NCBI GenBank assembly: GCA_916610825.1 | Contig: OU744447.1 | Span: 14,677,751-14,741,750 of the forward strand | DNA from: Haliclystus octoradiatus | Lineage: Eukaryota > Cnidaria > Staurozoa > Stauromedusae > Haliclystidae | Length of the DNA stretch: 64,000 nt | Reading direction: 5' to 3' | Shown here: positions 1 through 64,000 of the stretch, in pieces | How positions within the stretch are numbered: the stretch's first letter is position 1 | Layout of the letters: each line of letters starts with the position of its first letter | The notes under the pieces: model-generated | Told to the model about the DNA's origin: nothing | Databases searched by the model: none | What the model saw: only the letters and a program-made list of their open reading frames with translations | Made by a program: the position numbers and the translations under genes

Positions 1-2621
1 ACAATGTCAACAACTCCCTTCCCACCCATCAAATCTGGATACTGGCACACTGTACGCTTCACAAATCGAGAAGAACCAAGGACAAAGTCCCAGATTGCAT
101 CCTCAAGTTGTTTAACGACAGGAGCTGGAAGGAAGTAAATACTACAACAGTACCAAAGTTTGGATGCCGCCAGCAGGTTAACGACAGTGCGTTTACCCTG
201 CATGGAGAGAATCCTCCCTTTCCAACACGTTAAAGTTCGTTTAAATGACTCAATCTTTTTCAAAAATGGAAAAGAAAGAGTCATGTTGTTGCCAAAGGGC
301 AATCCAAGTAACTCCACATACGTAGAGGTCCAAGTAATGCCCAATGGCCCTGTACGGTCGTTATCTATCAAGGACCCGCACCAGAGCCCGTTACATTTGG
401 CTTTGTTTATTCTTGCACCTGAGGCACGGCAAAACAATTCCACATGGTCCCAAGCATTCTGGATTGAGTCCAAACCACTCAATATTAGAGTGGTATCATC
501 TGCATACTGGGAAAGTCTGATGTCTCCATACAAACCTGGCAACTTCACACCCTCTATCCGTTGTTCCTGTCGTAAAGTCGCTCCCAGTAACTCAGAAACC
601 AACACGTACAATAGTGGAGAGAGCGGGCAACCCTGTCTCACTCCCCTGCTGAGTGTGATTTCTTCAGTCAGAGTACCATTCAGTTTAATTTTACTTCGTG
701 TGTCCTTGTATAGTATACTAATCCATTCAAGAAATACAGGCCCGAGTCCCATCGCTGCTAAAACACGGAGTAGGAGGGAGCGGTTGACGTGGTCAAAGGC
801 CTTCAGCTGGTCCACACTAACAAGGGCCACAGGCAATTTGTTAGTATTCGCCAGATCTACTACGTCTCTCAATATGCTGCAGTTTTCCAAGATACTTCTG
901 CCTGGAACACCACACGTCTGGTCAGGGTGGACGAGCACAGACACTACACAATTAAGACGGTTAGTTAAAACTTTGGTTATAATTTTATAGTCGACATTAA
1001 GGAGACTGATTGGTCGCCAGTTGCTGAGACTAGCACGATCACCTTTTTTAAACAATAAACAAATAATAGACATATACATAGAGGGGGTCAGACAACCTTC
1101 ACTGTGAATTCTGTTAAGCAACTCTGTAATAGTGTTGCCTATTATTGGCCAGAATTGCTTATAAAATTCAGCAGTGAGGCCATCTGACCCTGGTGACTTG
1201 TTATTGGTTAGTTGGTTAATGGCACTTTCGATTTCCGGATAAGACATGGGCATCTCCAGTGCCAATTTTTGGTCATTAGTTAACTTACTGGTTAGTTTGT
1301 TAATAAGGACATCTTGTGCCGTGGTATCAACAGGGCCCAAGCTGTACAACTGACTATAAAATTTACGCACAACATCCGACAGTTCAGGCAACGAAGTACG
1401 GGTTATACCTGTATCGTCAATCAACTCACGGATAGTTGACGCAGCTCCACGCGATTTCTCCAGGGAACAGAAATATGCAGTTGATCTCTCTCCCTCTTCT
1501 CTCCATCGGGCTCGGGCGCGGATAGCCGCCCCCTCGGCCTTCTGGAGTTCAAAGGCAGAGAGTTCTGCTTGGATTTTTTGGGCTAGATTAGTGAAATCAG
1601 ATCGGCCAGTGCATTCGGCCTTACGGCGTGCATTGCGCAGTTGTTTTGTAAGCCGCTGAACACGCTGCCTCGCGTGTCTCGCCTTCTCCCTTCCATACAC
1701 GCGAGACATTGTTCGGACTTTTTCTTTAATCTGATCCCACCAATCGAGCAAATTAGCGGAAAATTCATCTGATGTTCGTTCTTCCTCCCACAAGTCCACA
1801 AATTGTCTGATGTATTCCACATCTTGCAGATGGGAGTTGTTTAGACACCAGACTTCTGAACGAGTGGGAAGGTCATCCTGGAGAAATTTTGCGGTGACTG
1901 CGTCGTGATCCGAAAGAGCACAATCAACGATATCAAGGCTGGTTAGATACGACATAATACAATCACTAACAAGAATTCTATCAAGACGAGACATTGAAAG
2001 ACCACTGTTTGTACGAAACGTATAACGAATACTATCGGGGTTAGTTACCCTCCAGGCGTCCCTCAATCCCAATTCGATCATCAGATCACTCAAAACAGGC
2101 GCGGAGCGATCAGCGCAGTTGTTAACCGATCCCCGTCTGTCTAAGTGAACGTCGAGCACGCAGTTAAAGTCCCCACCAACAAGTAGTGAAGACTGTTCCT
2201 GAGTGCGCAGACAAGCTGCTCGAAGTGAGGTGAAGAACTCCTTTCGGGCGTTTATTTTATCGTTACCACCTCCCGAAGGAGAGTGCACATTGATTACCAA
2301 TAACGAAGGACACACAGCTGCGACTGTAGACGTGGATTCCGAAAAATCCAGCCTAACAGCCACAGCACGTTCAACATTCAGTTGTACAGGGACCACCTTA
2401 CAGTCTAGCTTCTTGTTTACCAGAATGACGTTACTGTGCAATCTGTTGACGAAAACGTTAAAGCCTGACCCCGTCTGCAGTCGTGAAACTGCAGACGGTG
2501 TCAGGTCAGCTTCCTGCAACAGAGCAACGTCAGCCTGGAGTTTTTTCAAAAAGCTAGTAATGGCCCCCCGCTTGGATTCCCCCCCGATACCACGGCAATT
2601 TAAACTAATAAATGACGGCAT
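1..2621 (-). CDS. LINE ORF2 polyprotein, N-terminal 873 codons (runs off left edge)
   Basis: The protein nicks target DNA and copies the element RNA into the nick. Start is the ATG at 2619-2621 (MPSFISLNCRG), placed by alignment with the complete ORF2 of copy D. The frame should stay open to the window edge, because no net indel separates it from copy D; the C-terminal ~423 residues are not in the window. Visible motifs: APE endonuclease Asn8, Glu37, GGDFN at 149-153, SRLDRI near 211 and SDHD at 237-240; RT motifs NNKSPGSDG near 473, VSVDQLKAFD near 601, RQGCPLSP near 662 and YADD near 706. Unlike copy D it keeps Asp at residue 157, after GGDFNCVL. It starts 81 nt after the ORF1 stop. Confidence 0.88.
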   Translation of the reverse strand, partial: MPSFISLNCRGIGGESKRGAITSFLKKLQADVALLQEADLTPSAVSRLQTGSGFNVFVNRLHSNVILVNKKLDCKVVPVQLNVERAVAVRLDFSESTSTVAAVCPSLLVINVHSPSGGGNDKINARKEFFTSLRAACLRTQEQSSLLVGGDFNCVLDVHLDRRGSVNNCADRSAPVLSDLMIELGLRDAWRVTNPDSIRYTFRTNSGLSMSRLDRILVSDCIMSYLTSLDIVDCALSDHDAVTAKFLQDDLPTRSEVWCLNNSHLQDVEYIRQFVDLWEEERTSDEFSANLLDWWDQIKEKVRTMSRVYGREKARHARQRVQRLTKQLRNARRKAECTGRSDFTNLAQKIQAELSAFELQKAEGAAIRARARWREEGERSTAYFCSLEKSRGAASTIRELIDDTGITRTSLPELSDVVRKFYSQLYSLGPVDTTAQDVLINKLTSKLTNDQKLALEMPMSYPEIESAINQLTNNKSPGSDGLTAEFYKQFWPIIGNTITELLNRIHSEGCLTPSMYMSIICLLFKKGDRASLSNWRPISLLNVDYKIITKVLTNRLNCVVSVLVHPDQTCGVPGRSILENCSILRDVVDLANTNKLPVALVSVDQLKAFDHVNRSLLLRVLAAMGLGPVFLEWISILYKDTRSKIKLNGTLTEEITLSRGVRQGCPLSPLLYVLVSELLGATLRQEQRIEGVKLPGLYGDIRLSQYADDTTLILSGLDSIQNAWDHVELFCRASGARINKAKCNGLWCGSLIDNDRTGPLGITWTSTYVELLGLPFGNNMTLSFPFLKKIESFKRTLTCWKGRILSMQGKRTVVNLLAASKLWYCCSIYFLPAPVVKQLEDAIWDFVLGSSRFVKRTVCQYPDLMGGKGVVDI

Positions 2622-2699
2622 GAGGACGAATACAGGGATACAGCACAGTACTAATATAATTAAACATAAAAGTAAAAGTAAATTAAATTACTTACCCTT

Positions 2700-2732
2700 G
2701 CTCTACGAGGCAGAATTCTGCCTCAATAGAGC
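2700..2732 (-). promoter_or_regulatory. RNA hairpin spanning the ORF1 stop codon (copy A)
   Basis: An inverted repeat: the outer arms GCTCTA/TAGAGC flank a perfect 18-bp palindrome, GAGGCAGAATTCTGCCTC, with a small asymmetric internal loop between them. In the element RNA this folds into a stem of about 13 bp with an AAUU loop. The ORF1 stop codon (UAG) lies in its 3' arm. The same structure is in copy D at 63522-63554. A role in termination, reinitiation or ORF2 coupling is inference. Confidence 0.6.
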
Positions 2733-3352
2733 AGTCCCCCGGCTAGGAAAGAGTTTCTTTTTCGTTGCCGTTTTGTTTTTTTTGGCAGGACTAGCCGGGG
2801 GAGTTTTTTTTCTTTTGGCATTTATTGCTGTCTGCCAGCCTTCTTCAGCAGTCAGTTTCGAGCTTTCTGCGCCCTCAACCACCGCCTCCGGGGAATGATC
2901 ACCCCTACCTTCGACTTCCATCAAGTCTTCCACATCCCCCGGAACAGCAGGTGGGGGCACAGACGGGGGTGGAATTGATTCAACCCCCTCTGCAGCTTGT
3001 TTCTCCTCCACCAGCTCAACCTGTTTTTCAACAGGCTTTGCTGGTTTTGGCCCTTTTGCTGGGGCAGAGGGAGCTGAAAATTCGTCCGAATAGAGTTTTT
3101 CTTCTCTATTCGGGCATTGAAATTTGTTATGACCGAACTGGTCACAACGCAGGCACTTGGGTTTTCGGCCTGGGTAGTAAACGGACAAAGTGTCTTTTCC
3201 AGACACAATGTGCGAGGGCAGAGACTTCCCCTCCGAAACCACAATTTTAATGTGAAGTTCCCCGGTTCGAACTTCTGGCATATCCCTATGGGTCACGGCC
3301 ACCACCCCCTGTATCTCACCGAAGCAAGCTAGAGCCTCGGCAACTCTCAACT
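2703..3352 (-). CDS. LINE ORF1 protein, C-terminal part (CCHC zinc knuckle), 5'-truncated
   Basis: ORF1 proteins of L1/Tx1-type elements bind element RNA as chaperones. About 216 codons remain. A zinc knuckle, CLRCDQFGHNKFQC (C-X2-C-X4-H-X4-C), lies about 64-77 residues in. Before it is the usual lead-in strand (SLPSHIVSGKD, then VYYPGRKPK). After it comes a long low-complexity tail rich in Pro, Glu, Ala and Lys, with a basic end (KKNKTATKKK). The N-terminal half, where family members have an RRM-like fold, is lost by truncation at the U2 junction, and no ATG is present; reading upstream meets a stop inside U2. The stop codon lies in a strong inverted repeat. This fragment is probably not functional. 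Confidence 0.82.
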
Positions 3353-3383
3353 CTTGATCTTAGCCAATAGGCCGAGAAGCGAT
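3353..3383 (-). pseudogene. U2 snRNA 5' fragment (nt 1-31), interrupted by LINE copy A
   Basis: Positions 3383 down to 3353 read exactly as the first 31 nt of the intact U2 genes, ending GATCAAG, and then run directly into LINE copy A. The upstream flank, including the candidate promoter element at 3414-3432, is kept. Transcripts from this promoter would therefore begin with 31 nt of U2 and read into the retrotransposon. The 3' part of this U2 copy must lie left of the window. Confidence 0.95.
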
Positions 3384-3857
3384 AACCAGAGCAAGAATCG
3401 GGCAGATTTTTTTCGCAAATAGGTGTGAATTACTGTGCAACGTGTTGATTGAGATAGGAGTGTCACTGCGTAAAACGGCCAGGAATCTCTGACTTGAAGG
3501 AAGAAAACACTGGATTCTGTTTTCAAGTGAAGAATTTTGGCCGTTGCTAGTTCACCCTGTGGTCTCTACTAATGGTCGAAGTAGCAATGTAAACAAGTTT
3601 CGAACACTTGATCTTAGCTAGTAGGCCGAGAAAAGTGGCCAATGCCAGGCCATGATTAAAACGCAACGCTTCGAAGCCCTTGATGTAGATACAACATCAC
3701 ATTTGGGCTGTGACGTCAAAGCAACGACCCACCAGCCAGGATGCGAAAAAAGTATTCTAAGTCTTTTCCTTGCTTTTTTCATCGACACCATGAAAAGGGC
3801 TTATGGCGCTTGCCTAGCCCTGTGGATAAGGCACAAGTTTTATTGGTGTTTTACTGT

Positions 3858-4045
3858 GGTGGGCCCAGCTTGGATGTAGTGCAATACCAAGAGGACCCGT
3901 GGTCAGGGTGAAGCAAGCTCCTATCCCATGACCTGTTGCCAAAAATCAGTTTAATATAAGAGCTAGTCGATGACTAGCGTATCAGATATTAAGCTGATAA
4001 GAACAGATACTACACTTGATCTTAGCCAATAGGCCGAGAAGCGAT
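3858..4045 (-). ncRNA. U2: U2 spliceosomal snRNA gene 1
   Basis: U2 snRNA pairs with the intron branch site in the spliceosome. The 188-nt minus-strand sequence starts ATCGCTTCTCGGCC at 4045. Visible parts: stem-loop I; GTAGTA (nt 33-38), which pairs with the branch site; stem IIa (TATCAG nt 47-52 with CTGATA nt 61-66); stem IIb (GCTAGTC/GACTAGC, nt 68-84, 3-nt loop); Sm site ATTTTTGG (nt 100-107); stem III base GGTCA/TGACC; stem-loop IV CTTGG/CCAAG (nt 155-177). Arms IIb-IV differ from human U2 but keep pairing, so it looks functional. The 3' end is placed by analogy with known U2 and may be off by a few nt. Its unit carries variants shared with genes 9 and 10 (an ATG-containing spacer start, one C missing after CGACC). 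Confidence 0.97.
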
Positions 4046-4135
4046 AACCAGAGCAAGAATCGGGCAGATTTTTTTCGCAAATAGGTGTGAATTACTGTGC
4101 AACGTGTTGATTGAGATAGGAGTGTCACTGCGTAA
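4046..4135 (-). promoter_or_regulatory. U2 proximal promoter region (representative, gene 1)
   Basis: This upstream stretch is present in all long units and absent from the short ones. The motif TAATTCACACCTATTTGCG at 4076-4094 lies at about -31 to -49 from the U2 start and resembles the insect snRNA proximal sequence element (TAATTCCCAACT...). It sits slightly closer to the start than the insect element. No TATA box is obvious, as expected for pol II snRNA genes. The same motif occurs 31-49 bp upstream of each U2 gene. The assignment rests on resemblance only. Confidence 0.45.
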
Positions 4136-4265
4136 AACGGCCAGGAATCTCTGACTTGAAGGAAGAAAACACTGGATTCTGTTTTCAAGTGAAGAATTTT
4201 GGCCGTTGCTAGTTCACCCTGTGGTCTCTACTAATGGTCGAAGTAGCAATGTAAACAAGTTTCGA

Positions 4266-4295
4266 ACACTTGATCTTAGCTAGTAGGCCGAGAAA
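4266..4295 (-). repeat. Degenerate U2 5'-end copy in the spacer (representative)
   Basis: On the minus strand this matches U2 nt 5-34 at 27 of 30 positions, with differences at nt 5, 17 and 19, and then diverges before the GTAGTA element is complete. One copy lies 19-48 bp before the start of every unit, long or short, giving about 103 copies in the window. It keeps the sequence around the LINE insertion point (AAGATCAAG then TGT), but none of the copies seen carries an insertion. It has no downstream U2 body and is not a gene. Confidence 0.85.
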
Positions 4296-4313
4296 AGTGG
4301 CCCATGCCAGGCC

Positions 4314-7300
4314 TTGATTAAAACGCAACGCTTCGAAGCCCTCGATGTAGATACAACATCACGTCTGGGCTGTGACGTCAAAGCAACGACCCCACCAGCC
4401 AGGATGCGAAAAAAGTATTCTAAGTCTTTTCCTTGCTTTTTTCATCGACACCATGAAAAGGGCTTATGGCGCTTGCCTAGCCCTGTGGATAAGGCACATG
4501 TTTTATTGGTGATTTTCTGTAGTGGGCCCAGTAAACAGGCAGGAATCTCTGACTTGAATGAAGAAAACACTGGATTCTGTCTTGAAGTGAAGAATTTTGG
4601 CCGTTGCTAGTTCACCCTGTGGTCTCTACTAATGGTCGAAGTAGCAATGTAAACAAGTTTCGAACACTTGATCTTAGCTAGTAGGCCGAGAAAAGTGGCC
4701 CATGCCAGGCCTTGATTAAAACGCAACGCTTCGAAGCCCTCGATGTAGATACAACATCACGTCTGGGCTGTGACGTCAAAGCAACGACCCCACCAGCCAG
4801 GATGCGAAAAAAGTATTCTAAGTCTTTTCCTTGCTTTTTTCATCGACACCATGAAAAGGGCTTATGGCGCTTGCCTAGCCCTGTGGATAAGGCACATGTT
4901 TTATTGGTGATTTTCTGTAGTGGGCCCAGTAAACAGGCAGGAATCTCTGACTTGAATGAAGAAAACACTGGATTCTGTCTTGAAGTGAAGAATTTTGGCC
5001 GTTGCTAGTTCACCCTGTGGTCTCTACTAATGGTCGAAGTAGCAATGTAAACAAGTTTCGAACACTTGATCTTAGCTAGTAGGCCGAGAAAAGTGGCCCA
5101 TGCCAGGCCTTGATTAAAACGCAACGCTTCGAAGCCCTCGATGTAGATACAACATCACATTTGGGCTGTGACGTCAAAGCAACGACCCCAACAGCCAGGA
5201 TGCGAAAAAAGTATTCTAAGTCTTTTCCTTGCTTTTTTCATCGACACCATGAAAAGGGCTTATGGCGCTTGCCTAGCCCTGTGGATAAGGCACATGTTTT
5301 ATTGGTGATTTTCTGTAGTGGGCCCAGTAAACAGGCAGGAATCTCTGACTTGAAGGAAGAAAACACTGGATTCTGTTTTCAAGTGAAGAATTTTGGCCGT
5401 TGCTAGTTCACCCTGTGGTCTCTACTAATGGTCGAAGTAGCAATGTAAACAAGTTTCGAACACTTGATCTTAGCTAGTAGGCCGAGAAAAGTGGCCCATG
5501 CCAGGCCTTGATTAAAACGCAACGCTTCGAAGCCCTCGATGTAGATACAACATCACATTTGGGCTGTGACGTCAAAGCAACGACCCCAACAGCCAGGATG
5601 CGAAAAAAGTATTCTAAGTCTTTTCCTTGCTTTTTTCATCGACACCATGAAAAGGGCTTATGGCGCTTGCCTAGCCCTGTGGATAAGGCACATGTTTTAT
5701 TGGTGATTTTCTGTAGTGGGCCCAGTAAACAGGCAGGAATCTCTGACTTGAAGGAAGAAAACACTGGATTCTGTTTTCAAGTGAAGAATTTTGGCCGTTG
5801 CTAGTTCACCCTGTGGTCTCTACTAATGGTCGAAGTAGCAATGTAAACAAGTTTCGAACACTTGATCTTAGCTAGTAGGCCGAGAAAAGTGGCCCATGCC
5901 AGGCCTTGATTAAAACGCAACGCTTCGAAGCCCTCGATGTAGATACAACATCACATTTGGGCTGTGACGTCAAAGCAACGACCCCACCAGCCAGGATGCG
6001 AAAAAAGTATTCTAAGTCTTTTCCTTGCTTTTTTCATCGACACCATGAAAAGGGCTTATGGCGCTTGCCTAGCCCTGTGGATAAGGCACATGTTTTATTG
6101 GTGATTTTCTGTAGTGGGCCCAGTAAACAGGCAGGAATCTCTGACTTGAATGAAGAAAACACTGGATTCTGTCTTGAAGTGAAGAATTTTGGCCGTTGCT
6201 AGTTCACCCTGTGGTCTCTACTAATGGTCGAAGTAGCAATGTAAACAAGTTTCGAACACTTGATCTTAGCTAGTAGGCCGAGAAAAGTGGCCCATGCCAG
6301 GCCTTGATTAAAACGCAACGCTTCGAAGCCCTCGATGTAGATACAACATCACGTCTGGGCTGTGACGTCAAAGCAACGACCCCACCAGCCAGGATGCGAA
6401 AAAAGTATTCTAAGTCTTTTCCTTGCTTTTTTCATCGACACCATGAAAAGGGCTTATGGCGCTTGCCTAGCCCTGTGGATAAGGCACATGTTTTATTGGT
6501 GATTTTCTGTAGTGGGCCCAGTAAACAGGCAGGAATCTCTGACTTGAATGAAGAAAACACTGGATTCTGTCTTGAAGTGAAGAATTTTGGCCGTTGCTAG
6601 TTCACCCTGTGGTCTCTACTAATGGTCGAAGTAGCAATGTAAACAAGTTTCGAACACTTGATCTTAGCTAGTAGGCCGAGAAAAGTGGCCCATGCCAGGC
6701 CTTGATTAAAACGCAACGCTTCGAAGCCCTCGATGTAGATACAACATCACATTTGGGCTGTGACGTCAAAGCAACGACCCCAACAGCCAGGATGCGAAAA
6801 AAGTATTCTAAGTCTTTTCCTTGCTTTTTTCATCGACACCATGAAAAGGGCTTATGGCGCTTGCCTAGCCCTGTGGATAAGGCACATGTTTTATTGGTGA
6901 TTTTCTGTAGTGGGCCCAGTAAACAGGCAGGAATCTCTGACTTGAAGGAAGAAAACACTGGATTCTGTTTTCAAGTGAAGAATTTTGGCCGTTGCTAGTT
7001 CACCCTGTGGTCTCTACTAATGGTCGAAGTAGCAATGTAAACAAGTTTCGAACACTTGATCTTAGCTAGTAGGCCGAGAAAAGTGGCCCATGCCAGGCCT
7101 TGATTAAAACGCAACGCTTCGAAGCCCTCGATGTAGATACAACATCACATTTGGGCTGTGACGTCAAAGCAACGACCCCAACAGCCAGGATGCGAAAAAA
7201 GTATTCTAAGTCTTTTCCTTGCTTTTTTCATCGACACCATGAAAAGGGCTTATGGCGCTTGCCTAGCCCTGTGGATAAGGCACATGTTTTATTGGTGATT

Positions 7301-10300
7301 TTCTGTAGTGGGCCCAGTAAACAGGCAGGAATCTCTGACTTGAAGGAAGAAAACACTGGATTCTGTTTTCAAGTGAAGAATTTTGGCCGTTGCTAGTTCA
7401 CCCTGTGGTCTCTACTAATGGTCGAAGTAGCAATGTAAACAAGTTTCGAACACTTGATCTTAGCTAGTAGGCCGAGAAAAGTGGCCCATGCCAGGCCTTG
7501 ATTAAAACGCAACGCTTCGAAGCCCTCGATGTAGATACAACATCACATTTGGGCTGTGACGTCAAAGCAACGACCCCACCAGCCAGGATGCGAAAAAAGT
7601 ATTCTAAGTCTTTTCCTTGCTTTTTTCATCGACACCATGAAAAGGGCTTATGGCGCTTGCCTAGCCCTGTGGATAAGGCACATGTTTTATTGGTGATTTT
7701 CTGTAGTGGGCCCAGTAAACAGGCAGGAATCTCTGACTTGAATGAAGAAAACACTGGATTCTGTCTTGAAGTGAAGAATTTTGGCCGTTGCTAGTTCACC
7801 CTGTGGTCTCTACTAATGGTCGAAGTAGCAATGTAAACAAGTTTCGAACACTTGATCTTAGCTAGTAGGCCGAGAAAAGTGGCCCATGCCAGGCCTTGAT
7901 TAAAACGCAACGCTTCGAAGCCCTCGATGTAGATACAACATCACGTCTGGGCTGTGACGTCAAAGCAACGACCCCACCAGCCAGGATGCGAAAAAAGTAT
8001 TCTAAGTCTTTTCCTTGCTTTTTTCATCGACACCATGAAAAGGGCTTATGGCGCTTGCCTAGCCCTGTGGATAAGGCACATGTTTTATTGGTGATTTTCT
8101 GTAGTGGGCCCAGTAAACAGGCAGGAATCTCTGACTTGAATGAAGAAAACACTGGATTCTGTCTTGAAGTGAAGAATTTTGGCCGTTGCTAGTTCACCCT
8201 GTGGTCTCTACTAATGGTCGAAGTAGCAATGTAAACAAGTTTCGAACACTTGATCTTAGCTAGTAGGCCGAGAAAAGTGGCCCATGCCAGGCCTTGATTA
8301 AAACGCAACGCTTCGAAGCCCTCGATGTAGATACAACATCACATTTGGGCTGTGACGTCAAAGCAACGACCCCAACAGCCAGGATGCGAAAAAAGTATTC
8401 TAAGTCTTTTCCTTGCTTTTTTCATCGACACCATGAAAAGGGCTTATGGCGCTTGCCTAGCCCTGTGGATAAGGCACATGTTTTATTGGTGATTTTCTGT
8501 AGTGGGCCCAGTAAACAGGCAGGAATCTCTGACTTGAAGGAAGAAAACACTGGATTCTGTTTTCAAGTGAAGAATTTTGGCCGTTGCTAGTTCACCCTGT
8601 GGTCTCTACTAATGGTCGAAGTAGCAATGTAAACAAGTTTCGAACACTTGATCTTAGCTAGTAGGCCGAGAAAAGTGGCCCATGCCAGGCCTTGATTAAA
8701 ACGCAACGCTTCGAAGCCCTCGATGTAGATACAACATCACATTTGGGCTGTGACGTCAAAGCAACGACCCCAACAGCCAGGATGCGAAAAAAGTATTCTA
8801 AGTCTTTTCCTTGCTTTTTTCATCGACACCATGAAAAGGGCTTATGGCGCTTGCCTAGCCCTGTGGATAAGGCACATGTTTTATTGGTGATTTTCTGTAG
8901 TGGGCCCAGTAAACAGGCAGGAATCTCTGACTTGAATGAAGAAAACACTGGATTCTGTCTTGAAGTGAAGAATTTTGGCCGTTGCTAGTTCACCCTGTGG
9001 TCTCTACTAATGGTCGAAGTAGCAATGTAAACAAGTTTCGAACACTTGATCTTAGCTAGTAGGCCGAGAAAAGTGGCCCATGCCAGGCCTTGATTAAAAC
9101 GCAACGCTTCGAAGCCCTCGATGTAGATACAACATCACGTCTGGGCTGTGACGTCAAAGCAACGACCCCACCAGCCAGGATGCGAAAAAAGTATTCTAAG
9201 TCTTTTCCTTGCTTTTTTCATCGACACCATGAAAAGGGCTTATGGCGCTTGCCTAGCCCTGTGGATAAGGCACATGTTTTATTGGTGATTTTCTGTAGTG
9301 GGCCCAGTAAACAGGCAGGAATCTCTGACTTGAATGAAGAAAACACTGGATTCTGTCTTGAAGTGAAGAATTTTGGCCGTTGCTAGTTCACCCTGTGGTC
9401 TCTACTAATGGTCGAAGTAGTAATGTAAACAAGTTTCGAACACTTGATCTTAGCTAGTAGGCCGAGAAAAGTGGCCCATGCCAGGCCTTGATTAAAACGC
9501 AACGCTTCGAAGCCCTCGATGTAGATACAACATCACATTTGGGCTGTGACGTCAAAGCAACGACCCCAACAGCCAGGATGCGAAAAAAGTATTCTAAGTC
9601 TTTTCCTTGCTTTTTTCATCGACACCATGAAAAGGGCTTATGGCGCTTGCCTAGCCCTGTGGATAAGGCACATGTTTTATTGGTGATTTTCTGTAGTGGG
9701 CCCAGTAAACAGGCAGGAATCTCTGACTTGAAGGAAGAAAACACTGGATTCTGTTTTCAAGTGAAGAATTTTGGCCGTTGCTAGTTCACCCTGTGGTCTC
9801 TACTAATGGTCGAAGTAGCAATGTAAACAAGTTTCGAACACTTGATCTTAGCTAGTAGGCCGAGAAAAGTGGCCCATGCCAGGCCTTGATTAAAACGCAA
9901 CGCTTCGAAGCCCTCGATGTAGATACAACATCACATTTGGGCTGTGACGTCAAAGCAACGACCCCAACAGCCAGGATGCGAAAAAAGTATTCTAAGTCTT
10001 TTCCTTGCTTTTTTCATCGACACCATGAAAAGGGCTTATGGCGCTTGCCTAGCCCTGTGGATAAGGCACATGTTTTATTGGTGATTTTCTGTAGTGGGCC
10101 CAGTAAACAGGCAGGAATCTCTGACTTGAATGAAGAAAACACTGGATTCTGTTTTCAAGTGAAGAATTTTGGCCGTTGCTAGTTCACCCTGTGGTCTCTA
10201 CTAATGGTCGAAGTAGCAATGTAAACAAGTTTCGAACACTTGATCTTAGCTAGTAGGCCGAGAAAAGTGGCCCATGCCAGGCCTTGATTAAAACGCAACG

Positions 10301-11079
10301 CTTCGAAGCCCTCGATGTAGATACAACATCACATTTGGGCTGTGACGTCAAAGCAACGACCCCACCAGCCAGGATGCGAAAAAAGTATTCTAAGTCTTTT
10401 CCTTGCTTTTTTCATCGACACCATGAAAAGGGCTTATGGCGCTTGCCTAGCCCTGTGGATAAGGCACATGTTTTATTGGTGATTTTCTGTAGTGGGCCCA
10501 GTAAACAGGCAGGAATCTCTGACTTGAATGAAGAAAACACTGGATTCTGTCTTGAAGTGAAGAATTTTGGCCGTTGCTAGTTCACCCTGTGGTCTCTACT
10601 AATGGTCGAAGTAGTAATGTAAACAAGTTTCGAACACTTGATCTTAGCTAGTAGGCCGAGAAAAGTGGCCCATGCCAGGCCTTGATTAAAACGCAACGCT
10701 TCGAAGCCCTCGATGTAGATACAACATCACATTTGGGCTGTGACGTCAAAGCAACGACCCCAACAGCCAGGATGCGAAAAAAGTATTCTAAGTCTTTTCC
10801 TTGCTTTTTTCATCGACACCATGAAAAGGGCTTATGGCGCTTGCCTAGCCCTGTGGATAAGGCACATGTTTTATTGGTGATTTTCTGTAGTGGGCCCAGT
10901 AAACAGGCAGGAATCTCTGACTTGAATGAAGAAAACACTGGATTCTGTCTTGAAGTGAAGAATTTTGGCCGTTGCTAGTTCACCCTGTGGTCTCTACTAA
11001 TGGTCGAAGTAGCAATGTAAACAAGTTTCGAACACTTGATCTTAGCTAGTAGGCCGAGAAAAGTGGCCCATGCCAGGCC
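4314..11079. repeat. 17 tandem U2-less 398-bp units
   Basis: The largest run of short units. Each equals a long unit with about 265 bp missing between the GTTTAC-like motif upstream of U2 and the GGGCCCAC that ends U2, so the promoter and about 177 nt of U2 are gone. Variants recur in a pattern: the four units from 5110 to 6701 have the same order of types as those from 6702 to 8293, a 1592-bp higher-order repeat. Long open frames across the units begin with TTG and have no support as proteins. Confidence 0.95.
4373..4380. promoter_or_regulatory. CRE-like palindrome TGACGTCA, one per unit (representative)
   Basis: A perfect TGACGTCA (the ATF/CREB consensus) lies 59 bp after every unit start, in long and short units alike. 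For U2 gene 1 it is about 330 bp upstream of the start. CREB/ATF sites are known in the distal enhancers of some vertebrate snRNA genes, so an enhancer role is possible. An 8-bp match alone is weak; its presence in every unit may simply reflect common descent. Confidence 0.4.
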
Positions 11080-11286
11080 TTGATTAAAACGCAACGCTTC
11101 GAAGCCCTCGATGTAGATACAACATCACATTTGGGCTGTGACGTCAAAGCAACGACCCCACCAGCCAGGATGCGAAAAAAGTATTCTAAGTCTTTTCCTT
11201 GCTTTTTTCATCGACACCATGAAAAGGGCTTATGGCGCTTGCCTAGCCCTGTGGATAAGGCACAAGTTTTATTGGTGTTTTACTGT

Positions 11287-11474
11287 GGTGGGCCCAGCTT
11301 GGATGTAGTGCAATACCAAGAGGACCCGTGGTCAGGGTGAAGCAAGCTCCTATCCCATGACCTGTTGCCAAAAATCAGTTTAATATAAGAGCTAGTCGAT
11401 GACTAGCGTATCAGATATTAAGCTGATAAGAACAGATACTACACTTGATCTTAGCCAATAGGCCGAGAAGCGAT
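11287..11474 (-). ncRNA. U2: U2 spliceosomal snRNA gene 2
   Basis: By eye identical to gene 1 over all 188 nt. It follows the 17-unit U2-less run, so it is 7429 bp from gene 1, the largest gap between neighbouring U2 genes not caused by a retrotransposon. Candidate promoter element at 11505-11523. Its upstream flank has ATTATTG where gene 1 has ATTACTG, a variant shared with genes 3-8 and 11-20. Confidence 0.97.
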
Positions 11475-11742
11475 AACCAGAGCAAGAATCGGGCAGATTT
11501 TTTTCGCAAATAGGTGTGAATTATTGTGCAACGTGTTGATTGAGATAGGAGTGTCACTGCGTAAAACGGCCAGGAATCTCTGACTTGAAGGAAGAAAACA
11601 CTGGATTCTGTTTTCAAGTGAAGAATTTTGGCCGTTGCTAGTTCACCCTGTGGTCTCTACTAATGGACGAAGTAGCAATGTAAACAAGTTTCGAACACTT
11701 GATCTTAGCTAGTAGGCCGAGAAAAGTGGCCCATGCCAGGCC

Positions 11743-12538
11743 TTGATTAAAACGCAACGCTTCGAAGCCCTCGATGTAGATACAACATCACATTTGGGCT
11801 GTGACGTCAAAGCAACGACCCCACCAGCCAGGATGCGAAAAAAGTATTCTAAGTCTTTTCCTTGCTTTTTTCATCGACACCATGAAAAGGGCTTATGGCG
11901 CTTGCCTAGCCCTGTGGATAAGGCACATGTTTTATTGGTGATTTTCTGTAGTGGGCCCAGTAAACAGGCAGGAATCTCTGACTTGAATGAAGAAAACACT
12001 GGATTCTGTTTTCAAGTGAAGAATTTTGATCGTTGCTAGTTCACCCTGTGGTCTCTACTAATGGTCGAAGTAGCAATGTAAACAAGTTTCGAACACTTGA
12101 TCTTAGCTAGTAGGCCGAGAAAAGTGGCCCATGCCAGGCCTTGATTAAAACGCAACGCTTCGAAGCCCTCGATGTAGATACAACATCACATTTGGGCTGT
12201 GACGTCAAAGCAACGACCCCAACAGCCAGGATGCGAAAAAAGTATTCTAAGTCTTTTCCTTGCTTTTTTCATCGACACCATGAAATGGGCTTATGGCGCT
12301 TGCCTAGCCCTGTGGATAAGGCACATGTTTTATTGGTGATTTTCTGTAGTGGGCCCAGTAAACAGGCAGGAATCTCTGACTTGAATGAAGAAAACACTGG
12401 ATTCTGTCTTGAAGTGAAGAATTTTGGCCGTTGCTAGTTCACCCTGTGGTCTCTACTAATGGTCGAAGTAGTAATGTAAACAAGTTTCGAACACTTGATC
12501 TTAGCTAGTAGGCCGAGAAAAGTGGCCCATGCCAGGCC
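11743..12538. repeat. 2 U2-less units
   Basis: The first unit has the GATCGTTGC variant near its end; the second has GAAATGGG instead of GAAAAGGG and GTAGTAATG instead of GTAGCAATG. This second type reappears in nearly every small block right of position 42000. Confidence 0.95.
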
Positions 12539-12745
12539 TTGATTAAAACGCAACGCTTCGAAGCCCTCGATGTAGATACAACATCACATTTGGGCTGTGA
12601 CGTCAAAGCAACGACCCCACCAGCCAGGATGCGAAAAAAGTATTCTAAGTCTTTTCCTTGCTTTTTTCATCGACACCATGAAAAGGGCTTATGGCGCTTG
12701 CCTAGCCCTGTGGATAAGGCACAAGTTTTATTGGTGTTTTACTGT

Positions 12746-12933
12746 GGTGGGCCCAGCTTGGATGTAGTGCAATACCAAGAGGACCCGTGGTCAGGGTGAA
12801 GCAAGCTCCTATCCCATGACCTGTTGCCAAAAATCAGTTTAATATAAGAGCTAGTCGATGACTAGCGTATCAGATATTAAGCTGATAAGAACAGATACTA
12901 CACTTGATCTTAGCCAATAGGCCGAGAAGCGAT
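12746..12933 (-). ncRNA. U2: U2 spliceosomal snRNA gene 3
   Basis: Same 188-nt sequence as gene 1. It is 1459 bp (one long plus two short units) from gene 2, the spacing that dominates the right-hand array. Candidate promoter element at 12964-12982. Confidence 0.97.
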
Positions 12934-13201
12934 AACCAGAGCAAGAATCGGGCAGATTTTTTTCGCAAATAGGTGTGAATTATTGTGCAACGTGTTGATT
13001 GAGATAGGAGTGTCACTGCGTAAAACGGCCAGGAATCTCTGACTTGAAGGAAGAAAACACTGGATTCTGTTTTCAAGTGAAGAATTTTGGCCGTTGCTAG
13101 TTCACCCTGTGGTCTCTACTAATGGACGAAGTAGCAATGTAAACAAGTTTCGAACACTTGATCTTAGCTAGTAGGCCGAGAAAAGTGGCCCATGCCAGGC
13201 C

Positions 13202-16200
13202 TTGATTAAAACGCAACGCTTCGAAGCCCTCGATGTAGATACAACATCACGTCTGGGCTGTGACGTCAAAGCAACGACCCCACCAGCCAGGATGCGAAAA
13301 AAGTATTCTAAGTCTTTTCCTTGCTTTTTTCATCGACACCATGAAAAGGGCTTATGGCGCTTGCCTAGCCCTGTGGATAAGGCACATTTTTATTGGTGAT
13401 TTTCTGTAGTGGGCCCAGTAAACAGGCAGGAATCTCTGACTTGAATGAAGAAAACACTGGATTCTGTCTTGAAGTGAAGAATTTTGGCCGTTGCTAGTTC
13501 ACCCTGTGGTCTCTACTAATGGTCGAAGTAGCAATGTAAACAAGTTTCGAACACTTGATCTTAGCTAGTAGGCCGAGAAAAGTGGCCCATGCCAGGCCTT
13601 GATTAAAACGCAACGCTTCGAAGCCCTCGATGTAGATACAACATCACATTTGGGCTGTGACGTCAAAGCAACGACCCCAACAGCCAGGATGCGAAAAAAG
13701 TATTCTAAGTCTTTTCCTTGCTTTTTTCATCGACACCATGAAAAGGGCTTATGGCGCTTGCCTAGCCCTGTGGATAAGGCACATGTTTTATTGGTGATTT
13801 TCTGTAGTGGGCCCAGTAAACAGGCAGGAATCTCTGACTTGAATGAAGAAAACACTGGATTCTGTCTTGAAGTGAAGAATTTTGGCCGTTGCTAGTTCAC
13901 CCTGTGGTCTCTACTAATGGTCGAAGTAGCAATGTAAACAAGTTTCGAACACTTGATCTTAGCTAGTAGGCCGAGAAAAGTGGCCCATGCCAGGCCTTGA
14001 TTAAAACGCAACGCTTCGAAGCCCTCGATGTAGATACAACATCACGTCTGGGCTGTGACGTCAAAGCAACGACCCCACCAGCCAGGATGCGAAAAAAGTA
14101 TTCTAAGTCTTTTCCTTGCTTTTTTCATCGACACCATGAAAAGGGCTTATGGCGCTTGCCTAGCCCTGTGGATAAGGCACATGTTTTATTGGTGATTTTC
14201 TGTAGTGGGCCCAGTAAACAGGCAGGAATCTCTGACTTGAATGAAGAAAACACTGGATTCTGTCTTGAAGTGAAGAATTTTGGCCGTTGCTAGTTCACCC
14301 TGTGGTCTCTACTAATGGTCGAAGTAGCAATGTAAACAAGTTTCGAACACTTGATCTTAGCTAGTAGGCCGAGAAAAGTGGCCCATGCCAGGCCTTGATT
14401 AAAACGCAACGCTTCGAAGCCCTCGATGTAGATACAACATCACATTTGGGCTGTGACGTCAAAGCAACGACCCCAACAGCCAGGATGCGAAAAAAGTATT
14501 CTAAGTCTTTTCCTTGCTTTTTTCATCGACACCATGAAAAGGGCTTATGGCGCTTGCCTAGCCCTGTGGATAAGGCACATGTTTTATTGGTGATTTTCTG
14601 TAGTGGGCCCAGTAAACAGGCAGGAATCTCTGACTTGAAGGAAGAAAACACTGGATTCTGTTTTCAAGTGAAGAATTTTGGCCGTTGCTAGTTCACCCTG
14701 TGGTCTCTACTAATGGTCGAAGTAGCAATGTAAACAAGTTTCGAACACTTGATCTTAGCTAGTAGGCCGAGAAAAGTGGCCCATGCCAGGCCTTGATTAA
14801 AACGCAACGCTTCGAAGCCCTCGATGTAGATACAACATCACATTTGGGCTGTGACGTCAAAGCAACGACCCCAACAGCCAGGATGCGAAAAAAGTATTCT
14901 AAGTCTTTTCCTTGCTTTTTTCATCGACACCATGAAAAGGGCTTATGGCGCTTGCCTAGCCCTGTGGATAAGGCACATGTTTTATTGGTGATTTTCTGTA
15001 GTGGGCCCAGTAAACAGGCAGGAATCTCTGACTTGAAGGAAGAAAACACTGGATTCTGTTTTCAAGTGAAGAATTTTGGCCGTTGCTAGTTCACCCTGTG
15101 GTCTCTACTAATGGTCGAAGTAGCAATGTAAACAAGTTTCGAACACTTGATCTTAGCTAGTAGGCCGAGAAAAGTGGCCCATGCCAGGCCTTGATTAAAA
15201 CGCAACGCTTCGAAGCCCTCGATGTAGATACAACATCACATTTGGGCTGTGACGTCAAAGCAACGACCCCACCAGCCAGGATGCGAAAAAAGTATTCTAA
15301 GTCTTTTCCTTGCTTTTTTCATCGACACCATGAAAAGGGCTTATGGCGCTTGCCTAGCCCTGTGGATAAGGCACATGTTTTATTGGTGATTTTCTGTAGT
15401 GGGCCCAGTAAACAGGCAGGAATCTCTGACTTGAATGAAGAAAACACTGGATTCTGTCTTGAAGTGAAGAATTTTGGCCGTTGCTAGTTCACCCTGTGGT
15501 CTCTACTAATGGTCGAAGTAGCAATGTAAACAAGTTTCGAACACTTGATCTTAGCTAGTAGGCCGAGAAAAGTGGCCCATGCCAGGCCTTGATTAAAACG
15601 CAACGCTTCGAAGCCCTCGATGTAGATACAACATCACATTTGGGCTGTGACGTCAAAGCAACGACCCCAACAGCCAGGATGCGAAAAAAGTATTCTAAGT
15701 CTTTTCCTTGCTTTTTTCATCGACACCATGAAAAGGGCTTATGGCGCTTGCCTAGCCCTGTGGATAAGGCACATGTTTTATTGGTGATTTTCTGTAGTGG
15801 GCCCAGTAAACAGGCAGGAATCTCTGACTTGAATGAAGAAAACACTGGATTCTGTCTTGAAGTGAAGAATTTTGGCCGTTGCTAGTTCACCCTGTGGTCT
15901 CTACTAATGGTCGAAGTAGCAATGTAAACAAGTTTCGAACACTTGATCTTAGCTAGTAGGCCGAGAAAAGTGGCCCATGCCAGGCCTTGATTAAAACGCA
16001 ACGCTTCGAAGCCCTCGATGTAGATACAACATCACATTTGGGCTGTGACGTCAAAGCAACGACCCCAACAGCCAGGATGCGAAAAAAGTATTCTAAGTCT
16101 TTTCCTTGCTTTTTTCATCGACACCATGAAAAGGGCTTATGGCGCTTGCCTAGCCCTGTGGATAAGGCAAATGTTTTATTGGTGATTTTCTGTAGTGGGC

Positions 16201-17180
16201 CCAGTAAACAGGCAGGAATCTCTGACTTGAAGGAAGAAAACACTGGATTCTGTTTTCAAGTGAAGAATTTTGGCCGTTGCTAGTTCACCCTGTGGTCTCT
16301 ACTAATGGTCGAAGTAGCAATGTAAACAAGTTTCGAACACTTGATCTTAGCTAGTAGGCCGAGAAAAGTGGCCCATGCCAGGCCTTGATTAAAACGCAAC
16401 GCTTCGAAGCCCTCGATGTAGATACAACATCACATTTGGGCTGTGACGTCAAAGCAACGACCCCACCAGCCAGGATGCGAAAAAAGTATTCTAAGTCTTT
16501 TCCTTGCTTTTTTCATCGACACCATGAAAAGGGCTTATGGCGCTTGCCTAGCCCTGTGGATAAGGCACATGTTTTATTGGTGATTTTCTGTAGTGGGCCC
16601 AGTAAACAGGCAGGAATCTCTGACTTGAATGAAGAAAACACTGGATTCTGTTTTCAAGTGAAGAATTTTGATCGTTGCTAGTTCACCCTGTGGTCTCTAC
16701 TAATGGTCGAAGTAGCAATGTAAACAAGTTTCGAACACTTGATCTTAGCTAGTAGGCCGAGAAAAGTGGCCCATGCCAGGCCTTGATTAAAACGCAACGC
16801 TTCGAAGCCCTCGATGTAGATACAACATCACATTTGGGCTGTGACGTCAAAGCAACGACCCCAACAGCCAGGATGCGAAAAAAGTATTCTAAGTCTTTTC
16901 CTTGCTTTTTTCATCGACACCATGAAATGGGCTTATGGCGCTTGCCTAGCCCTGTGGATAAGGCACATGTTTTATTGGTGATTTTCTGTAGTGGGCCCAG
17001 TAAACAGGCAGGAATCTCTGACTTGAATGAAGAAAACACTGGATTCTGTCTTGAAGTGAAGAATTTTGGCCGTTGCTAGTTCACCCTGTGGTCTCTACTA
17101 ATGGTCGAAGTAGTAATGTAAACAAGTTTCGAACACTTGATCTTAGCTAGTAGGCCGAGAAAAGTGGCCCATGCCAGGCC
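13202..17180. repeat. 10 U2-less units
   Basis: The first unit is the 397-bp form, with one base lost in the CACATTTTTATT stretch. The unit at 15987 has a private change, GGCAAATG for GGCACATG. The last two match the types of the 11743-12538 pair, which suggests those two units and the adjoining long unit moved as a cassette. Confidence 0.95.
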
Positions 17181-17387
17181 TTGATTAAAACGCAACGCTT
17201 CGAAGCCCTCGATGTAGATACAACATCACATTTGGGCTGTGACGTCAAAGCAACGACCCCACCAGCCAGGATGCGAAAAAAGTATTCTAAGTCTTTTCCT
17301 TGCTTTTTTCATCGACACCATGAAAAGGGCTTATGGCGCTTGCCTAGCCCTGTGGATAAGGCACAAGTTTTATTGGTGTTTTACTGT

Positions 17388-17575
17388 GGTGGGCCCAGCT
17401 TGGATGTAGTGCAATACCAAGAGGACCCGTGGTCAGGGTGAAGCAAGCTCCTATCCCATGACCTGTTGCCAAAAATCAGTTTAATATAAGAGCTAGTCGA
17501 TGACTAGCGTATCAGATATTAAGCTGATAAGAACAGATACTACACTTGATCTTAGCCAATAGGCCGAGAAGCGAT
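17388..17575 (-). ncRNA. U2: U2 spliceosomal snRNA gene 4
   Basis: Same 188-nt sequence. Separated from gene 3 by ten U2-less units. Candidate promoter element at 17606-17624. Confidence 0.97.
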
Positions 17576-17843
17576 AACCAGAGCAAGAATCGGGCAGATT
17601 TTTTTCGCAAATAGGTGTGAATTATTGTGCAACGTGTTGATTGAGATAGGAGTGTCACTGCGTAAAACGGCCAGGAATCTCTGACTTGAAGGAAGAAAAC
17701 ACTGGATTCTGTTTTCAAGTGAAGAATTTTGGCCGTTGCTAGTTCACCCTGTGGTCTCTACTAATGGACGAAGTAGCAATGTAAACAAGTTTCGAACACT
17801 TGATCTTAGCTAGTAGGCCGAGAAAAGTGGCCCATGCCAGGCC

Positions 17844-19434
17844 TTGATTAAAACGCAACGCTTCGAAGCCCTCGATGTAGATACAACATCACGTCTGGGC
17901 TGTGACGTCAAAGCAACGACCCCACCAGCCAGGATGCGAAAAAAGTATTCTAAGTCTTTTCCTTGCTTTTTTCATCGACACCATGAAAAGGGCTTATGGC
18001 GCTTGCCTAGCCCTGTGGATAAGGCACATTTTTATTGGTGATTTTCTGTAGTGGGCCCAGTAAACAGGCAGGAATCTCTGACTTGAATGAAGAAAACACT
18101 GGATTCTGTCTTGAAGTGAAGAATTTTGGCCGTTGCTAGTTCACCCTGTGGTCTCTACTAATGGTCGAAGTAGCAATGTAAACAAGTTTCGAACACTTGA
18201 TCTTAGCTAGTAGGCCGAGAAAAGTGGCCCATGCCAGGCCTTGATTAAAACGCAACGCTTCGAAGCCCTCGATGTAGATACAACATCACGTCTGGGCTGT
18301 GACGTCAAAGCAACGACCCCACCAGCCAGGATGCGAAAAAAGTATTCTAAGTCTTTTCCTTGCTTTTTTCATCGACACCATGAAAAGGGCTTATGGCGCT
18401 TGCCTAGCCCTGTGGATAAGGCACATGTTTTATTGGTGATTTTCTGTAGTGGGCCCAGTAAACAGGCAGGAATCTCTGACTTGAATGAAGAAAACACTGG
18501 ATTCTGTCTTGAAGTGAAGAATTTTGGCCGTTGCTAGTTCACCCTGTGGTCTCTACTAATGGTCGAAGTAGCAATGTAAACAAGTTTCGAACACTTGATC
18601 TTAGCTAGTAGGCCGAGAAAATTGGCCCATGCCAGGCCTTGATTAAAACGCAACGCTTCGAAGCCCTCGATGTAGATACAACATCACATTTGGGCTGTGA
18701 CGTCAAAGCAACGACCCCAACAGCCAGGATGCGAAAAAAGTATTCTAAGTCTTTTCCTTGCTTTTTTCATCGACACCATGAAATGGGCTTATGGCGCTTG
18801 CCTAGCCCTGTGGATAAGGCACATGTTTTATTGGTGATTTTCTGTAGTGGGCCCAGTAAACAGGCAGGAATCTCTGACTTGAATGAAGAAAACACTGGAT
18901 TCTGTTTTCAAGTGAAGAATTTTGATCGTTGCTAGTTCACCCTGTGGTCTCTACTAATGGTCGAAGTAGCAATGTAAACAAGTTTCGAACACTTGATCTT
19001 AGCTAGTAGGCCGAGAAAAGTGGCCCATGCCAGGCCTTGATTAAAACGCAACGCTTCGAAGCCCTCGATGTAGATACAACATCACATTTGGGCTGTGACG
19101 TCAAAGCAACGACCCCAACAGCCAGGATGCGAAAAAAGTATTCTAAGTCTTTTCCTTGCTTTTTTCATCGACACCATGAAATGGGCTTATGGCGCTTGCC
19201 TAGCCCTGTGGATAAGGCACATGTTTTATTGGTGATTTTCTGTAGTGGGCCCAGTAAACAGGCAGGAATCTCTGACTTGAATGAAGAAAACACTGGATTC
19301 TGTCTTGAAGTGAAGAATTTTGGCCGTTGCTAGTTCACCCTGTGGTCTCTACTAATGGTCGAAGTAGTAATGTAAACAAGTTTCGAACACTTGATCTTAG
19401 CTAGTAGGCCGAGAAAAGTGGCCCATGCCAGGCC
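17844..19434. repeat. 4 U2-less units
   Basis: Starts with the 397-bp form. The junction before 18639 has AAAATTGGCCC for AAAAGTGGCCC, a rare marker also found before 20893, 23943 and 26196. Those four stretches therefore share a recent origin. Confidence 0.95.
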
Positions 19435-19641
19435 TTGATTAAAACGCAACGCTTCGAAGCCCTCGATGTAGATACAACATCACATTTGGGCTGTGACGTC
19501 AAAGCAACGACCCCACCAGCCAGGATGCGAAAAAAGTATTCTAAGTCTTTTCCTTGCTTTTTTCATCGACACCATGAAAAGGGCTTATGGCGCTTGCCTA
19601 GCCCTGTGGATAAGGCACAAGTTTTATTGGTGTTTTACTGT

Positions 19642-19829
19642 GGTGGGCCCAGCTTGGATGTAGTGCAATACCAAGAGGACCCGTGGTCAGGGTGAAGCAA
19701 GCTCCTATCCCATGACCTGTTGCCAAAAATCAGTTTAATATAAGAGCTAGTCGATGACTAGCGTATCAGATATTAAGCTGATAAGAACAGATACTACACT
19801 TGATCTTAGCCAATAGGCCGAGAAGCGAT
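19642..19829 (-). ncRNA. U2: U2 spliceosomal snRNA gene 5
   Basis: Same 188-nt sequence; 2254 bp from gene 4. Candidate promoter element at 19860-19878. Confidence 0.97.
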
Positions 19830-20097
19830 AACCAGAGCAAGAATCGGGCAGATTTTTTTCGCAAATAGGTGTGAATTATTGTGCAACGTGTTGATTGAGA
19901 TAGGAGTGTCACTGCGTAAAACGGCCAGGAATCTCTGACTTGAAGGAAGAAAACACTGGATTCTGTTTTCAAGTGAAGAATTTTGGCCGTTGCTAGTTCA
20001 CCCTGTGGTCTCTACTAATGGACGAAGTAGCAATGTAAACAAGTTTCGAACACTTGATCTTAGCTAGTAGGCCGAGAAAAGTGGCCCATGCCAGGCC

Positions 20098-22086
20098 TTG
20101 ATTAAAACGCAACGCTTCGAAGCCCTCGATGTAGATACAACATCACGTCTGGGCTGTGACGTCAAAGCAACGACCCCACCAGCCAGGATGCGAAAAAAGT
20201 ATTCTAAGTCTTTTCCTTGCTTTTTTCATCGACACCATGAAAAGGGCTTATGGCGCTTGCCTAGCCCTGTGGATAAGGCACATTTTTATTGGTGATTTTC
20301 TGTAGTGGGCCCAGTAAACAGGCAGGAATCTCTGACTTGAATGAAGAAAACACTGGATTCTGTCTTGAAGTGAAGAATTTTGGCCGTTGCTAGTTCACCC
20401 TGTGGTCTCTACTAATGGTCGAAGTAGCAATGTAAACAAGTTTCGAACACTTGATCTTAGCTAGTAGGCCGAGAAAAGTGGCCCATGCCAGGCCTTGATT
20501 AAAACGCAACGCTTCGAAGCCCTCGATGTAGATACAACATCACGTCTGGGCTGTGACGTCAAAGCAACGACCCCACCAGCCAGGATGCGAAAAAAGTATT
20601 CTAAGTCTTTTCCTTGCTTTTTTCATCGACACCATGAAAAGGGCTTATGGCGCTTGCCTAGCCCTGTGGATAAGGCACATGTTTTATTGGTGATTTTCTG
20701 TAGTGGGCCCAGTAAACAGGCAGGAATCTCTGACTTGAATGAAGAAAACACTGGATTCTGTCTTGAAGTGAAGAATTTTGGCCGTTGCTAGTTCACCCTG
20801 TGGTCTCTACTAATGGTCGAAGTAGCAATGTAAACAAGTTTCGAACACTTGATCTTAGCTAGTAGGCCGAGAAAATTGGCCCATGCCAGGCCTTGATTAA
20901 AACGCAACGCTTCGAAGCCCTCGATGTAGATACAACATCACATTTGGGCTGTGACGTCAAAGCAACGACCCCAACAGCCAGGATGCGAAAAAAGTATTCT
21001 AAGTCTTTTCCTTGCTTTTTTCATCGACACCATGAAAAGGGCTTATGGCGCTTGCCTAGCCCTGTGGATAAGGCACATGTTTTATTGGTGATTTTCTGTA
21101 GTGGGCCCAGTAAACAGGCAGGAATCTCTGACTTGAAGGAAGAAAACACTGGATTCTGTTTTCAAGTGAAGAATTTTGGCCGTTGCTAGTTCACCCTGTG
21201 GTCTCTACTAATGGTCGAAGTAGCAATGTAAACAAGTTTCGAACACTTGATCTTAGCTAGTAGGCCGAGAAAAGTGGCCCATGCCAGGCCTTGATTAAAA
21301 CGCAACGCTTCGAAGCCCTCGATGTAGATACAACATCACATTTGGGCTGTGACGTCAAAGCAACGACCCCACCAGCCAGGATGCGAAAAAAGTATTCTAA
21401 GTCTTTTCCTTGCTTTTTTCATCGACACCATGAAAAGGGCTTATGGCGCTTGCCTAGCCCTGTGGATAAGGCACATGTTTTATTGGTGATTTTCTGTAGT
21501 GGGCCCAGTAAACAGGCAGGAATCTCTGACTTGAATGAAGAAAACACTGGATTCTGTTTTCAAGTGAAGAATTTTGATCGTTGCTAGTTCACCCTGTGGT
21601 CTCTACTAATGGTCGAAGTAGCAATGTAAACAAGTTTCGAACACTTGATCTTAGCTAGTAGGCCGAGAAAAGTGGCCCATGCCAGGCCTTGATTAAAACG
21701 CAACGCTTCGAAGCCCTCGATGTAGATACAACATCACATTTGGGCTGTGACGTCAAAGCAACGACCCCACCAGCCAGGATGCGAAAAAAGTATTCTAAGT
21801 CTTTTCCTTGCTTTTTTCATCGACACCATGAAAAGGGCTTATGGCGCTTGCCTAGCCCTGTGGATAAGGCACATGTTTTATTGGTGATTTTCTGTAGTGG
21901 GCCCAGTAAACAGGCAGGAATCTCTGACTTGAATGAAGAAAACACTGGATTCTGTTTTCAAGTGAAGAATTTTGATCGTTGCTAGTTCACCCTGTGGTCT
22001 CTACTAATGGTCGAAGTAGCAATGTAAACAAGTTTCGAACACTTGATCTTAGCTAGTAGGCCGAGAAAAGTGGCCCATGCCAGGCC
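20098..22086. repeat. 5 U2-less units
   Basis: Order: 397-bp form, CACGTCTGGG type, a unit after the AAAATTGG marker, then two identical units with the GATCGTTGC ending. The last two look like a fresh one-unit duplication. Confidence 0.95.
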
Positions 22087-22293
22087 TTGATTAAAACGCA
22101 ACGCTTCGAAGCCCTCGATGTAGATACAACATCACATTTGGGCTGTGACGTCAAAGCAACGACCCCACCAGCCAGGATGCGAAAAAAGTATTCTAAGTCT
22201 TTTCCTTGCTTTTTTCATCGACACCATGAAAAGGGCTTATGGCGCTTGCCTAGCCCTGTGGATAAGGCACAAGTTTTATTGGTGTTTTACTGT

Positions 22294-22481
22294 GGTGGGC
22301 CCAGCTTGGATGTAGTGCAATACCAAGAGGACCCGTGGTCAGGGTGAAGCAAGCTCCTATCCCATGACCTGTTGCCAAAAATCAGTTTAATATAAGAGCT
22401 AGTCGATGACTAGCGTATCAGATATTAAGCTGATAAGAACAGATACTACACTTGATCTTAGCCAATAGGCCGAGAAGCGAT
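22294..22481 (-). ncRNA. U2: U2 spliceosomal snRNA gene 6
   Basis: Same 188-nt sequence; 2652 bp from gene 5. Candidate promoter element at 22512-22530. Confidence 0.97.
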
Positions 22482-22749
22482 AACCAGAGCAAGAATCGGG
22501 CAGATTTTTTTCGCAAATAGGTGTGAATTATTGTGCAACGTGTTGATTGAGATAGGAGTGTCACTGCGTAAAACGGCCAGGAATCTCTGACTTGAAGGAA
22601 GAAAACACTGGATTCTGTTTTCAAGTGAAGAATTTTGGCCGTTGCTAGTTCACCCTGTGGTCTCTACTAATGGACGAAGTAGCAATGTAAACAAGTTTCG
22701 AACACTTGATCTTAGCTAGTAGGCCGAGAAAAGTGGCCCATGCCAGGCC

Positions 22750-24738
22750 TTGATTAAAACGCAACGCTTCGAAGCCCTCGATGTAGATACAACATCACGT
22801 CTGGGCTGTGACGTCAAAGCAACGACCCCACCAGCCAGGATGCGAAAAAAGTATTCTAAGTCTTTTCCTTGCTTTTTTCATCGACACCATGAAAAGGGCT
22901 TATGGCGCTTGCCTAGCCCTGTGGATAAGGCACATTTTTATTGGTGATTTTCTGTAGTGGGCCCAGTAAACAGGCAGGAATCTCTGACTTGAATGAAGAA
23001 AACACTGGATTCTGTCTTGAAGTGAAGAATTTTGGCCGTTGCTAGTTCACCCTGTGGTCTCTACTAATGGTCGAAGTAGCAATGTAAACAAGTTTCGAAC
23101 ACTTGATCTTAGCTAGTAGGCCGAGAAAAGTGGCCCATGCCAGGCCTTGATTAAAACGCAACGCTTCGAAGCCCTCGATGTAGATACAACATCACGTCTG
23201 GGCTGTGACGTCAAAGCAACGACCCCACCAGCCAGGATGCGAAAAAAGTATTCTAAGTCTTTTCCTTGCTTTTTTCATCGACACCATGAAAAGGGCTTAT
23301 GGCGCTTGCCTAGCCCTGTGGATAAGGCACATGTTTTATTGGTGATTTTCTGTAGTGGGCCCAGTAAACAGGCAGGAATCTCTGACTTGAATGAAGAAAA
23401 CACTGGATTCTGTCTTGAAGTGAAGAATTTTGGCCGTTGCTAGTTCACCCTGTGGTCTCTACTAATGGTCGAAGTAGCAATGTAAACAAGTTTCGAACAC
23501 TTGATCTTAGCTAGTAGGCCGAGAAAAGTGGCCCATGCCAGGCCTTGATTAAAACGCAACGCTTCGAAGCCCTCGATGTAGATACAACATCACGTCTGGG
23601 CTGTGACGTCAAAGCAACGACCCCACCAGCCAGGATGCGAAAAAAGTATTCTAAGTCTTTTCCTTGCTTTTTTCATCGACACCATGAAAAGGGCTTATGG
23701 CGCTTGCCTAGCCCTGTGGATAAGGCACATGTTTTATTGGTGATTTTCTGTAGTGGGCCCAGTAAACAGGCAGGAATCTCTGACTTGAATGAAGAAAACA
23801 CTGGATTCTGTCTTGAAGTGAAGAATTTTGGCCGTTGCTAGTTCACCCTGTGGTCTCTACTAATGGTCGAAGTAGCAATGTAAACAAGTTTCGAACACTT
23901 GATCTTAGCTAGTAGGCCGAGAAAATTGGCCCATGCCAGGCCTTGATTAAAACGCAACGCTTCGAAGCCCTCGATGTAGATACAACATCACATTTGGGCT
24001 GTGACGTCAAAGCAACGACCCCAACAGCCAGGATGCGAAAAAAGTATTCTAAGTCTTTTCCTTGCTTTTTTCATCGACACCATGAAAAGGGCTTATGGCG
24101 CTTGCCTAGCCCTGTGGATAAGGCACATGTTTTATTGGTGATTTTCTGTAGTGGGCCCAGTAAACAGGCAGGAATCTCTGACTTGAAGGAAGAAAACACT
24201 GGATTCTGTTTTCAAGTGAAGAATTTTGGCCGTTGCTAGTTCACCCTGTGGTCTCTACTAATGGTCGAAGTAGCAATGTAAACAAGTTTCGAACACTTGA
24301 TCTTAGCTAGTAGGCCGAGAAAAGTGGCCCATGCCAGGCCTTGATTAAAACGCAACGCTTCGAAGCCCTCGATGTAGATACAACATCACATTTGGGCTGT
24401 GACGTCAAAGCAACGACCCCACCAGCCAGGATGCGAAAAAAGTATTCTAAGTCTTTTCCTTGCTTTTTTCATCGACACCATGAAAAGGGCTTATGGCGCT
24501 TGCCTAGCCCTGTGGATAAGGCACATGTTTTATTGGTGATTTTCTGTAGTGGGCCCAGTAAACAGGCAGGAATCTCTGACTTGAATGAAGAAAACACTGG
24601 ATTCTGTTTTCAAGTGAAGAATTTTGATCGTTGCTAGTTCACCCTGTGGTCTCTACTAATGGTCGAAGTAGCAATGTAAACAAGTTTCGAACACTTGATC
24701 TTAGCTAGTAGGCCGAGAAAAGTGGCCCATGCCAGGCC
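22750..24738. repeat. 5 U2-less units
   Basis: Nearly a copy of the 20098-22086 block, but here the CACGTCTGGG unit is doubled and the GATCGTTGC unit is single. The total length is unchanged while the duplicated unit differs. Confidence 0.95.
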
Positions 24739-24945
24739 TTGATTAAAACGCAACGCTTCGAAGCCCTCGATGTAGATACAACATCACATTTGGGCTGTGA
24801 CGTCAAAGCAACGACCCCACCAGCCAGGATGCGAAAAAAGTATTCTAAGTCTTTTCCTTGCTTTTTTCATCGACACCATGAAAAGGGCTTATGGCGCTTG
24901 CCTAGCCCTGTGGATAAGGCACAAGTTTTATTGGTGTTTTACTGT

Positions 24946-25133
24946 GGTGGGCCCAGCTTGGATGTAGTGCAATACCAAGAGGACCCGTGGTCAGGGTGAA
25001 GCAAGCTCCTATCCCATGACCTGTTGCCAAAAATCAGTTTAATATAAGAGCTAGTCGATGACTAGCGTATCAGATATTAAGCTGATAAGAACAGATACTA
25101 CACTTGATCTTAGCCAATAGGCCGAGAAGCGAT
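24946..25133 (-). ncRNA. U2: U2 spliceosomal snRNA gene 7
   Basis: Same 188-nt sequence; 2652 bp from gene 6. Candidate promoter element at 25164-25182. Confidence 0.97.
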
Positions 25134-25401
25134 AACCAGAGCAAGAATCGGGCAGATTTTTTTCGCAAATAGGTGTGAATTATTGTGCAACGTGTTGATT
25201 GAGATAGGAGTGTCACTGCGTAAAACGGCCAGGAATCTCTGACTTGAAGGAAGAAAACACTGGATTCTGTTTTCAAGTGAAGAATTTTGGCCGTTGCTAG
25301 TTCACCCTGTGGTCTCTACTAATGGACGAAGTAGCAATGTAAACAAGTTTCGAACACTTGATCTTAGCTAGTAGGCCGAGAAAAGTGGCCCATGCCAGGC
25401 C

Positions 25402-26991
25402 TTGATTAAAACGCAACGCTTCGAAGCCCTCGATGTAGATACAACATCACGTCTGGGCTGTGACGTCAAAGCAACGACCCCACCAGCCAGGATGCGAAAA
25501 AAGTATTCTAAGTCTTTTCCTTGCTTTTTTCATCGACACCATGAAAAGGGCTTATGGCGCTTGCCTAGCCCTGTGGATAAGGCACATTTTTATTGGTGAT
25601 TTTCTGTAGTGGGCCCAGTAAACAGGCAGGAATCTCTGACTTGAATGAAGAAAACACTGGATTCTGTCTTGAAGTGAAGAATTTTGGCCGTTGCTAGTTC
25701 ACCCTGTGGTCTCTACTAATGGTCGAAGTAGCAATGTAAACAAGTTTCGAACACTTGATCTTAGCTAGTAGGCCGAGAAAAGTGGCCCATGCCAGGCCTT
25801 GATTAAAACGCAACGCTTCGAAGCCCTCGATGTAGATACAACATCACGTCTGGGCTGTGACGTCAAAGCAACGACCCCACCAGCCAGGATGCGAAAAAAG
25901 TATTCTAAGTCTTTTCCTTGCTTTTTTCATCGACACCATGAAAAGGGCTTATGGCGCTTGCCTAGCCCTGTGGATAAGGCACATTTTTATTGGTGATTTT
26001 CTGTAGTGGGCCCAGTAAACAGGCAGGAATCTCTGACTTGAATGAAGAAAACACTGGATTCTGTCTTGAAGTGAAGAATTTTGGCCGTTGCTAGTTCACC
26101 CTGTGGTCTCTACTAATGGTCGAAGTAGCAATGTAAACAAGTTTCGAACACTTGATCTTAGCTAGTAGGCCGAGAAAATTGGCCCATGCCAGGCCTTGAT
26201 TAAAACGCAACGCTTCGAAGCCCTCGATGTAGATACAACATCACATTTGGGCTGTGACGTCAAAGCAACGACCCCAACAGCCAGGATGCGAAAAAAGTAT
26301 TCTAAGTCTTTTCCTTGCTTTTTTCATCGACACCATGAAAAGGGCTTATGGCGCTTGCCTAGCCCTGTGGATAAGGCACATGTTTTATTGGTGATTTTCT
26401 GTAGTGGGCCCAGTAAACAGGCAGGAATCTCTGACTTGAAGGAAGAAAACACTGGATTCTGTTTTCAAGTGAAGAATTTTGGCCGTTGCTAGTTCACCCT
26501 GTGGTCTCTACTAATGGACGAAGTAGCAATGTAAACAAGTTTCGAACACTTGATCTTAGCTAGTAGGCCGAGAAAAGTGGCCCATGCCAGGCCTTGATTA
26601 AAACGCAACGCTTCGAAGCCCTCGATGTAGATACAACATCACATTTGGGCTGTGACGTCAAAGCAACGACCCCACCAGCCAGGATGCGAAAAAAGTATTC
26701 TAAGTCTTTTCCTTGCTTTTTTCATCGACACCATGAAAAGGGCTTATGGCGCTTGCCTAGCCCTGTGGATAAGGCACATGTTTTATTGGTGATTTTCTGT
26801 AGTGGGCCCAGTAAACAGGCAGGAATCTCTGACTTGAATGAAGAAAACACTGGATTCTGTTTTCAAGTGAAGAATTTTGATCGTTGCTAGTTCACCCTGT
26901 GGTCTCTACTAATGGTCGAAGTAGCAATGTAAACAAGTTTCGAACACTTGATCTTAGCTAGTAGGCCGAGAAAAGTGGCCCATGCCAGGCC
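25402..26991. repeat. 4 U2-less units
   Basis: Contains two consecutive 397-bp forms, the only place where this deletion variant is doubled. It then follows the same order as the two preceding blocks. Confidence 0.95.
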
Positions 26992-27198
26992 TTGATTAAA
27001 ACGCAACGCTTCGAAGCCCTCGATGTAGATACAACATCACATTTGGGCTGTGACGTCAAAGCAACGACCCCACCAGCCAGGATGCGAAAAAAGTATTCTA
27101 AGTCTTTTCCTTGCTTTTTTCATCGACACCATGAAAAGGGCTTATGGCGCTTGCCTAGCCCTGTGGATAAGGCACAAGTTTTATTGGTGTTTTACTGT

Positions 27199-27386
27199 GG
27201 TGGGCCCAGCTTGGATGTAGTGCAATACCAAGAGGACCCGTGGTCAGGGTGAAGCAAGCTCCTATCCCATGACCTGTTGCCAAAAATCAGTTTAATATAA
27301 GAGCTAGTCGATGACTAGCGTATCAGATATTAAGCTGATAAGAACAGATACTACACTTGATCTTAGCCAATAGGCCGAGAAGCGAT
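27199..27386 (-). ncRNA. U2: U2 spliceosomal snRNA gene 8
   Basis: Same 188-nt sequence; the last intact U2 before LINE copy B1. Candidate promoter element at 27417-27435. Its upstream spacer has GGTCGAAG rather than the GGACGAAG seen behind genes 2-7. Confidence 0.97.
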
Positions 27387-27654
27387 AACCAGAGCAAGAA
27401 TCGGGCAGATTTTTTTCGCAAATAGGTGTGAATTATTGTGCAACGTGTTGATTGAGATAGGAGTGTCACTGCGTAAAACGGCCAGGAATCTCTGACTTGA
27501 AGGAAGAAAACACTGGATTCTGTTTTCAAGTGAAGAATTTTGGCCGTTGCTAGTTCACCCTGTGGTCTCTACTAATGGTCGAAGTAGCAATGTAAACAAG
27601 TTTCGAACACTTGATCTTAGCTAGTAGGCCGAGAAAAGTGGCCCATGCCAGGCC

Positions 27655-28450
27655 TTGATTAAAACGCAACGCTTCGAAACCCTCGATGTAGATACAACAT
27701 CACGTCTGGGCTGTGACGTCAAAGCAACGACCCCACCAGCCAGGATGCGAAAAAAGTATTCTAAGTCTTTTCCTTGCTTTTTTCATCGACACCATGAAAA
27801 GGGCTTATGGCGCTTGCCTAGCCCTGTGGATAAGGCACATGTTTTATTGGTGATTTTCTGTAGTGGGCCCAGTAAACAGGCAGGAATCTCTGACTTGAAG
27901 GAAGAAAACACTGGATTCTGTTTTCAAGTGAAGAATTTTGGCCGTTGCTAGTTCACCCTGTGGTCTCTACTAATGGTCGAAGTAGCAATGTAAACAAGTT
28001 TCGAACACTTGATCTTAGCTAGTAGGCCGAGAAAAGTGGCCCATGCCAGGCCTTGATTAAAACGCAACGCTTCGAAACCCTCGATGTAGATACAACATCA
28101 CATTTGGGCTGTGACGTCAAAGCAACGACCCCACCAGCCAGGATGCGAAAAAAGTATTCTAAGTCTTTTCCTTGCTTTTTTCATCGACACCATGAAAAGG
28201 GCTTATGGCGCTTGCCTAGCCCTGTGGATAAGGCACATGTTTTATTGGTGATTTTCTGTAGTGGGCCCAGTAAACAGGCAGGAATCTCTGACTTGAATGA
28301 AGAAAACACTGGATTCTGTTTTCAAGTGAAGAATTTTGATCGTTGCTAGTTCACCCTGTGGTCTCTACTAATGGTCGAAGTAGCAATGTAAACAAGTTTC
28401 GAACACTTGATCTTAGCTAGTAGGCCGAGAAAAGTGGCCCATGCCAGGCC
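27655..28450. repeat. 2 U2-less units
   Basis: Both units carry TTCGAAACCCTC for TTCGAAGCCCTC, a change otherwise seen only in the unit at 42398. This links the DNA flanking LINE B1 with that flanking LINE C on its right. Confidence 0.95.
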
Positions 28451-28657
28451 TTGATTAAAACGCAACGCTTCGAAGCCCTCGATGTAGATACAACATCACA
28501 TTTGGGCTGTGACGTCAAAGCAACGACCCCACCAGCCAGGATGCGAAAAAAGTATTCTAAGTCTTTTCCTTGCTTTTTTCATCGACACCATGAAAAGGGC
28601 TTATGGCGCTTGCCTAGCCCTGTGGATAAGGCACAAGTTTTATTGGTGTTTTACTGT

Positions 28658-28815
28658 GGTGGGCCCAGCTTGGATGTAGTGCAATACCAAGAGGACCCGT
28701 GGTCAGGGTGAAGCAAGCTCCTATCCCATGACCTGTTGCCAAAAATCAGTTTAATATAAGAGCTAGTCGATGACTAGCGTATCAGATATTAAGCTGATAA
28801 GAACAGATACTACAC
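28658..28815 (-). pseudogene. U2 snRNA 3' fragment (nt 31-188), interrupted by LINE copy B1
   Basis: The unit starting at 28451 has a normal U2 3' part up to G31, then 15 T (LINE A tail). The 5' part is at 30642-30672. U2 nt 31 is present on both sides, so the target duplication is 1 nt, or up to 3 nt (AAG) if the last A residues of the tail belong to the target. Confidence 0.95.
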
Positions 28816-28837
28816 TTTTTTTTTTTTTTTGCGTTCC

Positions 28838-28856
28838 AGTGGGGCACTGCCCCACT
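28838..28856 (-). other. 3'-terminal stem-loop of LINE B1
   Basis: In element sense AGTGGGG-CAGTG-CCCCACT: 7 bp closing a 5-nt loop, 7 nt before the A tail. Subfamily C/D keeps the same fold with G-U pairs. Stem-loops in this position are known as RT recognition signals in stringent-type LINEs such as UnaL2; the role here is inferred. Confidence 0.65.
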
Positions 28857-29175
28857 GCATATATTTCATCAATTACTACACCATTACAAAACATTTACAA
28901 ATACGGGCTAAGCCTTTTACAAACATGAAATTATTTCTACTATATACACTATTTATATTACAGGTTTACAAAACAGGACAGATTTAGTTTTACGGACATA
29001 TGTAGTAATTTGATAGGTGATATTTGATTATAATGTTGTAGTTGATTATAGTTTTTTTCCTTTCTCTTTGTAATATGTAAATGGTCGTATATTATTTGTT
29101 TTTCGGTAATTTTCTTGCATGCTATATTTTTTTCACTTTTGATTGTTTCCTTTCTGCGCACAACATGCGTTTGGT

Positions 29176-29254
29176 TGATATAGATAGAGATATAGATATT
29201 GATAGAGATATAGATATTGATAGAGATATAGATATACATATTGATGTAGATATT
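29176..29254. repeat. 18-bp tandem repeat in the LINE B1 3' UTR
   Basis: Three near-perfect copies of GATAGAGATATAGATATT followed by decayed copies. Subfamily C/D has only a short GATATAGATATAT remnant at the corresponding place, so the expansion is specific to subfamily B. Confidence 0.85.
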
Positions 29255-29339
29255 TGGATTTCTTCTTCGGTTGACTTTTTAAATAAGTTTTTTATTTATT
29301 TATTTTTTTTCTTTTTTTTTCTTTTTTTTAATTTATTTT

Positions 29340-29614
29340 GCAGAGGTCAGGAAGGTTGCCACTGCTGCCACCTGGTATGAACCTTCGTCCATACCAGACG
29401 AACAGTCATCGGACTCACGGCCTTTTACCCTGACATGCTCGAAAATTAACGTGTTAACGTATTTATAGCTATAATACCTATAAACATGATACATGATGAT
29501 GGTCCGATGTAAGCAGAGGTCAGGAAGGTTGCCACTGCTGCCACCTGGTATGAACTTTTGTCCATACCAGACGAACAGTCATCGGACTCACGGCCTTTTA
29601 CCCTGACATGCTCG
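29340..29614 (-). repeat. Pair of 102-bp structured direct repeats in the LINE B1 3' UTR
   Basis: Copies at 29340-29441 and 29513-29614 differ at only about two positions and are separated by unrelated AT-rich DNA. In element sense each can fold with outer arms GTCAGG/CCTGAC, an extension AAGG/CCTT and an inner hairpin CTGGTATG/CATACCAG. The same pair occurs in B2, C and D although the surrounding UTR has diverged strongly. Confidence 0.8.
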
Positions 29615-29846
29615 TTTATTGTATATCTATAAGAGATATACACTAAATAAATTACACTAAATTTACAACAATTAACTGAATTAAAAAAGTTGAACTAAGC
29701 TAGCTAGAATTAAACTATCTAAAACAGAAAACAATGTAAATAGATTCAAAAAAGAAATAATTAATTAATTATACTCAAAACTACCAAATCTGTTTACAAG
29801 ATTTAGCAGCGAAATGATAAGTTCGTTGTATACGTTGGTGTAATGT

Positions 29847-30641
29847 TTAACGTTGGTGTAATAATACATTCGATATACCATTGACGTCGATTTTTCCACT
29901 GTTGTTGATGGTGATTAATGCAGGGTACAGCAGGTCGTTAGTATCTTCCTCCGCGCGTTGTAACTTAGCTTGCAAGAGATCCAAGCTGAGTCGTATCTCA
30001 GAGAGAAAGCCGACCCAGACTTGAACTTCTAAACCAGTGTTTCGCTGCTTAGCCTCACTGCGCGTATACCATACTGCAGACGTAAACGCCTCTCGAAACA
30101 ACCGACAGAGGAGCGCCCCTTGGCCAGCCTGCACATGCTTCGGAAACACCCCCAACGTTCTAGCCAAATCATGGGCAAAACCTTTTGGATGCTCTCCTAC
30201 TTTCAACATTATTTGATATAACTTCTGCCACAGTTTGGTCAGAAAACAACAATCTAGGAATAGATGTATTGTTGTCTCAACTTCCCTGTGACAGTAAGGA
30301 CATAAGCCGTCGTTGGAATCGTCGAAATGCCTAACCTTCCTTCCTGTTGGTAAGAAGTCGTGTGTAATTTTCCACTGAAGGTCGGCAAATCGACGGCCAA
30401 TTAACGGCTTCCTACACAATGAGTAAACTGACGTCCAGTCCGGGCTTATACCTAACCTAGATTCCCAAGACTGTTGGCCTTTGCTTAGGGAACTAGGTGT
30501 CGGACGGATTGCATTATAAATAGATTTTGTCGTATACTTACCTAGATCTCTGCTCTCTGTCGAATTGACTGACAGACGGAGTCTAGGCTGGCAAGGTTTG
30601 TGTGTATACTTACCTGGTACTCTGAAGTGAAGCTTTGGAAG
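29847..30641 (-). pseudogene. LINE ORF2 C-terminal fragment (subfamily B, copy B1)
   Basis: The remaining ~264 codons match the ORF2 C-terminus: the conserved GKYTTK-type strand, LQWKITHDFLPTG, the CCHC motif CPYC...H-X4-C within NDGLCPYCHREVETTIH, then SEIRLSLDLLQ. Endonuclease and RT are absent. The frame continues upstream without a stop through U2 nt 31-1 and the U2 promoter flank to 30815, giving an apparent 322-codon frame, but that frame starts with TTG and has no early ATG. It is therefore a fragment; the upstream fusion is probably accidental. Confidence 0.85.
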
Positions 30642-30672
30642 CTTGATCTTAGCCAATAGGCCGAGAAGCGAT
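30642..30672 (-). pseudogene. U2 snRNA 5' fragment (nt 1-31), LINE B1 5' junction
   Basis: Exact first 31 nt of U2, complementing the 3' fragment at 28658-28815. The promoter flank (element at 30703-30721) is intact, so the LINE remnant sits in the transcription direction of a U2 promoter. Confidence 0.95.
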
Positions 30673-31146
30673 AACCAGAGCAAGAATCGGGCAGATTTTT
30701 TTCGCAAATAGGTGTGAATTACTGTGCAACGTGTTGATTGAGATAGGAGTGTCACTGCGTAAAACGGCCAGGAATCTCTGACTTGAAGGAAGAAAACACT
30801 GGATTCTGTTTTCAAGTGAAGAATTTTGGCCGTTGCTAGTTCACCCTGTGGTCTCTACTAATGGTCGAAGTAGCAATGTAAACAAGTTTCGAACACTTGA
30901 TCTTAGCTAGTAGGCCGAGAAAAGTGGCCCATGCCAGGCCATGATTAAAACGCAACGCTTCGAAGCCCTTGATGTAGATACAACATCACATTTGGGCTGT
31001 GACGTCAAAGCAACGACCCACCAGCCAGGATGCGAAAAAAGTATTCTAAGTCTTTTCCTTGCTTTTTTCATCGACACCATGAAAAGGGCTTATGGCGCTT
31101 GCCTAGCCCTGTGGATAAGGCACAAGTTTTATTGGTGTTTTACTGT

Positions 31147-31334
31147 GGTGGGCCCAGCTTGGATGTAGTGCAATACCAAGAGGACCCGTGGTCAGGGTGA
31201 AGCAAGCTCCTATCCCATGACCTGTTGCCAAAAATCAGTTTAATATAAGAGCTAGTCGATGACTAGCGTATCAGATATTAAGCTGATAAGAACAGATACT
31301 ACACTTGATCTTAGCCAATAGGCCGAGAAGCGAT
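31147..31334 (-). ncRNA. U2: U2 spliceosomal snRNA gene 9
   Basis: Same 188-nt sequence. Its unit has the variants of gene 1's unit: CCATGATTAAA at the unit start, CCCTTGATG, a missing C (CGACCCACC) and ATTACTG upstream. Candidate promoter element at 31365-31383. The shared variants tie the right flanks of LINE copies A, B1 and B2 together. Confidence 0.97.
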
Positions 31335-31602
31335 AACCAGAGCAAGAATCGGGCAGATTTTTTTCGCAAATAGGTGTGAATTACTGTGCAACGTGTTGAT
31401 TGAGATAGGAGTGTCACTGCGTAAAACGGCCAGGAATCTCTGACTTGAAGGAAGAAAACACTGGATTCTGTTTTCAAGTGAAGAATTTTGGCCGTTGCTA
31501 GTTCACCCTGTGGTCTCTACTAATGGTCGAAGTAGCAATGTAAACAAGTTTCGAACACTTGATCTTAGCTAGTAGGCCGAGAAAAGTGGCCCATGCCAGG
31601 CC

Positions 31603-32398
31603 TTGATTAAAACGCAACGCTTCGAAGCCCTCGATGTAGATACAACATCACGTCTGGGCTGTGACGTCAAAGCAACGACCCCACCAGCCAGGATGCGAAA
31701 AAAGTATTCTAAGTCTTTTCCTTGCTTTTTTCATCGACACCATGAAAAGGGCTTATGGCGCTTGCCTAGCCCTGTGGATAAGGCACATGTTTTATTGGTG
31801 ATTTTCTGTAGTGGGCCCAGTAAACAGGCAGGAATCTCTGACTTGAATGAAGAAAACACTGGATTCTGTCTTGAAGTGAAGAATTTTGGCCGTTGCTAGT
31901 TCACCCTGTGGTCTCTACTAATGGTCGAAGTAGCAATGTAAACAAGTTTCGAACACTTGATCTTAGCTAGTAGGCCGAGAAAAGTGGCCCATGCCAGGCC
32001 TTGATTAAAACGCAACGCTTCGAAGCCCTCGATGTAGATACAACATCACGTCTGGGCTGTGACGTCAAAGCAACGACCCCAACAGCCAGGATGCGAAAAA
32101 AGTATTCTAAGTCTTTTCCTTGCTTTTTTCATCGACACCATGAAAAGGGCTTATGGCGCTTGCCTAGCCCTGTGGATAAGGCACATGTTTTATTGGTGAT
32201 TTTCTGTAGTGGGCCCAGTAAACAGGCAGGAATCTCTGACTTGAATGAAGAAAACACTGGATTCTGTCTTGAAGTGAAGAATTTTGGCCGTTGCTAGTTC
32301 ACCCTGTGGTCTCTACTAATGGTCGAAGTAGCAATGTAAACAAGTTTCGAACACTTGATCTTAGCTAGTAGGCCGAGAAAAGTGGCCCATGCCAGGCC
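31603..32398. repeat. 2 U2-less units
   Basis: The second unit combines CACGTCTGGG with CCCCAACAG, a combination not seen elsewhere in the window, so it is probably a recombinant of two common types. Confidence 0.93.
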
Positions 32399-32605
32399 TT
32401 GATTAAAACGCAACGCTTCGAAGCCCTCGATGTAGATACAACATCACATTTGGGCTGTGACGTCAAAGCAACGACCCCAACAGCCAGGATGCGAAAAAAG
32501 TATTCTAAGTCTTTTCCTTGCTTTTTTCATCGACACCATGAAATGGGCTTATGGCGCTTGCCTAGCCCTGTGGATAAGGCACAAGTTTTATTGGTGTTTT
32601 ACTGT

Positions 32606-32763
32606 GGTGGGCCCAGCTTGGATGTAGTGCAATACCAAGAGGACCCGTGGTCAGGGTGAAGCAAGCTCCTATCCCATGACCTGTTGCCAAAAATCAGTTT
32701 AATATAAGAGCTAGTCGATGACTAGCGTATCAGATATTAAGCTGATAAGAACAGATACTACAC
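32606..32763 (-). pseudogene. U2 snRNA 3' fragment, interrupted by LINE copy B2
   Basis: U2 nt 31-188 followed by 15 T. The spacer of this unit carries GAAATGGG and CCCCAACAG, markers otherwise typical of a short-unit type, so the 5' part of this long unit was exchanged with a short unit. Confidence 0.95.
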
Positions 32764-32785
32764 TTTTTTTTTTTTTTTGCGTTCC

Positions 32786-32804
32786 AGTGGGGCACTGCCC
32801 CACT
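32786..32804 (-). other. 3'-terminal stem-loop of LINE B2
   Basis: Identical to that of B1: 7-bp perfect stem, 5-nt loop, just before the A tail. Confidence 0.65.
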
Positions 32805-33123
32805 GCATATATTTCATCAATTACTACACCATTACAAAACATTTACAAATACGGGCTAAGCCTTTTACAAACATGAAATTATTTCTACTATATACACTAT
32901 TTATATTACAGGTTTACAAAACAGGACAGATTTAGTTTTACGGACATATGTAGTAATTTGATAGGTGATATTTGATTATAATGTTGTAGTTGATTATAGT
33001 TTTTTTCCTTTCTCTTTGTAATATGTAAATGGTCGTATATTATTTGTTTTTCGGTAATTTTCTTGCATGCTATATTTTTTTCACTTTTGATTGTTTCCTT
33101 TCTGCGCACAACATGCGTTTGGT

Positions 33124-33202
33124 TGATATAGATAGAGATATAGATATTGATAGAGATATAGATATTGATAGAGATATAGATATACATATTGATGTAGATA
33201 TT
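33124..33202. repeat. 18-bp tandem repeat in the LINE B2 3' UTR
   Basis: Same copy number and sequence as in B1, consistent with recent duplication. Confidence 0.85.
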
Positions 33203-33287
33203 TGGATTTCTTCTTCGGTTGACTTTTTAAATAAGTTTTTTATTTATTTATTTTTTTTCTTTTTTTTTCTTTTTTTTAATTTATTTT

Positions 33288-33562
33288 GCAGAGGTCAGGA
33301 AGGTTGCCACTGCTGCCACCTGGTATGAACCTTCGTCCATACCAGACGAACAGTCATCGGACTCACGGCCTTTTACCCTGACATGCTCGAAAATTAACGT
33401 GTTAACGTATTTATAGCTATAATACCTATAAACATGATACATGATGATGGTCCGATGTAAGTAGAGGTCAGGAAGGTTGCCACTGCTGCCACCTGGTATG
33501 AACTTTTGTCCATACCAGACGAACAGTCATCGGACTCACGGCCTTTTACCCTGACATGCTCG
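33288..33562 (-). repeat. Pair of 102-bp structured direct repeats in the LINE B2 3' UTR
   Basis: Copies at 33288-33389 and 33461-33562. The second begins GTAGAGG where B1 has GCAGAGG. Confidence 0.8.
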
Positions 33563-33794
33563 TTTATTGTATATCTATAAGAGATATACACTAAATAAAT
33601 TACACTAAATTTACAACAATTAACTGAATTAAAAAAGTTGAACTAAGCTAGCTAGAATTAAACTATCTAAAACAGAAAACAATGTAAATAGATTCAAAAA
33701 AGAAATAATTAATTAATTATACTCAAAACTACCAAATCTGTTTACAAGATTTAGCAGCGAAATGATAAGTTCGTTGTATACGTTGGTGTAATGT

Positions 33795-34589
33795 TTAACG
33801 TTGGTGTAATAATACATTCGATATACCATTGACGTCGATTTTTCCACTGTTGTTGATGGTGATTAATGCAGGGTACAGCAGGTCGTTAGTATCTTCCTCC
33901 GCGTGTTGAAACTTAGCTTGCAAGAGATCCAAGCTGAGTCGTATCTCAGAGAGAAAGCGGACCCAGACTTGAACTTCTAAACCAGTGTTTCGCTGCTTAG
34001 CCTCACTGCGCGTATACCATACTGCAGACGTAAACGCCTCTCGAAACAACCGACAGAGGAGCGCCCCTTGGCCAGCCTGCACATGCTTCGGAAACACCCC
34101 CAACGTTCTAGCCAAATCATGGGCAAAACCTTTTGGATGCTCTCCTACTTTCAACATTATTTGATATAACTTCTGCCACAGTTTGGTCAGAAAACAACAA
34201 TCTAGGAATAGATGTATGGTTGTCTCAACTTCCCTGTGACAGTAAGGACATAAGCCGTCGTTGGAATCGTCGAAATGCCTAACCTTCCTTCCTGTTGGTA
34301 AGAAGTCGTGTGTAATTTTCCACTGAAGGTCGGCAAATCGACGGCCAATTAACGGCTTCCTACACAATGAGTAAACTGACGTCCAGTCCGGGCTTATACC
34401 TAACCTAGATTCCCAAGACTGTTGGCCTTTGCTTAGGGAACTAGGTGTCGGACGGATTGCATTATAAATAGATTTTGTCGTATACTTACCTAGATCTCTG
34501 CTCTCTGTCGAATTGACTGACAGACGGAGTCTAGGCTGGCAAGGTTTGTGTGTATACTTACCTGGTACTCTGAAGTGAAGCTTTGGAAG
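33795..34589 (-). pseudogene. LINE ORF2 C-terminal fragment (subfamily B, copy B2)
   Basis: Same fragment as in B1, with the CCHC motif and no endonuclease or RT. Amino-acid differences from B1 lie near VWVGFLSE/VWVRFLSE and LQAKLQRAEED/LQAKFQHAEED. At the first of these the Arg of B2 agrees with the intact ORF2 of copy D, so the Gly is private to B1. The frame stays open through the U2 5' fragment, as in B1. Confidence 0.85.
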
Positions 34590-34620
34590 CTTGATCTTAG
34601 CCAATAGGCCGAGAAGCGAT
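34590..34620 (-). pseudogene. U2 snRNA 5' fragment (nt 1-31), LINE B2 5' junction
   Basis: Exact U2 nt 1-31 with the promoter flank intact (element at 34651-34669). Confidence 0.95.
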
Positions 34621-35094
34621 AACCAGAGCAAGAATCGGGCAGATTTTTTTCGCAAATAGGTGTGAATTACTGTGCAACGTGTTGATTGAGATAGGAGTGT
34701 CACTGCGTAAAACGGCCAGGAATCTCTGACTTGAAGGAAGAAAACACTGGATTCTGTTTTCAAGTGAAGAATTTTGGCCGTTGCTAGTTCACCCTGTGGT
34801 CTCTACTAATGGTCGAAGTAGCAATGTAAACAAGTTTCGAACACTTGATCTTAGCTAGTAGGCCGAGAAAAGTGGCCCATGCCAGGCCATGATTAAAACG
34901 CAACGCTTCGAAGCCCTTGATGTAGATACAACATCACATTTGGGCTGTGACGTCAAAGCAACGACCCACCAGCCAGGATGCGAAAAAAGTATTCTAAGTC
35001 TTTTCCTTGCTTTTTTCATCGACACCATGAAAAGGGCTTATGGCGCTTGCCTAGCCCTGTGGATAAGGCACAAGTTTTATTGGTGTTTTACTGT

Positions 35095-35282
35095 GGTGGG
35101 CCCAGCTTGGATGTAGTGCAATACCAAGAGGACCCGTGGTCAGGGTGAAGCAAGCTCCTATCCCATGACCTGTTGCCAAAAATCAGTTTAATATAAGAGC
35201 TAGTCGATGACTAGCGTATCAGATATTAAGCTGATAAGAACAGATACTACACTTGATCTTAGCCAATAGGCCGAGAAGCGAT
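35095..35282 (-). ncRNA. U2: U2 spliceosomal snRNA gene 10
   Basis: Same 188-nt sequence, duplicate of gene 9 at +3948. Candidate promoter element at 35313-35331. Confidence 0.97.
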
Positions 35283-35550
35283 AACCAGAGCAAGAATCGG
35301 GCAGATTTTTTTCGCAAATAGGTGTGAATTACTGTGCAACGTGTTGATTGAGATAGGAGTGTCACTGCGTAAAACGGCCAGGAATCTCTGACTTGAAGGA
35401 AGAAAACACTGGATTCTGTTTTCAAGTGAAGAATTTTGGCCGTTGCTAGTTCACCCTGTGGTCTCTACTAATGGTCGAAGTAGCAATGTAAACAAGTTTC
35501 GAACACTTGATCTTAGCTAGTAGGCCGAGAAAAGTGGCCCATGCCAGGCC

Positions 35551-36346
35551 TTGATTAAAACGCAACGCTTCGAAGCCCTCGATGTAGATACAACATCACG
35601 TCTGGGCTGTGACGTCAAAGCAACGACCCCACCAGCCAGGATGCGAAAAAAGTATTCTAAGTCTTTTCCTTGCTTTTTTCATCGACACCATGAAAAGGGC
35701 TTATGGCGCTTGCCTAGCCCTGTGGATAAGGCACATGTTTTATTGGTGATTTTCTGTAGTGGGCCCAGTAAACAGGCAGGAATCTCTGACTTGAATGAAG
35801 AAAACACTGGATTCTGTCTTGAAGTGAAGAATTTTGGCCGTTGCTAGTTCACCCTGTGGTCTCTACTAATGGTCGAAGTAGCAATGTAAACAAGTTTCGA
35901 ACACTTGATCTTAGCTAGTAGGCCGAGAAAAGTGGCCCATGCCAGGCCTTGATTAAAACGCAACGCTTCGAAGCCCTCGATGTAGATACAACATCACATT
36001 TGGGCTGTGACGTCAAAGCAACGACCCCAACAGCCAGGATGCGAAAAAAGTATTCTAAGTCTTTTCCTTGCTTTTTTCATCGACACCATGAAAAGGGCTT
36101 ATGGCGCTTGCCTAGCCCTGTGGATAAGGCACATGTTTTATTGGTGATTTTCTGTAGTGGGCCCAGTAAACAGGCAGGAATCTCTGACTTGAAGGAAGAA
36201 AACACTGGATTCTGTTTTCAAGTGAAGAATTTTGGCCGTTGCTAGTTCACCCTGTGGTCTCTACTAATGGTCGAAGTAGCAATGTAAACAAGTTTCGAAC
36301 ACTTGATCTTAGCTAGTAGGCCGAGAAAAGTGGCCCATGCCAGGCC
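35551..36346. repeat. 2 U2-less units
   Basis: The first matches the unit at 31603. The second (CACATTTGGG, TGAAGGAAG, GTTTTCAAG) replaces the unusual type found at 32001. Confidence 0.93.
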
Positions 36347-36553
36347 TTGATTAAAACGCAACGCTTCGAAGCCCTCGATGTAGATACAACATCACATTTG
36401 GGCTGTGACGTCAAAGCAACGACCCCACCAGCCAGGATGCGAAAAAAGTATTCTAAGTCTTTTCCTTGCTTTTTTCATCGACACCATGAAAAGGGCTTAT
36501 GGCGCTTGCCTAGCCTTGTGGATAAGGCACAAGTTTTATTGGTGTTTTACTGT

Positions 36554-36711
36554 TTTGGGCCCAGCTTGGATGTAGTGCAATACCAAGAGGACCCGTGGTC
36601 AGGGTGAAGCAAGCTCCTATCCCATGACCTGTTGCCAAAAATCAGTTTAATATAAGAGCTAGTCGATGACTAGCGTATCAGATATTAAGCTGATAAGAAC
36701 AGATACTACAC
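36554..36711 (-). pseudogene. U2 snRNA 3' fragment, interrupted by LINE copy C
   Basis: U2 nt 31-188, then 15 T. Just past the U2 3' end the unit has TGTTTTGGGCCC where all others have TGTGGTGGGCCC, so the last bases of this U2 copy are altered; the spacer also has AGCCTTGTGG for AGCCCTGTGG. An interrupted copy accumulating changes fits loss of constraint. Confidence 0.93.
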
Positions 36712-36733
36712 TTTTTTTTTTTTTTTGCTAACC

Positions 36734-36752
36734 AGCAGGGCACTGCCCCACT
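36734..36752 (-). other. 3'-terminal stem-loop of LINE C
   Basis: In element sense AGTGGGG-CAGTG-CCCTGCT. Relative to subfamily B two base pairs become G-U and U-G; they pair only in the element RNA and not on the other strand. The loop CAGTG is unchanged. Confidence 0.65.
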
Positions 36753-37113
36753 GCATATATTTCATCAAATATTACACAATTACATACATATACAATTTAC
36801 GGGCTAAGCCTTCACAAACATAAAATTTATTCTACTATTTACACTATTTATATAACACATTTACAAAACAGGACTAATTTTTACAGACATATGTAATGAT
36901 TTGATTGGTAGAATGTTTGAGTTTGAGTATATTCGTTTGGCATTAATCATCTTCGTTGCATAAGTGTTTATTTTCTTTTTTTTTTTGTTCATTCTATTTA
37001 GATGTTTTCTTTGATAATCGATATAGATATATATAATTTGATGTTCTACATTGAGTGTCCGTTTTTCGTGTCGTTGAAGGTACCATTGCTTTTTTTCAGG
37101 ATTTGATGTATTA

Positions 37114-37380
37114 GCAGAGGTCAGGAAGGTTGCCACTGCTGCCACCTGGTATGTACCTTCATCCATACCAGACGAACAGTCATGGGACTCACGGCCTTTT
37201 ACCCTGACATGCTCGATAATTAACTTATTTATATCTATAATAGATATAGAATTTAAATAGTTTGAATGTCCGATGTTAGCAGAGGTCAGGAAGGTTGCCA
37301 CTGCTGCCACCTGATATGAACTTTCATCCATACCAGACGAACAGTCATCGGACTCACGGCCTTTTACCCTGACATGCTCG
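37114..37380 (-). repeat. Pair of 102-bp structured direct repeats in the LINE C 3' UTR
   Basis: Copies at 37114-37215 and 37279-37380. In the second copy the inner hairpin arm changes by one base and still pairs in the RNA as G-U. A 156-codon frame crosses both copies but begins in one repeat and has no known domain. Confidence 0.8.
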
Positions 37381-37580
37381 TTAATTATATATTTATGAAG
37401 ATATCTACAGAATAAATTAAACTAAATTTACATAAATTTACTAAATTAAATAAGCTAAATTAAACTATTTAACGCAGCAAACAATATAAATAGAGTCAAA
37501 AAATAATTAATTAATTATAATCAAAACTACAATATCTGTTTAAAAGATATGGCAGCAAAATAATAAATGTTTGACAGTGT

Positions 37581-40500
37581 TCATAGTGGTATTAATAGTT
37601 GTTGTAGGCCATCGACGTTGAATTTGTTGTTGGAGGATAGTGTGATGATATTGGGGTAAAGTAATGCAATAATGTCTTTACCCTCGCGTTCAAACTTAAC
37701 TTGCAGGAGATCCAAGCTGAGTCTTATCTCAGAGAGACAGCGGACCCAGACTTGAACTTCTAAGTCAGTGTTTCGATCCGTTATTGCTCCGCGCGCCTCC
37801 CATACTGCCAACGTGAACGCCTCTCGAAGCAACCGACACAAAAGCAAGCCGCAGTGAGATACAACCGATGGTGGGAATAACCCGAGGGATCTTGCTGCTT
37901 TGTTTTCGAAACCTTTTTGGTGCTCTGTGATATTTTCTAATATCTGACACAATTTCTGCCACAGCTTGGTGAGAAAACTACAATCTAGGAATAGATGAAT
38001 AGTCGTCTCCTCCTCGCTATGACAGAAGGGACATAAGCCGTCATTAGTATCGTCGAAATGCTTCACTTTATTTCCTGTTGGTAAGAAATCATGGATAATT
38101 TTCCATTGAAGATCAGCATATCGACGGCTAATTAACGGCTTCCTTCCAAGTGAATGCACTGTTAACCAGTCCTGGGGCGCAGCGAGCTTGGTTTCCCAAG
38201 CCTGCTGTCCCCTTGTTAGACTAGTGGGCATTGGTCGGATGGCACTGTAAAATTTTTTGGTGTTATACTTACCTAGCTCTCTACTTTCTGCTGATTGGGC
38301 CGACAGACGTAGAACAGGCTGGCAAGGTTCATACTTACTTGCACTGGTGGTGCAGAGTTGGTCGAGCCATTGCTCTGGCCACTCACCAATGATTTCTTGG
38401 TAGAGGTTTGCAGTAGCGCAATACCTCTCCCGTTTTTTTAAAATATCAATATTAATCGTGCTAGGACCCAGCAGACGCCCACCAGCCCCAGTAATGTCAT
38501 TAATGACTTTAATTTTGTTAGTCACCCACACCGTATTGGTGTGGGTTTTGTTAGAACGAATTACAGGTGCAAACGAGTTACAAAAGACTGGTTCATCGAG
38601 AATTGCGTTGTGTGAACTTGGCAAGACTCGGAGTTTACTAACATAACATTCCCAGTCCCAGAGCGTGTGGTAATACCAGACAGGCAGTTTTATCGCGTAG
38701 TATCTTGAAATCTTGCATTTCAGGACAGCTAAACCTAGGTCCAGCTGCCTGTACATATTGAAATAGTAGTGATAGAAGGCCTTCCACCTACTTACCTCTT
38801 GGTTGACCAAACGGGCCAACCAAGCTAAGCGGAATGACGCTGCTCTCGTAACAATGTCAACAACTCCCTTCCCACCCATCAAATCTGGATACTGGCACAC
38901 TGTACGCTTCACAAATCGAGAAGAACCAAGGACAAAGTCCCAGATTGCATCCTCAAGTTGTTTAACGACAGGAGCTGGAAGGAAGTAAATACTACAACAG
39001 TACCAAAGTTTGGATGCCGCCAGCAGGTTAACGACAGTGCGTTTACCCTGCATGGAGAGCATCCTCCCTTTCCAACACGTTAAAGTTCGTTTAAATGACT
39101 CAATCTTTTTCAAAAATGGAAAAGAGAGAGTCATGTTGTTACCAAAGGGCAATCCAAGTAACTCCACATACGTAGAGGTCCAAGTAATGCCCAATGGCCC
39201 TGTACGGTCGTTATCTATCAAGGACCCGCACCAGAGCCCGTTACATTTGGCTTTGTTTATTCTTGCACCTGAGGCACGGCAAAACAATTCCACATGGTCC
39301 CAAGCATTCTGGATTGAGTCCAAACCACTCAATATTAGAGTGGTATCATCTGCATACTGGGAAAGTCTGATGTCTCCATACAAACCTGGCAACTTCACAC
39401 CCTCTATCCGTTGTTCCTGTCGTAAAGTCGCTCCCAGTAACTCAGAAACCAACACGTACAATAGTGGAGAGAGCGGGCAACCCTGTCTCACTCCCCTGCT
39501 GAGTGTGATTTCTTCAGTCAGAGTACCATTCAGTTTAATTTTACTTCGTGTGTCCTTGTATAGTATACTAATCCATTCAAGAAATACAGGCCCGAGTCCC
39601 ATCGCTGCTAAAACACGGAGTAGGAGGGAGCGGTTGACGTGGTCAAAGGCCTTCAGCTGGTCCACACTAACAAGGGCCACAGGCAATTTGTTAGTATTCG
39701 CCAGATCTACTACGTCTCTCAATATGCTGCAGTTTTCCAAGATACTTCTGCCTGGAACACCACACGTCTGGTCAGGGTGGACGAGCACAGACACTACACA
39801 ATTAAGACGGTTAGTTAAAACTTTGGTTATAATTTTATAGTCGACATTAAGGAGACTGATTGGTCGCCAGTTGCTGAGACTAGCACGATCACCTTTTTTA
39901 AACAATAAACAAATAATAGACATATACATAGAGGGGGTCAGACAACCTTCACTGTGAATTCTGTTAAGCAACTCTGTAATAGTGTTGCCTATTATTGGCC
40001 AGAATTGCTTATAAAATTCAGCAGTGAGGCCATCTGACCCTGGTGACTTGTTATTGGTTAGTTGGTTAATGGCACTTTCGATTTCCGGATAAGACATGGG
40101 CATCTCCAGTGCCAATTTTTGGTCATTAGTTAACTTACTGGTTAGTTTGTTAATAAGGACATCTTGTGCCGTGGTATCAACAGGGCCCAAGCTGTACAAC
40201 TGACTATAAAATTTACGCACAACATCCGACAGTTCAGGCAACGAAGTACGGGTTATACCTGTATCGTCAATCAACTCACGGATAGTTGACGCAGCTCCAC
40301 GCGATTTCTCCAGGGAACAGAAATATGCAGTTGATCTCTCTCCCTCTTCTCTCCATCGGGCTCGGGCGCGGATAGCCGCCCCCTCGGCCTTCTGGAGTTC
40401 AAAGGCAGAGAGTTCTGCTTGGATTTTTTGGGCTAGATTAGTGAAATCAGATCGGCCAGTGCATTCGGCCTTACGGCGTGCATTGCGCAGTTGTTTTGTA

Positions 40501-41075
40501 AGCCGCTGAACACGCTGCCTCGCGTGTCTCGCCTTCTCCCTTCCATACACGCGAGACATTGTTCGGACTTTTTCTTTAATCTGATCCCACCAATCGAGCA
40601 AATTAGCGGAAAATTCATCTGATGTTCGTTCTTCCTCCCACAAGTCCACAAATTGTCTGATGTATTCCACATCTTGCAGATGGGAGTTGTTTAGACACCA
40701 GACTTCTGAACGAGTGGGAAGGTCATCCTGGAGAAATTTTGCGGTGACCGCGTCGTGATCCGAAAGAGCACAATCAACGATATCAAGGCTGGTTAGATAC
40801 GACATAATACAATCACTAACAAGAATTCTATCAAGACGAGACATTGAAAGACCACTGTTTGTACGAAACGTATAACGAATACTATCGGGGTTAGTTACCC
40901 TCCAGGCGTCCCTCAATCCCAATTCGATCATCAGATCACTCAAAACAGGCGCGGAGCGATCAGCGCAGTTGTTAACCGATCCCCGTCTGTCTAAGTGAAC
41001 GTCGAGCACGCAGTTAAAGTCCCCACCAACAAGTAGTGAAGACTGTTCCTGAGTGCGCAGACAAGCTGCTCGAAG
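37581..41075 (-). pseudogene. LINE ORF2 lacking the first 132 residues (copy C)
   Basis: The frame runs from LRAACLRTQEQ (residue 133 of the complete ORF2) to the normal stop at 37581, with no internal stop. It keeps GGDFNCVLD, SRLDRI and SDHD of the endonuclease, the whole RT (VSVDQLKAFD, RQGCPLSP, YADD) and the C-terminal CPFC...H-X4-C motif. It lacks Asn8 and Glu37, so the endonuclease must be inactive. The open frame extends 17 codons into the U2 upstream flank (to 41126), starting at a TTG, so no proper start codon is present. It keeps Asp at the residue corresponding to 157. Confidence 0.88.
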
Positions 41076-41337
41076 AGCAAGAATCGGGCAGATTTTTTTC
41101 GCAAATAGGTGTGAATTATTGTGCAACGTGTTGATTGAGATAGGAGTGTCACTGCGTAAAACGGCCAGGAATCTCTGACTTGAAGGAAGAAAACACTGGA
41201 TTCTGTTTTCAAGTGAAGAATTTTGGCCGTTGCTAGTTCACCCTGTGGTCTCTACTAATGGACGAAGTAGCAATGTAAACAAGTTTCGAACACTTGATCT
41301 TAGCTAGTAGGCCGAGAAAAGTGGCCCATGCCAGGCC

Positions 41338-41734
41338 TTGATTAAAACGCAACGCTTCGAAGCCCTCGATGTAGATACAACATCACGTCTGGGCTGTGAC
41401 GTCAAAGCAACGACCCCACCAGCCAGGATGCGAAAAAAGTATTCTAAGTCTTTTCCTTGCTTTTTTCATCGACACCATGAAAAGGGCTTATGGCGCTTGC
41501 CTAGCCCTGTGGATAAGGCACATTTTTATTGGTGATTTTCTGTAGTGGGCCCAGTAAACAGGCAGGAATCTCTGACTTGAATGAAGAAAACACTGGATTC
41601 TGTCTTGAAGTGAAGAATTTTGGCCGTTGCTAGTTCACCCTGTGGTCTCTACTAATGGTCGAAGTAGTAATGTAAACAAGTTTCGAACACTTGATCTTAG
41701 CTAGTAGGCCGAGAAAAGTGGCCCATGCCAGGCC
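41338..41734. repeat. 1 U2-less unit (397-bp form)
   Basis: The only 397-bp form right of LINE C; the others all lie between 13202 and 26195. It marks this flank as related to the left block. Confidence 0.94.
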
Positions 41735-41941
41735 TTGATTAAAACGCAACGCTTCGAAGCCCTCGATGTAGATACAACATCACATTTGGGCTGTGACGTC
41801 AAAGCAACGACCCCACCAGCCAGGATGCGAAAAAAGTATTCTAAGTCTTTTCCTTGCTTTTTTCATCGACACCATGAAAAGGGCTTATGGCGCTTGCCTA
41901 GCCCTGTGGATAAGGCACAAGTTTTATTGGTGTTTTACTGT

Positions 41942-42129
41942 GGTGGGCCCAGCTTGGATGTAGTGCAATACCAAGAGGACCCGTGGTCAGGGTGAAGCAA
42001 GCTCCTATCCCATGACCTGTTGCCAAAAATCAGTTTAATATAAGAGCTAGTCGATGACTAGCGTATCAGATATTAAGCTGATAAGAACAGATACTACACT
42101 TGATCTTAGCCAATAGGCCGAGAAGCGAT
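41942..42129 (-). ncRNA. U2: U2 spliceosomal snRNA gene 11
   Basis: Same 188-nt sequence; first intact U2 right of LINE C. Candidate promoter element at 42160-42178. Confidence 0.97.
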
Positions 42130-42397
42130 AACCAGAGCAAGAATCGGGCAGATTTTTTTCGCAAATAGGTGTGAATTATTGTGCAACGTGTTGATTGAGA
42201 TAGGAGTGTCACTGCGTAAAACGGCCAGGAATCTCTGACTTGAAGGAAGAAAACACTGGATTCTGTTTTCAAGTGAAGAATTTTGGCCGTTGCTAGTTCA
42301 CCCTGTGGTCTCTACTAATGGTCGAAGTAGCAATGTAAACAAGTTTCGAACACTTGATCTTAGCTAGTAGGCCGAGAAAAGTGGCCCATGCCAGGCC

Positions 42398-44785
42398 TTG
42401 ATTAAAACGCAACGCTTCGAAACCCTCGATGTAGATACAACATCACGTCTGGGCTGTGACGTCAAAGCAACGACCCCACCAGCCAGGATGCGAAAAAAGT
42501 ATTCTAAGTCTTTTCCTTGCTTTTTTCATCGACACCATGAAAAGGGCTTATGGCGCTTGCCTAGCCCTGTGGATAAGGCACATGTTTTATTGGTGATTTT
42601 CTGTAGTGGGCCCAGTAAACAGGCAGGAATCTCTGACTTGAATGAAGAAAACACTGGATTCTGTCTTGAAGTGAAGAATTTTGGCCGTTGCTAGTTCACC
42701 CTGTGGTCTCTACTAATGGTCGAAGTAGCAATGTAAACAAGTTTCGAACACTTGATCTTAGCTAGTAGGCCGAGAAAAGTGGCCCATGCCAGGCCTTGAT
42801 TAAAACGCAACGCTTCGAAGCCCTCGATGTAGATACAACATCACATTTGGGCTGTGACGTCAAAGCAACGACCCCAACAGCCAGGATGCGAAAAAAGTAT
42901 TCTAAGTCTTTTCCTTGCTTTTTTCATCGACACCATGAAATGGGCTTATGGCGCTTGCCTAGCCCTGTGGATAAGGCACATGTTTTATTGGTGATTTTCT
43001 GTAGTGGGCCCAGTAAACAGGCAGGAATCTCTGACTTGAATGAAGAAAACACTGGATTCTGTCTTGAAGTGAAGAATTTTGGCCGTTGCTAGTTCACCCT
43101 GTGGTCTCTACTAATGGTCGAAGTAGTAATGTAAACAAGTTTCGAACACTTGATCTTAGCTAGTAGGCCGAGAAAAGTGGCCCATGCCAGGCCTTGATTA
43201 AAACGCAACGCTTCGAAGCCCTCGATGTAGATACAACATCACATTTGGGCTGTGACGTCAAAGCAACGACCCCACCAGCCAGGATGCGAAAAAAGTATTC
43301 TAAGTCTTTTCCTTGCTTTTTTCATCGACACCATGAAAAGGGCTTATGGCGCTTGCCTAGCCCTGTGGATAAGGCACAAGTTTTATTGGTGATTTTCTGT
43401 AGTGGGCCCAGTAAACAGGCAGGAATCTCTGACTTGAAGGAAGAAAACACTGGATTCTGTTTTCAAGTGAAGAATTTTGGCCGTTGCTAGTTCACCCTGT
43501 GGTCTCTACTAATGGTCGAAGTAGCAATGTAAACAAGTTTCGAACACTTGATCTTAGCTAGTAGGCCGAGAAAAGTGGCCCATGCCAGGCCTTGATTAAA
43601 ACGCAACGCTTCGAAGCCCTCGATGTAGATACAACATCACGTCTGGGCTGTGACGTCAAAGCAACGACCCCACCAGCCAGGATGCGAAAAAAGTATTCTA
43701 AGTCTTTTCCTTGCTTTTTTCATCGACACCATGAAAAGGGCTTATGGCGCTTGCCTAGCCCTGTGGATAAGGCACATGTTTTATTGGTGATTTTCTGTAG
43801 TGGGCCCAGTAAACAGGCAGGAATCTCTGACTTGAATGAAGAAAACACTGGATTCTGTCTTGAAGTGAAGAATTTTGGCCGTTGCTAGTTCACCCTGTGG
43901 TCTCTACTAATGGTCGAAGTAGCAATGTAAACAAGTTTCGAACACTTGATCTTAGCTAGTAGGCCGAGAAAAGTGGCCCATGCCAGGCCTTGATTAAAAC
44001 GCAACGCTTCGAAGCCCTCGATGTAGATACAACATCACATTTGGGCTGTGACGTCAAAGCAACGACCCCAACAGCCAGGATGCGAAAAAAGTATTCTAAG
44101 TCTTTTCCTTGCTTTTTTCATCGACACCATGAAATGGGCTTATGGCGCTTGCCTAGCCCTGTGGATAAGGCACATGTTTTATTGGTGATTTTCTGTAGTG
44201 GGCCCAGTAAACAGGCAGGAATCTCTGACTTGAATGAAGAAAACACTGGATTCTGTCTTGAAGTGAAGAATTTTGGCCGTTGCTAGTTCACCCTGTGGTC
44301 TCTACTAATGGTCGAAGTAGTAATGTAAACAAGTTTCGAACACTTGATCTTAGCTAGTAGGCCGAGAAAAGTGGCCCATGCCAGGCCTTGATTAAAACGC
44401 AACGCTTCGAAGCCCTCGATGTAGATACAACATCACATTTGGGCTGTGACGTCAAAGCAACGACCCCACCAGCCAGGATGCGAAAAAAGTATTCTAAGTC
44501 TTTTCCTTGCTTTTTTCATCGACACCATGAAAAGGGCTTATGGCGCTTGCCTAGCCCTGTGGATAAGGCACATGTTTTATTGGTGATTTTCTGTAGTGGG
44601 CCCAGTAAACAGGCAGGAATCTCTGACTTGAATGAAGAAAACACTGGATTCTGTTTTCAAGTGAAGAATTTTGATCGTTGCTAGTTCACCCTGTGGTCTC
44701 TACTAATGGTCGAAGTAGCAATGTAAACAAGTTTCGAACACTTGATCTTAGCTAGTAGGCCGAGAAAAGTGGCCCATGCCAGGCC
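42398..44785. repeat. 6 U2-less units, including a long/short chimera
   Basis: The unit at 43194 has CACAAGTTTT, normally found only in long units, followed by the short-type GATTTTCTGTAG. The crossover lies in the shared TTTTATTGGTG at about 43381-43391. The unit at 42398 has the TTCGAAACC variant of 27655-28450. Confidence 0.95.
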
Positions 44786-44992
44786 TTGATTAAAACGCAA
44801 CGCTTCGAAGCCCTCGATGTAGATACAACATCACATTTGGGCTGTGACGTCAAAGCAACGACCCCACCAGCCAGGATGCGAAAAAAGTATTCTAAGTCTT
44901 TTCCTTGCTTTTTTCATCGACACCATGAAAAGGGCTTATGGCGCTTGCCTAGCCCTGTGGATAAGGCACAAGTTTTATTGGTGTTTTACTGT

Positions 44993-45180
44993 GGTGGGCC
45001 CAGCTTGGATGTAGTGCAATACCAAGAGGACCCGTGGTCAGGGTGAAGCAAGCTCCTATCCCATGACCTGTTGCCAAAAATCAGTTTAATATAAGAGCTA
45101 GTCGATGACTAGCGTATCAGATATTAAGCTGATAAGAACAGATACTACACTTGATCTTAGCCAATAGGCCGAGAAGCGAT
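44993..45180 (-). ncRNA. U2: U2 spliceosomal snRNA gene 12
   Basis: Same 188-nt sequence; 3051 bp from gene 11. Candidate promoter element at 45211-45229. Confidence 0.97.
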
Positions 45181-45448
45181 AACCAGAGCAAGAATCGGGC
45201 AGATTTTTTTCGCAAATAGGTGTGAATTATTGTGCAACGTGTTGATTGAGATAGGAGTGTCACTGCGTAAAACGGCCAGGAATCTCTGACTTGAAGGAAG
45301 AAAACACTGGATTCTGTTTTCAAGTGAAGAATTTTGGCCGTTGCTAGTTCACCCTGTGGTCTCTACTAATGGTCGAAGTAGCAATGTAAACAAGTTTCGA
45401 ACACTTGATCTTAGCTAGTAGGCCGAGAAAAGTGGCCCATGCCAGGCC

Positions 45449-46244
45449 TTGATTAAAACGCAACGCTTCGAAGCCCTCGATGTAGATACAACATCACGTC
45501 TGGGCTGTGACGTCAAAGCAACGACCCCACCAGCCAGGATGCGAAAAAAGTATTCAAAGTCTTTTCCTTGCTTTTTTCATCGACACCATGAAAAGGGCTT
45601 ATGGCGCTTGCCTAGCCCTGTGGATAAGGCACATGTTTTATTGGTGATTTTCTGTAGTGGGCCCAGTAAACAGGCAGGAATCTCTGACTTGAAGGAAGAA
45701 AACACTGGATTCTGTTTTCAAGTGAAGAATTTTGGCCGTTGCTAGTTCACCCTGTGGTCTCTACTAATGGACGAAGTAGCAATGTAAACAAGTTTCGAAC
45801 ACTTGATCTTAGCTAGTAGGCCGAGAAAAGTGGCCCATGCCAGGCCTTGATTAAAACGCAACGCTTCGAAGCCCTCGATGTAGATACAACATCACATTTG
45901 GGCTGTGACGTCAAAGCAACGACCCCACCAGCCAGGATGCGAAAAAAGTATTCTAAGTCTTTTCCTTGCTTTTTTCATCGACACCATGAAAAGGGCTTAT
46001 GGCGCTTGCCTAGCCCTGTGGATAAGGCACATGTTTTATTGGTGATTTTCTGTAGTGGGCCCAGTAAACAGGCAGGAATCTCTGACTTGAAGGAAGAAAA
46101 CACTGGATTCTGTTTTCAAGTGAAGAATTTTGATCGTTGCTAGTTCACCCTGTGGTCTCTACTAATGGTCGAAGTAGCAATGTAAACAAGTTTCGAACAC
46201 TTGATCTTAGCTAGTAGGCCGAGAAAAGTGGCCCATGCCAGGCC
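45449..46244. repeat. 2 U2-less units
   Basis: The first has a private change, TATTCAAAGTC for TATTCTAAGTC, near 45555. The second ends with the GATCGTTGC variant combined with TGAAGGAAG. Confidence 0.94.
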
Positions 46245-46451
46245 TTGATTAAAACGCAACGCTTCGAAGCCCTCGATGTAGATACAACATCACATTTGGG
46301 CTGTGACGTCAAAGCAACGACCCCACCAGCCAGGATGCGAAAAAAGTATTCTAAGTCTTTTCCTTGCTTTTTTCATCGACACCATGAAAAGGGCTTATGG
46401 CGCTTGCCTAGCCCTGTGGATAAGGCACAAGTTTTATTGGTGTTTTACTGT

Positions 46452-46639
46452 GGTGGGCCCAGCTTGGATGTAGTGCAATACCAAGAGGACCCGTGGTCAG
46501 GGTGAAGCAAGCTCCTATCCCATGACCTGTTGCCAAAAATCAGTTTAATATAAGAGCTAGTCGATGACTAGCGTATCAGATATTAAGCTGATAAGAACAG
46601 ATACTACACTTGATCTTAGCCAATAGGCCGAGAAGCGAT
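46452..46639 (-). ncRNA. U2: U2 spliceosomal snRNA gene 13
   Basis: Same 188-nt sequence; 1459 bp from gene 12. Candidate promoter element at 46670-46688. Confidence 0.97.
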
Positions 46640-46907
46640 AACCAGAGCAAGAATCGGGCAGATTTTTTTCGCAAATAGGTGTGAATTATTGTGCAACGTG
46701 TTGATTGAGATAGGAGTGTCACTGCGTAAAACGGCCAGGAATCTCTGACTTGAAGGAAGAAAACACTGGATTCTGTTTTCAAGTGAAGAATTTTGGCCGT
46801 TGCTAGTTCACCCTGTGGTCTCTACTAATGGTCGAAGTAGCAATGTAAACAAGTTTCGAACACTTGATCTTAGCTAGTAGGCCGAGAAAAGTGGCCCATG
46901 CCAGGCC

Positions 46908-47305
46908 TTGATTAAAACGCAACGCTTCGAAGCCCTCGATGTAGATACAACATCACGTCTGGGCTGTGACGTCAAAGCAACGACCCCACCAGCCAGGATG
47001 CGAAAAAAGTATTCTAAGTCTTTTCCTTGCTTTTTTCATCGACACCATGAAAAGGGCTTATGGCGCTTGCCTAGCCCTGTGGATAAGGCACATGTTTTAT
47101 TGGTGATTTTCTGTAGTGGGCCCAGTAAACAGGCAGGAATCTCTGACTTGAAGGAAGAAAACACTGGATTCTGTTTTCAAGTGAAGAATTTTGGCCGTTG
47201 CTAGTTCACCCTGTGGTCTCTACTAATGGACGAAGTAGCAATGTAAACAAGTTTCGAACACTTGATCTTAGCTAGTAGGCCGAGAAAAGTGGCCCATGCC
47301 AGGCC
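46908..47305. repeat. 1 U2-less unit
   Basis: A single short unit between two U2 genes; genes 13 and 14 are thus only 1061 bp apart, the closest pair in the window. Confidence 0.94.
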
Positions 47306-47512
47306 TTGATTAAAACGCAACGCTTCGAAGCCCTCGATGTAGATACAACATCACGTCTGGGCTGTGACGTCAAAGCAACGACCCCACCAGCCAGGATGCG
47401 AAAAAAGTATTCTAAGTCTTTTCCTTGCTTTTTTCATCGACACCATGAAAAGGGCTTATGGCGCTTGCCTAGCCCTGTGGATAAGGCACAAGTTTTATTG
47501 GTGTTTTACTGT

Positions 47513-47700
47513 GGTGGGCCCAGCTTGGATGTAGTGCAATACCAAGAGGACCCGTGGTCAGGGTGAAGCAAGCTCCTATCCCATGACCTGTTGCCAAAAA
47601 TCAGTTTAATATAAGAGCTAGTCGATGACTAGCGTATCAGATATTAAGCTGATAAGAACAGATACTACACTTGATCTTAGCCAATAGGCCGAGAAGCGAT
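47513..47700 (-). ncRNA. U2: U2 spliceosomal snRNA gene 14
   Basis: Same 188-nt sequence. Its long unit (47306-47968) has CACGTCTGGG, otherwise confined to short units, so the unit is a short/long recombinant joined downstream of the U2 gene. Candidate promoter element at 47731-47749. Confidence 0.97.
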
Positions 47701-47968
47701 AACCAGAGCAAGAATCGGGCAGATTTTTTTCGCAAATAGGTGTGAATTATTGTGCAACGTGTTGATTGAGATAGGAGTGTCACTGCGTAAAACGGCCAGG
47801 AATCTCTGACTTGAAGGAAGAAAACACTGGATTCTGTTTTCAAGTGAAGAATTTTGGCCGTTGCTAGTTCACCCTGTGGTCTCTACTAATGGACGAAGTA
47901 GCAATGTAAACAAGTTTCGAACACTTGATCTTAGCTAGTAGGCCGAGAAAAGTGGCCCATGCCAGGCC

Positions 47969-48764
47969 TTGATTAAAACGCAACGCTTCGAAGCCCTCGA
48001 TGTAGATACAACATCACGTCTGGGCTGTGACGTCAAAGCAACGACCCCACCAGCCAGGATGCGAAAAAAGTATTCTAAGTCTTTTCCTTGCTTTTTTCAT
48101 CGACACCATGAAAAGGGCTTATGGCGCTTGCCTAGCCCTGTGGATAAGGCACATGTTTTATTGGTGATTTTCTGTAGTGGGCCCAGTAAACAGGCAGGAA
48201 TCTCTGACTTGAATGAAGAAAACACTGGATTCTGTCTTGAAGTGAAGAATTTTGGCCGTTGCTAGTTCACCCTGTGGTCTCTACTAATGGTCGAAGTAGT
48301 AATGTAAACAAGTTTCGAACACTTGATCTTAGCTAGTAGGCCGAGAAAAGTGGCCCATGCCAGGCCTTGATTAAAACGCAACGCTTCGAAGCCCTCGATG
48401 TAGATACAACATCACATTTGGGCTGTGACGTCAAAGCAACGACCCCAACAGCCAGGATGCGAAAAAAGTATTCTAAGTCTTTTCCTTGCTTTTTTCATCG
48501 ACACCATGAAATGGGCTTATGGCGCTTGCCTAGCCCTGTGGATAAGGCACATGTTTTATTGGTGATTTTCTGTAGTGGGCCCAGTAAACAGGCAGGAATC
48601 TCTGACTTGAATGAAGAAAACACTGGATTCTGTCTTGAAGTGAAGAATTTTGGCCGTTGCTAGTTCACCCTGTGGTCTCTACTAATGGTCGAAGTAGTAA
48701 TGTAAACAAGTTTCGAACACTTGATCTTAGCTAGTAGGCCGAGAAAAGTGGCCCATGCCAGGCC
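47969..48764. repeat. 2 U2-less units
   Basis: Both units have GTAGTAATG. In the following trimers only the second unit has it, so conversion has spread the variant here. Confidence 0.94.
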
Positions 48765-48971
48765 TTGATTAAAACGCAACGCTTCGAAGCCCTCGATGTA
48801 GATACAACATCACATTTGGGCTGTGACGTCAAAGCAACGACCCCACCAGCCAGGATGCGAAAAAAGTATTCTAAGTCTTTTCCTTGCTTTTTTCATCGAC
48901 ACCATGAAAAGGGCTTATGGCGCTTGCCTAGCCCTGTGGATAAGGCACAAGTTTTATTGGTGTTTTACTGT

Positions 48972-49159
48972 GGTGGGCCCAGCTTGGATGTAGTGCAATA
49001 CCAAGAGGACCCGTGGTCAGGGTGAAGCAAGCTCCTATCCCATGACCTGTTGCCAAAAATCAGTTTAATATAAGAGCTAGTCGATGACTAGCGTATCAGA
49101 TATTAAGCTGATAAGAACAGATACTACACTTGATCTTAGCCAATAGGCCGAGAAGCGAT
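48972..49159 (-). ncRNA. U2: U2 spliceosomal snRNA gene 15
   Basis: Same 188-nt sequence; part of the 1459-bp trimer. Candidate promoter element at 49190-49208. Confidence 0.97.
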
Positions 49160-49427
49160 AACCAGAGCAAGAATCGGGCAGATTTTTTTCGCAAATAGGT
49201 GTGAATTATTGTGCAACGTGTTGATTGAGATAGGAGTGTCACTGCGTAAAACGGCCAGGAATCTCTGACTTGAAGGAAGAAAACACTGGATTCTGTTTTC
49301 AAGTGAAGAATTTTGGCCGTTGCTAGTTCACCCTGTGGTCTCTACTAATGGTCGAAGTAGCAATGTAAACAAGTTTCGAACACTTGATCTTAGCTAGTAG
49401 GCCGAGAAAAGTGGCCCATGCCAGGCC

Positions 49428-50223
49428 TTGATTAAAACGCAACGCTTCGAAGCCCTCGATGTAGATACAACATCACGTCTGGGCTGTGACGTCAAAGCAA
49501 CGACCCCACCAGCCAGGATGCGAAAAAAGTATTCTAAGTCTTTTCCTTGCTTTTTTCATCGACACCATGAAAAGGGCTTATGGCGCTTGCCTAGCCCTGT
49601 GGATAAGGCACATGTTTTATTGGTGATTTTCTGTAGTGGGCCCAGTAAACAGGCAGGAATCTCTGACTTGAATGAAGAAAACACTGGATTCTGTCTTGAA
49701 GTGAAGAATTTTGGCCGTTGCTAGTTCACCCTGTGGTCTCTACTAATGGTCGAAGTAGCAATGTAAACAAGTTTCGAACACTTGATCTTAGCTAGTAGGC
49801 CGAGAAAAGTGGCCCATGCCAGGCCTTGATTAAAACGCAACGCTTCGAAGCCCTCGATGTAGATACAACATCACATTTGGGCTGTGACGTCAAAGCAACG
49901 ACCCCAACAGCCAGGATGCGAAAAAAGTATTCTAAGTCTTTTCCTTGCTTTTTTCATCGACACCATGAAATGGGCTTATGGCGCTTGCCTAGCCCTGTGG
50001 ATAAGGCACATGTTTTATTGGTGATTTTCTGTAGTGGGCCCAGTAAACAGGCAGGAATCTCTGACTTGAATGAAGAAAACACTGGATTCTGTCTTGAAGT
50101 GAAGAATTTTGGCCGTTGCTAGTTCACCCTGTGGTCTCTACTAATGGTCGAAGTAGTAATGTAAACAAGTTTCGAACACTTGATCTTAGCTAGTAGGCCG
50201 AGAAAAGTGGCCCATGCCAGGCC
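49428..50223. repeat. 2 U2-less units of the trimer
   Basis: Canonical pair of the higher-order repeat; no private variant seen. Confidence 0.94.
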
Positions 50224-50430
50224 TTGATTAAAACGCAACGCTTCGAAGCCCTCGATGTAGATACAACATCACATTTGGGCTGTGACGTCAAAGCAACGAC
50301 CCCACCAGCCAGGATGCGAAAAAAGTATTCTAAGTCTTTTCCTTGCTTTTTTCATCGACACCATGAAAAGGGCTTATGGCGCTTGCCTAGCCCTGTGGAT
50401 AAGGCACAAGTTTTATTGGTGTTTTACTGT

Positions 50431-50618
50431 GGTGGGCCCAGCTTGGATGTAGTGCAATACCAAGAGGACCCGTGGTCAGGGTGAAGCAAGCTCCTATCCC
50501 ATGACCTGTTGCCAAAAATCAGTTTAATATAAGAGCTAGTCGATGACTAGCGTATCAGATATTAAGCTGATAAGAACAGATACTACACTTGATCTTAGCC
50601 AATAGGCCGAGAAGCGAT
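50431..50618 (-). ncRNA. U2: U2 spliceosomal snRNA gene 16
   Basis: Same 188-nt sequence; 1459 bp from gene 15. Candidate promoter element at 50649-50667. Confidence 0.97.
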
Positions 50619-50886
50619 AACCAGAGCAAGAATCGGGCAGATTTTTTTCGCAAATAGGTGTGAATTATTGTGCAACGTGTTGATTGAGATAGGAGTGTCA
50701 CTGCGTAAAACGGCCAGGAATCTCTGACTTGAAGGAAGAAAACACTGGATTCTGTTTTCAAGTGAAGAATTTTGGCCGTTGCTAGTTCACCCTGTGGTCT
50801 CTACTAATGGTCGAAGTAGCAATGTAAACAAGTTTCGAACACTTGATCTTAGCTAGTAGGCCGAGAAAAGTGGCCCATGCCAGGCC

Positions 50887-51682
50887 TTGATTAAAACGCA
50901 ACGCTTCGAAGCCCTCGATGTAGATACAACATCACGTCTGGGCTGTGACGTCAAAGCAACGACCCCACCAGCCAGGATGCGAAAAAAGTATTCTAAGTCT
51001 TTTCCTTGCTTTTTTCATCGACACCATGAAAAGGGCTTATGGCGCTTGCCTAGCCCTGTGGATAAGGCACATGTTTTATTGGTGATTTTCTGTAGTGGGC
51101 CCAGTAAACAGGCAGGAATCTCTGACTTGAATGAAGAAAACACTGGATTCTGTCTTGAAGTGAAGAATTTTGGCCGTTGCTAGTTCACCCTGTGGTCTCT
51201 ACTAATGGTCGAAGTAGCAATGTAAACAAGTTTCGAACACTTGATCTTAGCTAGTAGGCCGAGAAAAGTGGCCCATGCCAGGCCTTGATTAAAACGCAAC
51301 GCTTCGAAGCCCTCGATGTAGATACAACATCACATTTGGGCTGTGACGTCAAAGCAACGACCCCAACAGCCAGGATGCGAAAAAAGTATTCTAAGTCTTT
51401 TCCTTGCTTTTTTCATCGACACCATGAAATGGGCTTATGGCGCTTGCCTAGCCCTGTGGATAAGGCACATGTTTTATTGGTGATTTTCTGTAGTGGGCCC
51501 AGTAAACAGGCAGGAATCTCTGACTTGAATGAAGAAAACACTGGATTCTGTCTTGAAGTGAAGAATTTTGGCCGTTGCTAGTTCACCCTGTGGTCTCTAC
51601 TAATGGTCGAAGTAGTAATGTAAACAAGTTTCGAACACTTGATCTTAGCTAGTAGGCCGAGAAAAGTGGCCCATGCCAGGCC
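50887..51682. repeat. 2 U2-less units of the trimer
   Basis: By eye identical to the pair at 49428-50223. Confidence 0.94.
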
Positions 51683-51889
51683 TTGATTAAAACGCAACGC
51701 TTCGAAGCCCTCGATGTAGATACAACATCACATTTGGGCTGTGACGTCAAAGCAACGACCCCACCAGCCAGGATGCGAAAAAAGTATTCTAAGTCTTTTC
51801 CTTGCTTTTTTCATCGACACCATGAAAAGGGCTTATGGCGCTTGCCTAGCCCTGTGGATAAGGCACAAGTTTTATTGGTGTTTTACTGT

Positions 51890-52077
51890 GGTGGGCCCAG
51901 CTTGGATGTAGTGCAATACCAAGAGGACCCGTGGTCAGGGTGAAGCAAGCTCCTATCCCATGACCTGTTGCCAAAAATCAGTTTAATATAAGAGCTAGTC
52001 GATGACTAGCGTATCAGATATTAAGCTGATAAGAACAGATACTACACTTGATCTTAGCCAATAGGCCGAGAAGCGAT
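51890..52077 (-). ncRNA. U2: U2 spliceosomal snRNA gene 17
   Basis: Same 188-nt sequence. Candidate promoter element at 52108-52126. Confidence 0.97.
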
Positions 52078-52345
52078 AACCAGAGCAAGAATCGGGCAGA
52101 TTTTTTTCGCAAATAGGTGTGAATTATTGTGCAACGTGTTGATTGAGATAGGAGTGTCACTGCGTAAAACGGCCAGGAATCTCTGACTTGAAGGAAGAAA
52201 ACACTGGATTCTGTTTTCAAGTGAAGAATTTTGGCCGTTGCTAGTTCACCCTGTGGTCTCTACTAATGGTCGAAGTAGCAATGTAAACAAGTTTCGAACA
52301 CTTGATCTTAGCTAGTAGGCCGAGAAAAGTGGCCCATGCCAGGCC

Positions 52346-53141
52346 TTGATTAAAACGCAACGCTTCGAAGCCCTCGATGTAGATACAACATCACGTCTGG
52401 GCTGTGACGTCAAAGCAACGACCCCACCAGCCAGGATGCGAAAAAAGTATTCTAAGTCTTTTCCTTGCTTTTTTCATCGACACCATGAAAAGGGCTTATG
52501 GCGCTTGCCTAGCCCTGTGGATAAGGCACATGTTTTATTGGTGATTTTCTGTAGTGGGCCCAGTAAACAGGCAGGAATCTCTGACTTGAATGAAGAAAAC
52601 ACTGGATTCTGTCTTGAAGTGAAGAATTTTGGCCGTTGCTAGTTCACCCTGTGGTCTCTACTAATGGTCGAAGTAGCAATGTAAACAAGTTTCGAACACT
52701 TGATCTTAGCTAGTAGGCCGAGAAAAGTGGCCCATGCCAGGCCTTGATTAAAACGCAACGCTTCGAAGCCCTCGATGTAGATACAACATCACATTTGGGC
52801 TGTGACGTCAAAGCAACGACCCCAACAGCCAGGATGCGAAAAAAGTATTCTAAGTCTTTTCCTTGCTTTTTTCATCGACACCATGAAATGGGCTTATGGC
52901 GCTTGCCTAGCCCTGTGGATAAGGCACATGTTTTATTGGTGATTTTCTGTAGTGGGCCCAGTAAACAGGCAGGAATCTCTGACTTGAATGAAGAAAACAC
53001 TGGATTCTGTCTTGAAGTGAAGAATTTTGGCCGTTGCTAGTTCACCCTGTGGTCTCTACTAATGGTCGAAGTAGTAATGTAAACAAGTTTCGAACACTTG
53101 ATCTTAGCTAGTAGGCCGAGAAAAGTGGCCCATGCCAGGCC
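52346..53141. repeat. 2 U2-less units of the trimer
   Basis: Third successive identical pair, closing the run of four regular trimers. Confidence 0.94.
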
Positions 53142-53348
53142 TTGATTAAAACGCAACGCTTCGAAGCCCTCGATGTAGATACAACATCACATTTGGGCTG
53201 TGACGTCAAAGCAACGACCCCACCAGCCAGGATGCGAAAAAAGTATTCTAAGTCTTTTCCTTGCTTTTTTCATCGACACCATGAAAAGGGCTTATGGCGC
53301 TTGCCTAGCCCTGTGGATAAGGCACAAGTTTTATTGGTGTTTTACTGT

Positions 53349-53536
53349 GGTGGGCCCAGCTTGGATGTAGTGCAATACCAAGAGGACCCGTGGTCAGGGT
53401 GAAGCAAGCTCCTATCCCATGACCTGTTGCCAAAAATCAGTTTAATATAAGAGCTAGTCGATGACTAGCGTATCAGATATTAAGCTGATAAGAACAGATA
53501 CTACACTTGATCTTAGCCAATAGGCCGAGAAGCGAT
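53349..53536 (-). ncRNA. U2: U2 spliceosomal snRNA gene 18
   Basis: Same 188-nt sequence. Candidate promoter element at 53567-53585. Confidence 0.97.
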
Positions 53537-53804
53537 AACCAGAGCAAGAATCGGGCAGATTTTTTTCGCAAATAGGTGTGAATTATTGTGCAACGTGTTG
53601 ATTGAGATAGGAGTGTCACTGCGTAAAACGGCCAGGAATCTCTGACTTGAAGGAAGAAAACACTGGATTCTGTTTTCAAGTGAAGAATTTTGGCCGTTGC
53701 TAGTTCACCCTGTGGTCTCTACTAATGGTCGAAGTAGCAATGTAAACAAGTTTCGAACACTTGATCTTAGCTAGTAGGCCGAGAAAAGTGGCCCATGCCA
53801 GGCC

Positions 53805-54998
53805 TTGATTAAAACGCAACGCTTCGAAGCCCTCGATGTAGATACAACATCACGTCTGGGCTGTGACGTCAAAGCAACGACCCCACCAGCCAGGATGCGA
53901 AAAAAGTATTCTAAGTCTTTTCCTTGCTTTTTTCATCGACACCATGAAAAGGGCTTATGGCGCTTGCCTAGCCCTGTGGATAAGGCACATGTTTTATTGG
54001 TGATTTTCTGTAGTGGGCCCAGTAAACAGGCAGGAATCTCTGACTTGAATGAAGAAAACACTGGATTCTGTCTTGAAGTGAAGAATTTTGGCCGTTGCTA
54101 GTTCACCCTGTGGTCTCTACTAATGGTCGAAGTAGCAATGTAAACAAGTTTCGAACACTTGATCTTAGCTAGTAGGCCGAGAAAAGTGGCCCATGCCAGG
54201 CCTTGATTAAAACGCAACGCTTCGAAGCCCTCGATGTAGATACAACATCACATTTGGGCTGTGACGTCAAAGCAACGACCCCAACAGCCAGGATGCGAAA
54301 AAAGTATTCTAAGTCTTTTCCTTGCTTTTTTCATCGACACCATGAAATGGGCTTATGGCGCTTGCCTAGCCCTGTGGATAAGGCACATGTTTTATTGGTG
54401 ATTTTCTGTAGTGGGCCCAGTAAACAGGCAGGAATCTCTGACTTGAATGAAGAAAACACTGGATTCTGTCTTGAAGTGAAGAATTTTGGCCGTTGCTAGT
54501 TCACCCTGTGGTCTCTACTAATGGTCGAAGTAGTAATGTAAACAAGTTTCGAACACTTGATCTTAGCTAGTAGGCCGAGAAAAGTGGCCCATGCCAGGCC
54601 TTGATTAAAACGCAACGCTTCGAAGCCCTCGATGTAGATACAACATCACATTTGGGCTGTGACGTCAAAGCAACGACCCCACCAGCCAGGATGCGAAAAA
54701 AGTATTCTAAGTCTTTTCCTTGCTTTTTTCATCGACACCATGAAAAGGGCTTATGGCGCTTGCCTAGCCCTGTGGATAAGGCACATGTTTTATTGGTGAT
54801 TTTCTGTAGTGGGCCCAGTAAACAGGCAGGAATCTCTGACTTGAAGGAAGAAAACACTGGATTCTGTTTTCAAGTGAAGAATTTTGATCGTTGCTAGTTC
54901 ACCCTGTGGTCTCTACTAATGGTCGAAGTAGCAATGTAAACAAGTTTCGAACACTTGATCTTAGCTAGTAGGCCGAGAAAAGTGGCCCATGCCAGGCC
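53805..54998. repeat. 3 U2-less units
   Basis: The trimer pair plus a third unit (54601) ending GATCGTTGC, the same composition as 57121-58314. Confidence 0.94.
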
Positions 54999-55205
54999 TT
55001 GATTAAAACGCAACGCTTCGAAGCCCTCGATGTAGATACAACATCACATTTGGGCTGTGACGTCAAAGCAACGACCCCACCAGCCAGGATGCGAAAAAAG
55101 TATTCTAAGTCTTTTCCTTGCTTTTTTCATCGACACCATGAAAAGGGCTTATGGCGCTTGCCTAGCCCTGTGGATAAGGCACAAGTTTTATTGGTGTTTT
55201 ACTGT

Positions 55206-55393
55206 GGTGGGCCCAGCTTGGATGTAGTGCAATACCAAGAGGACCCGTGGTCAGGGTGAAGCAAGCTCCTATCCCATGACCTGTTGCCAAAAATCAGTTT
55301 AATATAAGAGCTAGTCGATGACTAGCGTATCAGATATTAAGCTGATAAGAACAGATACTACACTTGATCTTAGCCAATAGGCCGAGAAGCGAT
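55206..55393 (-). ncRNA. U2: U2 spliceosomal snRNA gene 19
   Basis: Same 188-nt sequence; 1857 bp from gene 18 because of the extra short unit. Candidate promoter element at 55424-55442. Confidence 0.97.
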
Positions 55394-55661
55394 AACCAGA
55401 GCAAGAATCGGGCAGATTTTTTTCGCAAATAGGTGTGAATTATTGTGCAACGTGTTGATTGAGATAGGAGTGTCACTGCGTAAAACGGCCAGGAATCTCT
55501 GACTTGAAGGAAGAAAACACTGGATTCTGTTTTCAAGTGAAGAATTTTGGCCGTTGCTAGTTCACCCTGTGGTCTCTACTAATGGTCGAAGTAGCAATGT
55601 AAACAAGTTTCGAACACTTGATCTTAGCTAGTAGGCCGAGAAAAGTGGCCCATGCCAGGCC

Positions 55662-56457
55662 TTGATTAAAACGCAACGCTTCGAAGCCCTCGATGTAGAT
55701 ACAACATCACGTCTGGGCTGTGACGTCAAAGCAACGACCCCACCAGCCAGGATGCGAAAAAAGTATTCTAAGTCTTTTCCTTGCTTTTTTCATCGACACC
55801 ATGAAAAGGGCTTATGGCGCTTGCCTAGCCCTGTGGATAAGGCACATGTTTTATTGGTGATTTTCTGTAGTGGGCCCAGTAAACAGGCAGGAATCTCTGA
55901 CTTGAATGAAGAAAACACTGGATTCTGTCTTGAAGTGAAGAATTTTGGCCGTTGCTAGTTCACCCTGTGGTCTCTACTAATGGTCGAAGTAGCAATGTAA
56001 ACAAGTTTCGAACACTTGATCTTAGCTAGTAGGCCGAGAAAAGTGGCCCATGCCAGGCCTTGATTAAAACGCAACGCTTCGAAGCCCTCGATGTAGATAC
56101 AACATCACATTTGGGCTGTGACGTCAAAGCAACGACCCCAACAGCCAGGATGCGAAAAAAGTATTCTAAGTCTTTTCCTTGCTTTTTTCATCGACACCAT
56201 GAAATGGGCTTATGGCGCTTGCCTAGCCCTGTGGATAAGGCACATGTTTTATTGGTGATTTTCTGTAGTGGGCCCAGTAAACAGGCAGGAATCTCTGACT
56301 TGAATGAAGAAAACACTGGATTCTGTCTTGAAGTGAAGAATTTTGGCCGTTGCTAGTTCACCCTGTGGTCTCTACTAATGGTCGAAGTAGTAATGTAAAC
56401 AAGTTTCGAACACTTGATCTTAGCTAGTAGGCCGAGAAAAGTGGCCCATGCCAGGCC
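55662..56457. repeat. 2 U2-less units of the trimer
   Basis: Canonical pair, without the extra unit found in the neighbouring repeats. Confidence 0.94.
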
Positions 56458-56664
56458 TTGATTAAAACGCAACGCTTCGAAGCCCTCGATGTAGATACAA
56501 CATCACATTTGGGCTGTGACGTCAAAGCAACGACCCCACCAGCCAGGATGCGAAAAAAGTATTCTAAGTCTTTTCCTTGCTTTTTTCATCGACACCATGA
56601 AAAGGGCTTATGGCGCTTGCCTAGCCCTGTGGATAAGGCACAAGTTTTATTGGTGTTTTACTGT

Positions 56665-56852
56665 GGTGGGCCCAGCTTGGATGTAGTGCAATACCAAGAG
56701 GACCCGTGGTCAGGGTGAAGCAAGCTCCTATCCCATGACCTGTTGCCAAAAATCAGTTTAATATAAGAGCTAGTCGATGACTAGCGTATCAGATATTAAG
56801 CTGATAAGAACAGATACTACACTTGATCTTAGCCAATAGGCCGAGAAGCGAT
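56665..56852 (-). ncRNA. U2: U2 spliceosomal snRNA gene 20
   Basis: Same 188-nt sequence; last intact U2 before LINE D. Candidate promoter element at 56883-56901. Confidence 0.97.
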
Positions 56853-57120
56853 AACCAGAGCAAGAATCGGGCAGATTTTTTTCGCAAATAGGTGTGAATT
56901 ATTGTGCAACGTGTTGATTGAGATAGGAGTGTCACTGCGTAAAACGGCCAGGAATCTCTGACTTGAAGGAAGAAAACACTGGATTCTGTTTTCAAGTGAA
57001 GAATTTTGGCCGTTGCTAGTTCACCCTGTGGTCTCTACTAATGGTCGAAGTAGCAATGTAAACAAGTTTCGAACACTTGATCTTAGCTAGTAGGCCGAGA
57101 AAAGTGGCCCATGCCAGGCC

Positions 57121-58314
57121 TTGATTAAAACGCAACGCTTCGAAGCCCTCGATGTAGATACAACATCACGTCTGGGCTGTGACGTCAAAGCAACGACCCC
57201 ACCAGCCAGGATGCGAAAAAAGTATTCTAAGTCTTTTCCTTGCTTTTTTCATCGACACCATGAAAAGGGCTTATGGCGCTTGCCTAGCCCTGTGGATAAG
57301 GCACATGTTTTATTGGTGATTTTCTGTAGTGGGCCCAGTAAACAGGCAGGAATCTCTGACTTGAATGAAGAAAACACTGGATTCTGTCTTGAAGTGAAGA
57401 ATTTTGGCCGTTGCTAGTTCACCCTGTGGTCTCTACTAATGGTCGAAGTAGCAATGTAAACAAGTTTCGAACACTTGATCTTAGCTAGTAGGCCGAGAAA
57501 AGTGGCCCATGCCAGGCCTTGATTAAAACGCAACGCTTCGAAGCCCTCGATGTAGATACAACATCACATTTGGGCTGTGACGTCAAAGCAACGACCCCAA
57601 CAGCCAGGATGCGAAAAAAGTATTCTAAGTCTTTTCCTTGCTTTTTTCATCGACACCATGAAATGGGCTTATGGCGCTTGCCTAGCCCTGTGGATAAGGC
57701 ACATGTTTTATTGGTGATTTTCTGTAGTGGGCCCAGTAAACAGGCAGGAATCTCTGACTTGAATGAAGAAAACACTGGATTCTGTCTTGAAGTGAAGAAT
57801 TTTGGCCGTTGCTAGTTCACCCTGTGGTCTCTACTAATGGTCGAAGTAGTAATGTAAACAAGTTTCGAACACTTGATCTTAGCTAGTAGGCCGAGAAAAG
57901 TGGCCCATGCCAGGCCTTGATTAAAACGCAACGCTTCGAAGCCCTCGATGTAGATACAACATCACATTTGGGCTGTGACGTCAAAGCAACGACCCCACCA
58001 GCCAGGATGCGAAAAAAGTATTCTAAGTCTTTTCCTTGCTTTTTTCATCGACACCATGAAAAGGGCTTATGGCGCTTGCCTAGCCCTGTGGATAAGGCAC
58101 ATGTTTTATTGGTGATTTTCTGTAGTGGGCCCAGTAAACAGGCAGGAATCTCTGACTTGAAGGAAGAAAACACTGGATTCTGTTTTCAAGTGAAGAATTT
58201 TGATCGTTGCTAGTTCACCCTGTGGTCTCTACTAATGGTCGAAGTAGCAATGTAAACAAGTTTCGAACACTTGATCTTAGCTAGTAGGCCGAGAAAAGTG
58301 GCCCATGCCAGGCC
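57121..58314. repeat. 3 U2-less units
   Basis: Trimer pair plus a GATCGTTGC-type unit at 57917, directly before the U2 copy hit by LINE D. Confidence 0.94.
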
Positions 58315-58521
58315 TTGATTAAAACGCAACGCTTCGAAGCCCTCGATGTAGATACAACATCACATTTGGGCTGTGACGTCAAAGCAACGACCCCACCAGC
58401 CAGGATGCGAAAAAAGTATTCTAAGTCTTTTCCTTGCTTTTTTCATCGACACCATGAAAAGGGCTTATGGCGCTTGCCTAGCCCTGTGGATAAGGCACAA
58501 GTTTTATTGGTGTTTTACTGT

Positions 58522-58679
58522 GGTGGGCCCAGCTTGGATGTAGTGCAATACCAAGAGGACCCGTGGTCAGGGTGAAGCAAGCTCCTATCCCATGACCTGT
58601 TGCCAAAAATCAGTTTAATATAAGAGCTAGTCGATGACTAGCGTATCAGATATTAAGCTGATAAGAACAGATACTACAC
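58522..58679 (-). pseudogene. U2 snRNA 3' fragment, interrupted by LINE copy D
   Basis: U2 nt 31-188 followed by 15 T. Unlike the copy broken by LINE C, it shows no other change, which suggests a younger insertion. Its 5' part must lie right of the window. Confidence 0.95.
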
Positions 58680-58701
58680 TTTTTTTTTTTTTTTGCTAAC
58701 C

Positions 58702-58720
58702 AGCAGGGCACTGCCCCACT
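58702..58720 (-). other. 3'-terminal stem-loop of LINE D
   Basis: Same G-U-containing stem as in copy C, ending 7 nt before the A tail. Confidence 0.65.
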
Positions 58721-59080
58721 GCATATATTTCATCAAATATTACACAATTACATACATATACAATTTACGGGCTAAGCCTTCACAAACATAAAATTTATTC
58801 TACTATTTACACTATTTATATAACACATTTACAAAACAGGACTAATTTTTACAGACATATGTAATGATTTGATTGGTAGAATGTTTGAGTTTGAGTATAT
58901 TCGTTTGGCATTAATCATCTTCGTTGCATAAGTGTTTATTTTATTTTTTTTTTGTTCATTCTATTTAGATGTTTTCTTTGATAATCGATATAGATATATA
59001 TAATTTGATGTTCTACATTGAGTGTCCGTTTTTCGTGTCGTTGAAGGTACCATTGCTTTTTTTCAGGATTTGATGTATTA

Positions 59081-59347
59081 GCAGAGGTCAGGAAGGTTGC
59101 CACTGCTGCCACCTGGTATGTACCTTCATCCATACCAGACGAACAGTCATGGGACTCACGGCCTTTTACCCTGACATGCTCGATAATTAACTTATTTATA
59201 TCTATAATAGATATAGAATTTAAATAGTTTGAATGTCCGATGTTAGCAGAGGTCAGGAAGGTTGCCACTGCTGCCACCTGATATGAACTTTCATCCATAC
59301 CAGACGAACAGTCATCGGACTCACGGCCTTTTACCCTGACATGCTCG
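59081..59347 (-). repeat. Pair of 102-bp structured direct repeats in the LINE D 3' UTR
   Basis: Copies at 59081-59182 and 59246-59347, as in copy C. The AT-rich DNA between and around the repeats differs widely from subfamily B while the repeats themselves barely differ. Confidence 0.8.
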
Positions 59348-59547
59348 TTAATTATATATTTATGAAGATATCTACAGAATAAATTAAACTAACTTTACAT
59401 AAATTTACTAAATTAAATAAGCTAAATTAAACTATTTAACGCAGCAAACAATATAAATAGAGTCAAAAAATAATTAATTAATTATAATCAAAACTACAAT
59501 ATCTGTTTAAAAGATATAGCAGCAAAATAATAAATGTTTGACAGTGT

Positions 59548-62500
59548 TCATAGTGGTATTAATAGTTGTTGTAGGCCATCGACGTTGAATTTGTTGTTGG
59601 AGGATAGTGTGATGATATTGGGGTAAAGTAATGCAATAATGTCTTTACCCTCGCGTTCAAACTTAACTTGCAGGAGATCCAAGCTGAGTCTTATCTCAGA
59701 GAGACAGCGGACCCAGACTTGAACTTCTAAGTCAGTGTTTCGATCCGTTATTGCTCCGCGCGCCTCCCATACTGCCAACGTGAACGCCTCTCGAAGCAAC
59801 CGACACAAAAGCAAGCCGCAGTGAGATACAACCGATGGTGGGAATAACCCGAGGGATCTTGCTGCTTTGTTTTCGAAACCTTTTTGGTGCTCTGTGATAT
59901 TTTCTAATATCTGACACAATTTCTGCCACAGCTTGGTGAGAAAACTACAATCTAGGAATAGATGAATAGTCGTCTCCTCCTCGCTATGACAGAAGGGACA
60001 TAAGCCGTCATTAGTATCGTCGAAATGCTTCACTTTATTTCCTGTTGGTAAGAAATCATGGATAATTTTCCATTGAAGATCAGCATATCGACGGCTAATT
60101 AACGGCTTCCTTCCAAGTGAATGCACTGTTAACCAGTCCTGGGGCGCAGCGAGCTTGGTTTCCCAAGCCTGCTGTCCCCTTGTTAGACTAGTGGGCATTG
60201 GTCGGATGGCACTGTAAAATTTTTTGGTGTTATACTTACCTAGCTCTCTACTTTCTGCTGATTGGGCCGACAGACGTAGAACAGGCTGGCAAGGTTCATA
60301 CTTACTTGCACTGGTGGTGCAGAGTTGGTCGAGCCATTGCTCTGGCCACTCACCAATGATTTCTTGGTAGAGGTTTGCGGTAGCGCAATACCTCTCCCGT
60401 TTTTTTAAAATATCAATATTAATCGTGCTAGGACCCAGCAGACGCCCACCAGCCCCAGTAATGTCATTAATGACTTTAATTTTGTTAGTCACCCACACCG
60501 TATTGGTGTGGGTTTTGTTAGAACGAATTACAGGTGCAAACGAGTTACAAAAGACTGGTTCATCGAGAATTGCGTTGTGTGAACTTGGCAAGACTCGGAG
60601 TTTACTAACATAACATTCCCAGTCCCAGAGCGTGTGGTAATACCAGACAGGCAGTTTTATCGCGTAGTATCTTGAAATCTTGCATTTCAGGACAGCTAAA
60701 CCTAGGTCCAGCTGCCTGTACATATTGAAATAGTAGTGATAGAAGGCCTTCCACCTACTTACCTCTTGGTTGACCAAACGGGCCAACCAAGCTAAGCGGA
60801 ATGACACTGCTCTCGTAACAATGTCAACAACTCCCTTCCCACCCATCAAATCTGGATACTGGCACACTGTACGCTTCACAAATCGAGAAGAACCAAGGAC
60901 AAAGTCCCAGATTGCATCCTCAAGTTGTTTAACGACAGGAGCTGGAAGGAAGTAAATACTACAACAGTACCAAAGTTTGGATGCCGCCAGCAGGTTAACG
61001 ACAGTGCGTTTACCCTGCATGGAGAGCATCCTCCCTTTCCAACACGTTAAAGTTCGTTTAAATGACTCAATCTTTTTCAAAAATGGAAAAGAGAGAGTCA
61101 TGTTGTTACCAAAGGGCAATCCAAGTAACTCCACATACGTAGAGGTCCAAGTAATGCCCAATGGCCCTGTACGGTCGTTATCTATCAAGGACCCGCACCA
61201 GAGCCCGTTACATTTGGCTTTGTTTATTCTTGCACCTGAGGCACGGCAAAACAATTCCACATGGTCCCAAGCATTCTGGATTGAGTCCAAACCACTCAAT
61301 ATTAGAGTGGTATCATCTGCATACTGGGAAAGTCTGATGTCTCCATACAAACCTGGCAACTTCACACCCTCTATCCGTTGTTCCTGTCGTAAAGTCGCTC
61401 CCAGTAACTCAGAAACCAACACGTACAATAGTGGAGAGAGCGGGCAACCCTGTCTCACTCCCCTGCTGAGTGTGATTTCTTCAGTCAGAGTACCATTCAG
61501 TTTAATTTTACTTCGTGTGTCCTTGTATAGTATACTAATCCATTCAAGAAATACAGGCCCGAGTCCCATCGCTGCTAAAACACGGAGTAGGAGGGAGCGG
61601 TTGACGTGGTCAAAGGCCTTCAGCTGGTCCACACTAACAAGGGCCACAGGCAATTTGTTAGTATTCGCCAGATCTACTACGTCTCTCAATATGCTGCAGT
61701 TTTCCAAGATACTTCTGCCTGGAACACCACACGTCTGGTCAGGGTGGACGAGCACAGACACTACACAATTAAGACGGTTAGTTAAAACTTTGGTTATAAT
61801 TTTATAGTCGACATTAAGGAGACTGATTGGTCGCCAGTTGCTGAGACTAGCACGATCACCTTTTTTAAACAATAAACAAATAATAGACATATACATAGAG
61901 GGGGTCAGACAACCTTCACTGTGAATTCTGTTAAGCAACTCTGTAATAGTGTTGCCTATTATTGGCCAGAATTGCTTATAAAATTCAGCAGTGAGGCCAT
62001 CTGACCCTGGTGACTTGTTATTGGTTAGTTGGTTAATGGCACTTTCGATTTCCGGATAAGACATGGGCATCTCCAGTGCCAATTTTTGGTCATTAGTTAA
62101 CTTACTGGTTAGTTTGTTAATAAGGACATCTTGTGCCGTGGTATCAACAGGGCCCAAGCTGTACAACTGACTATAAAATTTACGCACAACATCCGACAGT
62201 TCAGGCAACGAAGTACGGGTTATACCTGTATCGTCAATCAACTCACGGATAGTTGACGCAGCTCCACGCGATTTCTCCAGGGAACAGAAATATGCAGTTG
62301 ATCTCTCTCCCTCTTCTCTCCATCGGGCTCGGGCGCGGATAGCCGCCCCCTCGGCCTTCTGGAGTTCAAAGGCAGAGAGTTCTGCTTGGATTTTTTGGGC
62401 TAGATTAGTGAAATCAGATCGGCCAGTGCATTCGGCCTTACGGCGTGCATTGCGCAGTTGTTTTGTAAGCCGCTGAACACGCTGCCTCGCGTGTCTCGCC

Positions 62501-63438
62501 TTCTCCCTTCCATACACGCGAGACATTGTTCGGACTTTTTCTTTAATCTGATCCCACCAATCGAGCAAATTAGCTGAAAATTCATCTGATGTTCGTTCTT
62601 CCTCCCACAAGTCCACAAATTGTCTGATGTATTCCACATCTTGCAGATGGGAGTTGTTTAGACACCAGACTTCTGAACGAGTGGGAAGGTCATCCTGGAG
62701 AAATTTTGCGGTGACCGCGTCGTGATCCGAAAGAGCACAATCAACGATATCAAGGCTGGTTAGATACGACATAATACAATCACTAACAAGAATTCTATCA
62801 AGACGAGACATTGAAAGACCACTGTTTGTACGAAACGTATAACGAATACTATCGGGGTTAGTTACCCTCCAGGCGTCCCTCAATCCCAATTCGATCATCA
62901 GATCACTCAAAACAGGCGCGGAGCGATCAGCGCAGTTGTTAACCGATCCCCGTCTGTCTAAGTGAACCTCGAGCACGCAGTTAAAGTCCCCACCAACAAG
63001 TAGTGAAGACTGTTCCTGAGTGCGCAGACAAGCTGCTCGAAGTGAGGTGAAGAACTCCTTTCGGGCGTTTATTTTATCGTTACCACCTCCCGAAGGAGAG
63101 TGCACATTGATTACCAATAACGAAGGACACACAGCTGCGACTGTAGACGTGGATTCCGAAAAATCCAGCCTAACAGCCACAGCACGTTCAACATTCAGTT
63201 GTACAGGGACCACCTTACAGTCTAGCTTCTTGTTTACCAGAATGACGTTACTGTGCAATCTGTTGATGAAAACGTTAAAGCCTGACCCCGTCTGCAGTCG
63301 TGAAACTGCAGACGGTGTCAGGTCAGCTTCCTGCAACAGAGCAACGTCAGCCTGGAGTTTTTTCAAAAAGCTAGTAATGGCCCCCCGCTTGGATTCCCCC
63401 CCGATACCACGGCAATTTAAACTAATAAATGACGGCAT
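59548..63438 (-). CDS. LINE ORF2: APE endonuclease - reverse transcriptase - CCHC, complete (1296 aa)
   Basis: The protein nicks the U2 gene and primes cDNA synthesis from the nick. Start is an ATG (MPSFISLNCRG) 86 nt after the ORF1 stop. Order: APE endonuclease 1-245 (Asn8, Glu37, GGDFN 149-153, SRLDRI 211-216, SDHD 237-240); linker with a basic helix about 305-340; RT about 470-780 (NNKSPGSDG 473-481, NWRPISLLN 534-542, VSVDQLKAFD 601-610, RQGCPLSP 662-669, YADD 706-709, LLGLPFG 771-777); C-terminal CCHC at Cys1147, Cys1150, His1159, Cys1164. Length is normal for L1/Tx1-type ORF2. Oddity: Glu157 replaces the Asp found in copies A and C just after the GGDFN motif, near the active site. Confidence 0.95.
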   Translation of the reverse strand: MPSFISLNCRGIGGESKRGAITSFLKKLQADVALLQEADLTPSAVSRLQTGSGFNVFINRLHSNVILVNKKLDCKVVPVQLNVERAVAVRLDFSESTSTVAAVCPSLLVINVHSPSGGGNDKINARKEFFTSLRAACLRTQEQSSLLVGGDFNCVLEVHLDRRGSVNNCADRSAPVLSDLMIELGLRDAWRVTNPDSIRYTFRTNSGLSMSRLDRILVSDCIMSYLTSLDIVDCALSDHDAVTAKFLQDDLPTRSEVWCLNNSHLQDVEYIRQFVDLWEEERTSDEFSANLLDWWDQIKEKVRTMSRVYGREKARHARQRVQRLTKQLRNARRKAECTGRSDFTNLAQKIQAELSAFELQKAEGAAIRARARWREEGERSTAYFCSLEKSRGAASTIRELIDDTGITRTSLPELSDVVRKFYSQLYSLGPVDTTAQDVLINKLTSKLTNDQKLALEMPMSYPEIESAINQLTNNKSPGSDGLTAEFYKQFWPIIGNTITELLNRIHSEGCLTPSMYMSIICLLFKKGDRASLSNWRPISLLNVDYKIITKVLTNRLNCVVSVLVHPDQTCGVPGRSILENCSILRDVVDLANTNKLPVALVSVDQLKAFDHVNRSLLLRVLAAMGLGPVFLEWISILYKDTRSKIKLNGTLTEEITLSRGVRQGCPLSPLLYVLVSELLGATLRQEQRIEGVKLPGLYGDIRLSQYADDTTLILSGLDSIQNAWDHVELFCRASGARINKAKCNGLWCGSLIDNDRTGPLGITWTSTYVELLGLPFGNNMTLSFPFLKKIESFKRTLTCWKGRMLSMQGKRTVVNLLAASKLWYCCSIYFLPAPVVKQLEDAIWDFVLGSSRFVKRTVCQYPDLMGGKGVVDIVTRAVSFRLAWLARLVNQEVSRWKAFYHYYFNMYRQLDLGLAVLKCKISRYYAIKLPVWYYHTLWDWECYVSKLRVLPSSHNAILDEPVFCNSFAPVIRSNKTHTNTVWVTNKIKVINDITGAGGRLLGPSTINIDILKKRERYCATANLYQEIIGEWPEQWLDQLCTTSASKYEPCQPVLRLSAQSAESRELGKYNTKKFYSAIRPMPTSLTRGQQAWETKLAAPQDWLTVHSLGRKPLISRRYADLQWKIIHDFLPTGNKVKHFDDTNDGLCPFCHSEEETTIHLFLDCSFLTKLWQKLCQILENITEHQKGFENKAARSLGLFPPSVVSHCGLLLCRLLREAFTLAVWEARGAITDRNTDLEVQVWVRCLSEIRLSLDLLQVKFEREGKDIIALLYPNIITLSSNNKFNVDGLQQLLIPL

Positions 63439-63521
63439 GAGGACGAATACAGGGATACAGCACAGTACTAATATAATTAAACATAAAAGTAAAAGTAAAT
63501 TAAATTAAATTACTTACCCTT

Positions 63522-63554
63522 GCTCTACGAGGCAGAATTCTGCCTCAATAGAGC
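63522..63554 (-). promoter_or_regulatory. RNA hairpin spanning the ORF1 stop codon (copy D)
   Basis: Identical to the inverted repeat of copy A. A consensus-like 5' splice donor (GGGTAAGTAAT) starts a few nt downstream of it, at 63519 down to 63509 on the minus strand, inside the ORF1-ORF2 gap. Confidence 0.6.
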
Positions 63555-64000
63555 AGTCCCCCGGCTAGGAAAGAGTTTCTTTTTCGTTGCCGTTTTATTT
63601 TTTTTGGCAGGACTAGCCGGGGGAGTTTTTTTCCTTTTTGCGTTGATTGCTGTCTGCCAGCCTTCTTCAGCAGTCATTTTCGAGCTTTCTGCGCCCTCAA
63701 CCACCGCCTCCGGGGAATGATCACCCCTACCTTCGACTTCCATCAAGTCTACCACATCCCCCGGAACAGCAGGTGGGGGCACAGATGGGGGTGGAATTGA
63801 TTCAACCCCCTCTGCAGATTGTTCCTCCTCCACCAGCTCAACCTGTTTTTCAACAGGCTTTGCTGGTTTTGGCCCTTTTGCTGGGGCAGAGGGAGCTGAA
63901 AATTCGTCCGAATAGAGTTTTTCTTCTCTATTCGGGCATTGAAATTTGTTATGACCGAACTGGTCACAACGCAGGCACTTGGGTTTTCGGCCTGGGTAGT
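63525..64000 (-). CDS. LINE ORF1 protein, C-terminal part (runs off right edge)
   Basis: The frame is open from the right edge to the stop at 63525. It includes the CCHC zinc knuckle near the edge and the Pro/Glu-rich tail seen in copy A, with a few substitutions (EEEQSAEG for EEKQAAEG, DVVDLMEVE for DVEDLMEVE, SSKMTAEE for SSKLTAEE). The N-terminal portion lies beyond the window, so it cannot be said whether this copy has a full ORF1. Confidence 0.82.
   Translation of the reverse strand, partial: YPGRKPKCLRCDQFGHNKFQCPNREEKLYSDEFSAPSAPAKGPKPAKPVEKQVELVEEEQSAEGVESIPPPSVPPPAVPGDVVDLMEVEGRGDHSPEAVVEGAESSKMTAEEGWQTAINAKRKKTPPASPAKKNKTATKKKLFPSRGTALLRQNSAS

Follow-up and report, generated by a model that had tools for sequence, protein, structure and literature searches.

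An APE-type LINE family with one preferred target in the U2 snRNA genes of Haliclystus octoradiatus

In Haliclystus octoradiatus a tandem array of U2 snRNA genes is broken up by copies of a LINE. This raises the question of where in U2 the element inserts, to which of the known lineages it is related, and what role the U2 gene plays for it. Here, we study a window of 64,000 nt (GCA_916610825.1, contig OU744447.1, positions 14,677,751-14,741,750 of the forward strand), and use the 262-Mb genome that it belongs to as the search space.

LINE copies in the U2 array

The window is a portion of the array, which lies on the minus strand (3854-58712). Besides intact U2 genes, of which the whole window has 20, the array contains spacer units carrying a pseudo-U2 head, with 103 such heads in the window. 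The LINE copies A, B1, B2, C and D are all in U2 orientation, as originally predicted, and the features of the window given below are on the minus strand.

Copy A (1-3352), of the alpha subfamily, has its 5' end within ORF1 and its 3' end outside the window; U2 nt 1-31 remain upstream of it (3353-3383), with a 3-nt filler at the 5' joint. Copy B1 (28816-30641), of the gamma subfamily, is 5'-truncated in ORF2, carries an A15 tail and is flanked by U2 nt 1-31 upstream (30642-30672) and U2 nt 31-192 downstream (28654-28815). The corresponding flanks of B2 (32764-34589) are found at 34590-34620 and 32602-32763. Copy C (36712-41074), an alpha copy also truncated in ORF2, is followed by U2 nt 31-192 (36550-36711). 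Its 5' end is readable and, instead of lying at nt 31/32, is joined to promoter sequence roughly 5 bp before U2 +1, with a target deletion, and the U2 head is missing because this joint sits in the promoter. Finally, the alpha copy D (58680-64000) contains part of ORF1, an intact ORF2 of 1296 aa with APE endonuclease, RT and zf-RVT (59551-63438), the 3' UTR and an A15 tail; its 5' end is outside the window, and U2 nt 31-192 lie downstream (58518-58679). Two structured repeats of about 100 nt are present in the 3' UTR of C (37112-37380) as well as in B1 (29338-29614), and a comparison of these repeats with Rfam gave no match up to E 1.

All four 3' ends in the window (B1, B2, C and D) are located at U2 nt 31, where the A tail is directly followed by GTGTAGTATC. 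At the 5' side, U2 nt 31 precedes copies A, B1 and B2, with the filler in between in A. The junctions of B1 and B2 had been taken as separate sets; however, the two copies are 99.7% identical (5 mismatches in 1826), have identical breakpoints and lie 3948 bp apart, and they are one tandem duplication, not two insertions. Judged by DNA identity, which is 75% to D and reaches 99.7% with a gamma copy at another place in the array, they belong to a different subfamily from A, C and D.

The target site across the genome

Of the 83 U2 copies found genome-wide, 58 are intact and 25 interrupted. All 25 LINE 3' ends found in the array lie at U2 nt 31, where the original prediction had asked for more than 90% of junctions at one site, and about 19-20 independent insertions are behind them after merging of duplicates. 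At the other side, U2 is kept to nt 31-34 in 24 of the 26 readable 5' ends. The two exceptions reach into the promoter, copy C at about -5 and another array copy at about -131, indicating that insertion can do without a clean 5' join. The earlier claim that every readable junction lies at one base of U2 is therefore not exact.

The 5' ends of array copies that look full-length read AAGTGT in 10 of 10 cases (5 alpha, 4 beta, 1 gamma). In these copies the 5' side runs to nt 34 and the 3' side starts at nt 31, or possibly at nt 29, as two A are ambiguous with the tail; together this corresponds to a target duplication of 4-6 bp. A cut between nt 31 and 32, as first proposed, is thus not the best description of the site. 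In 5'-truncated copies U2 is retained to nt 31 to 33, and one near-full alpha copy (L076) has AAGTGATTTAG in place of AAGTGT.

There are at least three subfamilies, alpha, beta and gamma, and the joint at nt 31 is common to all of them and to most old copies. A search with the 3' UTR, in which 38 of 38 candidates were scored, gave matches only within C2:14.26-14.89 Mb, save one on C8. Apart from one on another contig, the copies found are situated in the U2 array or in old debris elsewhere on its contig.

Could the concentration at nt 31 be the result of homogenisation of the array, starting from a few insertions by an element without site specificity? Duplicates do exist: in addition to B1/B2 there are 14744028/14751357/14778463, 14736408/14764655 and 14636437/14641511, and full-length copies whose A tails are of equal length are indistinguishable by the criteria used. 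However, the insertions left after merging differ in subfamily, in 5' truncation and in A-tail length (12-21). Further, the array contains 445 minus-strand spacer pseudo-heads that have U2 nt 20-34 in common with U2 and differ after that, and none of them carries a 3' end of the family. The two kinds of sites form a natural target-site experiment, with 83 U2 copies set against 445 sequences sharing nt 20-34 only. Homogenisation is disfavoured as the cause, and we regard it as highly improbable. The spacer that follows the pseudo-head shows no similarity above shuffles to the 5' UTRs of the three LINE subfamilies.

Our data support that this is a U2-specific APE LINE family with one preferred target, at about nt 29-34 of U2, just before the GUAGUA that pairs with the branch site.

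Coding content and relation to known U2-targeting elements

Next, we consider the proteins. Pfam detects RVT_1 (1.8e-36), an N-terminal Exo_endo_phos (8.5e-10) and zf-RVT (3e-9), in agreement with the APE endonuclease and C-terminal zinc finger that had been read from the sequence. The predicted CCHC zinc knuckle of ORF1 is visible by eye in copies of three subfamilies, but its Pfam score is under the cut-off; an RRM is not listed in the Pfam search of ORF1. A stop-free full ORF2 is found in 13 copies, and in one further copy its first 12 residues are missing. ORF1 was read in three array copies and is open in each. The leader that separates U2 +1 from the first ATGGC of ORF1 is 101-115 nt long (4 of 4 copies measured), of which the element's own 5' UTR, counted from U2 nt 31, makes up about 70-84 nt.

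In a PDB search the best match is human L1 ORF2p (7.7e-85), to which residues 4-897 of the 1296 align, and the best R2 match is far weaker (4.4e-23). The order EN-RT-zf-RVT of ORF2, which is also that of Xenopus Tx1 and human L1, and the long similarity to L1 ORF2p place the element in the L1 group in its broad sense. Neither Tx1 nor human L1 is known to target U2. The RT is 38.0% identical to a provisional Tx1 reference sequence and 29.6% to human L1 from PDB (382 columns, bootstrap 0.9975), which tentatively favours a position nearer to Tx1 than to L1. Single-protein patterns gave no match to relatives in viral contigs.

R2, in 28S rDNA, has a restriction-like endonuclease, an rRNA target transcribed by Pol I and an RT of a different clade, while the element studied here is APE-type. 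For U2, the 2015 account in PMC4640811 reports targeting by Keno and Utopia only, with the same 3' flank, which according to PMC4640811 and PMC6136364 begins at nt 39 (TCTGTTC). Utopia, of the NeSL clade, resembles our family in its U2 target, strict in some hosts, in having several coexisting families and in interrupting U2 arrays. It differs in its nt-39 site and in its restriction-like endonuclease without APE, in contrast to the N-terminal Exo_endo_phos and the best PDB match to L1 ORF2p found here. PMC4640811 also describes YURE in Ciona, whose insertions in U2-derived satellite repeats can be compared with insertion in a spacer pseudo-head here; YURE is however related to Utopia and of the restriction-like-endonuclease group.

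The closest comparison is Keno, the U2-specific element of the Tx1 clade. The family here is, like Keno, an APE-endonuclease LINE in U2 genes, with a possibly Tx1-like RT by the provisional reference. In contrast to Keno its flank starts at nt 31, with the cut across GUAGUA from Keno's, and 0 of 83 U2 copies are interrupted at nt 38/39, the site of Keno and Utopia. By target, it is not Keno, and the label "Keno-like" of the original prediction does not hold in that respect; it is either a third lineage that targets U2 or a relative of Keno whose site is shifted by 8 nt.

The latter could be a plain Keno family whose cut site has drifted by these 8 nt, with no separate lineage involved. The APE endonuclease, an L1-group RT closer to the provisional Tx1 sequence than to L1 and the same host gene are all consistent with this, and reports of Keno cover frogs, fish, lancelet and hydra (PMC4640811). 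However, the 3' flank is at nt 31 and never at nt 39, and since this joint is common to three subfamilies and most old copies, any shift would be old. We consider drift a serious alternative, if somewhat doubtful.

The U2 head and a proposed life cycle

Copies at unrelated sites had been named as an argument against U2 specificity. One clear such copy, of the beta subfamily, is found on C8, yet it strengthens the link to U2, because it carries U2 nt 1-34. It begins exactly at U2 +1, continues from nt 34 into the element, has no U2 promoter upstream and ends in an A10 tail. Compared with an array beta copy, it shows 97.7% identity over 1579 bp of its 5' end and 97.9% over 1698 bp of its 3' end. 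Three uninterrupted paralogs of the site reveal a target site duplication, (A)TACT, of 4-5 bp, together with a 20-nt target-like filler; from the two flanks alone the duplication had p ~0.10, and it was settled by these empty paralogs instead. GATCA at the cut is common to the C8 site and the U2 site.

The simplest reading of a copy that starts at U2 +1 is that transcription of the LINE begins at the start site of U2, which suggests that U2 is both the target and the promoter of the LINE. A likeness to R2, described in PMC13188248 as having no internal promoter, would then be that the target gene supplies the promoter.

Two other origins of the head can be considered. In the first, the RT would have switched template from the LINE RNA to free U2 snRNA, in the manner of U6-L1 chimeras; chimeras of LINEs and small RNAs formed by template switching are described in mammals (see also PMC4476161, PMC13174262). 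However, the boundary on C8, nt 34 followed by the beta 5' end, is that of full-length beta copies in the array, and a jump to free U2 would therefore have to land on this internal nucleotide by coincidence, which makes this origin quite improbable. In the second, the promoter is internal to the element, as is common among LINEs, with the U2 head entering transcripts only by occasional read-through. The short 5' UTR leaves little room for it, but the promoter may lie further inside; also, the sole clean off-target copy starts at U2 +1. An internal promoter is in our view unlikely, if less so than a template switch.

The C8 copy is the one clean off-target copy whose U2 head begins at +1. A second head, at C2:14480888, starts exactly at +1 as well, in scrambled DNA, where a flanking 9-mer, CGATTCTTG, is present in the U2 promoter too; a third begins near U2 nt 9, and a nearby head at 14454573 carries 27 bp of promoter. 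The second and third heads could be DNA rearrangements.

Taken with U2 as promoter and target, the life cycle may run as follows. RNA polymerase would start at U2 +1, from the promoter of the occupied gene, and read U2 nt 1-34 and then the element. ORF2p would nick the bottom strand beside GATC, at a point between nt 28/29 and 30/31, and copy the RNA from its A tail, and a top-strand cut near nt 34/35 would produce the 4-6 bp duplication. The end of the cDNA would be U2 nt 1-34, identical to the target just upstream, so that a clean 5' join by homology is possible. Such a join would restore promoter and U2 head, making the new copy transcribable, and the restored AAGTGT would again be a target, on which elements can stack.

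The full-length 5' ends do re-create the target, and some stacking is seen: three old A-tailed 3' ends (L052, L053 and 14497945) continue into the alpha-type 5' start GTGTAGTT. Another old A-tailed 3' end (14466923) lacks GTGT. Stacking is seen in the old cluster only, with no case among the 24 array heads.

In general, we find it probable that this is a U2-gene-specific, APE-type, Tx1-like LINE lineage that lives off the U2 gene twice, in transcription and in integration. More tentatively, and with somewhat less than even confidence, it may be a third, separately evolved U2 lineage at a new site (nt 29-34) and an obligate parasite of the U2 promoter, with a chimeric U2-head/LINE RNA whose head serves as start site and as guide for the clean 5' join, and with insertions that rebuild the target and allow stacking.

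A second U2 site, lying 8 nt from that of Keno and Utopia and across the branch-pairing element from it, shows that elements have occupied the most conserved part of U2 in more than one way, and it is plausible, as originally suggested, that this conservation explains persistence across species. With the stray copy from U2 +1, transcription of snRNA-targeting LINEs from an snRNA promoter, comparable to R2, which is thought to use the rRNA promoter, becomes directly testable. Further, an APE LINE whose target is short and exact may be of interest for engineering site-specific insertion.

A preferred insertion point in U2

The window corresponds to C2:14677751-14741750 (contig OU744447.1, here C2) in a genome of 261,861,806 bp and 33 contigs. 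Every U2 gene in it lies on the minus strand; 20 are intact (188 bits) and four lack the 5' part. When we searched the whole genome for the U2 body, using a 22-base pattern from nt 31 with at most one mismatch, we obtained 83 matches, all on the minus strand at C2:14.58-14.89 Mb. The pattern for the U2 head, its 5' part, matched 82 times in the same interval, eight times in an old plus-strand cluster and once on another contig, C8. Counted by site, the array holds 58 intact U2 copies, 25 with the body only and 24 with the head only. The body-only sites coincide exactly with the 25 array LINE 3' ends recovered by a 3'-end search (40 of 92 candidates scored), and a second search with the 3' UTR alone (38 of 38 scored) gave the same 25 array ends. 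The site-specific LINE of the original prediction is genuine and has strong support. Once duplicates are collapsed on subfamily, 5' point and A tail, about 20 insertion events remain; the figure is 19 if a pair of full-length alpha copies, both with A16 tails, counts once.

It had further been claimed that every readable junction lies at the same base, U2 nt 31/32. At the 3' side of window copies B1 (28816-30641), B2 (32764-34589), C (36712-41074) and D (58680-64000) this holds: an A15 tail is followed by GTGTAGTATC, that is, U2 from nt 31. At the 5' side, A (1-3352), B1 and B2 are preceded by U2 nt 1-31, but the fourth readable end, that of copy C, falls some 5 bp before U2 +1. Genome-wide, U2 is kept to nt 31 at all 24 head-only joints (21 outside the window plus A, B1 and B2). 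Ten apparently full-length joints (five alpha, four beta, one gamma) keep AAGTGT, corresponding to nt 34, and in L076, a near-full alpha copy, the joint reads AAGTGATTTAG. Truncated copies retain AAG or AAGTG, with microhomology or filler at several. Two further 5' ends lie in the promoter: that of copy C and, about 131 bp before U2 +1, that of the gamma copy 14605684.

The target also separates this element from Keno, to which it had been likened. In PMC4640811 the downstream U2 of Utopia starts at nt 39 and the Keno 3' flank is identical; PMC6136364 gives the Keno flank as TCTGTTCTTATCAG. In contrast, the 3' flank of the H. octoradiatus LINE starts at nt 31. A pattern starting at nt 39 found the same 83 places as the nt-31 pattern, so no U2 copy is interrupted between the two; with 83 of 83 nt-31 places uninterrupted up to nt 39, the Keno label fails on target. 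In the literature searched, partly excerpts and with few subscription papers, we found no U2 LINE at another site.

Subfamilies, proteins and 3' UTR

Copies A, C and D (alpha) are mutually 99% identical. B1 and B2 (gamma) share 99.7% identity; they match D at 75% and, over 906 bp, another gamma copy (C2:14.88 Mb) at 99.7%. The C8 copy belongs to beta: over 1698 bp it is 97.9% identical to a beta copy of the array, and in ORF2 about 81-82% identical to gamma. Measured stop to stop, ORF1 has 454 (alpha), 445 (beta) and 472 (gamma) codons, and the knuckle CxxCxxxGHxxxxC is present in copies of all three. ORF2 of D (1296 aa) contains an APE endonuclease, an RT and a zf-RVT domain; its closest solved structure is human L1 ORF2p (7.7e-85), with R2 much weaker (4.4e-23). 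Over 382 RT columns alpha is 38.0% identical to a provisional Tx1 sequence and 29.6% to human L1, and that Tx1 sequence is 25.9% identical to L1; with a provisional reference, an alpha RT nearer Tx1 than L1 is a lead.

In COX1 on contig C33 (L109), TGA is read as Trp, and AGR, found at positions conserved as Arg, is apparently kept as Arg; this code suggests a host outside Bilateria.

The 3' UTR contains two repeats of about 100 nt (the pair spans window 29338-29614 in B1 and 37112-37380 in C), which are more conserved between subfamilies than the sequence around them and fold stably in four of four cases (z -2.0 to -3.5); the repeat stretch of copy C matched no Rfam family. Directly before the A tail, alpha and gamma elements end in a hairpin (28836-28858, 36733-36753, 58701-58721) with a stem of 9 bp as folded, including G-U pairs in alpha. 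It is possibly an RT recognition element.

Real U2, the spacer and older debris

The spacer units between the window U2 genes (4135-58532) are 398 bp each. Such a unit looks as if it arose by deletion from a full U2 unit, having lost U2 nt 1-178 along with the proximal promoter. Its pseudo-U2 head, present 103 times in the window including those preceding real U2 genes, is identical to U2 over nt 11-34 save nt 17 and 19. It begins near +1 and diverges directly after nt 34, the same boundary as in full-length LINE insertions, and may be what is left of an ancient stray insertion. A 3948-bp unit with copy B and its U2 (28654-34620) is duplicated in tandem, giving B1 and B2.

The downstream pattern of the pseudo-head (at most two mismatches) has 445 minus-strand matches genome-wide and another two in the plus cluster; no pseudo-head holds any of the 25 array 3' ends. 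Were every site equivalent, the chance of all 20 events falling in the 83 real ones would be P = 1e-17, a guide only, because independence and equal age are assumed. Two plus-cluster copies, L050 and L051, do sit in the pseudo-head with an identical joint and are probably one event.

The old cluster (C2:14448000-14498300, all but 699 bp read) holds LINE debris together with eight U2 heads and six pieces of the U2 promoter; no U2 body turned up in the part read. GTGT follows eight of the nine A-tailed 3' ends read there. Two of these are L050 and L051, three lie at an alpha-type 5' start (L052, L053, 14497945), 14474583 probably adjoins another 5' start, and 14471288 and 14490333 run through GTGT into unassigned sequence. 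The end at 14466923 has no GTGT, and two further ends are eroded; some ends are likely duplicates. As 3' ends here adjoin element 5' starts, the element 5' joint can itself serve as target. Outside the array, older scrambled LINE pieces occur at C2:14.37 Mb (L107) and C2:14.26 Mb (L108), with no U2 detected at either.

A stray copy and the load on U2

The full-length beta copy on C8 starts as GGGATC/ATCGCTTCTCGG...AAGATCAAGTGT/TTTAAATG: U2 nt 1-34, then the element, with no promoter before it. Its 3' flank is not U2, and its ORF2 has three stops. The flanks have three uninterrupted paralogs on C8 and diverged ones on contig C1, and by comparison with these paralogs the empty site reads GGGATC-ATACT-GTGG. 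At the insertion (A)TACT is duplicated, the tail is A10, and a filler of 20 nt repeats the target; measured in the same way, the duplication at U2 is GTGT (nt 31-34) or AAGTGT. Judged from sequence, such features are the signature of target-primed insertion, the RNA having begun at U2 +1, and putative use of the U2 promoter is the best explanation of this one clean case. Weaker cases are a U2 head from +1 within ORF1 of another LINE (14480888), which has a 9-mer in common with the U2 promoter, and a head starting near nt 9 (14481035). In array copy L075 additional bases separate the promoter from its U2 head, and these may be left over from an incoming U2 head. The literature searched, in part excerpts and with few subscription papers, yielded no account of LINEs using an snRNA promoter.

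Interrupted U2 units amplify together with the array. With 25 of the 83 U2 sites at C2:14.58-14.89 Mb interrupted and 58 intact, the element places a heavy burden on a gene indispensable to splicing.
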